Assembly: GCA_963924555.1 (NCBI GenBank)
Contig: OZ004593.1
Coordinates: forward strand, 5,452,480 to 5,516,479
Direction: 5' to 3'
From: Crambe crambe
Taxonomy: Eukaryota; Porifera; Demospongiae; Poecilosclerida; Crambeidae
DNA: 64,000 bases
The notes beneath the pieces were generated by a model. It searched no databases. It was not told the origin of the DNA and worked only from the letters and a program-made list of their open reading frames with translations. Positions 1 through 64,000 of this stretch are shown here, piece by piece. The position numbers and the translations under genes were made by a program. Positions within the stretch are counted from its first letter, which is position 1. Every line of letters begins with the position of its first letter.

Positions 1-905
1 ACGCACGCACTGTGTAATATACACACACAATATTCCAACAATGCTGCAATCTTTTTTTTTTCTAGTGAGAATTACAATGGAACCTCCAAATAGTGGACAC
101 ACATGTGACCCATCCTTTTCTCCTTTGAAGAGAGCCTCTTTTGGAGTATTTTAGATTGTTCTTTGTTGAGAGCTTATTGAAGTTACCACTGTATTCCTAT
201 TTGTGATCAGGGATTCTGTCACAACTGTGGGCTGGCAGGCCTGGGAGGAAAACTAGAAACTCAGAAACAGAGGACTTTTCAATCTTGTACTTGCCACATA
301 AAAATCTTTCTAGTAGTACTACACTACAGCCAACTGAATATACACATGCACATGCATGAAGTTCTAGTAGCCCTCAATTGGTCTGTGCTTCACACAAGAA
401 ACTAGAGCTCATAGAGTTCAATGCCCCACTGTAAAGTGTCTGGTTGAAGCATTAATATTACTAGGGAGGGCACTAGCCTACGTCGTTCAGCTCCCAATTT
501 GGTAAGGATCATTAACTTTAATGCATAATTAATATGTACACTTAAGACTATCATTGCACATGCAATCTACATCTGGCTCTGGCAGGATAGCCAGCAAGAA
601 AAACATGCATTCAAGCCACCAAGAAAGCGTTCTTTATACTATCAGCATTATGGCTTCTAGAAAATGTTGAATAAAGTAGTTAGCTATTACAAGTCTTCAT
701 CAAAATTTTCTACCACAGACATACGTATAGCGAATCCAACCGATTGCTTAACCCCTTGCTGCACATGTGCAGCGGAGCAAATATGTAGTGGTATACAGTA
801 ACTGGGACCCTATACCTTTCCAAGACCAAAAGAATTATAGATCACACCCAAGGGCCCAATAGATGTCCATGCTTAGCATTATTATTATTATTTGAATATT
901 ATTAG
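1..905. other. Intergenic, no gene seen; 5' flank of receptor copy A1
   Basis: No coding exon is supported. Around 75-140 is a decayed element end starting CAATGGAACCTCC, resembling the pogo-like MITE at 59408. From about 660 the sequence matches the 5' flanks of copies A3 (from 38140) and A7 (from 57830), so it belongs to the duplicated gene unit. Confidence 0.6.
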
Positions 906-2201
906 GGGTACAATTTCAAAGCAGCACTCGTTTTGAGTATCTTCATTCCTCTTATCTCATCTCAAGGTATGCACTTAAAGTATAGCTAAGCTTGATAACA
1001 GATACACAATACTTTAATTAATACCATGATGTAATCCAGTAGCCTATCCTGAACGCTACACATTTCTTACTGGTACGTACATCAGTGAATGGATCATCTC
1101 CTACTGGAAATTGTTCTAGACTGCAGAATGATAACACAATGACAACCTGTTTTCAACCGCCAAACTCTGGTGTTCTGTTTAATGGGCATGTCCCCACACT
1201 CACTGGACTAGATGGTGACATGTGGGCAAGTCAACTACTCACTATAAACACAGTGGAATCCTTGACTAATATCATCTTTGATTTCACTGATACACCAGGC
1301 TATGTTGGGATACAGAGAGTTGAGGTGGTGATGTTCAACTGTCCACAGTGGGGGATTGCATCTACTACCATTATCCTCACAGGGGCCACTGCTAGAGGTC
1401 AGGTCTTCAACTCTTTTGCTTCAACCTCTATTAGTTCCCTCACCTCCTGTGAGTCTCTTGTGAGAGTGTGTTTATCAGCCTTCGTTTCTCTACCACTAAT
1501 TGGTCTACAATTCATTGACCAGGACTCTGACTGGGTGCACTTTGCCAAGGTGACCTTCTATGATAGAAATTCCATCTGTCCACCAAATATCATCCTTGAT
1601 CCACCTACGACACCACCACCAGATTCAACAACCACCTCGAATAGGCATGGTTAGGGTGAGATTTCAGCCTCATTATCCTCATTGTGACCATAATTCAGCT
1701 AGCCTATGACCCTATGTCTGCTAGCTATGTGAGTACAAACTGTGCAGGTGTGCATACATATACCTGCCTTGTTTGCTTCATTTATAATGTTAGCTAATAT
1801 AATGGTTGTAGCTATTCCCTATTTAAAAATCTATTTATGAGGACTGTCACTAATTCTTTATATACTCTGTAGACTCTGTCACTACCACAAGTTCTCCCCT
1901 GTCTGAAGTCTGTGAATGTTCCATCTTGTCAGCTGTCATTGCAGTCATTGTCACAGCTCTACTGGCCACAGTCATCTTTGTGGTGGTGCAGGTTGTCATC
2001 TGCAAGTGCCATCCAAAGTTCAGACCTGGGGGGACTGAGACAGGAGCCTCAGCAGGAGGGGAGGGGCAGGAGTGTGAGCAGGTTGATGTGGAAGGTGTAG
2101 CTGTGAGGGGTGGCAATGATGCTAGGTACATGGAGGTTGGAGAGCAAGGAGGTATCACCATTGAACTCAAGGAGAATGAAGCATATAGCACCTATACTTA
2201 G
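906..2201 (+). pseudogene. Family A receptor copy A1 (broken)
   Basis: Three homologous exons are visible: a hydrophobic signal exon (906-966), an ectodomain exon (from 1043) and a membrane/tail exon (1873-2201). Against copies A3, A5 and A6 it carries at least two lesions. A 4-nt GTAC insertion near 1075 shifts the frame at the start of the ectodomain. At the end of that exon (about 1642) the donor site, GTAAGT elsewhere, reads GCATGG and is lost. The pyrimidine tract before the ectodomain exon is also shortened. The ectodomain from 1085 and the tail (VTALLATVIFVVVQVVICKC, then tyrosine sites YMEV and YSTYT) are otherwise well kept, so the inactivation looks recent. Expression from a cryptic site cannot be excluded. 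Confidence 0.75.
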
Positions 2202-2494
2202 CTAATTAATAGCTTATCTTGTGTGTCAATTTTTACAAGTTGGATATTGATAGCTAGCTAGATCTGTAGCTAACAAGACTATGGCTACGTAGATAAATTA
2301 CTATTAGCTTATGCACACACACAATACTTGTTCTATGATAAATTATGTAACTAACTAACAAGATCATGTCAGTGTCGAATGCTCAAACAGATGAAGACAT
2401 ATCTCTTTAAAATCCACTGCTGTCATTATGCTGGCTAGCTAGCTAGCTATAGCTATAGCTGGCTGTGCCTATATTTTGTGGTATTTTCATTCCT

Positions 2495-2780
2495 GCAGGT
2501 GCTACATAGATGTGCTTTAAAAAAAAAAAAGAGCTTCTACGTAATTCTCTCCTGTTCCAATATCATTATCCTGTTGCCATCACTGCCATCACCACAGCCC
2601 TGCCACAGTCGTCTTAATACTGGCTGTATGGAAGTGCTATACAAAGTCCAGTCCTGGAGGAACTGGAGGGAAGAAAGGAGGAGGGGAGGGGGAAGAGGAG
2701 GAGGTGTATGAAGAGATGGGTGGGGATTAGGGAGGTGTGGCTGTAGCAAATGATCTCACGTACATGGAAATTGGAGATTG
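2495..2780 (+). pseudogene. Second membrane/tail exon (TM2), degenerate copy
   Basis: Downstream of the A1 tail exon lies a diverged duplicate of the membrane exon. Its intact relative at 59160 reads TALLATVVLMLVQIAVCKC and is followed by KSNPGG, closely resembling the main exon (TALLATVIFVVVQVVICKC, RPGG). Here a 6-nt-scale deletion within the ALLAT codons and other changes break the reading. A purine-rich GGAGG stretch and a tail ending in a YMEIGD-like end follow. It may have been an alternative 3' exon. Confidence 0.55.
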
Positions 2781-2967
2781 AGGAGAAAGTATCATATAGC
2801 TAGTATGCCTTAGTTCAATGGTATCAATGTTTTGGACTCAATTTTGTAGGTACCATTCAGTTTCAATAGCTGAGCCTAGCTAGGTAATAGGCCACTAGCT
2901 CATGTTTTCAAAGTGCTATCTGTAGGCTTCTGTTTCAAACATGACAGGAAACAGGATTCCTCTTCAG

Positions 2968-3772
2968 CGCCCCCCCCCCCCCCCCCCCCACCCAGTCATT
3001 GATGGGGGGCCCCAAATTAGGGGTCCGGTTACAATTTTTGGGTGTGGCTTATAGTTAATGCATGCACTGCAACTTGATCAGATGGACTGTGACGCGCGTA
3101 ACTTCTTCAAGATGCCAACAGTTCATGAGGTAAGCCAAGTCTACAAGTCAAGATTATTAACTAGAATGTTGGGCTGACATTCTCTAGCGAACTAGGAATT
3201 ATAATAGCTGCCACTTAGTAAGGTTCAAAGCAAGCACACTATGTTAGTGGGGGAAAACTGCCATGTTAGGAACAGTTAAGCACAGTAGCTATATTAGTTG
3301 AGCTGGCATCTCAATGAAACAGTTTCAGTTCATTTGATCAGATTACTGGTAGCTTGTTATAGCAAGAAGATAGCTATTTGATGGATCGCTGCCTTAAAAT
3401 GTTTGCATGTTCAGTTTGTGAAACCTGGGGTGGTGGGATGCCAAATGCTTCACTCTGACTCTAGAGCTAATAACGTACTTTCAGTTTATCATTTATCATG
3501 TTGTAGCTGATGTGTACTCAATCTGTGTGTATTTTAATGGTACATGTACTAATATTAGCCCCTTTAGTGGTTGTTTATTTCCACTGAGTTACGTATAATA
3601 ATAATTGTGGAGGATCTCTCACTAGAAACAATTATACTTGATGACTGTGCACTAAAAGATCTCAATCAAAATTTCATAACCAGATCCTCATGGGAATTGC
3701 AAATTATTTTTCTTACTGTATGCCCTTGCTTAGCACTGAAGTTGGTCTCCCCCCCCCCCCCCCCCCCCCCCC
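2968..3772. repeat. Poly-C tracts (2970-2990, 3751-3772) inside a duplicated segment
   Basis: Two runs of about 20 C occur in this gene-free stretch. From about 3036 to 3890 the sequence is nearly identical to 41554-42420 and partly to 46930-47580, so it is a segmentally duplicated spacer. No coding exon was found. Confidence 0.7.
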
Positions 3773-3903
3773 ATTGTTGGATACGTATATAATAATTCAG
3801 ATAATTTTCATGTCGTTATTGAATATAACCATGAAAATAACAGCAAAAAATTTATGGTAGGCAGTCAGTCAAAAAAAACAACCACAATTACGATAACTGA
3901 CCA

Positions 3904-4056
3904 CATAATAGTTAGACAACGAGACCAAGGGATCTACGGTCTATTTAGAAACCTGAGAGCCCTGGGCTGTAGTGTCCCGAGCGCAGCGAGGGCGCTACTA
4001 AGGGCCCGAAGGTTTCTAAACAGACCGTAGATCCCGTTAGTCGAGGTGTCTAACTT
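3904..4056. mobile_element. Foldback MITE with CG-rich apex
   Basis: The arms GTTAGACA..CGA, then GGGATCTACGGTCTATTTAG and AAACC, reappear inverted as GGTTTCTAAACAGACCGTAG, ATCCC, TCG..TGTCTAAC. The arms are about 45 nt and the loop contains GAGCGCAGCGAGGGCGC. A second element of the same design lies at 48599-48722. Too short to code. Confidence 0.7.
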
Positions 4057-6084
4057 ATTTAGACTATAGCCAATCACTGGAGTTGTTTAACTTACTTCAA
4101 CACGTACTTGGAAACAATAACCATGGTTTTTAAATGCAACAAACATGAATCAGAGCGCACCTAGAAACAATAACCGTGGCCACCGCGATGCGTTGCTAGA
4201 ATTGGACCAATTGGAATGACCATTTTTACTGGGTTTCATCTAGGGCAAGTGAATTCTAAGTGCCATAAGGCGTGATTCTAAGTGAATAGAATTCACCAAA
4301 TGGACCAATGAGATTCCTTGATTGTGACTAGCTATAGTCTAACACAAGTTAGAATGAATTGCACAGATTGCAATATTCGAACTCTATGATTACTGCAATT
4401 TTTTAAAATCACAATGGAACCTCCTAATAATGGGTTCGTCCTTTGTAAAGAGCCTCTTTCGGAGTATAGGGTGTATTATAATAATGATCAGTTGTTCTTT
4501 GTTGTGAGGTTTGTCCTCTTTCAGATGAGGACAGGTCTCCACTGTTCCTATTTGTGGTCAGGGATTTAGGGCTGGGAGGGAAACTAGAAACTCTGAAACA
4601 GAGGACCTTTCCAACTCTTGTTGTAGCTGAGGAACTATAGCTATAGGCATGAAACTAAGTAGTTAGCTATAGTGGATGGGTAATGCAGAGATGAGGGAGG
4701 AGTGGCTGTGATTATCGGTAAGATAATATAGTTAAGTCTACAAGTGATTATTAACTATAGGGTGCTAGGCTGACACTCTCTAGCGAACTAGAAAAGCTGC
4801 ATTGGGGGTGGGTCAATGTATTACCATGGTGCGCTAGACCAGAAGCCCCAAGTGGAGAGTGTGGATTACAGCAAAGCTACTAGGGAGATTTAGTATGGGA
4901 AGCCCTCCGTGGAAGCTGCCAACTTTCCCAAGACCCATGTGCACTTTATGCATGTGAGAGACCACAATATAATAAACCAAACACACTTATACATCAAGCT
5001 TATTAGGCAGTGTTGAGGACATTACCGGGCAGGGGCAGATCCAGCAATTTTTTAAAAGTTGGGGTTGTGTGGCCACACCAGCTTTTAAAAAGAGGGGGTT
5101 CAACTAATTGCATGGTGAGCCGATGCAGCTGCATAGCCGCAGGGGAGGGGAAAATAGCTAGTACATCTGATAAGTCCCCCAGAATAGCTTTATTCATTAG
5201 GCCAAACCAGTTAAATTTCCTCCAAAAAATACAAAAAAAAAAATCAATGCACTATATAGCTAGCTACATTATCTGGATTTTAATTAACTTGGTCTGTAAA
5301 CAGTAAAGGTATACCTTACTGTTTACAGAGAGCATTCAAAAGATATGCAGTAAATACTTTCACTTTCAGAGTGTAGCTAGCTTAGAGGTGGAAAATTAGG
5401 AATTTTGCAGCAATAAAGTGAAAGCTGTGTGCACGTGGCCATCGACAATGCTTAATTTCTTGGATTGTTAAATTCTCATGTTTTATTGCCTTAACTCCAT
5501 GTGCCAATCTCATGGTGGTAGAGACTTTCACAATGCACACACACACTATGCTGTTTACAATTGGTATAAAGTGTCAACAAAAGCTGTCTATATACAGTAT
5601 GGTAGTGTTTTTGAAGAGTGACGACCGTTTGCATCACCTTGTGCAGGCAACTGAAAATGAGCAAAATTTTGGTTGTGTTAAAAGTGTCTTCACTGCAAAG
5701 AGCATATTTCACCTAGTGTTTGATATATGAAGATGGCAACTGTGTGCCTAGGAGATCTAAGTGTAGATAGGTATTTGTTAGCTAGGGATTGTCTGTACTG
5801 GCTACTGTGTCCTGCTCAAAGATCGCTGATTTAACTTGTTTGAAGCCACCTCATTTGGAAAGACTGGACGTTAGTGACTTTGAATGACTGATATTGATAT
5901 TGTGTACAAGGCTGCTTCTACTATCTCTTGACAAGAGATGGAGGCCTGACAACAGTTCATATCAGGTTGTGGAGTCATCGATTTCCCGATTTTTGACTTG
6001 TACATCTGCCTTTCTCTTCGCTCGAGTTTTGGTGCTGGACTGGAGCTGTTTGTTATAAAAGAGACTAGCTATTGTTATCTTTAT
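4057..6084. other. Gene-free spacer
   Basis: No supported exon. At 4649-4690 there is a decayed relative of the first exon of family B (ATGAAACTAAGTAGT then TAG). Around 4735-4800 is a further partial copy of the duplicated spacer at 3130. Around 5030-5150 the GC-rich stretch with GGGGCAGATCCAGCAATTTT resembles a degraded transposon, family not recognised. 5300-6084 shows nothing I can name. Confidence 0.5.
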
Positions 6085-6526
6085 ACAAGTGAATGCAAAA
6101 AATTTCTTCGAAATAAAAATGTGAAGTAGGGATGCTATTATAACTGCAGCTTCATTATGAAAACCAAGTACTGCAGCATCGAAGCAGTATGGCCCAAAAA
6201 TCTAGCTGGAATATGTATTATAACTGCATGCAAGAGAGTGAACTTAGTGAAGTGACCCTTACCCATCATCAAGTACGAGATACTATTCCTACTTCACTCC
6301 CTTGGTCATGGGAGTGAAGTAGGAATAGTATCTTGTACTTGATGATGGGTAAGGGTCACTTCACTAAGTTCACTCTCTTGCATGCAGTTATAATACATAT
6401 TCCAGCTAGATTTTTGGGCCATACTGCTTCGATGCTGCAGTACTTGGTTTTCATAATGAAGCTGCAGTTATAATAGCATCCCTACTTCACATTTTTATTT
6501 CAAAGAAATTTTTTGCACTCACTTGT
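6085..6526. mobile_element. FB2 foldback element, 442-bp near-perfect palindrome
   Basis: The left arm starts ACAAGTGAATGCAAAAAAT and the right arm ends with its near reverse complement. The centre of symmetry is near 6305 (GGTCATGGGAGTGAAGTAGG region). The arms are over 200 nt and almost identical. A second FB2 copy lies at 61979-62427. Its ends match those of the shorter FB1 elements. No ORF: a non-autonomous foldback (MITE-like) element. Confidence 0.85.
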
Positions 6527-7012
6527 TTGCATTCTTTTTCTTTGTGATTATGAAAATTGATAGACACTAAAGGCTTCCTTGATTGAACTAAATTTATTTA
6601 ATGATCAGTATTTCATTCTGTTCAGGGAGGAGAGTTTGAAGGATGATCATCTGCAGTGTAATGGAGTACTGAAAGGAGTGAACATTTTAAAAAGTGAACA
6701 GCATTAGCTAATTGTTACATATGTGATCACTGAAATAATTATTGAGATGGTACGTATGTCTTGCTTGAGGGAGGAGTATGGGGAGTTTATGCATTTGGTG
6801 TAGTGATCATAATAGTGGATGCCATCAAATGGCCACATCCTGTGCAGTGTTATATGAGGAGAACTGCTATTAATTGCCCCACCCCTTTTATGAGGTAATA
6901 TCGCGAAGATTTTTTTCATACGAGGCTGCAGCACATTATAGATAGCCCAGCTAGATTTTAGGCTATCCCTACTTAACCTTTTTATTTGAAGAAATTTTTT
7001 ACGCTCACTTGT
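6527..7012. repeat. Mosaic segment ending in a half FB1 palindrome (6912-7012)
   Basis: 6527-6911 is a spacer found in inverted orientation at 61596-61978. 6912-7012 is the right arm only of an FB1 palindrome (CGAGGCTGCAG...CTCACTTGT). The order FB2, spacer, half FB1, R600 is mirrored at 61.0-62.4 kb, so this is one composite repeat present in two orientations. Confidence 0.75.
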
Positions 7013-7482
7013 TTCTATCCTTTTTCTTAGTGCTTGAAGTTGAATGAGGGAGGCTACAGTACAGTACTATACAAAGCCAGCTCTACATAAACCTCTTTTG
7101 TAGGTACATACAGCGTCTCTGGTTGAAGAATTTGTTTAGCTATTTAAGTTTTGTTGATATAAAACTTTACAGCAACAGCAATGTAAATGACATGTACACG
7201 GCATGGTGAAGTGAGCTGACTACACTACAGCCAAGTACTGGCTATAATGCTACTATAGGATGAGCATCTGTACTGTAATTCAGCAAGGAGTGACTGGAAC
7301 ATCATCAGATAATGAATGAAGACCTTGGCTATAGCTAAACTTAAGCTTACGTGGCTCCGCCCATAAGCCCCGCCCCCTTCAAAATGGCGTAGAAAGATTA
7401 GCAGTGTTCCGAGTGCTATCGAATAGTGAAGTAGAGCCTTAGTCAAAACTAATAGCAAAAGATCAGCCTCTAACAGATGGCC
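7013..7482 (-). repeat. R600 dispersed repeat, first part (split by a transposon)
   Basis: Contains the recurrent blocks TTGAAGTTGAATG, CAGCGTCTCTGGTTGAAG, TTTACAGCAACAGCAATG, CAAGGAGTGACTGGAACATC and the GC-box end CTCCGCCCATAAGCCCCGCC. R600 recurs in both orientations near 10.6, 12.4, 13.3, 26.0, 27.0, 27.7, 60.96 and 62.4 kb. This copy is interrupted after AACAGATGG by the 7483-10286 insertion and resumes at 10287. Confidence 0.8.
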
Positions 7483-7489
7483 TGTCATG

Positions 7490-8662
7490 CCAAAAGTGGA
7501 CCGGGAAAAAAGTGGACCCCTGGTCCACTTTTGGCAGAAAAAAATGGACCGGGGGGTCCACTTTTTTCTGCCAAAAGTGGACCTGGTCCATTTTGTCAAG
7601 AAAAAAGTGGACCCGGTCCAGTTTTGGCAGGGGAAAAAAGTGGACCTGGTCTAGTTTTGCTGTCTAAATCTAAGCAGGTCCACTTTTGGCAGGGGGAAAA
7701 AGTGGACCCGGTCTAGTTTTGCTGTCTAAATCTAAGCAGGTCCACTTTTGGCAGGGGAAAAAAGTGGACCCGGTCTAGTTTTGCTGTCTAAATCTAAGCA
7801 GGTCCACTTTTGGCAGGGGAAAAAAGTGGACCCGGTCCAGTTTCGCTGCCAAAATCCAGGCAGGTCCACTTTTGGCAGGGGAAAAAAGTGGACCCGGTCC
7901 AGTTTCCTGCCGAAATCCAGGCAGGTCCACTTTTGGCAGGGGAAAAAAGTGGACCCGGTCCAGTTTCCTGCCGAAATCCAGGCAGGTCCTTTTTTGGCAG
8001 GGGAAAAAAGTGGACCCGGTCCAGTTTCCTGCCGAAATCCAGGCAGGTCCATTTTTGGCAGGGGAAAAAAGTGGACCCGGTCCAGTTTCCTGCCGAAATC
8101 CAGGCAGGTCCATTTTTGGCAGGGGAAAAAAGTGGACCTGGTCTAGTTTTGCTGTCTAAATCTAAGCAGGTCCACTTTTGGCAGGAGGAAAAAGTGGACC
8201 CGGTCCAGTTTCGCTGCCAAAATCCAGGCAGGTCCACTTTTGGCAGGGGGAAAAAGTGGACCCGGTCCAGTTTCGTTGCCAAAATCCAGGCAGGTCCACT
8301 TTTGGCAGGGGAAAAAAGTGGACCCGGTCCAGTTTCCTGCCGAAATCCAGGCAGGTCCATTTTTGGCAGGGGAAAAAAGTGAACCCGGTCCAGTTTCGCT
8401 GTCGAAATCCAGGCAGGTCCATTTTTGGCAGGGGAAAAAAGTGGACCCGGTCAAGTTTTGCTGCCGAAATCCAGGCAGGTCCATTTTTGGCGGGGGAAAA
8501 AAGTGGACCTGGTCCAGTTTCGCTGCCGAAATCCAGGCAGGTCCATTTTTGGCAAGGGAATAAAGTGGTTTTTCTGCCAAAATCTAGGCAGGTCCATTTT
8601 TGGCAAGGGAAAAAAGTGGACCTGGTCCAGTTTTGCTGCTGAAATTTAGGCAGGTCCACTGA
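7490..8662. repeat. Minisatellite of 61-62-bp units derived from the element TIR
   Basis: About 17-18 direct units each contain the hairpin arms GGTCCACTTTT and AAAAGTGGACC around a GGCAGGGGAA-type loop, followed by a variable spacer (CAGTTTCCTGCCGAAATCC or TAGTTTTGCTGTCTAAATC). The hairpin motif matches the terminal inverted repeats of the surrounding element. All six frames stay open over long stretches because units lack stops. The unit length is not a multiple of three, so I do not read it as coding. Confidence 0.85.
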
Positions 8663-9109
8663 AGATTAACCCACCCTCCTCCCAATTATCATAAGTTAAT
8701 CAATTGCATAGGTTAAGTCTATTGAAGTTTGTCAAGTTATTTTTTTTTCCTTAAAAGGATACCTACATAGGAATATAACTGCATGCTATATAAAATTCAC
8801 TTGTTGACAATCTGGTTATTATTTACATGTAGGACAAGACCACTTTATATCAGATATGTTATTCATGTAATGTCACCATGCAGCATCTCAAGTGATATTA
8901 GACTTTACTCAAGGGTCACAAATCAAGGAGTGAACATGTGATACAAGATTACGTCATAAGTGAAATCACAATGATGATTACATAACAGTTAGTAATGATA
9001 AAAGTAATAATTAATGTTACCCCCTCCTCCAGTTAGAGCTTGCCCCGAGCTTACTTTCTTCCATAGTAGAGGGATGGTCAGATTACTAGGGTAACTCAGA
9101 TTTAAGTGT

Positions 9110-9780
9110 ACATGAATAATATCTTTTGGAGTGTAGACACGTTTTCGCCGGTTGGAGTCACCTCAACAACTCAATAGGGTCCATGCCACAGACGAGATAA
9201 CTTCTGAAACTTCCCGGACTCTTCCTGAGGGAATCGAAATAGCACTAGACTTCCAATCTTGAACTGCATAGGAGAACATTTGTTCACCTTATTATAGTAC
9301 TTTTTGCAATGTTTCTGGGCTTTCTGGATTGACTGGGTATCTCAGTGAGTTCCTGTCGCGTCGGTAGCCTGTCAGGTCAGCCCCTTCTACCTCATTAGCA
9401 GGAAGAAATGCAGCTTCAATAGGATAGCTACCATAAAGAAGGTAAGATGGCTTCTCGCCTGTTGCCTCATGTGGGGTGTTTCGATAGGCAAGCAGGCATC
9501 CCATGTAAATACTTGTCCCACTGCTTCCCATAGACATCAACATGCTTGCATATCAGCGTCTTTAGAGTATGAGAGTACAATTAAACCTCTCGGTGAGGCC
9601 ATCACACTGAAGATGGTATGCTGTAGTATTCAATTTCGTAATTCCAAGAAGACTGCATACATTGGTCATCAGGTAGGATAGCTGATTGGGTCCCTTCTCT
9701 GATAGTAGACTTTCTGGAACACCACAGCATCAGTATGTCCACTATTAAATCATACAGCCTTTTGGTCAGGGATAGGGAAA
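9110..9780 (-). pseudogene. Ty3/gypsy-type integrase relic
   Basis: Minus-strand translation shows integrase landmarks in scattered frames: a ...TAYH..CDGLTERFN-like core (about 9560-9640), then AYRNTPHEATGEKPSYLLYG (about 9400-9480), then a KLSRLWHGPY-like end (about 9150-9200). In chromoviral/gypsy integrases these are the region around the last catalytic Glu and the C-terminal GPY part. The frames are shifted between segments and no reverse transcriptase, protease or LTR is seen. It is a dead fragment nested in the 7483-10286 element. Confidence 0.75.
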
Positions 9781-10286
9781 ACCCATGGTCATCAGAATGA
9801 TATTTGATTTGATTATTTATTTGAAAAGAATAGCTGGGTAACTTGGTACATAGCTAGCTACAGCTACAGGCAAATTTCATGAACTTCTTTTACAGAGGCC
9901 AAAACATCTGGTACAGATACCATAATTATACTATCTATGCTGGTAGCTAGTAAGGCCATAATTAAGTAGAATCACCATGATTGCATCTACACTCAACTTC
10001 ATACGTAGCTAGCTAAGCTAGCTATCTACAAGCATAATAAGCACCTATGAAAAATCAGGTCTTACCACGCTCTTCTTTTTCTTCTGGATGAAAAGAACTC
10101 CCTTTCTTACATTGAACATAGCTGCTTTCTCTCCAATAGCTCTCTTTTTGTCTTGACTACAGTCTGGTGGGTAGCGCTCCTCAGTTATGTATAAGCTGAT
10201 ATGCCCGGATAACTTTTGGTAAAGGCGGTCCACTTTTTTCATGGAAAAAACTGGACCGCCGGTCCATTTTTTTCCCTGGTCCAAAT

Positions 10287-10352
10287 TTTTCGTGACAGGC
10301 CAAAGCAGAATTTTGATGACTATAGCCAGTAAGTCGGTACGTCGATCTTATA

Positions 10353-10383
<31 letters not shown>
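10287..10383 (-). repeat. Remainder of the split R200 plus (ATT)n
   Basis: Resumes the repeat interrupted at 7483 with CCAAAGCAGAATTTTGATG and ends at the usual GTACGTCGATC terminus followed by an ATT microsatellite. Confidence 0.8.
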
Positions 10384-10385
<2 letters not shown>

Positions 10386-10643
10386 AAGTGAGTGCAAAAA
10401 ATTTCTTCTAAATAAAAAGGTTAAGTAGGGATAGCCTAAAATCTAGCTGGGCTATATAATGTACTGCAGCCTCGTATGAATACAATCCCTACATTTACAT
10501 CCACTACCTATAGCTAGCTATAGCAGTTGTAAAAGTAGGGATTGTATTCATACGAGGCTGCAGTACATTATATAGCCCAGCTAGATTTTAGGCTATCCCT
10601 ACTTAACCTTTTTATTTAGAAGAAATTTTTTGCACTCACTTGT
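10384..10643. mobile_element. FB1 foldback palindrome, 260 bp
   Basis: Arms ACAAGTGAGTGCAAAAAAT...GGCTGCAGTACATTATATAG are almost perfectly inverted around a short centre (CCTATAGCTAGCTATAG). Other copies start at 12131, 13910, 25763, 26455, 26723 and 27406. No ORF. Confidence 0.85.
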
Positions 10644-12130
10644 TTCTATCCTTTTTTCTTAGTTCTTGAAGTTGAATATTAGTTTGTGTATGTATAAAAG
10701 AATTGAGGGTGAGCACTGTAATTCAGCAAGGAGTGACTGGAACATCATCAGATAAGAATAAATAGCTAGCTAAACGATTAAACCATAGATATAAGAGGTT
10801 TACGGGATTGGAAACGGATCACGTGCTCTCGTTAGCAACTAACAACCGAGGCGCGTTGACAGCTGAATGACATAGCACTTTTGTCAAAGTTGCTGTTCTG
10901 ACAAGATCCGTGAGGTAAGACTTATGCCAATGATACTATAATACACTAGGGCATAGATTTACTGTATGAAATAAATTTTAGCTCAGATTTTCAAGTTTAA
11001 TCCTACAAATACTACTGTAGTGGTTAATGGGACTATAATCCCTCTCACGCTTGATAGAATCAATTGCTGTTGCCCATTTTCTGATCAAAAGGCATGTAAA
11101 CTTTAGCTACATGGAATAGTAATGTTAGTTTTTGTATTAGCTGACATATATTGTCTCTAGCATTTGCAAGTGGTGTTAAAACTGTAATCCCTCTCCCAAG
11201 AAATAGATTAACAATATTGCAACTGTATTAGTTATTTCAGGGAAAGGATAGAACAGTAAATGGAATTGGTGCATTCGTTTTCTATACAATAGTCATCCTA
11301 TGGAGATGGCAAGCTTACTATATTTCCCCCCTAATATCCATAGGGTCCACAGGACAGTTGACTGAGCCGAATTCTTGAGGTGGATGGTGTCAAAATCCAA
11401 CAGCCAAAAGCTGGAAGTATTGCAATAATGCTGATGAGGGAGAACTGAGCAGAAACTGGCGGATAACTTCGGGGCAAAATTATCTAGCTATAATAATGAT
11501 GAATCTATGTCTAATTTTAATACCAAAAGTCATTCTGGCCTTTCTTTCAAATCAATCACATAAAATTAATGTATAATGAGCAATGATAGGTACTCATAGT
11601 TATAATTACAAGGAAAAAAGTTATAAATATTTAATAACTTCCTTCCTCAGACTCTCCAACTTCAACTCTCTGACTCTTCACTTCTTCAATACCTTCCCCT
11701 TAGCTTACTTGTACTATTCTGTGAGTTGTAGGGGCAGAACATCACTTTAACTGCCTTGAAAGGAGTGAATATTGATCTCTTTTCACAACCATTAATATAA
11801 TAATGCTGCATGCGCGTGCGCATCTGTCAACGCGCCACGGTTGTGCAGTTCATTGGGCGTTTCCAATCCCGTAAAACCTCTTATATCTATGATTACGTGG
11901 CTCCGCCCATAACCCCGCCCCCTACCGACATGCGCTTCAAAATGGCGTCGAAAGATTTAGCTAGTGTTCCGAGTGCTCGAATAGTGAAGTAGAGCCTTAG
12001 TAAAAACTAATAGCAAAAGATCAGCCTCTAAGTGCCGCTCTAACAGATGGCCAAAGCAGAATTTTGATGACTATAGCCAGTAAGCCGGTACGTCGATCTG
12101 ATTATTATTATTATTATTATTATTATCCTT
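10644..12130 (-). repeat. R600 copy split by a P-like insertion, with R200 end and (ATT)n
   Basis: 10644-10784 carries the 5' blocks of R600 (shortened); 11893-12101 is a full R200 (GTGGCTCCGCCCATAACCCC to GTACGTCGATC), followed by ATT repeats. In this copy the ATG within CAAAATGGCG opens a 16-codon frame (MASKDLASVPSARIVK); most other copies have TAG after five codons. Confidence 0.8.
10785..11892. mobile_element. Non-autonomous P-like element, 1.1 kb
   Basis: The ends are inverted: CATAGATATAAGAGGTTT, ACGGGATTGGAAACG and a GCGTTGACAG subterminal block at the left, with their complements (CTGTCAACGCGCC...CGTTTCCAATCCCGT, AAACCTCTTATATCTATG) at the right. The pattern ATAGATA + about 20 nt + GGGATTGGAAAC is shared with the elements at 28216 and 62684. 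It has no long ORF. A target duplication is not clear here. Confidence 0.7.
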
Positions 12131-12390
12131 ACAAGTGAATGCAAAAAATTTCTTCTAAATAAAAAGGTTAAGTAGGGATAGCTTAAAATCTAGCTGGGCT
12201 ATATAATGTACTGCAGCCTCGTATGAAAACAATCCCTACATTTACATCCACTACCTATAGCTAGTTATGGCAGTTGTAAAAGTAGGGATTGTTTTCATAC
12301 GAGGCTGCAGTACATTATATAGCCCAGCTAGATTTTAAGCTATCCCTACTTAACCTTTTTATTTAAAAGAAATTTTTTGCATTCACTTGT
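12131..12390. mobile_element. FB1 foldback palindrome
   Basis: A 260-bp near-perfect inverted repeat with the same ends and apex as 10384-10643; CGTATGAAAACAATCCCTAC and its complement lie near the centre. Confidence 0.85.
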
Positions 12391-13060
12391 TTCTATCCTT
12401 TTTTCTTAGTGCTTGAAGTTGAATGTAAGTTGTGTATGTAAAGAATAGAGTGGCAGTATTGACTGTCACTTCAACTGAGAGTATGCATGCAGTGATTATT
12501 AATTTGACACGAGTCTACAGTACAGTACTATACAAAGCCAGCTCTACATAAAACTTATCTTTTTCTTTTGTAGGTACATACAGCGTCTCTGGTTGAAGAA
12601 TTTGTTTAGCTATTTAAGTTTTGTCTATTATTTAATATAAAACTTTACAGCAACAGCAATGTAGCTTAATGACATGTGCATGGCATGGTGAAGTGAGCTG
12701 ACTACACTACAGCCAAGTACTGGTAATACTACTATAAGATGAGCATCTGTACTGCAATTCAGCAAGGAGTGACTGGAACATCATCAGATAAGAATAATAG
12801 CTAGCTAAACGAAGACCTAGTACCTAGCTAAGCTTACGTGGCTCCGCCCATAAGCCCCGCCCCCTACCAACGTGCGCTTCAAAATGGCGTCGAAAGATTA
12901 GCTAGTGTTCCGAGTGCTCGAATAGTGAAGTAGAGCCTTAGTCAAAACTAATAGCAAAAGATCAGCCTCTAGGTGCCGCTCTAACAGATGGCCAAAGCAG
13001 AATTTTGATGACTATAGCCAGTAAGCCGGTACGTTGATCTGATTATTATTATTATTATTA
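12391..13060 (-). repeat. R600 dispersed repeat (most complete copy)
   Basis: Runs uninterrupted from TTTCTATCCTTTTTTCTTAG to the R200 terminus GTACGTTGATCTG and (ATT)n. It holds all the blocks listed for 7013. The end carries CCGCCC/CCCCGCCCCC boxes and CAAAATGGCGTCG. Confidence 0.8.
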
Positions 13061-13064
13061 TTAT

Positions 13065-13300
13065 CAGAGAGTGCGCTAGCACTTTCTAAGTAGGGATGGC
13101 GGGTCAAAGGTCATAAGACTGTATAAACTAAAAACTCTTCCTTCTCTTCTACCCTTGCTCTACAGGTTCTCAGAAGGCTACAGTGAGATACTACTTCTAC
13201 AAAGAAGAAAGGAGAGTGTTCAAAAACCAAAAATTCATTCGCTAACATAAGAAAAAAACGAGTTCTAAAATTGACTTTTGTTCATTTTCTTTATAATAAT
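13065..13300 (+). repeat. Single R230 unit
   Basis: Starts with the hairpin AGAGAGTGC/GCACTCTCT (4-nt loop), then GGCGGGTCAAAGGTCATAAG, a pyrimidine-rich TTCTACCCTTGCTCTACAG acceptor-like stretch, and TTCATTCGCTAACATAAG. Unit of the tandem arrays at 14146, 30577 and 60030. Confidence 0.8.
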
Positions 13301-13312
13301 AATAATAAGGAT

Positions 13313-13909
13313 AATAAATATAAGATCGACGCCCCGACTTACTGGCTATAGTCATCAAAATTCTGCTTTGGCCATCTGTTAGAGCGGCACCTAGAGGCTG
13401 ATCTTTTGCTCTTAGTTTTGACTAAGGCTCTACTTCACTATTCGATAGCACTCGGCACTAGCTAATCTTTCTACGCCATTTTGAAGCGCACGTCGTTAGG
13501 GGGCGGGGCTTATGGGCGGAGCCACGTAAGCTTCTTAAGCTAGCTAAGCTCGGCTATAGGTCTTCAGTTTAATCGCTATTTATTCTTATCTGATGATGTT
13601 ACAGTCACTCCTTGCTGAATTACAGTACAGATGTTCATCTTATAGTAGTGTTTATAGCCAGTACTTGGTTGTAGTGTAGTCAGCTCACTTCACCATGCCA
13701 TGCACATGTCATTTACATTGCTGTTGCTGTAAAGTAAATAATAGACAAAACTTAAATAGCTAAACAAATTCTTCAACCATGCAGAGACTGTGTATGTACC
13801 TACAAAAGAAAGAGATACTCATGTCACATTAATAATCACTGCATACTCTCAGTTGAAGTGACAGTCAATACTGCCACTCAACTTCAAGCACTATGAAAAA
13901 AGGATAGAA
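13313..13909 (+). repeat. R600 dispersed repeat, inverted copy
   Basis: Begins at the R200 terminus GATCGACGCCCCGACTTAC after (TAA)n and runs through GGGGGCGGGGCTTATGGGCG to CAACTTCAAGCACTATG, the reverse order of the 12391 copy. Confidence 0.8.
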
Positions 13910-14145
13910 ACAAGTAAGCGCAAAAAATTTCTTCTAAATAAAAAGGTTAAGTAGGGATAGCTTAAAATCTAGCTGGGCTATAATATAATGTACTGCAGCC
14001 TTGTATGAAAATAATCCCTACATTTATATCCACTACCTATAGCTAGCTATGGCAGTTGTAAAAGTAGGGATTATTTTCATACAAGGCTGCAGTACATTAT
14101 ATTATAGCCCAGCTAGATTTTAAGCTATCCCTACTTAACCTTTTT
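13910..14145. mobile_element. FB1 palindrome, right arm cut short
   Basis: The left arm is complete (ACAAGTAAGCGCAAAAAAT). The right arm stops at CTTAACCTTTTT, where it joins directly to the inside of an R230 unit (CAAAGGTCATAAG), showing a recombination or deletion junction. Confidence 0.8.
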
Positions 14146-15021
14146 CAAAGGTCATAAGACTGTATAAACTAAAAACTCTTCCTTCTCTTCTACCCTTGCT
14201 CTACAGGTTCTCAGAAGGCTACAGTGAGATACTACTTCTACAAAGAAGAAAGGAGAGTGTTCAAAAACCAAAAATTCATTCGCTAACATAAGAAAAAAAC
14301 GAGTTCTAAAATTGACTTTTGTTCATTTTCTTTATCAGAGAGTGCGCTAGCACTCTCTGATGGCGGGTCAAAGGTCATAAGACTGTATGAACTAAAAACT
14401 CTTCTTTCTCTTCTACCCTTGCTCTACAGGTTCTCAGAAGGCTACAGTGAATTATTACATCTACAAAGAAGAGAGGAGAATGTTCCAAAACCAAAAATTC
14501 ATTCGCTAACATAAGAAAAAAACGATGTCTAAAATTGACTTTTGTTCTTTTTCTTTATCAGAGAGTGCGCTAGCACTCTCTAAGTAGGGATGGCGGGTCA
14601 AAGGTCATAAGACTGTATGAACTAAAAACTCTTCTTTCTCTTCTACCCTTGCTCTACAGGTTCTCAGAAGGCTACAGTGAATTATTACATCTACAAAGAA
14701 GAGAGGAGAATGTTCCAAAACCAAAAATTCATTCGCTAACATAAGAAAAAAACGATGTCTAAAATTGACTTTTGTTCTTTTTCTTTATAATAATCAGAGA
14801 GTGCGTTAGCACTCTCTATGTAGGGATGGCGGGTCAAAGGTCATAAGACTGTATAAACTAAAAACTCTTCTTTCTCTTCTACCTTTATTCTGCAGGTTCT
14901 CAGAAGCCCTGGTCCAAGACCTACATCTACACAGAAGTGGGAAGAATGTTTAAAAACTCCAAATTCATTTGATAACATCAGAATAAAACGATTTCTAAAA
15001 TTGACTTTTGTTCTTTTTCTT

Positions 15022-15056
<35 letters not shown>
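14146..15056 (+). repeat. R230 tandem array, four units
   Basis: Unit starts lie at 14336, 14559 and 14795, with a truncated unit before them; spacing is 223-236 bp. Each full unit starts with the AGAGAGTGC/GCACTCTCT hairpin. The last unit is clearly diverged (AGCCCTGGTCCAAGACC) and ends in a long (TAA)n run. Confidence 0.85.
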
Positions 15057-15319
15057 GATCGACGTACCGACTCACTGGCCATACTTGTCACAATTCTGTT
15101 ATGGCCATCTGTTACAGCGGTACATAGAGACTGATCTTTTGCTATTAGTTTCGACTAAGGTTCCATTTTGCAAATCAGTCAGTGCTATCGATAGCTTTAG
15201 TTTTCTCCGCCATAAAAGCTTCGCACGCGCGTATTACGTAGCAACGCAAACGCGCATATTGTTCGCGCAGCTGCTTTTGACACTGCCAGACTTCAGACAT
15301 TGCATGCAGTTTCTTTCTG
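15057..15319 (+). repeat. Diverged R200 copy upstream of the Helentron
   Basis: GATCGACGTACCGACTCACT...TGGCCATCTGTTACAGCGG...TGATCTTTTGCTATTAG aligns with R200 but with many substitutions, and the GC-box end is replaced by TTCGCACGCGCGTATTACG. It may be an older relative retained as the promoter region of the transposon gene (inference). Confidence 0.6.
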
Positions 15320-15840
15320 TCAATATTTGGAACTACTTTGTTGACTCAGGTCAGACACAATTGCAAGGTCTGCTCTCCAGCTGTTTGTTCAACAAGGTAC
15401 GTTATAGTTTTACTAGCTTTCTTTGACTTCTTCATTCTCTGACCAGCTGCTTGCTACTTTCAGTTTTGATTTGAAACTCGTCCCATTCTTCAGACACACC
15501 TTCAGTGCTCTCTCCAAAGCAATATTTGAAACTACTTTGTTGACTAAGGTCAGACACAAGGTCTGCTCTCCAGCTGTTTGTTCAACAAGGTGTGTTATAT
15601 CTTTTACTAGCTTTCTTTGACTTCTTTCTCTGACCAGCTGCTTGCTACTTTCAGTTTTGGGATTTGAAACTCGTCCCATTCTTCAGCCCTCTCCAAAGCA
15701 ACTGGACACTGCCACGTTACAGTATTCTATACTTCAAACGTTGCAGCTTCTTTCTGAAACTCTTTGTTGACTCAGGTCAGACACAACGTCTTCTCTCCAG
15801 CTGCTTGTTGAACAAGGTACGTTATAGGTGTACATTCAGG
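15320..15840 (+). promoter_or_regulatory. Triplicated 5' leader with repeated splice-donor-like sites
   Basis: Three direct units (anchors TTGACTCAGGTCAGACACAA at 15341 and its variants at 15540 and 15767) each contain CCAGCTG, TTGTTCAACAAG or a variant, and then GTACGT or GTGTGT, good donor consensus. Downstream at about 15870-15891 is a pyrimidine-rich stretch ending TTTCACAG, a plausible acceptor, and 16022 is the start codon. Likely tandem alternative first exons of the Helentron gene (inference). Confidence 0.5.
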
Positions 15841-16021
15841 TCATAACCATGTTCACTATTTCATCAGTGTTTCTTTCTCTGATTTCACAGTTCTTCAGCT
15901 ATTCACTCAGTTTGGAACTACCTGCCTCCTTCACTGATTCTCTCTGTCTCTCTCTCTCTCCCTCTCTCTCTCTCTACACTTATTCAAAGTTTGTAATTTC
16001 AGTGAGTTTGTGTAAATAAGT

Positions 16022-19000
16022 ATGCCCTCAAAACAGCAAAAGAGGAAGGTTAATAGGAGAGAAACAAATAAAAGATATTACCAAAAAAAACAACAGGAAT
16101 TAAAAACTAAATTTCAACAATACAATATAGCTCACAGACAAGAATTGATAGGTAAATCACAAGAATACAATAGAGCTCATAGACAAGAATTGAAAATACG
16201 ATCACAAGAGTACAATAGAGCTCATAGAGAAGAATTGAAAGTACAATCACAAGAATACAATAGAGCTCATAGACAAGAATTAAAATCACGATCACAAGAA
16301 TACAATAGAGCTCATAGACAAGAATTAAAATCACGATCACAAGAATACAATAGAGCTCATAGACAAGAATTGAAATTACGATCACAAGAATACAATACAG
16401 CTCATAGACAAGAATTGAAATTAAGATCACAAGAATACAATAGAGCTCATAGACAAGAATTGAAATTACGATCACAAGAATACAATAGAGCTCATACACA
16501 AAAATTAAAAGCTAAAGCACATAAATATAATAGAGCTCACAAAAAACAATTATGTGCTTATTACAAGCAATACTATAAAATAAATAGCACACACATCAAA
16601 ACAGCTCAAAGACATTACTACTCTGTTCATGAAGATAAGAAAATTGCTGCTGTTAGGAAATATCAGCTAAGAAATGCCAGGAAGATTTTGAAGTGGGCAA
16701 GAAAGTATTATGCTGAGCATCGTGCACGCATTGGTGCTGATAGGAGGCGAAGGTATGAACTTACTGAGCCTAAGCCTCTTACTAAACAAAACTATATCAG
16801 AGAAATAACCCAAAAATTAATAAGTAATAGTCATGCCTCTAGACAAATGCTGCAGTCCTTTAAAGATCAGCATGAAAAAATAGCTCTTAAAATGACTGCA
16901 GCAACCTCTAGACGAGCTGCATCCTCTATAGCAGCTACAAGGCTGGTGAACAAGGTGCTGCAGATACGAAGGCATCTAGCTGGCTCCTTGTTAAAAATGG
17001 TAAGAGCAATTAATAAACTAAGCATATCTACTGAGAGTGATTTGGGTGAGGGTTCACATTGTGTTCATGGTGAACCATATTATTATGAAAGTTCCTATGT
17101 TCATAATAGACCAAGCATTATTTGTATTGATGAGCATGGAAAATATAGATTGCTTGATGACAAAAATACCGTGGAGCATGTGGTTCCACGCTCATGGAAA
17201 TGCAATGACACATGTAGGACTCTATCACAATCCGATTTGTCATGCATTATTGAATTCAAATCAGCATTTAACGAGTCCCTGCAGAAAATACGTAAAGTTT
17301 TGGATGAGTGTGATGAATGTCCAAATAGCAAGTATGCTAAGGTAATCATTGTCCCAGCAAATGAGCCTGATAGTAACGTAGTACACTATAACTCTGTGGA
17401 ATTAAAGGGACATAGTTTGATCTGTCACATTGGCAGTGATTGCAAAAGTAAGCTGAGAATCCTAAGAGCAGCATCGACTCACTATCCTGTGTTGAGGTCG
17501 TTCTTAAAATGTGTGTACTCAGCATTAAATAGCCATAAAAATATTGCTTCCCTTGATGAAGCTGTACACCGTGGAGACTTTAACAGCTTAATGAGGGATT
17601 TTGAAATCACCTTTGATGATCTATTCAGTAATGAAGTCAATCTGTCTCATGAGCTTGAAAGTAGTTTTGCAACATGTGTGCTTAGAAGACCAGATTTAGA
17701 AAAGCACCTTCAAATAGAGCACGCCAAAGTGATGGCAAAATATAAAAAAGAATTAGAAGATTATCCTCAGAATCCTTGCTGTAGCTGTAATATGCTCTTT
17801 TGTCTCAAGCAAGGCTCAAAAATTACTTTCAGTACAGAACTCGGCAACGTGTGGCCGGATTTAAAAGATTTCATCCTTAAGGATGACCCTAATGCTTCAA
17901 AAAAGACTCTGTTCATATGCACGTATTGCAGGTCTTATTTGAGGTCCAATAAAATGCCACCAAGATGTGTGCTCAATGGTTTACAAACCTCTCCAATACC
18001 CAGAGAGCTGAGCGTGTTGGATGAGTTGAGCAAACAGCTCATTCAACGAGCGAAAGCTTTTCAAACTATAGTCAGGTTGGGCACTTATACAAACAAGGTG
18101 CCATCCTACAATTCGCTTAAAGCCTGTAAGGGTAACATGTTTTTCTTACCCCTACCTCTGGACAAGACTCTAGAGACTCTTGATGGGGTTGAAGGATCTC
18201 TTGCTAACCCTGAACTTTACATTATAGTGAACAGTAAGCCCACCAAAGGCAATGTAGTGTGGCGAAGCTTAGTAGATGTAAATCAGGTAAAGGCTGCTAT
18301 CAAGAAGTTAAAAGAGTGCAACTGGCTCTACAAAGATGTCTGCGATGAATCTGTAGACTCTGCTGCCAAGGAGGTTATTGAAGTGGTAAGTAATACCTCT
18401 AGTACTGTGCTGGAAAAAGCCTCAAGTAGTGATATTGCTGGGTTCCAGTGCTACACACTGAGAGATATGAATGACAAACTCTCCACCAAAGATGACCTAC
18501 AACAATATAAAATGCTAAGCGTGCAAGAGGAACCTTTGAGTAGCACTCAAAGGCACCTCGATACCATGTGTTTCCCAGTCCTCTTTCCGGACGGAAACTT
18601 TGGTAAGTACCACCCTAGACAGGTGCCAGTATCCCACAGCGAATACGATAAGTCCCGTCTGTGGAACAGTGACTCTCGCTTTAGAAAAGACCCTCAGTAT
18701 GTCTTTTATCTCCTAAAGGAGAAGGAGTCAAGGGAGTTAAAAGCTGGTGTGTATAATTTGCTTAAGACATCAAAATCCATTCCCACAACAGTGACTAACA
18801 TTCTCCAGAAGGTCACAGCCAGTGATCAAAAACTCGAAGCTAACCTGTCCACTATGTTTCAGTCCATTCGTGGCACAAAACAGTATTGGTACAGGAGGAA
18901 GGGTGAATTAATGTGCATGTTGCGGGAACTGGGGCCTCAAAGCCTATTCCTAACCTTCAGCTGTGCAGAATATGAGTCACCTGACATAGCTGAGTACCTA

Positions 19001-22000
19001 AAAATTGTCAACAATGTTCCAGACAAATACAGCATTAATAAACTCTGCACTGAGGATCCTGTTTCGGTATCGAGGCAGTTTTCTCACAAATTTCATGCCT
19101 TCTTTCAGGCATTCATTGTAAAGGGTGAAGTCCTGGGTCCAGTAGAGCACTTTTACTGGAAAAAAGAGTACCAGGCACGTGGAGCACCACACTATCATGC
19201 GGTTCTATGGATAAAGGGTGCACCAATTATAGGTAAAGATGATCCAGATGTGGTGCTGTCCTGGATTCAGGAAAGAATCACTTGCCACATTCCTGACAAG
19301 GAAAACAATCCAGAACTGCACCACATGGTTACAAGGTACCAGTTGCACAAGTGCAGCGATTACTGTAGAAAGAAACGCAAGCGTGGGTCTGTGTTTCTAA
19401 CTACGTGCAAGTTTGGATTTCCACGTCCAGAGAGAGAAAGTGCTGTTATAAATAATGTAGATTCCAGCTGTAAAAAATTTCAAAAAATTTATGAAATAGC
19501 ACGAGCACCTAGCGAAGTAAGAGTTAATGATTACAATCCCTTGCTTCTTCTGAACTGGGGGGCAAACATGGATATACAATTTGTGGGTGACAGGGACATG
19601 GTTGTATCCACTTATGTCAGTGGATACATTACCAAATATGAGCATGGTCACCTGCAAGAGCAGTATGAGGGCATTACAGATGATAAGAGCCTATGCAGCA
19701 AGCTTTTTAGCATTGGCCGCATGGTCTTAAAATCTCGTGAATGCGGAATGCATGAAGCTGCTGACCACTTGAGTGGAGACCACCTCTATGAGAAGTCTGT
19801 TGCCATTCAATGGGTTGATGTTCGCATGCCTCACAAAAGGCAGCGTAGGGTAAAAACGCATGCCCAGCTGTTAAAAATGGAATCGGAAGATCCGGATAGT
19901 GAAAATATATTTACTCATAATTTCCTATCCACTTACTACCCACAAAGACCTGACGACTTGGAGGACATCTGCCTTCATGACTTTATTGCCAATTACAGCT
20001 GGCATGAAACAGACCATAAGGGGGACAGAATATACAGGAAACTCAACAAACCTCGATTGGTCAACCACAAAATGTTTGATCCTGCAAAACAGGAAAACAG
20101 AGAAGATTACTATTACTCTCTGATTCTTCTCTTTGTACCCTTCAGAGATGAGGGTGCTCTTCTAAGAGAAAATGAAACTGCTGAAGAAGCTTTCAATCGT
20201 CTCCTGCCCCACAGTGATGATTGTTCCAATTATCACAGGAGGCTACAGACGATGCTCAATGCTGAGACTAAGGTGAGAAAAATAAATGAAGCAAGAAAGG
20301 CAGAAATCATGAAGAACTTAGAAAACAAAGAGCATGATAACATGCAGATCCTTGGAGAGGCTAAGCATGCAATGAAGGACATACAGGACATGAATCAGAA
20401 AATGCCTGACAACCTCACTCTAGAACAAAGGGAGAACATGTTGAACGCCGACCAGAAAAGGGTCTATGACACCATCCGTAATAGTTTGATACACCAGAAA
20501 CAACATGAAGAGGGCCAGTGTCTCTGTGACTACAAGCCCTTTGCAATGTTTGTCAGTGGTGTAGGCGGTACTGGTAAGTCTTTCGTAATAGAGGCCGTAA
20601 AGGCATTAGTTGACAGCTTATGGACGTCAGAGGGTTTGAAGTGTGCTATCACTGCGCCCACTGGCTTGGCTGCGTTCAATGTTGGAGGTGTGACCATACA
20701 CAGGCTGTTCCAGTTGCCTATCGAACACGAGGGCAAGGAAGCTGGCTATTGGTCACTGTCAAAGGATGCTCAGAAAGTGATGAAAACGACACTTCGTTCC
20801 CTTAAGTTGCTTGTCATTGATGAAGTGTCCATGGTGTCAAGTCTAAACTTGACCTATGTGCACATGAGAATGCAAGAAATCTTTGGGGAAGATCACTGGT
20901 TTGGAGGAAAGAATGTCCTCTTTGTTGGGGACTTACTCCAACTCCAACCAGTCAATGGCAACCCTGTGTTTGAAAAAATGAGTAGGGCTGCCATTGTCCA
21001 CAAGTTAGGATGCATTGGATCAATAAATATCTGGAAAGACTGTGTCCGTTATGACGAGCTCACAATTAACGAAAGACAGAAAAAAGACAGTCAGTTCTCT
21101 GATATTCTAGGTAAAGTGAGATGTGGTGGTCTCGCAAAAGAGATTCTTACAATTCTGAAAGAGCGCGTTATTAATGTTCCAGTAGTTGAAAAGCTGGTGC
21201 AACTGCAGGAGTCGGGAAAAAATCCCGTGTGCCTGTTTCCAACCAGAAAACAGTGTGATGTGCTCAATGAGGAAATGCTGCGCAACTTGGAGTCAGAAGT
21301 GCATGTCATACCATGTGCCGATGACGTAGACGAGACGCGAAGCACTGCAAAATGGCACCAAAAGGCAGCCAAACAACTTGAAAAGCTAAATCAGGACTGC
21401 AACAACACTGCAGGGTTGGAAGCTGTCCTGAAGTTGGCCGTGGGTGCCCGTGTAATGCTCAGGCGAAACATTGATGTTAAAGCAGGTTTAGTGAACGGTG
21501 CCATCGGCACCGTCCTTGGCGTGTTCTCAGAAAGAGTTTCAATCAAATTTGACCACTTAGAGAGCACCTGTGATATTGAAAAAATAAAGGGAAAGTTCAT
21601 GGTACTTAAGAGTTATTATGTGTCCCGTACCCAATTTCCTTTAATCTTGGCCTATGGGGTTACCATCCATAAATGCCAGGGCCTGTCGTTAGACTGTGCT
21701 ATCGTAGATCTGTCAGACAAGGTATTTGCAGATGGGATGGCCTATGTAGCACTCTCAAGAGTGAGGTCTCTAAATGGACTGTACCTGACTGCATTTGATG
21801 CACAATCCATTCGGGTAAGCAAAAATTGTGTAGCAGAAGTAAACAGGTTGAGACAATTGTTTAGAAAAGATCTCCCTCTTTATGAAACTCCAACTGCATG
21901 TGTCTCCAGAAAAAGAAAGCTCACCGGCACGTGTGATGTGGAGCCACAATCAAAAAAGATATGTGGTCCCACAACGAAAAAGCTTCAGCCTGAGCCTAAG

Positions 22001-23200
22001 TCAAAATCAGCAAGGTCTCAGTCTCGCCAGAAGAAAGTATGGCCGTTCAAATTCCACTCTGTGGATGAACAGTGGCAACGTACTGCTTGCCACTCACTGA
22101 ACATAATTTTTAAGCAAAAAAATACAATATTTCAGGGAAGTGGGGAAAGACCGCTGACACGTCCAGACATGAGAAGGGTGAAGAGAGTTAAGGGTGACGG
22201 AAATTGCATGTTCCGAGCCCTCTCTCTAGTGGTGACTGGGAGTGAAGACCAGCATCATGCCATTCGTACTAGAATAGTGGAGCACATGAGAAGTATTGCC
22301 CACCTCATGCTGGGACACATCAAGAGTCATACTGGTTTTAATACTTGCCAGAATATTGATGAGTACTTGCAGAAAAGCAAAATGGCTGAATGTAACACTT
22401 GGGGATCCGACATTGAATTACTGTGCTTTGCACACTTATGTAAAGTATGTGTGTTCTCTTATTCTACAGAATCAAGCAACTGGGACAGATATGGTCCCAA
22501 TAATGTTGACAGAACAATAACTGTAGATGTGACCGCAAAGTCCATATACCTGTTTCACCCTTCTGGCCATTATGATGTAGTGGGATCCACTCTAAAGCCT
22601 CCAAACTCTACACCAGACTGGTTGGAACAATCCAGAAACACTGAGGTATGGAATGATCTAAGGTTTCACTCTGTTGACTCAGAGTGGCAGTTGGAAGCTT
22701 GTAATTTACTAGGCTTGCCATTACACGGTCCAAATGGTGTGAGCCCAGGTGGCCCCAATTTAGCCATAACACGTCCTGCTTCTTATAAATCAATCCAAGG
22801 AGATGGTAATTGTCTGTTCAGATCCCTTTCATACCTAATAACAGGCTCATGTTGTCACTACAGAGAAGTCCGTGAAAGAATTATAGACCACATGCGAAAT
22901 GTATTTGAGCCGGTTTATGTTAGTGATTATTTAAGGAGCACTAACATGGACCAAGATGGGATTTGGGGGACTCATAATGAAATTACAACTCTCTCACATT
23001 TACTGAGAACCCCAATATATACTTTTGTGCCTGATTCACATAACTGGGTCAGAATAACTCCTGAGGCAATGGATCAGGACTTTATCATTCCAATGACGCA
23101 AAAGGCAATGTATTTAGAGAATCACAGGAATCATTTCAATGTGGTTATGACTGTGAAACCAATCCCTAATATTAGTAGTGACCCTATCAAAATAGATTAA
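16022..23200 (+). CDS. Helentron Rep-helicase with two OTU protease domains
   Basis: A single 2392-residue open frame. Residues ~30-165 are about ten 15-residue repeats (SQEYNRAHRQELK type). A Cys-rich patch follows (CCSC at ~586, CTYC at ~633). The Helitron-like Rep follows: the HUH motif is H1057-Y-H1059 in GAPHYHAVLW, and the paired tyrosines Y1198 and Y1202 (STYVSGYITKY) have the YxxxY spacing of Helitron nucleases. The PIF1/RecD-like helicase has Walker A GVGGTGKS (1513-1520), Walker B LLVIDEVS (D1600, E1601), and a C-terminal YGVTIHKCQG...VALSRVRS. Two OTU-type cysteine-protease domains end the protein: GDGNC with D2059/C2062 and H2183, then D2261/C2264 and H2371, each preceded by FHSVD..WQ..AC. 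Such proteins drive rolling-circle transposition in the nucleus; OTU domains are known in Helentrons. The frame is uninterrupted, so the copy may be recent or active. Confidence 0.93.
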   Translation: MPSKQQKRKVNRRETNKRYYQKKQQELKTKFQQYNIAHRQELIGKSQEYNRAHRQELKIRSQEYNRAHREELKVQSQEYNRAHRQELKSRSQEYNRAHRQELKSRSQEYNRAHRQELKLRSQEYNTAHRQELKLRSQEYNRAHRQELKLRSQEYNRAHTQKLKAKAHKYNRAHKKQLCAYYKQYYKINSTHIKTAQRHYYSVHEDKKIAAVRKYQLRNARKILKWARKYYAEHRARIGADRRRRYELTEPKPLTKQNYIREITQKLISNSHASRQMLQSFKDQHEKIALKMTAATSRRAASSIAATRLVNKVLQIRRHLAGSLLKMVRAINKLSISTESDLGEGSHCVHGEPYYYESSYVHNRPSIICIDEHGKYRLLDDKNTVEHVVPRSWKCNDTCRTLSQSDLSCIIEFKSAFNESLQKIRKVLDECDECPNSKYAKVIIVPANEPDSNVVHYNSVELKGHSLICHIGSDCKSKLRILRAASTHYPVLRSFLKCVYSALNSHKNIASLDEAVHRGDFNSLMRDFEITFDDLFSNEVNLSHELESSFATCVLRRPDLEKHLQIEHAKVMAKYKKELEDYPQNPCCSCNMLFCLKQGSKITFSTELGNVWPDLKDFILKDDPNASKKTLFICTYCRSYLRSNKMPPRCVLNGLQTSPIPRELSVLDELSKQLIQRAKAFQTIVRLGTYTNKVPSYNSLKACKGNMFFLPLPLDKTLETLDGVEGSLANPELYIIVNSKPTKGNVVWRSLVDVNQVKAAIKKLKECNWLYKDVCDESVDSAAKEVIEVVSNTSSTVLEKASSSDIAGFQCYTLRDMNDKLSTKDDLQQYKMLSVQEEPLSSTQRHLDTMCFPVLFPDGNFGKYHPRQVPVSHSEYDKSRLWNSDSRFRKDPQYVFYLLKEKESRELKAGVYNLLKTSKSIPTTVTNILQKVTASDQKLEANLSTMFQSIRGTKQYWYRRKGELMCMLRELGPQSLFLTFSCAEYESPDIAEYLKIVNNVPDKYSINKLCTEDPVSVSRQFSHKFHAFFQAFIVKGEVLGPVEHFYWKKEYQARGAPHYHAVLWIKGAPIIGKDDPDVVLSWIQERITCHIPDKENNPELHHMVTRYQLHKCSDYCRKKRKRGSVFLTTCKFGFPRPERESAVINNVDSSCKKFQKIYEIARAPSEVRVNDYNPLLLLNWGANMDIQFVGDRDMVVSTYVSGYITKYEHGHLQEQYEGITDDKSLCSKLFSIGRMVLKSRECGMHEAADHLSGDHLYEKSVAIQWVDVRMPHKRQRRVKTHAQLLKMESEDPDSENIFTHNFLSTYYPQRPDDLEDICLHDFIANYSWHETDHKGDRIYRKLNKPRLVNHKMFDPAKQENREDYYYSLILLFVPFRDEGALLRENETAEEAFNRLLPHSDDCSNYHRRLQTMLNAETKVRKINEARKAEIMKNLENKEHDNMQILGEAKHAMKDIQDMNQKMPDNLTLEQRENMLNADQKRVYDTIRNSLIHQKQHEEGQCLCDYKPFAMFVSGVGGTGKSFVIEAVKALVDSLWTSEGLKCAITAPTGLAAFNVGGVTIHRLFQLPIEHEGKEAGYWSLSKDAQKVMKTTLRSLKLLVIDEVSMVSSLNLTYVHMRMQEIFGEDHWFGGKNVLFVGDLLQLQPVNGNPVFEKMSRAAIVHKLGCIGSINIWKDCVRYDELTINERQKKDSQFSDILGKVRCGGLAKEILTILKERVINVPVVEKLVQLQESGKNPVCLFPTRKQCDVLNEEMLRNLESEVHVIPCADDVDETRSTAKWHQKAAKQLEKLNQDCNNTAGLEAVLKLAVGARVMLRRNIDVKAGLVNGAIGTVLGVFSERVSIKFDHLESTCDIEKIKGKFMVLKSYYVSRTQFPLILAYGVTIHKCQGLSLDCAIVDLSDKVFADGMAYVALSRVRSLNGLYLTAFDAQSIRVSKNCVAEVNRLRQLFRKDLPLYETPTACVSRKRKLTGTCDVEPQSKKICGPTTKKLQPEPKSKSARSQSRQKKVWPFKFHSVDEQWQRTACHSLNIIFKQKNTIFQGSGERPLTRPDMRRVKRVKGDGNCMFRALSLVVTGSEDQHHAIRTRIVEHMRSIAHLMLGHIKSHTGFNTCQNIDEYLQKSKMAECNTWGSDIELLCFAHLCKVCVFSYSTESSNWDRYGPNNVDRTITVDVTAKSIYLFHPSGHYDVVGSTLKPPNSTPDWLEQSRNTEVWNDLRFHSVDSEWQLEACNLLGLPLHGPNGVSPGGPNLAITRPASYKSIQGDGNCLFRSLSYLITGSCCHYREVRERIIDHMRNVFEPVYVSDYLRSTNMDQDGIWGTHNEITTLSHLLRTPIYTFVPDSHNWVRITPEAMDQDFIIPMTQKAMYLENHRNHFNVVMTVKPIPNISSDPIKID
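16112..16560 (+). repeat. In-frame 45-bp repeats in the Helentron N terminus
   Basis: Around ten tandem copies of a 45-bp unit (AGAGCTCATAGACAAGAATT core) encode a highly charged 15-residue repeat. The copies are almost identical at DNA level, so they are a recent expansion; a helical or DNA-contacting role is inference. Confidence 0.85.
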
Positions 23201-23340
23201 GACAAAAGAGATAATTATTCACTTAAAGCTTGAATAAATCAATGTGCTATGTACTTCTCTCCCAAGTGCAGGAGTAAATTGATGACTTTGAGAAGAGAGA
23301 GAACGATGAAAATCTCAAGTTCATCCTCGTATCCTTATTA

Positions 23341-23688
23341 AAGAGATATGCAACTGTTGTTGCAGTGTAATCAGTGGCAAGTAGACCTCAAATTGTAACA
23401 GTCACGTTTGTACATGCTGGGTGTTGTGTACCCAGCTCGTGACTTGCACATGCATCTAAGCATGTGTCAGGTGTTGTGTACCTGATTATGTCATGTTTGT
23501 ACATGCCAGGTGTTGTGTACCTGAGCTCATGACAAAAAAAAAGGCAATTTAAGAACTACACATTGCCACTGTTAATTATTATATAAGTTAAAATTAGCAT
23601 GGGTATGCCATGCTGACGAGTTGAAACAACAGTGAAACAAAACGATCCAAGATTAAAATCTGGGTCATTTTGTCCATGGCTCCCTGTT
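23341..23688 (+). mobile_element. ~350-bp hairpin-rich insert in the Helentron 3' flank
   Basis: The duplicated tail at 24025-24500 lacks this block: there CGTATCCTTATTA joins directly to ATGCTATTGTATG. Here the insert is bounded by TTA on both sides. It contains stem-loops at 23401-23443, 23447-23466, 23468-23484 and 23490-23533. Three have the same 7-nt loop GTTGTGT with stems CTGGGT/ACCCAG or CAGGT/ACCTG. It could be a small non-autonomous insertion in the upstream copy, or a deletion from the downstream copy. Confidence 0.6.
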
Positions 23689-24024
23689 AATGTTAGTGTA
23701 TGTATGTATGCTTTTGTCTACTTTATGCAGGTGTGATTCAACGACTATAACGGATAGAAAAAAGTTTTGAATGGGTATTTCCAACATATTTATTAATGCC
23801 CACCTAATGGCTAGGACCATAAATTGAAGGGGAGGCAGGGGGAAATGATCAGTTTTACACACTTAGCTAGAAAACTTATCCTGTTGCTACTATTGTTAGT
23901 ATCCATGGTTTCAGCAAAAAATTGTTTACCGTAGCATTAGGGAACATAAAATTTAAAGATTTAAAGATTTAAGGATTTACCATGTACAAAATGAGCTGTC
24001 TACGTACATTACAGCTAAGTATAA

Positions 24025-24510
24025 CTCCTGAGGCAATGGATTAGGACTTTATCATTCCAATAACACAAAAGGAATCACAGGAATCATTTCAATGTGGTTA
24101 TGACTGTGAAACCAATCCCTAATGCTAGTAGTGACCCTATCGAAATCGATTGACAGAAGAAATAATTGTTCACTTAAAGCTATGTACTTGAATAAATCAA
24201 TGTGCTATGTACTTCTCTCCCAAGTGCAGGAGTAAATTGATGACTTTGAGAAGAGAGAGAATGATGAAAACCTCAAGTTCATCCTCGTATCCTTATTAAT
24301 GCTATTGTATGTATGTATGTATCTAAATGCGATTCTACTACTATAACAGTGAATAGTATTTCTTAATGCCCACCTAGCTAATGGCTAGGACCTTAAATTG
24401 AAAGGGACGGTTAGTCTAACAGGATTGATCAGAAACCTCACTTGTAAAACTTATCCTGTTGTTAGTATCCATGGTTTGAAAAAAAAAAAATTGTTGCATT
24501 ACTATGGTTA
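24025..24510 (+). pseudogene. Duplicated 3' end of the Helentron gene
   Basis: ACTCCTGAGGCAATGGATTAG... repeats the last ~120 nt of the coding region and then the 3' flank (matches 23060-23925), with indels and an in-frame TAG. It shows a tandem duplication of the element's terminal region. The shared flank includes AGTAAATTGATGACTTTGAG and TGGCTAGGACC. 23690-24024 between the copies holds no gene. Confidence 0.8.
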
Positions 24511-24756
24511 CTGTTAAATTTTGGGTGTGTATCATTTGGAGTACTGGACAGTGTGGCTCAAACCACTACAATTATTCATGTATGGTAGTACTTGTACTAC
24601 AAGTATATTGTTCTCATTTACTGCTGGCCTGCTAGACTTAGTGACTCCATGGTAAAAATTAACCCTCTTATACCTACATGCAGGGGTTAACATGTATACT
24701 GAATGATTTCTATTTAAGCAAGCATGTTGTGCTAAATGTATCATTTCTGGCTAAAT

Positions 24757-25262
24757 ATGGACAACGAAGGTTAGTAGTTATTGGATCTACACATTTTCAA
24801 TTCTTCATGCTTTCTATATCAATATAGACTCAAATAATGAGAGCGGCAGCCATTCAGGTAAAATTAATAATTTGTTGTAGTTATCGTTTTCATTTAATTA
24901 CAGCATTGTTGTGTTTATTACATTGATCATTGCTTTTGTAGGAAACAAAGAAAATACTGAAAAAGAAGATCGAGAAATACCCCCAAAGAAAAAAAGTAAG
25001 TAGTATTCACCTTCTTCCATAATAGCTGCTTCACAAAATTGGAATCAAGTAGTTTGCAGATATTGGTTGAGGGGGAAATGTAAATTTGGTGAAAAATGTG
25101 TCTATAAACGTAAGTTTAAGGCTATAGCTGTCTCTATAATACTAATTTTCCTACTCTCTTTACCCTACAGATTCAGCTAGTTTCCCCAAAAAAAGAGCTG
25201 GAATAAAAAAAGAATATTACATATTTAAAAAAGTTGACAAACTAATAATAGAAAAAAAATAA
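24757..25262 (+). CDS. Small CCCH zinc-finger protein, five exons
   Basis: Exons 24757-24769, 24828-24857, 24942-24995, 25026-25109 and 25171-25262 join to a 90-residue frame ending in TAA. All four introns are phase 1 with GT..AG ends (donors GTTAGT, GTAAAA, GTAAGT, GTAAGT). The acidic/basic N-terminal half ends in PPKKK. The finger is CRYWLRGKCKFGEKCVYKH, spacing C-x7-C-x5-C-x3-H, with the final His codon split by the last intron. CCCH fingers of this type bind RNA or occur in Makorin-like proteins; no RING or other domain is present. The C terminus is Lys-rich (KKRAGIKKEYYIFKK). It starts just after the Helentron tail duplication, so it could be a host gene or transposon cargo. No transcript evidence is available here, but a fully consistent phase pattern around an intact finger is unlikely by chance. 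Confidence 0.75.
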
Positions 25263-25762
25263 GTATGTAGCTACAATTATTATAAAAAAATTATGTACAA
25301 TTATTAATCCATCGAAATGCTGTAGCACCTAGCTAGCTAGCTAGCAACAAGCATGGACATGCCTAGCTTAAAATGATTATGCAGAGAAGGAGAATACAGC
25401 TGGCCATGGCATGCACCAGCCAGCTAGCTTGCTAGCAATTGCGGAGGAGGGCAGTAGAGCTCTGTTGCACATGCGCCAAAAATTTGAAATTCCCGCGGAA
25501 TCTTGCAAAATGCTGAGTGTGCATTCTCTTGCTTGTGCCTTGAAAAATCTCACTCGAGAAGGTTAATTGTACACCAAAGGTAGTCACCAGTCAGCTCTTG
25601 AAGTCCAAATTCGAGTGTAATTTCAAAAGTTCAACAGTACGCATGCGTAGTAGTCAGTTTACGGGCCCGGGCTGTTGCAAAACTATGACGGTGTATGATA
25701 TCACAGCATGTAACTACGCGAATGAGCATGCGCTTAGAGCACTCTAAGAAAAAAGGATGGAA
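25263..25762. other. Gene-free spacer
   Basis: No exon recognised. It contains TAGCTAGC runs and, at 25440-25740, a more GC-rich stretch (GCATGCGCGT-type motifs, TTCCCGCGG) of unknown nature. Confidence 0.5.
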
Positions 25763-25997
25763 ACAAGTAAGTGCAAAAAATTTCCTCTAAATAAAAATGT
25801 TATGTAGGGATGGCTCTAAAATCTATGAATCGCAGCCTCGTATCGAAACAATCACTACATTTACAACTGCCAATAGCTAGCTGTAGGCAGTGGATGTAAA
25901 TGTAGTGATTGTTTCGATACGAGGCTGCGATTCATAGATTTTAGAGCCATCCCTACATAACATTTTTATTTAGAGGAAATTTTTTGCACTTACTTGT
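25763..25997. mobile_element. FB1 palindrome, diverged subtype
   Basis: A 235-bp inverted repeat with the usual ACAAGTAAGTGCAAAAAAT ends but a different internal arm (CGCAGCCTCGTATCGAAACA, ATCACTAC). The arms stay complementary, so both changed together. Confidence 0.85.
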
Positions 25998-26454
25998 AAT
26001 AATAATAATAATAAGGATAATAAATATAAGATCGACGTACCGGCTTACTGGCTATAGTCATCAAAATTCTGCTTTGGCCATCTGTTAGAGCGGCACCTAG
26101 AGGCTGATCTTTTGCTATTAGTTTTGACTAAGGCTCTACTTCACTATTCGAGCACTCGGAACACTAGCCAATCTTTCGACGCCATTTTGAAGCGCACGTC
26201 GGTAGGGGGCGGGGCTTATGGGCGGAGCCACGTAAGCTTCTCAGTTTAATCGTTTAGGTAGCTAATTTTATTCTTATCTGATGATGTTCCAGTCACTCCT
26301 TGCTGAATTACAGTACAGATGCTCATCTTATAGTAGTATTATAGCCAGTACTTGGCTGTAGTGTCTCAGTTGAAGTGACGGTCACTACTGCCATTCAATT
26401 CTTTACATACACAAACTTACATTCAACTTCAAGCAATAAGAAAAAAGGATGGAA
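25998..26454 (+). repeat. R600 dispersed repeat, inverted, shortened
   Basis: (TAA)n, then GATCGACGTACCGGCTTACT at 26030 through GGGGGCGGGGCTTATGGGCG, TGCTGAATTACAGTACAG and ACATTCAACTTCAAGC. The middle blocks are deleted relative to the 12391 copy. Confidence 0.8.
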
Positions 26455-26715
26455 ACAAGTGAGCGTAAAAAATTTCTTCTAAATAAAAAGGTTAAGTAGG
26501 GATAGCCAAAATCTAGCTGGGCTATAATAATGTACTGCAGCCTCATATGAAAACAATCCCTACTTTTACAACTGCCATAGCTAGCTATAGGTAGTGGATG
26601 TAGATGTAGGGATTGTTTTCATATGAGGCTGCAGTACATTATTATAGCCCAGCTAGATTTTAGGCTATCCCTACTTAACCTTTTTATTTAGAAGAAATTT
26701 TTTACGCTCACTTGT
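26455..26715. mobile_element. FB1 foldback palindrome
   Basis: A ~260-bp inverted repeat; the ends ACAAGTGAGCGTAAAAAAT and its complement are separated from the next FB1 by only TATTATT. Confidence 0.85.
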
Positions 26716-26722
26716 TATTATT

Positions 26723-26982
26723 ACAAGTGAGTGCAAAAAATTTCTTCTAAATAAAAAGGTTAAGTAGGGATAGCCTAAAATCTAGCTGGGCTATATAATG
26801 TACTGCAGCCTTGTATGAATGCAATCCCTACATTTACATCCACTACCTACAGATAGCTATAGCAGTTGTAAAAGTAGGGATTGTATTCATACAAGGCTGC
26901 AGTACATTATATAGCCCAGCTAGATTTTAGGCTATCCCTACTTAACCTTTTTATTTAGAAGAAATTTTTTGCACTCACTTGT
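26723..26982. mobile_element. FB1 foldback palindrome, adjacent to the previous one
   Basis: 260 bp, closest to the copy at 10384 (CATCCACTACCTA apex). Two palindromes back to back give four alternating arms over 530 bp. Confidence 0.85.
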
Positions 26983-27364
26983 TTCTATCCTTTTTTCTTA
27001 GTTCTTGAAGTTGAATATTAGTTTGTGTATGTATAAAAGAATTGAGGGTGAGCACTGTAATTCAGCAAGGACTGGAACATCATCAGATAAGAATAAATAG
27101 CTAGCTAAACGATTAAACTGAAGACCTAGCTAAGCTTAGCTAGCTAAACTTAAGAAGCTTACGTGGCTCCGCCCATAACCCCGCCCCCTACCGACATGCG
27201 CTTCAAAATGGCGTCGAAAGATTTAGCTAGTGTTCCGAGTGCTCGAATAGTGAAGTAGAGCCTTAGTAAAAACTAATAGCAAAAGATCAGCCTCTAAGTG
27301 CCGCTCTAACAGATGGCCAAAGCAGAATTTTGATGACTATAGCCAGTAAGCCGGTACGTCGATC

Positions 27365-27395
<31 letters not shown>

Positions 27396-27405
27396 CCTTA
27401 TTATT
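26983..27405 (-). repeat. R600 dispersed repeat, shortened, with R200 and (ATT)n
   Basis: Same left part as the copy at 10644 (AGTTTGTGTATGTATAAAAG) but without the P-like insertion, so it gives the empty-site arrangement ACGATTAAACTGAAGACC. R200 spans 27158-27365. Confidence 0.8.
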
Positions 27406-27659
27406 ACAAGTGAGCATAAAAAATTTCTTCTAAATAAAAAGTTAAGTAGGGATAGCCTAAAGTCTAACTGGCTGTATAATGTACTGCGGCCTCGTATGAA
27501 AACAATCCCTACATTTATATTCACTGCCTATAGCTACAGCTAGCTATGGGCCGTAGGGATTGTTTTCATACGAGGCCGCAGTACATTATACAGCCAGTTA
27601 GACTTTAGGCTATCCCTACTTAACTTTTTATTTAGAAGAAATTTTTTATGCTCACTTGT
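27406..27659. mobile_element. FB1 foldback palindrome
   Basis: ~254 bp; the apex is GGCCGTAGGGATTG with inner arms TGCGGCCTCGTATGAAAAC. The arms share the variant AGTCTAACTGGCTGTATAAT, again co-varying on both sides. Confidence 0.85.
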
Positions 27660-28223
27660 TTCTATTCTTTTTTTTTTTTTAGTGCTTGAAGTTGAAAGTA
27701 AGTTAAAGAATTGAGGGTGGCAGTATTGAGTGTCACTTGACTGAGAGTATGCAATGATTATTAATATTTGACATGAGGCTACAGTACAGTACTATAGTCT
27801 ATATAAAGCCAGCTCTACATAAACCTGTCTTTTTTTCTTTTGTAGGCACATACACAGTCTCTGGAAGAATTTATTTAGCTATTTTAGTTTTATTTATTAT
27901 TTAATATAAAACTTTACAGCAACAGCGATGTAAATGACATGTGCATGGCATAGTAAAGGGTAAAGTGAGCTGACTACATTACAGCCAAGTACTGGCTATA
28001 ATACCTCGTACCCAGGCCGCTTTTTTCGCGGCCTGGGTACGAGGCTAATACTACCTATAGGATGAGCATATGCAGATCATCAGATAAGAATAAATAGCTA
28101 GCTAAACGATTAAACTGAAGACCTAGTAGAGCTACCGAACTGCTGTAGCCAAAGTTCTTATACGTGGCCCCGCCCCCTACCGACGTGCGCTTCAAAATGG
28201 CGTAGAAAGATTAGCCGAGTGCT
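27660..28223 (-). repeat. R600 dispersed repeat, cut by the P-like element
   Basis: Contains the full left blocks, a short palindrome insertion at 28003 and a partial R200 that stops at CCGAGTGCTAT, where the 28216 element begins; R200 resumes at 30422. Confidence 0.8.
28003..28046. mobile_element. Short palindromic insertion (CCTCGTACCCAGGCCGC)
   Basis: Arms CCTCGTACCCAGGCCGC and GCGGCCTGGGTACGAGG are perfect complements around TTTTTTC. The paralogous R600 sequence without it reads GGCTATAATGCTACTATAGG. The insertion appears flanked by TAATAC on both sides, a possible target duplication. Confidence 0.75.
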
Positions 28224-30429
28224 ATAGATACTGTACATTAGGGATAGGAAACGCGCAAAATTTTTTCGGGCAATGACGTCACAGCGATGGAATTAGCTCG
28301 TTACGGTACCTGCATAGTAACGGTTATTTATGCGAGTAGGGAAGTTTTCGGTGGTCTAAGCTGTCTCCTCCGAAATTGATAACTGGAGGATTATCAATGT
28401 AAAAAGGTTCTAAATTCTAGTATTCATAGTCTGCTTTGAGGTTCTGCACGTACCATGCAACTGTGCATGCAAATTCTTAATGCTGAGGATAATACTTTGT
28501 GGGAATTTTTTGGATGATATTAAATAGACACAATAGTATAGGTATTTTCAACAGGCAGTTTCTACACAACTACATGCCATTATCCCATTTAGAATGATAG
28601 GTATTATGTTCATTGCTGGTTTTAGTGTTTTTCTTAGTGACATTCTAGACAGAGTTTGCGGGATTCTTTCTCAAGGCATATAAGTTTCTTCAATTTCCAT
28701 TTCTTATCATTATACATAGTAATGGTTACTACATGCCATAAATATAAGGAATCTTTGTTTGGTATAAACAGAAGCAAGTAATGGGGAAGCGAAAATTACG
28801 CCTCAAGGTTGAAAAAAACGAAGAAAGAAAGACAGCAGAGTACATCATCGGGCCCAAAGGGCGCCCACCAAAGAAGGGTACAAAACGTTATGGAGATTAT
28901 AAGCAGAGAGTAAGTGGTACTCTATGATCATAGGTACCTAAAAAATAATGTCAACTCCTGTGTATAGGTGAATATGAAATTGGCTTCCATAAAACAGCGC
29001 ATAACTCTCCCTTGTTCAGAATGGAAGGATGTCTCACCACTCACGAATGAATGCATTACTTTCTGTAAAATGTCTGCTGAATGTACTATGATGAAAAACT
29101 GCCTTACCATCAAAAGTGATAGCTCTTGGACTGTTCATGTGTATGGACAGAAAATTCAACCTCACTGTTGCAGAGCACTTGATACAGTTCCATCTAGGGT
29201 TGACCACAACTCGATATCATCATTATTAGAAATTCTTGACAATTCAACATTATGCCATGGTAATGAAAATAGGAAGTTTGTAGATATGATTGCTAAGCGT
29301 GAAGAGAAGAATGTTGTCTCATCAGATGGTAGAGTAGTGGCATATCTAAATAACACCAAGGTAAGACACCATACAAGTGTACTGCATTTAACAGTGCTAT
29401 GTAATAATGTGTATTGCATGACAGGCACTCCCGGCTACAGTTAGAACCACTTTGTGTGAAGTTATCCTGATCACTGGAAAGAGATGTAATGTTTGCACTT
29501 CATATAGGAGCAACCTTAGAGCAATGCACTATCGTGCACACACTGTATCCACTATGTCACCTTCTGTGCATGCTTCTACCTCAAGTCACACTAACATGCG
29601 ATATCTGAATACACCTCAGAAATTCAAGCGATATAGAGGCTTAAAGGCTAGATGTGTTGCAGCAGAAAAGAAAGTGAAAAGGCTCAAAGAGAGCATAAGT
29701 AAATTGATTACATCAAGCAGCATTGAAGTGGACAACAATCTAAACCATGATCTATCCAAAATAATGCATGATAACCAGGCAAAATCATTAAAGATTTTCC
29801 AGAAGATTCATTCCAACGTCTATTTTGGAACCAGCAAATGCAATCTCTTTCAGTGAAGAATGATAGACAGTTGAGGTGGCATCCTATGATTATAAAATGG
29901 TGTCTTCATCTAAAGATGATTTCATCTGCAGCGTATCATGCTATGAGATCATCAGGCTTTATCAAGTTACCATCTGAACGCACTTTGAGAGATTATACTC
30001 ATCTTATTAAGGCAGCTACTGGTATTCAACCAGAAGTCAGTGTCCAGCTTATGAAGGAAGCCAAAGTGAAGGATTTGGAAGAATGGCAAAAATATGTTGC
30101 AGTTGTATTTGATGAAATAAAAATTAAGGAGGACCTAGTCTATAACAAACACACATATGAGATTATTGGATTCATTGATTTGGGTGATGTGAACAATCAA
30201 CTGAAGTGTATCCAGAAGGTACTCTGGGCTTTCAAGAATTAAAGAAATTACTTTCTTGACCTTATTCATTATTTTGCGAGCATATAATTCCGGGAGTAGA
30301 CAATTTCTCTTAGCAACAACATTAATTATTATTATCACGTGAGCATAACGCGGATGATCAAAAATAGAATCAATTAATTGCGCGCATTTCCTATCCCTAC
30401 TCATGTATGTACAGTATCTATGGTGCTAT
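28216..30429 (+). mobile_element. P-like DNA transposon, 2.2 kb, internally deleted
   Basis: The TIRs are AGATACTGTACAT, TAGGGATAGGAAACGCG at the left and the complement of ATAGATACTGTACAT..., TAGGGATAGGAAATGCG at the right. The flanks GTGCTAT (left) and GTGCTAT (right) match over 7 nt, 7 of 8 if the next base is counted, consistent with the 8-bp duplication of P elements. It is inserted in R200. It encodes the N-terminal half of a transposase (28781-30242); the C-terminal part is missing before the right TIR. Confidence 0.8.
28781..30242 (+). pseudogene. P-like transposase, N-terminal half, frameshifted and truncated
   Basis: Exons 28781-28909, 28968-29360 and from 29425 join in phase 0. 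Exon 1 gives a basic start (MGKRKLRLK...GPKGRPPKKG). Exon 2 is Cys-containing, with no clear THAP signature. Exon 3 has RCNVCTSYRSNLRAMHYR and a Lys-rich helical stretch. The reading then shifts one frame at about 29791 (AAAG run). In the new frame come FWNQQ, RWHPMIIKWCLHLKMIS, LPSERTLRDYTH, then VVFDEIKIKEDLVY and IIGFIDLGDVN. These are hallmarks of the P-element/THAP9-like RNase-H transposase core, with the first catalytic Asp likely in FDE. The frame ends at 30242 with the rest of the catalytic region absent. Function is therefore lost. Confidence 0.82.
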
Positions 30430-30576
30430 TGATATCACTGATTTGTGAAGTAGCGCTTTAGTCAAAACTAATACCAAAAGATCAGCCTCTAGGTGCCGCT
30501 CTAACAGATGGCCAAAGCAGAATTTTGATGACTATACCCAGTAAGTCGGGGCGTTGATCTGATATTTATCCTTATT
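30422..30576 (-). repeat. R200 remainder after the P-like insertion
   Basis: TGTGAAGTAGCGCTTTAGTC...CTCTAACAGATGGCCAAAGC to GGGGCGTTGATCTG completes the repeat begun at 28157. Confidence 0.8.
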
Positions 30577-32214
30577 ATAAAGAAATAGAACAAAAGTCGA
30601 TTTTAGAACTCGTTTTTTTCTTATGTTAGCGAATGAATTTTTGACTTTTGAACATTCTCCTCTCTTCTTTGTAGATATAATAATTCACTGTAGCCTTCTG
30701 AGAACCTGTAGAGTAAGGGTAGAAGAGAAAGAAGAGTTTTTAGTTTATACAGTCCTATGACCTTTGACCCGCCATCCCTACTTAGAGAGTGCTAACGCAC
30801 TCTCTGATAAAGAAAAAGAACAAAAGTCAATTTTAGACATCGTTTTTTTCTCATGTTAGCGAATGAATTTTTGGTCTTTGAACATTCTCCTCTCTTCTTT
30901 GTAGATGTAATAATTCACTGTAGCCTTCTGAGAACCTGTAGAGTAAGGGTAGAAGAGAAAGAACAGTTTTTAGTTTATACAGTCTTATGACCTTTGACCC
31001 GCCATCCCTACTTAGAGAGTGCTAGCGCACTCTCTGATAAAGAAAAAGAACAAAAGTCAATTTTAGACATCGTTTTTTCTCATGTTAGCGAATGAATTTT
31101 TGGTCTTTGAACATTCTCCTCTCTTCTTTGTAGATGTAATAATTCACTGTAGCCTTCTGAGAACCTGTAGAGTAAGGGTAGAAGAGCAAGAAGAGTTTTT
31201 AGTTTATACAGTCTTATGACCTTTGACCCGCCATCCCTACTTAGAGAGTGCTAGCGCACTCTCTGATAAAGAAAAAGAACAAAAGTCAATTTTAGACATC
31301 GTTTTTTTCTTATGTTAGCGAATGAATTTTTGGTTTTGGAATATTCTCCTCTCTTCTTTGTAGATGTAATAATTCACTCTAGACTTCTGAGAACCTGTAG
31401 AGTAAGGGTAGAAGAGAAAGAAGAGTTTTTAGTTTATACTGTCTTATGACCTTTGACCCGCCATCCCTACTTAGAGAGTGCTAACGCACTCTCTGATTAT
31501 TATAAAGAAAAAGAACAAAAGTCAATTTTAGACATCGTTTTTTTCTCATGTTAGCGAATGAATTTTTGGTCTTTGAACATTCTCCTCTCTTCTTTGTAGA
31601 TGTAATAATTCACTGTAGCCTTCTGAGAACCTGTAGAGTAAGGGTAGAAGAGAAAGAAGAGTTTTTAGTTTATACAGTCCTATGACCTTTGACCCGCCAT
31701 CCCTACTTAGAGAGTGCGTTAGCACTCTCTGATAAAGAAAAAGAACAAAAGTCAATTTTAGACATCGTTTTTTTCTCATGTTAGCGAATGAATTTTTGGT
31801 CTTTGAACATTCTCCTCTCTTCTTTGTAGATGTAATAATTCACTGTAGCCTTCTGAGAACCTGTAGAGTAAGGGTAGAAGAGAAAGAACAGTTTTTAGTT
31901 TATACAGTCTTATGACCTTTGACCCGCCATCCCTACTTAGAGAGTGCTAGCGCACTCTCTGATTATTATTATTATTATTATAAAGAAAAAGAACGAAAAG
32001 TCAATTTTAGAACTCGTTTTTTTCTTATGTTGGCGAATGAATTTTTGGCTTTTGAACATTCTCCTCTCTTCTTTGTAGATATAATAATTCACTGTAGCCT
32101 TCTGAGAACCTGTAGAGTAAGGGTAGAAGAGAAAGAAGCTTTTAGTTTATACTGTCCTATGGACTTTGACCTGCCATCCCTACTTAGAGAGTGCTACCGC
32201 ACTCTCTGATAAAC
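30577..32214 (-). repeat. R230 tandem array, seven units, reverse orientation
   Basis: The hairpins AGAGAGTGC/GCACTCTCT recur at 30784, 31014, 31243, 31473, 31709, 31939 and 32186, spacing 229-230 bp except where ATT repeats expand it to 236 and 247. Internal units are nearly identical. Open frames across it are chance by-products of the repeat. Confidence 0.9.
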
Positions 32215-33035
32215 TGAAACTGTGAGTAATACAAAAAATAAGGTGACATAGTTTCCCTCCATTTTCCCGTCTTCGATTTAGTTCACCTGCCAGACAGGAA
32301 GTAGTCCTAGGTCTTAGCGTAGACCGCTTTCAGTTTATCACTAAATTTTTATCATGTTGTAGTTGATGTGTACTCAATCTGTGTGTATTTTAAATTATAC
32401 ATGTACAAATATTAGCTTTGTATGCATAACCCCATTAGTGGTTTGTTTATTTCTACTAAGTTACATATATAAGTGTGGGGGATCTCTCAATGACTGTGCG
32501 CTGAAAGATCTCAATCAGATCTTCATGGGAATTGTAAATTTTTATATGGTTAATATTTACTAATACATTTACCCTCATTAGTTCAAGTGAAATTAATCCT
32601 TAATTTCACTCGTAGTTCATAATTTCACTCCTACCTACTGCGTATGTGCAGACTAACCTAGTAACAACAGTTCTGAAGATTGCAAGCAATGATTTCTACA
32701 GCATTTTTTCATGGTGAATTGTAGGCACTAGGCTTATCTAAGTGGATTGTTGGCCTAGTAGGCCACTGCTAGGCTGAAGTATTTACATAAACAGCTTCCT
32801 ATGCAGCTGCCCGGCTGATAATAGTATGATAAATTTTCATGTTGTTCTTGAACATAGCCGGTATATACACATGCACATACATTTTAGTGGTCCTTAATTA
32901 TCGATCTATAATATGCTTCACACAAGAAACCCAATCCAGATAGAAATATGGCAACTGGGACCAGTATATTTCTAAGGCAAAAGAATCATAGATCACCAAT
33001 AGCATGCTTGACATATTTTTTAATATGTTACGTAG
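32215..33035. other. Gene-free 5' flank of copy A2
   Basis: From about 32330 it resembles 42010-42900, the flank of A4, so it belongs to the duplicated receptor unit. No exon recognised before the signal exon; the start exon of A2 is not identified. Confidence 0.55.
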
Positions 33036-35489
33036 GTATTATACAAGTTCAAAGCAGCACTCATTTTGAGTATCTTCCTTCCTCTTATCTCATCTCAAGG
33101 TAGAGCTAATAACAGATGCACAGTAAATTCCTTCTCAGTGGCCAAGCTACAAGATTACTGTAATTCCCTCCTATTCCACAGTCTATCCTGAATGCTACAC
33201 ATTTCCCACTAGTACTTCAGTGAATGGATCATCTCCTACTGGAAACTGTTCTAATGTTTGTATGGATGGCACAATGACAACCTGTCTGCAACCAACCTCC
33301 AGTGTTCTGTTTGATGGGCGTGTCCCCACACTCACTGGACTAGATGGTGATATGTGGGCAAGTCAACTACTCACTATAAACACAACACGATCCTGGACTA
33401 ATGTCAACTTTGACTTCACTGATACACCAGGCTATGACAGAATAGAAAGAGTTGAGGTGGTGATGTTCAACTGTCCACAGTGGGGGATAGCATCTACTAC
33501 CATTACCCTCACAGGGACCACTGCTAGAGGTCAGCAATTCAACACTTTTGCTTCAACCTCTGTTAGTTCCCTCACCTCCTGTGAGTCTCTTGTGAGAGTG
33601 TGTTTATCAGGCCCTGTATCTCGACCACTAATTGGTCTACAATTCATCCTTAACCAGGACTCCGACTGGGTGCACCTTGCTGAGGTGACCTTCTATCCCA
33701 GAGGTTACACCTGTCCACCAGATATCATCTTCAATCCACCTACAACATCACCACCAGATAATACAATGTCACCAACTACACCTACAACACGATTGGATAC
33801 AATATCATCAGGTAATAATAACATGATAGTACCCTACTAAAATAATGTCATCCTTAATCCACCACCAGATACAGTGCCACCAACTACACCTACAACACGA
33901 TTGGATACAATATCATCAGGTAATAATAACATGTCATTAATCCACCACCACCAGATACAATACCACCAACCAGAGTTCTATCTACTGTGGGGGGGTTCCC
34001 GGACATGATGTGGCAATCACACACTTATGATGCCAGTGGATTAACCATAAAGAGATTGCTTTATATTCCAGCTACATGTTGCATGTATAGTAGTGTAATC
34101 TTAATCTCCTCGTATCAATTGCAGCTGCTAGCTAAAAGTCTATTTTTTCTGCAAAACATCAAGTGGGCATGGTTTGATATCCAAAAAGGGTGTGGTTAGG
34201 CAAAAGTGGGCATGGCCAAGGCAAAAATGTTCCTGCACACAAGCGCATGGATATTCTTCCCCCCTATTAAAAAATCCTAGATAGAACCCTGCCAACTACC
34301 ATGTCACCAACTATAATGTCACCAAGCCATTACCTCGAATAGTAAGTGCATGTGCATGTTAGTGTATGGTAGTTGTGGACCTTCACCTTCTGAATCATTA
34401 GCATGAGACAGCCCCATAATTCAGCTAGCCTAGCTATGTGTAGTACGAAATGCTATTTAAACTCTAGTTTAAATGAGGTTAACAGGAAGTGGGGCCACTT
34501 CCCAGCTGTGAGGTTGTGCGCGTGCGTGGTCTTGCAGGAGCACAGACTAGCGCTAGCAGATACAGTCTGAAGAGAAGAGGAACTTTTTTAATTTCCCACC
34601 CACCCACTCCACCCAGGTACTCGATCCTCCTCCAGTATACTATTCCTGGTACTCTCCACCCTTCCCCTTTTGGGGAGGGTGTGAAACTGCAAGGGCTAGG
34701 AACACTCCCCTCTCAATTCCTATAATTGGGGAGGATGTCTGGTCTGACATTCACTCCCCTAAATCTCCGGGGCTTACGAAAAGGTGTTTGGACAGACAGT
34801 CCACAGACGAGTGGATGTTCCCAGTCTAGGGGACAAATAGAGTGTAAAGGGCCCATCAGTTGGCCTGGGATGGGTCAGGCATCCCACCCACATGAGGGGA
34901 GTGGCCCTTGTAATTTTCCAACCTTTTCTCCATCTCGACATGAGTTACGGAGACTAGTTAGTTAATACAAAACCCGCACAATGTTAAATCTAAGTGCTGA
35001 TAAAAATGTGCAGGCTCACACCATGTGTTTAGCTATACATTTATACTAGCTATAATAGTAGCTGTACGTAGCTATAGCTACCAATTATGGTATTCCCTAT
35101 TGTTTCATGACTGTCAGTAACTCCTCATTATCACTTTATACTCTCTAGACTCTGTCCCTACCACAAGTTCCTCCCTATCTGAAGTCTGTGAATATTCCAG
35201 CACTCCAGCCATCTTGTCAGCTGTCATTGCAGTCATTGTCACAGCTCTACTGGCCACAGTCATCTTTGTGGTGGTGCAGGTTGTCATCTGCAAGTGTCAT
35301 CCAAAGTTCAGACCTGGAGGGACTGAGACAGTAGCCTCAGCAGGAGGGGAGGGGCAGGAGTATGAACAGGTCGATGTGGAAGGTGTGGCTGTGAAGGGTG
35401 GCAATGATGTTATGTACATGGAGGTTGGAGAGAAAGGAGGTAACACTATTGAACTCAAGGAGAACGAAGCATACGGCACTTACACTTAA
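33036..35489 (+). CDS. Family A single-pass membrane protein A2
   Basis: Exons: 33036-33099 (signal segment FKAALILSIFLPLISSQ), 33182-33811 (ectodomain and stalk), 35149-35489 (membrane segment and tail). The joins are phase 1 and give about 344 residues after the unidentified start exon; the signal exon has no in-frame ATG. The ectodomain has six or more Cys, NGS/NCS-type glycosylation sites and a beta-rich pattern ending DSDWVHLAEVTFY, reminiscent of galactose-binding-like folds (inference). The stalk is Thr/Pro-rich. The tail has YEQV, YMEV and YGTY; here the second site is VMYMEV, which fits the ITIM pattern. The intron after 33811 holds a duplicated stalk-plus-donor segment (to about 33920) and an unrelated insert at 34470-34970. 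No function is known; a surface receptor or adhesion role is inferred. Confidence 0.72.
34470..34970. other. GC-richer insert in intron 2 of A2, nature unknown
   Basis: Absent from A3, A5 and A6 at the same place. It contains several inverted motifs (CCCTTCCCCTTTT/GGGGAGGG, CACTCCCC/GGGGAGTG). Short open frames are present but have no recognisable content. Probably a transposon fragment. Confidence 0.45.
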
Positions 35490-36021
35490 CAATCAGTACT
35501 TTCAAGGTAGATACGTAACTCAGTGCATACTAGCTAACTGTTATTTCCACACCTGTGACCACTTCATAGTTAAGTAGCTAGCTAGTTTATTGTAGTCATG
35601 ATAAAGCTGTAGCCAGCTATTTTTAATCAAGTTTGAAGTTCTTGTTATTAGCTATTTTTGTCTCAAACAATTTGTGACAAGAAATTGCCAATGTTTCAAC
35701 CAATTTTTTCTTTGGTCCTCTTCAGGCTAGAGTATTGGTTATGGATGAATAATGACAACTGAGAGTTTTAATGCTTGTTTAGGTAAAAGTTTGAAGTTAT
35801 CTATGCCTATATGGTAGAAACCGTAACGGTTTTGATATGATAGCTACTTGAAGGCTACACACATGAGGCCATTCACGTAATGAATGTTATCTGCCTTTAC
35901 CTCATGCATGCTAATGGATTCTTGTTACTATATCAACACACATCATCATTCTCCAATAGTTAGCTAGCTATAACATTTTTGGATTGCAAATAGCTAGCTA
36001 ACTAGACTGAGCTGAGGAGAC
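35490..36021. other. Spacer between A2 and B1
   Basis: No gene. Nearly the same sequence occurs at 54708-55300 between A6 and B2 (e.g. CATGAGGCCATTCA, CTCCAATAGTTAGC), marking the large block duplication. Confidence 0.7.
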
Positions 36022-37259
36022 ATGAGACTAACTAGTTATAGTGGATGGATAATTCCCAAGGTGAGTTTCACAGGTTATTATGGTCATAGCTATATAGGCC
36101 TTAATGATCGTGTCCATAGGAAACTGGAGCTTTCTTATTTTTCCTAAGTATCTTCATGCCTTTTGTATCAACTCAAGGTATAGATACTAGCTAGCTATAT
36201 TTGGTAGTTAGCTAGCTATATGTATTCCAGCAGCTATTTCAATCATAGAAGTAGAAAGGAACAAGCATGGGTACACCTTGCTGAGGTGACCTTCTATGGT
36301 GGAAATCCTAACTGTCCACCAAATGTTGATATCCTCAATCAAACTATAACACCACCACCAGATGCAACATCAGGAACTACAATGCTACCAACTACAATTT
36401 CATCAACTACAACTGCCATCTCAAATGGTAAGGGTGCCATTTTGAAGTGGTGCATGCTTGAATGAAAATAGCTACACTTAGCTAGACTCCTTGTGTATTT
36501 ATAAGACAGAACTCAGGATCCATGATTATCTTGATATTGATGCAATCTATGTATACAGGATTTGATACAAGAGGCTCTACTCCAAAACTAAGGCAAAACG
36601 TTGAAGCTGCCATCTCCATCTCAGTGGTGTTAACGCTCTTCATTCTCATCATTGTCCTTGTCGTTATCATCCTACTCCTAGTCCATCTCTATCGGCAAAA
36701 ATATCCCATTCGAAATGGTCAGTGTGATACCGCAAAACCCCGAACTCATTCTAGAGAATATGAGCACAAAAAAGGGCATGAAGAGGTGGTAGCAGGACAT
36801 TTGACCAGCAAGGAATTTACAAGACCCACTGCTCAAACAGGAGGGAAGCACTCATCGATCAACGTAGATAAGGATGAATCAAGTCAACCGTACAGCCGCC
36901 TTAAGCATAACGTGCCACACAAGGCTGAGATGATACGTCCAATACCTGCGGCTTATTCCCAAATCAGTTTAATACCAGAAGAAGATGAGTTTGGGTATGT
37001 TGTAGACCACAAGAAAAAGGATTTACTTACTGAGAAGACTCAGCCAGTAGAGCCAGCACCAAGCGTGGAAGTCAAGAAAGACCAAGCAAGCTGCAAAATG
37101 ATTAGTGAACGAACGATGACTGGAGTGTATGCCAAGGTGGACAAAAAGGGGAAGAGCAAGACTATGCCTATGCTCGACGACCCGTTTGATGATCCTTTTG
37201 GTCCTCCTCCAGTGCCTCAGAAATCAGATCTACTCTTGGAAGATCTCAAAAGACAATAG
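36022..37259 (+). CDS. Family B membrane protein B1, ectodomain mostly deleted
   Basis: Exons: 36022-36060 (ATG; MRLTSYSGWIIPK), 36120-36177 (hydrophobic ETGAFLFFLSIFMPFVSTQ), 36266-36427 (last part of the ectodomain, from WVHLAEVTFYGG, and stalk), 36559-37259 (membrane segment and a ~190-residue tail). Against B2, most of the ectodomain exon is gone. The intron now meets the middle of the exon at AACAAG/CATGGG; use of this weak acceptor keeps the phase and gives ~319 residues. The membrane segment is ISISVVLTLFILIIVLVVII. The tail has YSRL, YSQISLI, GVYAKV, a DPFDDPFG pair and PPPVPQ; DPF motifs are known AP-2 appendage ligands and PxxP is SH3-type, so endocytic adaptor binding is possible (inference). 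It could equally be a recent pseudogene. Confidence 0.6.
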
Positions 37260-38368
37260 CAGTAACTAATAAAGGAAAAGAGCATAGCCATAGTGAATGC
37301 TGTAGCTATTGTATTGAAAATTTTATTTTCTTGATCTAGTTAGTGAAATTATGATTTAGTGAAAGTTTATCATAACTAGCTAGTTACTTTGAAGTTTGAA
37401 TAGCTAATAGCTGTAGTTGATGTAGATATCATTAAAACTGAAAGAAGTTCTTAGCTACATATGTAGTTATTTACATTTGAACAACCCTGCAGTAATATAA
37501 TAGCAATTCTATCATACTAGCTAAGTCTAAATTGTATAGTTAGGTATGTATGCCATGCATGCTGCTCTAATATGAGTGAATTCCAGGTAGTACTGTTCCA
37601 GCCAGTTCGTTGAAACTGAACACATGTTCTATAGCGTCATAGCCAACGGCAACCATGCTCTTGCCAGCATACTTGATGAGTATTAAAGGCCACAGTATTA
37701 TAGCTAGCCTATTCAAGACTCATTGTTAACACTATTCACTACACATTGCGTGTTGAGTCAATGACTAATGAATAGCTACCTACTGTACATTAGGAATGCT
37801 TACACGGACTTCCTTTTTGCAATGGATCTGTCCAGAATTCAGGGTCAACATTATAATTATCGCCCAACTTAAATCCCTACACTTCACTCCCCCTTCAGCA
37901 ATAAGTGAGTCAAGTAACCCCTTACTCGTACCCATCACCAAACTCAAGAATTGCAGCAATAATGATTATTACAAAACTACTATTCCTACTTCACTCCTAG
38001 GCAATATATATAGGCGTGGTTATTGAAAATTTAGGAGGGCTATAGGAGTGATAGGAATGCAGCCAAATTTTATGGTTATCCCTACTTCATTTTTTATTTT
38101 GAAGAAATTTTTTGCGCTCATGTTGAATAAGTGTGTATTTTAGTAGTTAGCTATTATAAGTTTCCAAAATTTTCTACCACAGACATACGTATAGTGAATC
38201 CAACTGATTGCTTAACCCTTTGCTGCACATGTGCAGCGGGGCAAACATGTAGTGGTATACAGTAACTGGGACCCTACCTTTCCAAGACCAAAAGAATTAT
38301 AGATCACACCCAAGGGCCCAATAGATATGTCCATGCTTAGCATTATTATTGCTATTTGAATACATTAG
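37260..38368. other. Spacer between B1 and A3
   Basis: No gene. It matches 56945-58018. A decayed relative of a foldback right arm (ATCCCTACTTCATTTTTTAT, GAAGAAATTTTTTGCGCTCA) lies at about 38070-38125. From 38140 begins the unit shared with A1 and A7. Confidence 0.65.
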
Positions 38369-39718
38369 GGGTACAATTTCAAAGCAGCACTCATTTTGAG
38401 TGTCTTCCTTCCTCTTGTCTCATCTCAAGGTATGCACTTCAAGTAGCTAGTTATGATAACAGATACACAATACTTTAAGTTAGCTACAAAATACCATGAT
38501 GTAAATCTCTCCTCTTCCAATAGTCTATCCTGAACGCTACACATTTCTCACTGGTACATCAGTGAATGGATCATCTCCTACTGGAAACTGTTCTAATGGT
38601 ACAACAACAACCTGTTCCCGACCTAAATCCAGTGTTCTGTTTGATGGGCGTGTCCCCATACTCACTGGACTAGATGGTGACATGTGGGCAAGTCAACTAC
38701 TCACTATAAACACAGTGGAATCACTGATTAATGTCAACTTTGACTTCACTGATACACCAGGCTATGTTGGGATACAGAGATTCGAGGTGGTGATGTTCAA
38801 CTGTCCACAGTTGGGGATAGCTTCTACTACTATCTCCCTCACAGGGGCCACTGCTAGAGGTCAGGTCTTCAACTCTTTTGCTTCAACCTCTGTTAGTTCC
38901 CTCACCTCCTGTGAGTCTCTTGTGAGAGTGTGTTTATCAGCCCCCGTATCTCGACCACTAATTGGTCTACAATTCACCCTTGACCAGGACTCTGACTGGG
39001 TGCACCTTGCTGAGGTGACCTTCTATGCCAGAGGTTCCACCTGTCCACCAAATGTCATCCTAACACCACCACCTACAACACCACCACCAGATACTACAAT
39101 ATCACCAACTATAACTGCCAGCAACATCACCTCAAATAGTAAGTGTGGAGAGGCTTCAGCCTCATTACTTCATTGTGACCATAGCCTATGACCCTATGTC
39201 TGCAGCTATGTGAGAACAAACTGTGCAGGTGTGCATGCTGCTGTGCATGCAGCTGCCTTGTTCGCTTCATTTATAATGTTAGCTATGGCTGTAGCTCTGT
39301 ATATGGTATTCCCTATTTTAAAATGTATTTACGTATGAGGACTGTCATTAGCTCTTATAGTCATTTATACTCTGTAGACTTAGTCCCTACCATAAGTTCT
39401 CCCCTGTCTGAAGTCTGTGACTGTTCCAGCACTCCGGCCATCTTGTCAGCTGTCGTTGCAGTTATTATCACAGCTCTACTGGCCACTATCATCTTTATGG
39501 TGGTGCAGGTCGTCATCTGCAAGTGCCATCCAAAGTTCAGACCTGGAGGGACTGAAACAGGAGCCTCAGCAGGAGGGGAGGGGCAGGAGTATGAGCAGGT
39601 TGATGTGGAAGGTGTAGCTGTGAGGGGTGGCAATGATGCTAGGTACATGGAGGTTGGAGAGCAAGGAGGTATCACCATTGAACTCAAGGAGAATGAAGCA
39701 TATGGCACTTACACTTAG
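38369..39718 (+). CDS. Family A single-pass membrane protein A3
   Basis: Exons 38369-38429, 38524-39138 (donor A/GTAAGT) and 39378-39718 join in phase 1 to about 338 residues after the missing start exon. The signal exon (FKAALILSVFLPLVSSQ) follows an AG acceptor, with an in-frame TAG just upstream, so translation must begin in an earlier exon not identified here. The ectodomain is full length (FDFTDTPGYVGIQRFEVVMF ... CESLVRVCLS ... DSDWVHLAEVTFY), with a short Thr/Pro stalk. The membrane segment is VVAVIITALLATIIFMVVQV, followed by a KCHPKFRPGG stop-transfer. The tail keeps YEQV, YMEV and the C-terminal YGTYT. It is closest to the broken copies A1 and A7, so it may be the surviving member of that subgroup. 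The ligand is unknown. Confidence 0.75.
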
Positions 39719-39914
39719 CTAATAATTAATAGCTTATCTTGTGTGTCAATTTTTACAAGTTGGATATTGATAGCTAGCTAGATCTGTAGCTAACAAGACT
39801 ATATGGCTACGTAGATAAATTACTATTAGCTTATGCACACACACAATACTTGTTCTATGATATGTAACTAACTAACAAGATCATGTCAGTGTCGAATGCT
39901 CAAACAGATGAAGA

Positions 39915-40280
39915 CACATCTCTTAACAAATGCACACAGATAGCTAGGTATTTAAATTATAGATCACACCATCCTGTACATGTAAAAAGATGGGTCATTA
40001 AAAGCTTGTATGATAGAGCCATGAGGGTTACCACACATGATACTAAGGAACGAATGCATCTTAGGAAAGTTTTTATAAAGAATGGTTACCCAGAGGAATT
40101 TCTATCTGCAACTTTGAATCACATAGCTAGTGCCATAACCTAGAGATGATAATAGTAATAGGGAAAAAAGACAAAAACAAGTAGTAATTCCATATGTTAA
40201 AGGCCTTAGTGAAGACATTAGAAGGGTTTGTAGTAGTTTGATATTAGGGTTAATTGTTTTTAATGAATTTAAGATCTAAA
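39915..40280 (+). pseudogene. Penelope-like or related reverse-transcriptase relic
   Basis: Translation shows HHPVHVKRWVIKSLYDRA and HLRKVFIKNGYP (to 40143, stop). After a frameshift come VIPYVKGLSEDIRRVC and a final VF. This order is typical of the segment between the reverse transcriptase and the GIY-YIG endonuclease in Penelope-like elements. Only this segment is present, with several stops. It marks the left edge of an insertion relative to the A1 unit. Confidence 0.6.
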
Positions 40281-40329
40281 CATTCTAAGGTTAAGGATAA
40301 GTAGGATTGTTGCTGCACAGGAGGAACAT

Positions 40330-40622
40330 GTATGTATAGCATATTCCTGTATTCCATTGTTTCAGCATCCACTTCTTCCTGAGCATGAGAAAAACAAATT
40401 ATAGCTATAATAGCTACCTATGCATGTATGTACTTACGTATACGTATTGTTTCACCATTCTGAACTGGAATCAAGGCATCGTTTTGGCAGAGCAATGGTG
40501 ACTGAAATCCACTAATATTCGGAAATTGCATCTTCAAGATATGCTGAGCAAGGATGATATGTTCATCACAGATCCATTTCCCACCCAGCACTATATTTTT
40601 CATCTTCTTTGGATCTTTCTCT
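40330..40622 (-). pseudogene. Exons of a transposon-type gene with a C48/Ulp1-like segment
   Basis: A minus-strand exon 40620 to 40438 has a clear acceptor (TATTATTGTAG) and donor (ATAC/GTAAGTA). It encodes WICDEHIILAQHILKMQFP...GFQSPLL, which resembles the WLxDxHIxAAQxLLKxQFP stretch of Ulp1-like proteins linked to invertebrate transposons (family assignment by memory, moderate). A further acceptor-exon (GAAGAAGTGGATGCTGAAAC) starts at 40378, and a paralogous one lies near 41390. The phases of neighbouring pieces do not join, so the gene is incomplete. Confidence 0.5.
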
Positions 40623-40854
40623 ACAATAATATATTATGGATTGGTAGCTATTATAGTTGACTATCGATTTTGAAGCAAACTGTAGCAGATAATCTGTTTT
40701 GAGGGGAAGTTGACGAGGATAATTACTAGGTACCTCCTTATTCTGCACAATCTTAGTATGTAGCACAATGGTCCATTACAATATCCTGACCTTTTGGGAA
40801 CCAGTTTTGAGGGGAGATTGACGAGGCGAATTGCCAGGCATGAATTATCAATAG

Positions 40855-41110
40855 ACATGGAAGGGAATCATTTCATCCTCAGCATGAATGACTCCCTAAA
40901 TGGAAGGGGAGTCATTTCATCCTAGGCATGAATGACTCCCTGAAAAATCTATAGCCATGGAAGAGAATCATTTCATCCTAGGCATGAATGACACCCTGAA
41001 AAATCTATAGCCATGGAAGGGAATCATTTCATCCTTGGCATGAATGACTCCCTGAAAAATCTATAGCCATTGAAGAGAATCATTTCATCCTAGGCATGAA
41101 TGACTACCAG
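40855..41110. repeat. Minisatellite, ~56-60-bp units
   Basis: Five direct units of GGAATCATTTCATCCTAGGC, ATGAATGACTCCCTGAAAAA, TCTATAGCCATGGAA type. GGGAGTCATT/AATGACTCCC forms an inverted pair within units. Related GGGGAGTCATT motifs recur at 41435-41530. Confidence 0.8.
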
Positions 41111-41553
41111 AATATGCATGCATTAAAGTTCAAAGGAAGATGCATCATATATAGTGCTTACACAAAGGACAGTTATAATAAAATATGCACAGTTTTGGTG
41201 AAACCAGTTCAAGCAATCTTCACATTCCACTATATCTCTGGCATCATGCAGGCAGTCACAATATGCAGAATCTGACAGGAGCAGTAAATCCATGACACCA
41301 TTTTTGTTGCTAGCCAGCTATATAGCTATACATAAAAATTGTCCCACAGGTTCATCATCCTCTTCAGCATCAACTTCTTCCTGAGATAAATTAGCTAGCT
41401 ACATGATTTATTGTGATCAGGCGCCAAGGCAGGAATGACCGTGTGGGGAGTCATTTTCACCAGGGGGGAGTCATTTATGCCTTAGGCAGGAATGACTGGG
41501 GGAGTCATTTTCCGGGGGGAGTCATCCGTGACTTTGACACCGTCCGGTTACAA
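41111..41553. other. Remainder of the insertion replacing the TM2 exon region
   Basis: No gene. The insertion running from 39915 ends at CCGTCCGGTTACAATTTTTG, where the sequence rejoins the A1-type unit (3023). Confidence 0.6.
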
Positions 41554-42924
41554 TTTTTGGGTGTGGCTTATAGTTAATGCATGCACTGCAACTTGATCAG
41601 ATGGACTGTGACGCGCGTAACTTCTTCAAGATGCCAACAGTTCATGAGGTAAGCTAAGTCTACAAGTCAAGATTATTAACTAAAATGTTGGGCTGACACT
41701 CTCTAGCGAACTAGGAATTATAATAGCTGCCACTTAGTAAGGTTCAAAGCAAGCACACTATGTTAGTGGGGGAAAACTGCCATGTTAGGAACAGTTAAAC
41801 ACAGTAGCTATATTAGTTGAGCTGGCATCTCAATGAAACAGTTTCAGTTCATTTGATCAGATTACTGGTAGCTTGTTATAGCAAGAAGATATTTGATGGA
41901 TCGCTGCCTTAAAATGTTTGCATGTTCAGTTTGTGAAACCTGGGGGGGGGGGGGGGGGGGGGGGTGGGATGCCAAATGCTTCACTCTGACTCTAGAGCTA
42001 ATGACATACTTTCAGTTTATCATTTATCATGTTGTAGCTGATGTGTACACAATCTGTGTGTATTTTAATGGTACATGTACTAATATTGTATGCATAGCCC
42101 CTTTAGTGGTTTATTTACTTCCACTGAGTTACGTATAATAATAATTGTGGAGGATCTCTTACTAGAAACAATTATACTTGATGACTGTGCACTAAAAGAT
42201 CTCAATCAAATTTTCATGCCCAGATCTTCATGGGAATTATTGGAACTCCAAATAATTTTTTCTTACTGTATGCCTGTGCCCTTGCTCACTGAAGTTGGTC
42301 TCCCCCACACCCCCCATTGTTGGATAATAATTCAAATAATTTTTATGTCATTATTGAACATAACCATGAAAATAACAGCGAAAAATTTATGGTAGGCACA
42401 ACAGAGACTGAGTCACAAAAACAACCACAAGGCCACAATTACGCAATTACGATAACTGACCACAGACCACAAGAATGAATTGCACAGATAGCAATATTCG
42501 AACTATGATTACTGCAATTTTTTTAAAATTACAATGGAACCTCCTAATAATGGGTTCGTCCTTTATAAGGAGCCTCTTTTGGAGTATAGGGTTTATCCTC
42601 TTTCAAATGAGGTTCCACTCAATTTCCACTGTATTCTCAGGGATTTTGGGCTGGGAGGGAAACTAGGAACTCTGAAACAGAGGATTTTTCCAATTCTTGT
42701 TGCACATGGCCACATTTCTAATTATAATCTTTCTAGTAGATCAACTACACTATGTATACACATGCACATGTGTTTTAGTGGTCCTTGATCTATGATATGC
42801 TTCACACAAGAGACCAATCCAGATAGAAATATGGCAATTGGGACCAAGACAAAAGGATCATAGATCACATCCCAGGCCCCAATAGATGTGTCCATGCTTA
42901 ACATATTGTTTAATACGTTAGGTT
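41554..42924. repeat. Duplicated spacer with a poly-G tract
   Basis: 41554-42420 is nearly identical to 3036-3890. A run of about 22 G lies at 41942-41964. A pogo-like end (ACAATGGAACCTCCTAATAA) is at about 42532. No coding exon. Confidence 0.75.
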
Positions 42925-43147
42925 TTGTACAAGTTCAAAGCAGCACTCATTTTGAGTATCTTCCTTCCTCTTATCTCAAGGTAGAGCTAATAACACATGC
43001 ATAGTACTAACAGGACCATACAAATTCCTTCTCAGTGGCCAAGCTGCAAGATTTTATTGTAATTCCCTCCCAGTCTATCCTGAATGCTACACATTTCCCA
43101 CTAGTACATCAGTGAATGGATCATCTCCTACTGGAAACTGTTCTAAG
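42925..43147 (+). pseudogene. Family A copy A4, 5' remnant
   Basis: The signal exon (to 42980) has lost 5 nt of the TCTCATCTCAAG end, shifting the frame. The ectodomain exon starts at 43074 and stops after about 73 nt (…GGAAACTGTTCTAA), where unrelated sequence begins. No downstream A-type exons belong to it. Confidence 0.8.
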
Positions 43148-43842
43148 TAGTCTGGCTAACACAGGCTCTTTGGGCCAAAAGATCAGGTTAAACTGTTTTT
43201 AGTTGTGATTGATGAGCAGAGTACCTACCATGTAGGAAATGTGTATGGTTTCACTGTAATCTTGTCTCTAGGGAAAATCCGGGGGGGGGGGGGGGGGAGT
43301 CTAGGGAAAACCCCTAACTATCTACATGCAGTATATAGGTTTGTCCATGTATCAAAGAAAACAACTTCCTCCACCTTGGCCTCCTTAAACCATTGGCTCA
43401 TGAGTCATGATGCTACCCCTTAGATCTTACTTTTTTTCATGTGTTTACCCCCTAATAGGGCAAGTGAGTCAACTGCCCATCCTAACCACATTAGTAGGGG
43501 AAATAATTACCCTAATGAAGCTAGTTGGCAACCACCTATTTAGGGACTGAAATGAAGAGGTTAAGAGATTAGCTACTGTTAGTGGGTAATTCTAGTCTAC
43601 TAGCTGTGATTATCTGGACATAGCACTGCACTTGATGATTCTTCGATCAAACAAAGCATTAACCTTGGAAATTGTCAAGCTGCTATTCTGAGCAGTAGTA
43701 GTGGACGAGCTATTAATAACAGTCACCATTATTATGACTTGTGCTAATTGGATTGATTGTTTACATACATACATATGTGTCTAAAAGAGAACTTTTACAC
43801 TGACATTATAATTGCATTGTTATGTTGTTGATTATATTGTAG
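43148..43842. other. Gene-free 5' flank of A5
   Basis: A poly-G tract at about 43280-43298; otherwise no feature recognised until the signal exon. Its last part (GACATTATAATTG...) matches the flank of A6 at 50280. Confidence 0.55.
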
Positions 43843-43848
43843 GGATAC

Positions 43849-46007
43849 ATGTTCAAGAGTATACTCTTTTTGAGTATCTTTCTTCTTCTTCCTCTCGTCT
43901 CATCTCAAGGTATGTCACTCTGTGAGCACGTACTTATTTCCCCAGGCTGAGTCCCTTACCTGGACTTGCTGATGACTTCACTAGTCTGGCTTGAGTCCGG
44001 CCTTGGCTTTTACTAGTAAAGGCTTTGCTGTAAAACTTGATGAAATTTTAGTGGAAATGGATGACTGGTGTGTGCAGTCATGTGATTATCATGATGATTA
44101 GCATGGTGATTAGCACACATAGTGTGGTGAGTAGTGTTACCAGGTCCTAAGTTATTCCACACTGGGGAGTTGGTGGCTAACATTGTGTATAGTGTGAAAT
44201 TTTGAATAAAATTTTCGTGGTTTCAAAGTGTGAATAGGCAATTAGCTATTATGCTATTCTTGTATGCTCTGAAATTCATATTATTATGCTCATGTGCAAT
44301 GTCATTATGCTGCACTGGTATTATTGACCTTTGACCTCAATAATCTGACCCTGGGTTTGTGATAATTGTGTTCATGGTTTATGAATCAGCTGATACTGAA
44401 AGAGTTTTCTTTTTCAATGCTAAAAAGACAGTTTACTGATAAACTGCTCACTGCAAGACTATGTAGAATTGAGTGTCATGCTAAGCATATTCAAAAATTA
44501 TTATTTTTTTGATGATTATGCTGAGTGCTGATTATCCTTTCCTTGTACAACAATGTATGCTCAAAATTATGCCGGCATAATGTGCCAAGGCAAGGCCCAA
44601 GTGTGAACCACATAATTCCGTATTATTTCGTGGTGATCATAGAGTTGGCTTGCATTCTTTAAAAAAATTTTCTCCCAACATTCTGTTTAGTCTATCCTGA
44701 ACGCTACACATTTTTCACTGGTATATCAGTAAATGGATCATCTCCTACTGGAAACTGTTCTAATATTAATGTGACTGACACAAGGATAACCTGTCTACAA
44801 CCAACCTCCAGTGTTCTGTTTGATGGAAGTGTCCCCACAATCACTGGACTAGATGGTGACATGTGGGCAAGTCAACTACTCACTATAAACACAACAAAAT
44901 CCTTGACTTTTGTCATCTTTGACTTCACTGATACACCAGGCTATGTTGGGATACAGAGAGTTGAGGTGGTGATGTTCAACTGTCCACAGTGGGGGATAGC
45001 ATCTACTACCATTGTTCTCTCAGGGGCCACTGCTAGAGAGCAACCCTTCTTTAATGTTGCTTCAACCTCTGTTAATTCCCTCACCTCCTGTGAGTCTCTT
45101 GTGAGAGTGTGTTTATCAGCCTTCATTTCTCAGCCAGTAATTGCTCTACAATTCGTCCTTGACCAGGACTCCGACTGGGTGCACCTTGCTGAGGTGACCT
45201 TCTATCCCAGAGGTTCTACCTGTTCACCAAACATCATCCTAACACCACCACCTACAACATCACCACCAGATACAATGCCACCAACTACAACACCACCACC
45301 AGATACAATGCCACCAACTACAACACCACCACCAGATACAATGCCACCAACTACAACGTCACCAACTATGACTGTGAATAGTAAGTGCATGTATGTTAGT
45401 GTATGATGGTAGTTGTGGACCTTCACCTTCTGAATCACTAGGGTGAAGCTACGTAGCCTCACTAGTACAAAATTTGAGGGATGAAAAAACCATGCAGACT
45501 GCTTTTATTTTCTACATAGCTGTCTTGCTTGATATATTACACTTCACTTATAATGTTACACTAGCTATGTAGCTGTATGGCTATGGCTGGTATTTCCTAT
45601 TCAGTTTGTACGTATGAAGACTGTCACTAGCTCCTAATTAATGATTATCACTTTATACTGTAGACTCTGTCCCTACTACAAGTTCCTCCCTATCTGATGT
45701 CTGTCCCCTGACTCCTTCCTGTTCCATTACTCCAGCCATCTTGTCAGCTATCATTGCAGTTATTGTCACAGCTCTACTGGCCACAGTCATCTTTGTGGTG
45801 GTGCAGGTTGTCATCTGCAAGTTCCATCCAAAGTTCAGACCTGGAGGGAGAGCCTCAGCAGGAGGGGAGGGGCAGGAGTATGAGCAGGTCAATGTGGAAG
45901 GTGTAGCTGTGAGGGGTGGCAATGATGCTATGTACATGGAGGTTGGAGAGCAAAGAGGTAACACCATTGAACTCAAGGAGAATGAAGCATATGGCACTTA
46001 CACTTAG
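43849..46007 (+). CDS. Family A single-pass membrane protein A5 (clearest copy)
   Basis: Exons 43849-43909, 44691-45380 and 45664-46007 give a complete 364-residue frame with phase-1 introns. The first exon has its own ATG and is a classical signal peptide (MFKSILFLSIFLLLP then LVSSQ). The ectodomain runs from VYPERYTFF to FYPRGSTC, with 6-7 Cys. The stalk contains three exact 11-residue repeats PPPDTMPPTTT, a mucin-like spacer. The membrane segment is VIVTALLATVIFVVVQVVIC and the tail has YEQV, AMYMEV and YGTYT. Copies A1-A3 and A7 have AAT or AAG in place of this ATG. The exon is also preceded by an AG acceptor, so an upstream exon is possible here too. A type I plasma-membrane protein is a safe reading; ligand and signalling are unknown. 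Confidence 0.82.
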
Positions 46008-46249
46008 TTATCTTGTGTGTCGATTTTTACAAGTTGGATATTGATAGCTAGCTAGATCTGTAGCTAACAAGACTACTATTAGCAGCTATCCACACACATA
46101 CGTACATACACAATACTTGTTCTAATGCTATGATATTTAACTAACAAGATTAGTCATGTCAGTGTTGAATTTTGTGTTATGGTCAAATAGATGAAGACAC
46201 ATCGTATATACTGCTAGCGAGCTAACTATAATATAGCTGGCTGTGTGCC

Positions 46250-46577
46250 CATATTTTTTGGTTTTCGGTATTTTCATTCCTGCAGGCGCTATTCATAGAT
46301 GTGCTATCTTTTTCGAATTCTCTCCTTTTCCAATAGCATTATCCTATGATCAGTTGTCATCACACAGCCCTGCTGGCCACAGTTATCTTTTTACTGGTGC
46401 AGATTGCTATCTGCAAATGCTATACAAAGTCCAGTCCTGGAGGAACTGGGAAAAGAGGACGGGAGAGGGAGGGGGAGGAGGAGGTGTACATGAAGAGATG
46501 GGTGCATGGGGATGAGGGAAGTGTGGTTGTGATTATTGGTAGTAATAATCCCACGTATATGGAAATTGGGGATTGAG
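46250..46577 (+). pseudogene. TM2 exon copy downstream of A5
   Basis: After an acceptor (CTTTTCCAATAG) the frame gives ALLATVIFLLVQIAICKC, SSPGG, an Arg/Glu-rich stretch and a final PTYMEIGD with stop at 46576. It parallels the main membrane/tail exon and keeps the tyrosine motif, so it may be an alternative last exon; an altered start of the exon (GATCAGTTG...CACACAG) argues for decay. Confidence 0.5.
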
Positions 46578-48598
46578 GAGATACGATTGAACTAAGTGAG
46601 AATAAGGCCTTTCATGGAAAAATAATGTTTTGGACTATTGATCATTAATTTTGCAAGCTAGCTACCATTCAGTTTCAATAGCTGAGCCTAGGCCACTAGC
46701 TCATGTTTAGCTATAATTTTAAGGCTTCTTTTTTATTAGCATAGCTACATGACAGGAAACAGGATTCCCTTGTAACAATTAATTTTGCTCCATAAATCTC
46801 TCTAGCTCTTTAGCTAGAGCCCTCAGTCACTATCCCTATGGGGATCTAGGAATGGAGGCCCCCTATCACTTTGACCATAGATATCTATGCTTTGACACAG
46901 GAAACAATCTGCATGTTTTTATTTTTGGGTGTGGCTTATGGTTTATGGCTTATGTGTGTGCTGCAACAAGTATCTGTGACGTGCATAACTTCTTCAAGAT
47001 GCCAACCGTTCATGAGGTAAGCTAAGTCTACAAGTCAAGATTATTAACTTACTAGGATGTTGGGCTGACATTCTCTAGCGGAACTAGAAAAGCACTGCAT
47101 TGGGGGGTGGTTTAGTCAATGTATTGCCATGGACATGGTGCTTAATATTGTGAGTATTTGAGTTAGCTGCCACTTAGTGAGGTGCAAAGCAAGCACACTC
47201 ATTTTTTTACGTTAGTGGGGAAAAACTGACCAGTTATTAAAGCACAGTAGCTAGACTAGCTAGTTGGACTAGCTGGCATCAGTATCAGTTCTTTTGATCA
47301 GATCTGGTAGCTATATAGCAAGAAGATATTTGGATTGATCGCTGCTTTAAAATGCTTGCATGTTCAGGCTCTTACCTGGGGGGCCTGGGATGCCAAATGC
47401 TTCACTCTGACTCTGAGAGCTAATACTTTGTTTATCATGTTGTAGCTGATGTGTAGGTACATTATCTGTGTGTATTTTAATGGTTCAATTTATACATTGT
47501 ATTAGCATAAGTGGTTTCTTTCTTCTACAGAGTCACGTATATAATTGTGGGGGATCTCTCACAAGAAACAATTATGTGCACTGAAAGAGCTCAATCAAAT
47601 CTTCATATGGGCCTCACTATTCTACGGAACGGAATGGAACTGAATGGAATGGAACGGAACAGAAAGGTTCCGGGACTCCATTCATGGAACAGAATTTTCA
47701 CTGCGCACGCGTATGCGCATGTGCAGTATGAATTTAAAAGTTTGGGGTCTCTAGGATGGTGAAAGTGTGTAATGCACTGTCATAGCTGATCTTCTCTTTC
47801 TCTCTGAGATAAACAAATACAGTAGCTGTAGTTGGAGTAGCTGGCATCTCAATGAGATTTTTTGATTGATTGCTGCCTTAAAATGCTCAGCCTCATGACC
47901 AGGCTCTTCTCCGTGAAGCCTGGGCATGGCCCTCCCCCTAAATCTTTCATATAAACTTTGTGTATATTTTTAATGATTCAATTAAACATATACAGCTTTA
48001 AAAACAACCCATTTAGTTATTTGAGTTGTAATTTGCAACTCAGATAACCTAAAAATGAGTTGTTTTTACATGTTTGTTTTTATAGTGTGCATAACCCTTT
48101 AGCTATTTCTATACTGAGCTACATATAATTGGGGAGGATCTCTCACTAGGAACAACCATTACTTGAGACTGTGCAAGGACAATTCTTCATTTCTGGGAAG
48201 AATTGTTGAAACTCAAACAAACCCCTCCAGTATTTTAACAAGAATTCCAAATTTTGGTGGCACAAGAGACCAACTAGAATCATACACAAAGAGTCAGTCA
48301 CAAAGCCAAAGATAACAGACTCAATTGCACACACAATGATTATAGGGATTACTGTAATTGGGGAAATTTTCAGTTATAGGCACAACAGAGACTGACTAGA
48401 ATTGAGTCAGTCACAAAAACAACCACAAGGCCACAATTACAATAACTGGCCACAAGAATGAATTGCACACACATTGCAATATTCTAACTATATATATTTT
48501 TAATGATTACAGTGGAACCTTGGATACACACATGGGACCCATCCTTTTCTCCTTTGTAAAGAGCCTCTTTTGGAGGTTATTTTGTATAGAGTGTATGT
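46578..48598. other. Duplicated spacers without genes
   Basis: 46930-47580 is a further copy of the 3036-3890 spacer. 47615-47700 is an imperfect GGAAT/GGAAC pentamer run. 48120-48590 repeats parts of the 42180-42600 segment, including a pogo-like end (ACAGTGGAACC) at about 48518. No exon found. Confidence 0.6.
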
Positions 48599-48722
48599 AA
48601 CAGTTAGAACACGGTAGTCTGGTGATTATGGCCAATAAACAACCGAATCCGAGGGCGCAGCCCGAGGATAAGGTTGTTTATTTGGCCATAATCACCAGGA
48701 CTACCGTGTTCTAACTGTTATA
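48599..48722. mobile_element. Foldback MITE with CG-rich apex, second copy
   Basis: TAACAGTTAGAACACGGTAG, TC.TGGTGATTATGGCC, AATAAACAACC is mirrored by GGTTGTTTATTTGGCCATAA, TCACCAGGACTACCGTGT, TCTAACTGTTA. The apex is CCGAGGGCGCAGCCCGAGG. Same design as 3904-4056 though the arms differ. Confidence 0.8.
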
Positions 48723-50329
48723 TATCCCCAGGGTGCACGATTTCATTGGTCGGTCTGTAGCTAGAGCGTAGTTACCCCTTAGTTACGAAACAAAACGAAA
48801 ACTCCTGCCATGGCTTGTCCCTGTCCTGTGATGTGCCGTTGTTCAGACGCCAACTCTAGCCTTGTGCTCTCAAGCAAGACTACAAACTACGAGGCTCCTC
48901 CCATGCCCACCACACCCAGCTATTAACGAGTTCCTCCACCCACGTTTTGTGTTTGCTAGCGACAGCGAAGCTAGCGGAAGGTATGACGCCAAATACCAAT
49001 GGGCCTTAGAAATAATTTCTTCTTGTGGAAAATTGCAAAAAAATGAAGTTTCCTTGTGACCCAGCACCAGATGACTTCTTCATTTTCCAACAATCAGCTA
49101 TAAACTACCCAGAGACAGAAATAGATAGTTAATGACAATGTTATAGACTGATCGTTAACTTCATAATCATCTTCTTCCAACAGTCAGCTATAAACTACCA
49201 ACATAATACAGAGACAGAAATAAACTCTTTAGTAATAGCTAGGTAATGACAATGTTATCTGATCATTATCTCATAGATTATCTTCATTATCATCTTCTTC
49301 CAACAGTCAGCTTCAGAAAACCTAAAACTGTTGTTATTCATAGCCTGGGGAACAGTGCGTTTATGAGTCATAAACGCACTTTACCCTAAGGGAGGGAATT
49401 TATGACAGTAAGAGCACTTTTCTCTATGGGAGTAAATGTATTAGGTGGGATATGTATAATGGTATATACTTTTAGATTGTTCTTCGTTGAGAGGTTTGTC
49501 CTCTTTCAGATGAGGTTGCAACTTCCATTCCATTGTATTCCTATTTGTGGTCAGGGATTTTGGACTGGGAGGGAAACTAGAAACTCCGAAACAGAGGACC
49601 TTTCCAATTCTTGTTGGACATGGCCACATAATTATATTCCTTCTAGTAGATCAACTACACTATATACACATGCACATGCATGAAAGTAGTCCTTGATCTA
49701 TTATGCTTTAGATTGTTCATTGTTGAGAACTTATTGAAGTTACCACTGTATTCCTATTTGTGGTCAGGGATTTTCCCACAACTATGGGTTGGCTGGTGCC
49801 TGGGAGGAAAACTAGAAACTTGGAAACAGAGAACTTTTCAATCTTGTACTTAGCTACCACATAAAAATCTTTCTAACTAGTACTACACTACAGCCAACAT
49901 GTTAAAGTTAGTGATCCTTACCAAATTTGGAGCAGGTAGGCTAGTGCCCTCCCTAGTAATTTTGCTTCAACCAGACACTTCACAGCAGGGCATTGAACTC
50001 AATGAGCTCTAGTTTCTACGGACCAAAGCACCTCGTTTTCAGGGTGCATGCAGCCCCTTCAAATACTCACTGAATGCGTCCAGATGATGCAGCTGCAGGA
50101 GTGATGCAACATATGTGCATGAGCTTCTGCCCCGTTATGTAACGGGGCAGAAGTTCAGCATCCGTGTGGAACATATACATAGACTATTTCTCTATACATA
50201 GAAATTTTTCTGAGAGACTTTTTTGAAGAATGGTCACAGGTGTGATTGTTAAAAGGAAGTATGCACTGAGTTCACACTGACATTATAATTGGATTGTTAT
50301 GTTGTTGATTATAATTATTATAGGGATAC
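48723..50329. other. Gene-free stretch with two perfect hairpins
   Basis: Hairpins: 49354-49380 (AGTGCGTTTATGA, G, TCATAAACGCACT) and 50124-50153 (CTTCTGCCCCGTTA, TG, TAACGGGGCAGAAG). A direct pair with CATCTTCTTCCAACAGTCAG lies at 49165-49310. The ATG at 48821 opens only 37 codons; not called. Confidence 0.6.
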
Positions 50330-53300
50330 ATGTTCAAGAGTGTACTCTTTTTGAGTATCTTTCTTCTTCCTCTTGTCTCATCTCAAGGTATGTCACTGTG
50401 TGAGCACATACTTATTTCCTCAGGCTGAGTCCTTTACCTGGACTTGCTGATGACTTCACTAGTCTGGCTTGAGTCCAGCCTTGGCTTTTACTAGTCAGGC
50501 TTCACTGTAAAGTTTGATATTAATTCTGAAATTTTAGTGGAAATAGATGACTGGTGTGTGCAGTCATGTGATTATCATGATGATTAGCGCTAGCTAGCAC
50601 ACATAGTGTGGTGAGTAGTGTTACCAGGTCCCATGTAATAGGTTACTTATTCCACACTGGGGAGTTGGCTGAAGAATTGACCCTAACATTGTATGCATAC
50701 TGTATAGTGCGAAATTTGGAATAAATTTTTTGTGGTTTCAAAGTGTGAATAGGCAGGCCTTGGACACATTATGCTCAAAAAAAAAAAAAGTTACCGTATA
50801 GCCGGAAATATTGACGGGAATTATATTATACGATTTCCTCATAAAAATACCAATGACGGTATTTAATTTGACGGAATCTGAAATCGCGCAAATAAATAAT
50901 GCGCGTGCATGCGAGCTGTGTACAGCTAGCTAGCTAGCTATAATATAGCTATCATCAATTTAGCATGAGTTCGCCATCACGTCTACAAAAGCGTATGGAT
51001 TCCAATTCTTGGGGAAGGACTAGAGTGTAGGCGATTGTTGGACACATCTCTCAAAGAATTTCAGCCGCTTGTTCTCTCTTTCTTTATAATGATGGATGAC
51101 TCTTCAATTTGTTGCGCTATCACAAGTTCAATGTGCTACTCCTCCAGGGAGGCCTATATGTTTCTTTGACTTTCTCTCCAGCAGTGGTGTACAATAAATC
51201 GTATCGCAAACTTAATTAAACTGCGTGACTTTTCGACGGTTTTATTTTTGGCGATTAAATTTTTTTAAGGGTGCTTGCAATAGCAACGCCCGTGCTTCTA
51301 TTTCTAGAGTTTGAAAAGGTTGTCCTGCACTTATACTGCAGCTAGTTGGATAATTTTATAGTCTTATCTTCAGATAGGATCAATCTACACACTATTAATA
51401 ATTATAAAGAGGGGGTGTGGCATGGTGTGGCTAAAATACCTTAAACCATAAAATTTTGATTACTTCGTATATCTCAGGAACAACTGGTTCGAATCAGCTC
51501 ATTTTTTGCATGCAGCTTTCATAAGTTAAGGTGATAAACATAACAGTTAGTTTTTTTCTATATCTAGCTTAGACTTCTCAAATCACAAGGTCGGGCATGA
51601 AAAAATAAGAATAAACTAAAAATTAATATTGAAATTCAGAAAAACTCAATGTTATGTTGTAGTATACAAATAGAAGGTGTCTGAGAGAAAAAATTATCCA
51701 AGTAAGTCCAACAGTTCCTGAGAATCACAGGCATTAGCAAAGTCGTTCATAGCACCCACGAAAATTAGGCAATATTTAAAGTTTTTGGTGTGTGTGGTAG
51801 TGATATGGTACTGTATAGCTAGGATATTTTGCTTATTGCTGCTGTATACAGCTCTGGAGTTATACTCCCATAGCAACCATGTGTGGGCGGAGGGTTGCAA
51901 GCACCCTTAAACCGCCAAAGCATCAAATTAAATCTTTGTCAATATTTCTGGCTATACAGTATTATGCTACTGCGGTTTTAGGGAATCTTGAAATGCTGGT
52001 CGCCATCGTCTGTGAGCTACGCATATGTGTAGTGTCAGATTTTGGCTTATTGCACATGAGCAATGACATTTAGGCATAGATACGTACTATGGTTTAGGCA
52101 TGCCCAGTACACGGTTGTTGCTTGACAGTGTTTCAAGATTCTCACTTGATGCCTCGGCACATAAGACTTGATATGGACCAAGCATTTATTTTCTAGACAT
52201 TTCTACTGATGAAATTCAGTTTTTTTGCAGGTAGATACAGAAGCTATACAGAAGACTAAAGATTCATGTTATTATTGTATTAAAACTATCAATGATTCTG
52301 TCAATAACTTTCTATGCTAGCTAGCAATAGAGACTTTGCTCTTCCTGCAGTCATGGCTTTGTGGCTCTCTTGCTGCTACCTCAAATGAACTGTGTAATAA
52401 CTGGCTTACTTTGTAGCCTCTGCTCTCACGATTTGAGGCTTTCTTGTAGGTTCTCTTGCTATTTTCAGAAACTTTTTACCCTCTCTGCTCTCACTGTTCA
52501 AAGCCTTGCTGTCTTTCAAACGATTGTATCATAGATTCTACTCTCTTTTTTTGCTGTTCATGTTATTTGTCTTGTCTCCTGTGCTTTCTCAGATGATCGT
52601 TAACTTGCCTGCTGTCTCTTGCAGCCATTAAACCCTAAAGGTCATGTGCATGCGTAGATATGGACAAACATACCACCATCATAGTCGCCTCCAGCACTGC
52701 ACCCCGGCACTTTGGCGCCCAGGCAAAAATCATGTAATTAATGCTCATGTATTATGCTCATGTGTACTTAGATTTCAGGATGGTTGTCTGTAAGGAATGA
52801 GAAATAGGTAGTGGCTTACAAGGACCTAAGAAACCTGATCCTTTCATGTCCTATACAATCCATGCAGTTGTAGAATAAATTTTTCCCACCTATTCCCCCC
52901 ACACCTTCGTGACAACCAACCTGCAATGTTATTATGCTCATGTACACTGGTATTATTGACCTTTAACCTCAGTAATCTGACCCTGGGTTTGTGGTAATTG
53001 TGTTCATGGCTTATGAATCAGCTGATACTGAAATTTTTTTTCCACTTCTAAAAGGACTACTGAGATAAACAAGCTAGCTCACTGCAAGATCATGGAAAAT
53101 AAATATATGATTGCTCAATTATGCTAGCCTTATAAATCAATGTTAAAATTATGCTGGCATAATGTGCCAGTGTGAACCCTTGTTTTTGTGTGTCCAAGTT
53201 TTGCCTGCTAGCTATGCAGTATTATTTCGTGGTGATCAGTTTAGCTTGCATTCTTTTAAAAAAATTTTTTTTCAGTCTCTTTAGTCTATCCTGAATGCTA

Positions 53301-54707
53301 CACATTCACCACTGGTACATCAGTGAATAGATCAACTCCTACTGGATACTGTTCTAATGTTAGTATGGCTGGCACAATGACGACCTGTCTGCAACCAACC
53401 TCCAGTGTTCTGTTTGATGGGCGTGTCCCCACACTCACTGGACTAGATGGTGACATGTGGGCAAGTCAACTACTCACTATACAAACAACACAATCCTTGA
53501 CTGTTGTCATCTTTGACTTCACTGATACACCAGGCTATAACAGAATAGAGAGAGTTGAGGTGGTGATGTTCAACTGTCCACAGTGGGGGATAGCATCTAC
53601 TATCATTACCCTCACAGGGGCCACTGCTAGAGGTCAGTCCTTCAACACTTTTGATTCAACCTCTATTAGTTCTCTCACTTCCTGTGAGTCTCTTGTGAGA
53701 GTGTGTTTATCAGCCTTCATTTCTCAACCACTAATTGGTCTACAATTCTCCCTCAACCGGGACTCTGACTGGGTGCACCTTGCTGAGGTGACCTTCTATG
53801 CCAGAGGTTACACCTGTCCACCAAATATCATCCTTAATTCACCATCACCTACAACAACACCAGATACAAAACCATCAAATACAATGTCACCAACTATACC
53901 TACAACACTATTGGATCCAATATCATCAGGTAATAATAACATGATAATACCCATTAAAATAATGTCATCCTCAATCCACCACCACCAGATACAATACCAC
54001 CAACTACCATGTCACCAATGACAATGTCACCAACTACAACTGCCATCACCTTGAATAGTAAGCGCATGATGTGCATATTAGTGTATGATGGTAGTTGTGG
54101 ACCTTAACCTTCTGAATCATTAGCATGAGACAGCCCCATAATTCAGTTAGTCTATGTTTAGCTAGCTATGTGTAGTACAAAATCTGAGGGACGATATAAA
54201 TGTGCAGGCTCATACCATGTATTTAACTATACATAATATTATAGCTGTCTTGCTTGATATCACACACTTCATTTATAGTAGCTGTAGCTATAGCTACCAA
54301 TTATTCTTGAAATTGTGTTTCATGACTGTCAGTAGCTCTTAGTCATAATCACTTTATACTCTGTAGACTCTGTCTCTACCACAAGTTCTTCCTTGTCTGA
54401 AGTAAGTGAATGTTCCAGCACTCCAGCCATCTTATCAGCTGTCATTGCAGTCATTGTCACAGCTCTACTGGCCACAGTCATCTTCGTGGTGGTACAGGTT
54501 GTGATCTGCAAGTGTCATCCAAAGTTTAGACCTGGAGGGACTAAGACAGGAACCTCAGCAGAAGGGGAAGGGCAGGAATATGAGCAGGTCGATGTGGAAG
54601 GTGTTGCTGTGAGGGGTGGCAATGAAGCTACGTATATGGAGGTTGGAGAGCAAGGAGGTAACACCATTGAACTCAAGGAAAATCAAGCATACGGCACTTA
54701 CACTTAA
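50330..54707 (+). CDS. Family A single-pass membrane protein A6
   Basis: Exons 50330-50387 (MFKSVLFLSIFLLPLVSSQ), 53285-53929 and 54367-54707 join in phase 1 to about 347 residues. Intron 1 is 2.9 kb against 0.78 kb in A5. Its two ends align with the A5 intron, while about 2.1 kb in the middle (including the nested elements at 50793-51960) is extra. The ectodomain is full length with DSDWVHLAEVTFY. The stalk is Thr/Pro-rich and ends at a GTAATA donor. A second donor-like AATA/GTAAGC at about 54058 lies beyond a stop and is probably unused. The tail has YEQV, ATYMEV and YGTYT. Assigning the signal exon to this copy rests on order and intron similarity. Confidence 0.75.
50793..51960. mobile_element. 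Outer TIR element in intron 1 of A6
   Basis: The left end ACCGTATAGCCGGAAATATT, GAC matches the complement of the right end (ACTGTATAGCCAGAAATATT, GAC). It is non-coding, with internal GC-poor sequence, and is split by the element at 51269. The target duplication is unclear; superfamily not assigned. Confidence 0.65.
51269..51906. mobile_element. Inner element with TTAA duplication
   Basis: GGGTGCTTGCAATAGCAACG at the left and the inverse of GGGTGCTTGCAACCCTCCGC at the right, with TTAA directly outside both ends (51265-51268, 51907-51910). TTAA duplications are typical of piggyBac and Kolobok elements. At 638 bp and without a real ORF it is non-autonomous. Confidence 0.8.
51961..52920. other. 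Extra intron sequence in A6, nothing recognised
   Basis: Contains pyrimidine-rich runs (CTCTCTTGCTGCTACC, TTTGCTCTTCCTGCAG) but no supported exon. It is absent from the A5 intron. Confidence 0.5.
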
Positions 54708-55300
54708 CGATCAGTACTTTCAAGGTTGCACATTTGATAACTCAGAGCATACTAACTGTTATTTCCACACCAGTGACCTGTGACCATGCACATGTCACTT
54801 CATAGTTAAGTAGCTAGCTAACTAGATAGTTTATTGTATAGTCATTATAAAAGTGTGTGCAGGAACTATAGCTAGCTATAGTCGGTTATTTTTATTTATC
54901 AAGTTTGAAGTTCTTTTTGTCTCAAACAACTTGTATTTTTGACAAGAAATTTCAACCAATTTTTCTTTGGTCCTCTTCAAGGCTAGAATGTTAGCTAATA
55001 CATGTTATAATAACAACAAGTGACAACTGAAGAGAGTTTTAATGCTTGTTTAGGTAAAAGTTTGAAGTTGTCTATGCCTATGGTAGAAACTGTAACAGTT
55101 TTGATATGACAGCTACTTGAAGGCTACACACATGAGGCCATTCATGTAATGAACATTATCTGCTTTTACCTCGTGTTAATGGCTTCTTGTTACTATATCA
55201 ACACCTTTATACACATCATCATTCTCCAATAGTTAGCTAGCTATAACATTTTTGGATTGCAAGTAGCTAACTAGACTGAGCCGAGGAACTATCTATAGAC

Positions 55301-56944
55301 ATGAGACTAACTAGTTATAGTGGATGGGTAATTCCCAAGGTGAGTTTCACAGGTTATTATGTAGCCCTTAATAACTGATTGATTGTGTCCATAGGAAACT
55401 GGAGCTTTCTTATTTTTCCTGAGTATCTTCATGCCTTTCGTATCAACTCAAGGTATAGATACTAGCTAGCTATATTAATTTTGGTAGTGCTAGCTATATG
55501 TATTCCAGCAGCTATTTCAATCATAGGAGCAAGCATGTAAGATAATGATTGATGCAACTATGTAGCTATAGCCATTCTTGTTTCTGATAATAATTATTTG
55601 CTAGCTAATATAGAACTAATAATATCATTTCACAGTCTATCCTGAACTCTACACATTTCTCACTAGTACATCAGTGAATGGATCATCTCCTATTGGAAGC
55701 TGTTCTAATGTTAGTATGGATGACACAATGACAACCAGTCTGCAACCAACCTCCAGTGTTCTGTTTGATGGACGTGTCCCCACACTCACTGGACTAGATG
55801 GTAATATGTGGGGAAGTCAACTACTCACTATAAACACTACGCAATCCTCAACCTGTGAGTCTCTTGTGAGAGTGTGTTTATCAGGCCCCATATCTCAACC
55901 AGTAATTCGTCTACGATTCGACCTTGACTATGAGGACTCTGACTGGGTGCACCTTGCTGAGGTGACATTCTATGGTGGAAATCCTAACTGTTCACCAAAT
56001 GCCATCCTCAATCAAACTATGATAACACCACCACCAGATACAACATCACCAACTACAATGCTACCAACTACAATTTCACTAACTACAACTGCCATCTTGA
56101 ATGGTAAGGGTGCCATTTTGAAGTGGTGTATGCTTGAATGAAAATACAGTACCAACACATTAGCTAGATTCCTTGTGTATTTAGCTATAAGACAGAATTC
56201 AGGATTCATGATTATATCTTGATATTGATGCAATCTATGTATACAGGATTTGATACAAGAAGCTCTACTCCAAAACTAAGGCAAAGAGCTACCATCTCCA
56301 TCTCAGTGGTGTTAACGCTCTTCATTCTCATCATTGTCCTTGTCGTTATCATCCTACTCCTAGTCCATCTCTATCAGCAAAAATATTCCATTCGAAATGA
56401 TCAGTGTGATACCACAAAACACCAAACTCATAGAGAATACGATCATAAAAAAGGGCATGAAGAGGTGGTAGCAGAAAATTTGACCGGCAAGGAATTTACA
56501 AGATCCACTGCTCAAACAGGAGGGAAGCACTCATCGGTCGACGTAGATAAGGATGAATCAAATCAACTGTACAGCCGCCTTAAGCATAACGTGCCACACA
56601 AGGCTGAGATGATATGTCCAATACCTGCGGCTTATTCCCTAATCAGTTTAATACCAGAAGAAGATGAGTTTGGGTATGTTGTAGACCACAAGAAAAAGGA
56701 TTTACCTACTGAGAAGACTCAGCCAGTACAACCAGCACCAAGTGTGGAAGTCAAGAAAGACCAAGCAAGCCGCAAAATGATTAGTGAACGAACGATGACT
56801 GGAGTGTATGCCAAGGTGGACAAAAAGGGGAAGAGCAAGAGTACGCCTATGCTTGACGACCCATTTGATGATCCGTTTGGTCCTCCTCCAGTGCCTCAGA
56901 AATCAGCTCTACTCTTGGAAGATCTCAAAAGACAACAGCAGTAA
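55301..56944 (+). CDS. Family B membrane protein B2 with shortened ectodomain
   Basis: Exons 55301-55339 (ATG; MRLTSYSGWVIPK), 55395-55452 (hydrophobic, FLFFLSIFMPFVSTQ), 55636-56103 (ectodomain and stalk) and 56247-56944 (membrane and tail) give about 420 residues. The first join is phase 0, the rest phase 1. The ectodomain matches family A, but about 60 residues (the FDFTDTPGY...LTS core) are missing by an exact in-frame deletion between TTQSS and TCESL. The tail is ~95% like B1: YSRLKHNVPHK, YSLISLIPEEDEFGYVV, GVYAKV, DPFDDPFG, PPPVPQK. Strong conservation of the tail beside a reduced ectodomain suggests the intracellular part is what selection keeps (inference). Confidence 0.75.
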
Positions 56945-58018
56945 CTAATAAAGGAAAAGAGCATAGCCATAGTGAATGCTGTAGCTATTGTATTGAAAAT
57001 CTTATTTTCTTGATCTAGTTAGTGAAATTATGATTTAGTGAAAGTTTATCATAACTAGCTAGTTACTTTTGAAGTTTGAATAGCTAATAGCTGTAGTTGA
57101 TGTAGATATCATTAAAACTGAAAGAAGTTCTTAGCTACATATGTAGTTATTTACATTTGAACAACCCTGCAGTAATATTGATAAACATGCAAATAGCAAT
57201 TCTATCATACTAGCGATGATAAATTGTATAGCTAGGTATGTATGCCATGCATGCTGCTCTAATGAGAGTGAATTCCAGGTAGTACTGTTCCAGCCAGTTC
57301 GTTGAAACTGAACACATGTTCAGATGTGAATGCTAGCGTCATAGCCAACGGCAACCATGCTCTTGCCAGCATACTTGTTGAGTATTAAAGGCCACAGTAT
57401 TATAGCTAGACTCATTGTTAACACTATTCACTACACATTGCATGTTGAGTTAATGACTAATGAATAGCTGCCTACTGTACATTAGGAATGCTTACACGGA
57501 CTTCCTTTTTGCAATGTATCTGTCCGGAATTCAGGGTCAACATTATAATTATCGCCCAACTTAAATCCCTACTCTTCACTCCCCCTTCAGCAATAAGTGA
57601 GTTAAGTAACCCCTTACCTGTACCCATCACCAAACTCAAGAATCACAGCAATAATATTATTACAAAACTACTATTCCTACTTCACTCTTAGGCGATAATT
57701 ATATATAGGCGTGGTTATTGAAATTTAGGAGGGCTATAGGAGTGATAGGAATGCAGCTAAATTTTATGGCTATCCCTACTTCACTTTTTATTTAGAAGAC
57801 ATTTTTTTGCGCTCATGTTGAATAAGTGTGTATTTTAGTAGTTGTAGCTATTACAAGTTTTCAAAATTTTTCTACCACAGACATACGTATACTAGTGAAT
57901 CCAACCGATTGCTTAACCCTTTGCTGCACATGTGCAGCGGGGCTATACCTTTCCAAATTATAGATCATACCCCAGGGCCCACTAGATACGTCCATGCTTT
58001 ATTATTTGAACAAATTAG
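56945..58018. other. Spacer between B2 and A7
   Basis: Duplicate of 37260-38368; no gene. It includes the same decayed foldback arm at about 57765-57815. Confidence 0.65.
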
Positions 58019-58809
58019 GGGTACAATTTCAAAGCAGCACTCATTTTGAGTGTCTTCATTCCTCTTATCTCATCTCAAGGTATGCACTTCAAGTAGCTAG
58101 CTATGATAACAGATACGCTTTACCATGATGTAGCTAAATCTCTCCTCTTCCAGTAGCCTATCCTGAACGCTACACATTTCTCACTGGTACTTCAGTGAAT
58201 GGATCATCTCCTACTGGAAACTGTTCTAGACTGCACACAATGACAACCTGTTTTCAACCGCCAAACTCTGGTGTTCTGTTTGATGGGTATGTCCCCACAC
58301 TCACTGGACTAGATGGTGACATGTGGGCAAGTCAACTACGTACTCACTATAAACACAACACAATCCTTGACTAATGTCATCTTTGACTTCACTTATACAC
58401 CAGGCTATGTTGGGATACAGAGAGTCGAGGTCACCTAACAGAGTAGGTTTGTTAAAATAACAATTTCGTTTTTTGCAGTGATACTCTGTAGACTCTGTCT
58501 CTACCACAAGTTCTCCCCTGTCTGAAGTCTGTGAATGTTCCATTACTCCAGTCATCTTGTCAGCTGTCATTGCAGTCATTGTCACAGCTCTACTGGCCAC
58601 AGTCATCTTTGTGGTGGTGCAGGTCATTATCTGCAAGTGCCATCCAAACAGGAGCCTCAGCAGGAGGGGAGGGGCAGGAGTATGAGCAGGTCGATGTGGA
58701 AGGTGTAGCTGTGAGGGGTGGCAATGATGCTAGGTACATGGAGGTTGGATAGCAAGGAGGTATCACCATTGAACTCAAGGAGAATGAAGCATATGGCACT
58801 TACACTTAA
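58019..58809 (+). pseudogene. Family A copy A7 (multiply broken)
   Basis: The signal exon 58019-58079 and the start of the ectodomain exon (58157) are intact. Then a 4-nt insertion creates CTACGTACTC at about 58340. The ectodomain stops at about 58431 (GTCGAGGTCACC), with its second half and the stalk deleted. The tail exon (58492-) has lost 23 nt after CATCCAAA and carries TAG in place of GAG in the GGTTGGATAG context. Closest to A1 and A3. Confidence 0.85.
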
Positions 58810-59084
58810 CTAATAATTAATAACTTATCTTGTGTGTCAATTTTTACAAGTTGGATATTGATAGCAAGACTATGGCTAGCTATGTAGATAAATTACTATT
58901 AGCTGTGCACACACACAATACTTGTTAATGATATGTAACTAACTAACAAGATCATGTCAGTGTTGAATGGTCAAACAGATGAAGACATATCTCTTTAAAA
59001 ATCCACTGCTGTCATTATGCTGGCTAGCTTGCTAGCTACGTATATAGCTGGCTGTGCCTATAGCTATTTTGTGATTCCTGCAGG

Positions 59085-59400
59085 CGCTATATCTCATAGA
59101 TGTGCTCTCTTTTTAAAAGAGCTTCTAATTCTCTCCTGTTCCAATATCATTATCCTGTTGTCATCACTGTCATCACCACAGCCCTGCTGGCCACAGTTGT
59201 CTTAATGTTGGTGCAGATTGCTGTATGCAAGTGCAATACAAAGTCCAATCCTGGAGGAACTGGAGGGGAGGGAGGGGGAGGAGGAGGAGGAGGAGGAGGT
59301 GTATGAAGAGATGGGTGGGGATGAGAGAGGTGTGGCTGTAGCAAATGATCCCATGTACAGGAGAAAGTATCATAGTATATGCCTTATTCTTCCTTAGTTC
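59085..59400 (+). pseudogene. TM2 exon copy downstream of A7
   Basis: TTALLATVVLMLVQIAVCKC, NTKSNPGG, a pure Gly run from a GGAGGA repeat, stop at 59306; a TACAGGAGAAAG end replaces the PTYMEIGD codons. The best kept TM2 membrane segment of the three, but the tail is lost. Confidence 0.55.
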
Positions 59401-59407
59401 AATGGTA

Positions 59408-59584
59408 CAGTGGAACCCCTAAATGTGGACTCCCTGAAATGCAAAAACCTCTCTAATCAGGATACTTTTTCTTGTCCCAACACAATTATAAATGTGTATA
59501 ATTTAACCCCTGAAATAGGGACACCTCTCTAATCAGGACACTTTTCGCTGGTCCCAAAGGTGTCCGCATTTAGAGGTTCCACTG
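59408..59584. mobile_element. Pogo-like (Tc1/mariner) MITE
   Basis: CAGTGGAACCCCTAAATGTG, GAC at the left and its inverse GTCCGCATTTAGAGGTTCCACTG-type right end, with TA directly outside both ends. 177 bp, non-coding. The TIR start CAGTGGAACC is typical of pogo/Tigger relatives. An internal duplicated motif CCTCTCTAATCAGGA occurs twice. Confidence 0.85.
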
Positions 59585-60029
59585 TATCAATGTTTTGGAC
59601 TATTGATCATCAATTTTGTAGGTTAGATACCATTCAGTTTCAATAGCTGAGCCTAGCTAGGTAATAGGTCACTAGCTCATGTTTTCAAAGTGCTATCTGT
59701 AGGCTTCTGTTTCAAACATGACAGGAAACAGGATTCCTTTGTTCCTTTGTAGCAATATCAATTTGCTCCCCAGCTCTTTACCCCCCCCCCCCCCCCCCCC
59801 CCGGACATTCTACACTAGTGTAGGATGTCCTTTCTAGTATGAAATGTCCCACCTCCGAAGCGATAGCGAAGACAAAAGCCAAAGGAAGTAAGAGCATATG
59901 GTTGTAGCTATATTATGTAGCTACGTAATACATAACTGTATTTTTGTTGTGTAATTGCAGCGAGCGAGCGAAGCGAGTGAGCTGACTCTCAGGTCATGAC
60001 TCATTGAAATTTTAAATATATATATATAT
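59585..60029. other. Spacer with poly-C tract and short palindromes
   Basis: Matches the A1 downstream spacer (2830-2965), then a C run at 59781-59802, a short inverted motif ACATTCTACAC/GTGTAGGATGT, and CGAGCGAGCGAAGCGAG. (TA)n at 60017-60028 abuts the R230 array. Confidence 0.6.
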
Positions 60030-60959
60030 CAGAGAGTGCGCTAGCACTCTCTAAGTAGGGATGGCGGGTCAAAGGTCATAAGACTGTATGAACTAAAAAC
60101 TCTTCTTTCTCTTCTACCCTTGCTCTACAGATTCTCAGAAGGCTACAGTGAATTATTACATCTACAAAGAAGAGAGGAGAATGCTCAAAAACCAAAAATT
60201 CATTCGCTAACATAAGAAAAAAACGAGTTCTAAAATTGACTTTTGTTCTTTTTCTTTATCAGAGAGTGCGCTAGCACTCTCTAAGTAGGGATGGCGGGTC
60301 AAAGGTCATAAGACTGTATGAACTAAAAACTCTTCTTTCTCTTCTACCCTTGCTCTACAGATTCTCAGAAGGCTACAGTGAATTATTACATCTACAAAGA
60401 AGAGAGGAGAATGCTCAAAAACCAAAAATTCATTCGCTAACATAAGAAAAAAACGAGTTCTAAAATTGACTTTTGTTCTTTTTCTTTATCAGAGAGTGCG
60501 CTAGCACTCTCTAAGTAGGGATGGCGGGTCAAAGGTCATAAGACTGTATGAACTAAAAACTCTTCTTTCTCTTCTACCCTTGCTCTACAGATTCTCAGAA
60601 GGCTACAGTGAATTATTACATCTACAAAGAAGAGAGGAGAATGCTCAAAAACCAAAAATTCATTCGCTAACATAAGAAAAAAACGAGTTCTAAAATTGAC
60701 TTTTGTTCTTTTTCTTTATCAGAGAGTGCGGTAGCACTCTCTAAGTAGGGATGGCAGGTCAAAGTCCATAGGACAGTATAAACTAAAAACTCTTCTTTCT
60801 CTTCTACCCTTACTCTACAGGTTCTCAGAAGGCTACAGTGAATTATTATATCTACAAAGAAGAGAGGAGAATGTTCAAAAGCCAAAAATTCATTCGCCAA
60901 CATAAGAAAAAAACGAGTTCTAAAATTGACTTTTCGTTCTTTTTCTTTATAATAATAAT
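60030..60959 (+). repeat. R230 tandem array, four units
   Basis: Units start at 60030, 60260, 60490 and 60720, exactly 230 bp apart; the first three are virtually identical. The fourth differs (GGTAGCACTCTCT, AGTCCATAGGACAG) and matches the last unit of the 30577 array in reverse, then ends in (TAA)n. Confidence 0.9.
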
Positions 60960-61978
60960 AATAAGGATAATAATAATAATAAGATCGACGTACCGACTTA
61001 CTGGCTATAGTCATCAAAATTCTGCTTTGGCCATCTGTTAGAGCGGCACCTAGAGGCTGATCTTTTGCTATTAGTTTTGACTAAGGCTCTACTTCACTAT
61101 TCGATCATAGCACTCGGAACACAGCTGCTAATCTTTCTACGCCATTTTGAAGGGGGCGGGGCTTATGGGCGGAGCCACGTAAGCTTAAGTTTAGCTATAG
61201 CCAAGGTCTTCATTCATTATCTGATGATGTTCCAGTCACTCCTTGCTGAATTACAGTACAGATGCTCATCCTATAGTAGCATTATAGCCAGTACTTTGCT
61301 GTAGTGTAGTCAGCTCACTTCACCATGCCGTGTACATGTCATTTACATTGCTGTTGCTGTAAAGTTTTATATCAACAAAACTTAAATAGCTAAACAAATT
61401 CTTCAACCAGAGACACTGTAGGTTTATGTAGAGCTGGCTTTGTATAGTACTGTACTGTAGCCTCCCTCATTCAACTTCAAACACTAAGAAAAAGGATAGA
61501 AACAAGTGAGCGTAAAAAATAAAAAGGTTAAGTAGGGATAGCCTAAAATCTAGCTGGGCTATCTATAATGTGCTGCAGCCTCGTATGAAAAAAATCTTCG
61601 CGACATTACCTCATAAAAGGGGTGGGGCAATTAATAGCAGTTCTCCTCATATAACACCTGCACAGGATGTGGCCATTTGATGGCATCCACTATTATGATC
61701 ACTACACCAAATGCATAAACTCCCCATACTCCTCCCTCAAGCAAGACATACGTACCATCTCAATAATTATTTCAGTGATCACATATGTAACAATTAGCTA
61801 ATGCTGTTCACTTTTTAAAATGTTCACTCCTTTCAGTACTCCATTACACTGCAGATGATCATCCTTCAAACTCTCCTCCCTGAACAGAATGAAATACTGA
61901 TCATTAAATAAATTTAGTTCAATCAAGGAAGCCTTTAGTGTCTATCAATTTTCATAATCACAAAGAAAAAGAATGCAA
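60960..61978 (+). repeat. R600, half FB1 and spacer, inverted relative to 6.5-7.5 kb
   Basis: R200 starts at 60986 (GATCGACGTACCGACTTAC) and the GC box is at 61150. The R600 blocks follow in reverse order. 61502-61595 is the left FB1 arm only, and 61596-61978 is the spacer seen inverted at 6527-6911. Confidence 0.8.
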
Positions 61979-62427
61979 ACAAGTGAATGCAAAAAATTTC
62001 TTCGAAATAAAAATGTGAAGTAGGGATGCTATTATAACTGCAGCTTCATTATGAAAACCAAGTAGTGCAGCATCGAAGCAGTATGGCCCAAAAATCTAGC
62101 TGGAATATGTATTATAACTGCATGCAAGAGAGTGAACTTAGTGAAGTGACCCTTACCCATCATCAAGTACAAGATAATATTCCTACTTCACTCCCATGAT
62201 CAAGGGCCAAGGGAGTGAAGTAGGAATAGTATCTCGTACTTGATGATGGGTAAGGGTCACTTCACTAAGTTCACTCTCTTGCATGCAGTTATAATACATA
62301 TTCCAGCTAGATTTTTGGGCCATACTGCTTCGATGCTGCACTACTTGGTTTTCATAATGAAGCTGCAGTTATAATAGCATCCCTACTTCACATTTTTATT
62401 TCGAAGAAATTTTTTGCATTCACTTGT
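61979..62427. mobile_element. FB2 foldback element, second copy
   Basis: A 449-bp near-perfect palindrome, the same family as 6085-6526; its centre has GATCAAGGGCCAAGG in place of TTGGTCATGG. Confidence 0.85.
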
Positions 62428-62439
62428 AATAATAATAAT

Positions 62440-62683
62440 AATAATAATAAGGATAATAAGATCGACGTACCGACTTACTGGCTATAGTCATCAAAATTCT
62501 GCTTTGGCCATCTGTTAGAGCGGCACCTAGAGGCTGATCTTTTGCTATTAGTTTTGACTAAGGCTCTACTTCACTATTCGAGCACTCGGAACACTAGCTA
62601 ATCTTTCGACGCCATTTTGAAGCACACGTCGTTAGGGGGCGTGGCTTATGGGCGGAGCCACGTAAGCTTCTTAAGTTTAGCCA
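62440..62683 (+). repeat. R200 upstream of the 62.8-kb gene
   Basis: (TAA)n then GATCGACGTACCGACTTAC to GGGGGCGTGGCTTATGGGCG and CCACGTAAGC. It ends about 100 bp before the start codon of the next gene, on the same strand, so its GC-box/YY1-like end could act as promoter (inference). Confidence 0.7.
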
Positions 62684-62775
62684 TAGATACTATACTCCGC
62701 CCCGGGATTGGAAACCGGAGATTTCCCGCGGACACTCCGTGTTGGAGGAGAAATTGCGCGCGAAAATTTGTCGCT

Positions 62776-63883
62776 ATGACAATAACTGGCTTTATAATGG
62801 CTTCTTGTTCTACAGCAAGCATACTAGATGAGCTAGAAGGACAAGGTAAGCTACTACAAGTATAAATCATCACAATAAGTTTACTAATAAATTATCACAG
62901 GTCTGTTGCTGAAGGCTGTCAATGCTTTACTAGCAGATGATGCCTTCACATTAGATACTGAAGCTACAAAAAGTTCATATGAAATTGCTGAAAAACTATC
63001 TCGCTTTATCATCGAAAATGAAACTGTTGTTTCAATATTTGAAGCCAGACTAGCACTGGTGCTAGGTAGCTGCATTGAATGGAGAAGAACAAAACAAAAT
63101 AAAAACAGAGAGCAAACATGGTCATCTTACCACAAAATACGAGCGTGTGATACATACCAAACAATGTGGAAGGATCTATTAGAGCAATCCAGTATCGAAT
63201 TTAATGAATCCTGTACAATATTTTATCAGTATATCGGACATCACATTTTTAAGGAACTGATAAAGATCTGTCATCCTGTACCTACTGTAGCTTCCACTCC
63301 ACCACCGTCATTAACTTACAATGAAAGAAACGCTCTACGATATGTTGCTGGATATATTCCAAGACTGTTGAAAAAGAAACTTTCTACTTCAACTCACCCA
63401 TTGAAAAAGGACATAATTTTGTGCATCAGCGATCTACTGGCTGATGATGGTGATGAAGAAGATGATGATGATGATAACTCACATGACTGGGTAGACCTAG
63501 TGGATCGTGGTGGTCTTACCCTAGTAAACAATAAAACATTTGATGTTTTTGTTGCAATAGAATACGAGGTGAGAAACAGACTGGGAAAAGATATGGAGCT
63601 GACAGATGCGGTTATGAAGGAGATAGCAGAAAGCAATCAAGTTGCCTTTTTTTGGTCCCTCTTGAATGAGGAATGGCAAGAGGAGAGCAGTGTTGCCCTC
63701 CTGCATATGGTGGTCAGCCAGTTTTTGAAAATCAGAGGATTTTCCTATGCCTCCTCATGGATAGAAAACTTTAAGGCCACACATAAGAAAACCACGCAAA
63801 AATCAAAAGGAATAAGAAAACAACTAATTTCTGAATCTAGTTCCAGTGAAAAGAAAACTGTGTCACCCCAATCATCAATATGA
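62776..63883 (+). CDS. Transposon-linked protein, two exons, unnamed family
   Basis: Exon 1 62776-62845 (MTITGFIMASCSTASILDEL...) and exon 2 62901-63883 join in phase 1 to about 350 residues. Middle: NALRYVAGYIPRLLKKKL, an acidic Asp/Glu run, then WVDLVDRGGLTLVNN and FVAIEYEVRNRL. The end is FLKIRGFSYASSWIENF, KKTTQKSKGIRKQL and a Ser-rich tail. I recognise the RYVAGY, LVDRGGL and FSYASSW...QKSKGIRK blocks as recurring in transposon-linked proteins of cnidarians and other invertebrates. I cannot name a domain. P/THAP9-type transposases also have an AGY motif in their C-terminal part, so it may be the C-terminal half of such a transposase with its own start. A second ATG at 62797 is an alternative start. 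The frame is intact. Confidence 0.7.
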
Positions 63884-64000
63884 TGTCATAATAATGTACT
63901 TATGGAATAATGTCAGCATCAAGCTATAGCTACATGCTATACTAATATAACCCAAGAGGCTTTTTAGACACTTTCCGTGGTCTTGGTCTTTTAGGGAGGG
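63884..64000. other. 3' flank of the 62.8-kb gene
   Basis: No feature beyond short TA-rich sequence; the element continues past the window. Confidence 0.4.

Follow-up and report, generated by a model that had tools for sequence, protein, structure and literature searches.

Which molecules serve recognition in sponges and other early-branching animals has long been an open question. The window analysed here, the whole of a 64,000-nt stretch of the Crambe crambe genome, holds a cluster of receptor-like genes in which one ectodomain appears to be joined to different membrane and tail exons. Have outer and inner parts been exchanged between these genes, and what kind of receptor family would that make?

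Receptor copies and exon borders in the window

A tblastn search of the window with the ectodomain and the tails gave ectodomain matches at 1079 (A1), 33190 (A2), 38532 (A3), 43082 (A4), 44699 (A5), 53293 (A6), 55644 (B2) and 58165 (A7), tail A 3' of A1, A2, A3, A5, A6 and A7, and tail B at 36615 and 56297 (positions of all copies are in window numbering; all features are on the plus strand). At 36256 the B1 ectodomain is a remnant of which the last ~23 aa alone are matched. These matches bear out the seven A and two B copies of the original prediction; its span, 33036..58809, holds the other copies but not A1, which lies at the window's left edge. The ectodomain similarity is beyond chance: the best non-self match of A2 is 85% over 178 aa (E 1.4e-97).

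Four A copies had been predicted to be intact, and A2, A3, A5 and A6 are indeed open in both ectodomain and tail. In A5 and A6 the frame stays open from a leader ATG to the stop, across ectodomain and tail. A5 consists of a leader-1 exon (43849..43909; signal peptide MFKSILFLSIFLLLPLVSSQ|G, phase-1 donor), an open ectodomain exon, phase 1 to phase 1 (44691..45380), and a tail A exon with a phase-1 acceptor (45664..46007), followed by a degenerate second tail-A copy (46364..46612; 46% identical, one in-frame stop). The other leader-1 exon with an ATG (50330..50387) has A6 as its nearest 3' ectodomain, 2.9 kb away, and is open together with the A6 ectodomain exon (53285..53929, open, phase 1 to phase 1) and tail A exon (54367..54707, phase-1 acceptor). 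A2 has a leader-2 exon with a phase-1 donor and no ATG (33045..33099; KFKAALILSIFLPLISSQ|G), which on homology replaces a leader placed at 32948-33034, then an exon for ectodomain and mucin-like stalk (33182..33811, phase 1 to phase 1) and a tail A exon with a phase-1 acceptor (35149..35489) encoding a membrane span and a tail with YEQV, YMEV and YGTY. A3 is built likewise, from a leader-2 exon without ATG (38375..38429), an open ectodomain exon, phase 1 to phase 1 (38524..39138), and a tail A exon with a phase-1 acceptor (39378..39718).

Pseudogenes were also expected and are present: A1, A4, A7 and both B ectodomains are damaged. A1 (912..2198) has a leader-2 type exon at 912 without ATG, an ectodomain (~1041-1630) frame-shifted near its 5' end and a tail A (1920-2198). 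A4 (42931..43150) is a leader-2 exon with a 24-codon ectodomain stub (~22-24 aa), and A7 (58025..58806) has a leader-2 exon, an ectodomain broken after 71 aa and a frame-shifted tail A. B1 retains the last ~23 ectodomain residues and the stalk (36256..36427, phase-1 donor AATG|GTAAGG) before a tail B exon with a phase-1 acceptor, a membrane span and three Yxx[ILV] motifs, ending in PPPVPQKSDLLLEDL (36559..37259). The B2 ectodomain exon (55636..56103) lacks residues ~70-105 through an internal deletion that leaves the frame open, and is followed by a tail B exon with a phase-1 acceptor (56247..56944). With B1 mostly lost and B2 partly deleted, the ectodomain said to be common to A and B thus rests on remnants within the window, but an intact B gene outside it, at L053, does carry it.

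Every border placed in the window is AG/GT, and all are in phase 1, the phase that had been claimed for A2, A3, A5, A6, B1 and B2; in these six copies this applies to the ectodomain donors and the tail acceptors, and the ectodomain acceptors so placed are those of A2, A3, A4, A5, A6, A7 and B2. We infer the joins between leader, ectodomain and tail from sequence. ATG is present in two of the seven leader exons matched (43849 and 50330); the other five, those of A1, A2, A3, A4 and A7, carry AAT or AAG where it is expected. Kinase genes too are preceded by this ATG-less leader type; the start codon of copies such as A2 and A3 may therefore sit in an exon further upstream.

A genome-wide family with at least four kinds of tail

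The genome-wide search, for which the A2 exon was the query, indicates that the receptor family is very large and that the window holds only a small share of it. The ectodomain exon encodes ~180 residues plus the stalk, and the family (best 150 of 152 matches, fragments included) is clustered mainly on one contig. The two swappable tails originally proposed are too few: at least four kinds stand behind the ectodomain, namely the short tail A with its Yxx[ILV] motifs, tail B, tail C with LYAQV repeats, and tail K, which is a tyrosine kinase. Among 125 full-length ectodomains the next 3' feature within 6 kb is A in 54, C in 31, K in 12 and B in 3, another ectodomain in 17 and none in 8; tandem-ectodomain genes are likely on another contig. 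Kinase domains lie 2.0-2.3 kb from an ectodomain start on the same strand (e.g. 5728545/5730804, 5737493/5739450, 5742238/5744310), and the majority of family members have no kinase. In class C, ectodomain, membrane span and tail are all in one exon. In searches of open-licence literature no description of this receptor family came up. A sponge-specific Src family is mentioned in the available part of PMC8662651, with no such receptor family alongside, and the words 'kinase' and 'receptor' have zero occurrences in the main text of PMC5450542 as available.

Could A with B, or A with K, be isoforms, made by splicing one ectodomain exon to several 3' tail exons? The uniform phase 1 of the placed borders would let their ectodomain donors and tail acceptors pair freely in frame, the B1 tail exon starts ~1.1 kb 3' of the A2 tail end and has only a remnant ectodomain of its own, and degenerate second tail-A copies lie ~600 bp 3' of several tail As. 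We nevertheless consider alternative splicing quite unlikely as the explanation, as intact B, C and K units have their own ectodomain nearby, class C has ectodomain and tail in a single exon, and splicing leaves unexplained the mixed phylogeny described below.

Separate histories of ectodomains and tails

The A2 ectodomain exon is 87-89% identical in DNA to those of a K, a C and a B gene, and DNA comparison with the same three genes finds no match in the tails. In the core ectodomain DNA tree (32 rows) the tail labels require 10 changes against 9.7 when shuffled, with 200 of 200 shuffles as low. A single clade of the three K ectodomains is rejected (p-AU 1.5e-7), although the kinases of the K genes are 90-92% identical; for a single clade of the four C rows the AU test gives p 0.018. 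A labels lean to clustering in this tree (7 changes against 8.6, 78/500 as low). The protein tree of 61 full-length ectodomains, out of the 125 counted, has starred mixed-class sisters: A5542301 with K5742238 (99/82), A5586881 with C5797083 (99/83) and C2956041 with A2994397 (100/90). Some label clustering is seen there, both over all groups (26 changes against 32.4 shuffled, 0/200 as low) and for C labels (6 against 7.6, 18/500 as low), and the C21 second ectodomains form one clade.

In the median A-B, A-C and A-K pair, the splice acceptor AG is where DNA homology between classes starts, and the same goes for A2 against the K, B and C genes; in C-K and A-A pairs the homology often extends further upstream. 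For 166 of 300 gene pairs, the similarity of the upstream introns does not rise above the 99% shuffle level, at a median ectodomain dS of 0.14-0.15. This dS is alike where introns match (0.136-0.139) and where they do not (0.141-0.154). The matching introns are no more than 66-72% identical; intron drift thus outpaces that of silent sites, and a part of the unmatched introns may be diverged homologues. Exon dS of ~0.15 beside upstream introns that are often unrelated makes this a clean case for measuring exon-limited exchange.

Rates of change per domain, a measurement proposed with the original prediction, indicate fast change in the ectodomain protein and conservation of tail A and the kinase. 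The ectodomain has a dN/dS of 0.82 (35 copies), against 0.26 for tail A (17 of 21 given) and 0.28 for the kinase (3 copies), with dS of 0.16-0.17. Of 28 short windows along the ectodomain, 8 have a dN/dS above 1, and dN is the larger of the two rates in 125 of 595 pairs.

Plain tandem duplication, with each class arising once and ectodomain similarity reflecting constraint on an essential domain, is highly improbable. Duplicated genes and segments are indeed many (e.g. 4.6 kb at 98.1%, 4.4 kb at 91.0%), and the rapid drift of introns would help to account for their mismatch. Yet so low an ectodomain dS sits beside introns that mostly lack clear homology, the ectodomain is not strongly constrained, the K ectodomains are not one clade, and tail class and ectodomain clade disagree in the core set. 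We reject plain duplication on the upstream-intron and core-tree results.

The phylogeny and the stop of homology at the splice acceptor instead support the swapping of tails that had been inferred earlier: they indicate that ectodomain and tail histories are decoupled and that the outer part has been transferred whole from one tail type to another. Tail A appears on a second ectodomain family as well, with about one third of residues in common; in L054 a tail A 93.6% identical over 172 nt lies behind an ectodomain 33% identical. Exchange of ectodomains by gene conversion or unequal recombination is supported, with phase-1 borders keeping the frame, and gene conversion is likely to take part. 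The exon shuffling first envisaged fits the phase-1 modular exons, but class C, with ectodomain, span and tail in one exon, must have needed some route besides intron-mediated shuffling. A PHI test for recombination inside the ectodomain exon found 80 of 1000 permutations as low.

Signalling features and a candidate recognition role

Class K has the features of a receptor tyrosine kinase: one membrane span (read by eye), a long tyrosine-rich juxtamembrane segment and an intact kinase domain. PF07714 is matched in L029 and L047 (E 2.4e-81 and 1.3e-82), whose translations contain VAVK, HRDLATRN and DFG. For one copy the best PDB matches are DDR2/DDR1, which score 259 bits where the next family reaches 230. 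The eight tails examined hold 2 to 9 Yxx[ILV] motifs each; an ITIM-like motif occurs in two, and the canonical ITAM (YxxI/L-x6-12-YxxI/L) in none, on which we reject membership among the ITAM receptors. SH2 matches in the genome number 135, with SH2 proteins at C5:1.42-1.52 Mb.

We think it fairly probable that this is a germline-diversified, module-exchanging recognition family signalling through phosphotyrosine, in the manner of paired receptors. Ligand binding would cluster receptors bearing the same or similar ectodomains; class K would phosphorylate its own tyrosine-rich juxtamembrane region and also the Yxx[ILV] tails of the A, B and C receptors, which lack a kinase; the many SH2 proteins would read the phosphorylated tails; and one ligand would thereby evoke different or opposing outputs from the classes, by analogy with vertebrate paired receptors. 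On the ITAM and ITIM counts, outputs of opposite sign are conjectural. Allo-recognition or the sensing of microbes or symbionts would best fit the copy number, turnover and fast ectodomain. A large, clustered family, fast outside and conserved inside, with kinases and tyrosine-motif tails on one ectodomain, is a concrete and testable recognition candidate. Its broadest form, which is unlikely as a whole, is an immune-type or self/non-self system of an early-branching animal in which kinase and kinase-less docking receptors with interchangeable ectodomains, exon-limited gene conversion, cross-phosphorylated tails and its own expanded SH2 readers make a kinase-based counterpart of paired receptors.

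Somewhat unlikely is a family for development, adhesion or chemical sensing, expanded and relaxed in this lineage, with no self/non-self or microbe role. Relaxed constraint, too, would yield an ectodomain dN/dS near 0.8, and the nearest kinase family, DDR, is matrix-sensing in vertebrates. Set against this, copy number, pseudogenes, near-identical segmental duplications and a fast ectodomain beside a conserved tail A and kinase typify recognition loci.

The recognition reading has partial parallels. Vertebrate paired receptors also place highly similar ectodomains on distinct tails, and homogenisation affects the ectodomain separately from the remainder of the gene, here judged from trees, introns and acceptor-bounded homology; in the parts of the reports available, Siglec-11/-16 and CEACAM1 relatives have near-identical ectodomains, differing cytoplasmic tails and exchange limited to the ectodomain (PMC5701461, PMC5112662). 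The sponge family differs in its extent (the best 150 of 152 matches), its four or more tails, a tyrosine kinase among them, the lack of ITAMs in the eight tails, and an ectodomain in which neither Ig nor any Pfam family is recognised. If the proposal is true, an unrelated ectodomain, together with receptor kinases, came to follow the paired-receptor principle of one binding domain with several outputs. The Botryllus fester co-receptors (FcoR) and Hydractinia Alr, as far as the available sections describe them, are likewise clustered invertebrate receptors with tyrosine-motif tails, those of FcoR including a core Y-x-x-I/L/V (PMC12065747). The FcoRs differ in being Ig/sushi proteins with ITIM or hemITAM, with no receptor kinase mentioned in that part of the source (PMC12065747); our sequence comparison with FcoR and Alr extends to Pfam alone. 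Class K resembles DDR1/DDR2 in kinase domain, single span and long tyrosine-rich juxtamembrane segment; unlike them, the family has no F5/F8 type C match in its ectodomain and most members are kinase-less.

Pfam and PDB sequence searches with the ectodomain, single-sequence searches included, gave no useful match. A discoidin identity was rejected: PF00754 has no match in 28 ectodomains (it has two elsewhere in the genome), and hhalign found none to one DDR1 discoidin sequence. The proposed AlphaFold and Foldseek check yielded a model of eight beta strands, poor at pLDDT 43, from which Foldseek listed viral jelly rolls, CBM6, CBM4, CBM22 and others; this likeness is only a hint. By eye, the pattern is jelly-roll-like with a final strand LAEVTFY.

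Pairwise comparison of the tails found no alignment between B and K. We do not claim common descent for the two similarities seen: the C tail aligns weakly with the K juxtamembrane segment over lysine-rich sequence (E 2e-4), and C and B tails have a common 13-residue end motif (E 0.007).

Receptor copies and the extent of the family

The window occupies C16:5452480-5516479 (forward strand; C16 is contig OZ004593.1) of a genome of 143.1 Mb in 119 contigs, whose introns, SH2 domains and receptor kinases point to an animal. All seven A and two B receptor copies of the original prediction were recovered. Four A copies have an open ectodomain and tail; in A5 and A6 the frame also includes an ATG leader and runs to the stop, and in A2 and A3 it covers ectodomain and tail. 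The other three A copies (A1, A4 and A7) are damaged, B1 keeps only a remnant of its ectodomain, and that of B2 lacks an internal piece. The predicted phase-1 borders also hold, as all those placed (7 ectodomain acceptors, 6 tail acceptors and 6 ectodomain donors) are AG/GT and in phase 1. Upstream of the ectodomains lie two leader-exon families, each with a phase-1 end. Leader 1, of the MFKSVLFLSIFLLPLVSSQ|G type, has an ATG in 14 of 15 matches; leader 2, of the xFKAALILSIFLPLISSQ|G type, is without one. Only two of the seven leader matches within the window have an ATG.

A genome search with the A2 ectodomain (178 aa) gave 152 matches, fragments counted. Among the 150 matches listed, clusters are found at C16:5.43-6.07 Mb (the window inside it), C16:2.94-3.00, C21:0.88-0.95, C13:2.88-2.92, C12:1.26-1.29 and C20:5.90 Mb, besides single places. 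Tail searches returned 94 matching rows for A, 5 matches for B, 86 rows for C (many being repeats inside one tail) and 139 for the K kinase, mostly other kinases. After removal of unrelated kinases, short fragments of kinases, degenerate second copies of tails and the second half of any split match, 75 places remained for tail A, 5 for B, 34 for C and 26 for the kinase; these 26 are the longer matches (52-100% identity), all on C16 and 24 of them within 5.42-6.05 Mb. Tails were assigned by position only, as the next downstream feature on the same strand at most 6 kb from the ectodomain. Among 125 full-length ectodomains, 54 are followed by tail A, 31 by C, 12 by K, 3 by B and 17 by another ectodomain, and 8 have no such feature. 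Of 25 partial ones, 8 precede tail A, 3 tail C, 2 tail B, 1 tail K and 7 another ectodomain, and 4 have none. Nine full-length ectodomains on C21 (76-81% identity) each have a second ectodomain 0.7-2 kb downstream (64-69% identity in seven of the nine cases), with a divergent tail A after it, an arrangement that suggests genes carrying a serial pair of ectodomains. A second ectodomain family, about one third identical, occurs at C16:5978-6068 kb and in the genes L047 and L054; its genes bear either tail A or a kinase of another type, which shares 57-61% identity with the first kinase type.

One variable ectodomain, four tails

The ectodomain has a dN/dS of 0.82 at a mean dS of 0.161 (35 copies: 31 on C16, 4 on C21), and dN exceeds dS in 125 of 595 pairs. 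The ratio is 0.26 for tail A (dS 0.159; 17 of 21 copies, four removed for stops) and 0.28 for the K kinase (dS 0.174; 3 copies); the ectodomains of the same three K genes give 0.82. Values above 1 occur in 8 of 28 short ectodomain windows, most strongly around residues 13-29, 61-77 and 139-155 of the query. The core set has 46 constant positions, and 13 positions, four cysteines among them, are invariant across 28 diverse copies. Judged from these sequences, the pattern is consistent with changing loops on a fixed scaffold; relaxed constraint on the ectodomain is a possible alternative. No Pfam match (28 members) and no PDB match in a profile search was found for the ectodomain. Five window copies gave an AlphaFold model that is beta-rich and poor (pLDDT 43.1, pTM 0.45), and Foldseek with this model returned mixed jelly rolls and other folds, carbohydrate-binding modules among them. 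A lectin-like role would be guesswork.

Tail A has a single span and a short tail with two Yxx[V] motifs spaced by 18 residues, and tail B has three Yxx[ILV] motifs. In class C one exon holds ectodomain, span and tail; two copies of this tail carry eight and nine Yxx[ILV] motifs, of which four and six are LYAQV. Tail K combines a span and a kinase with a juxtamembrane region, which is about 350 residues long and in one copy has 18 tyrosines and 7 Yxx[ILV]. PF07714 matches two K genes (E 2.4e-81 and 1.3e-82). The nearest PDB chains to the K kinase are DDR2 and DDR1 (259 bits), then TrkB (230). None of eight tails inspected has an ITAM, and two have an ITIM-like motif. A degenerate second tail A exon copy lies at window 46364-46612 and from 59160 on, and others lie about 600 bp downstream of several other tail As; several carry stops, and they may be relics or alternative tails.

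Evidence for exchange between ectodomains and tails

In a 61-row protein tree, label A requires 19 changes against 20.2 when shuffled (165 of 500 as low), and classes are mixed in three starred sister pairs. With all labels pooled there is some clustering (26 changes against 32.4; 0 of 200 as low), partly due to C (6 against 7.6; 18 of 500) and to the second ectodomains on C21, which form one clade. In the core ectodomain DNA tree (32 rows) labels are scattered like shuffled ones (10 changes against 9.7); label A by itself needs 7 against 8.6, with 78 of 500 shuffles as low. Uniting the three K ectodomains of this set in a single clade is rejected (p-AU 1.5e-7), even though the second and third of these genes share 90 and 92% kinase identity with the first; a clade of the four C ectodomains is likewise rejected (p 0.018).

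For the median A-B, A-C or A-K pair, DNA homology starts at the splice acceptor AG and stops in the stalk. It starts a median 11-12 nt farther upstream in C-K pairs, and for one in four A-A pairs it extends at least 100 nt into the intron. Across exon and stalk, the identity of A2 is 89.3% with a K gene, 86.8% with a C gene and 87.8% with a B gene; the only other upstream match is with the C gene, in the leader. We compared 120 nt upstream of the ectodomain exon in 25 genes (300 pairs), with the 99% level of shuffled sequence as cut-off. In 166 pairs, 81 within a class and 85 between classes, the introns do not exceed it, and ectodomain silent divergence is 0.14-0.15, nearly independent of intron matching. 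Unmatched introns have a median identity of 42-45%, and some may be diverged homologues, because matching introns are themselves only 66-72% identical. In the reverse case, L054, tail A is 93.6% identical over 172 nt and the ectodomain 33% identical to that of A2. Taken together, trees, borders, introns and this reverse case suggest that recombination acts at both ends of the molecule. As class C has no ectodomain-tail intron, its arrangement points to gene conversion or crossing-over within the exon; in the PHI recombination test within the ectodomain exon, 80 of 1000 permutations scored as low.

Paired-receptor reading and neighboring features

At the gene level, the data support a family that would work like paired receptors, with a single binding domain, several outputs and ectodomain exchange that keeps register. 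K receptors might phosphorylate kinase-less partners, SH2 proteins would read the tails, and the ligands could be self or microbial. SH2 domains match 135 times in the genome and form dense arrays at C5:1.42-1.52, C9:1.49-1.61 and C12:1.75-1.84 Mb, as possible readers of these tails. The tandem array on C5 spans 1417826-1522148; as in those on C9 and C12, its domains are often paired, 0.4-0.8 kb apart. Among the invertebrate systems considered, the nearest parallel by design, not by sequence, is the Botryllus FcoR family, which has a Yxx[ILV] core motif (PMC12065747).

Inverted blocks at C16:5515158-5527226 (starting at window 62679) and C16:5562651-5584757 are 99.985% identical over 6.6 kb and 100% identical over 5.5 kb, and may reflect very recent duplication, a mobile element or an assembly effect. 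Window 16016-23200 is a 2394-aa open frame that starts with repeats and has helicase-like motifs and a pair of OTU-like stretches at the end; by eye it resembles a Helitron-type element. A minisatellite of about 62-nt units, with several frames open on both strands, lies at 7508-8660, and tandem repeats of about 230 nt (64-100% identity) at 30572-32275 and 60027-61016.
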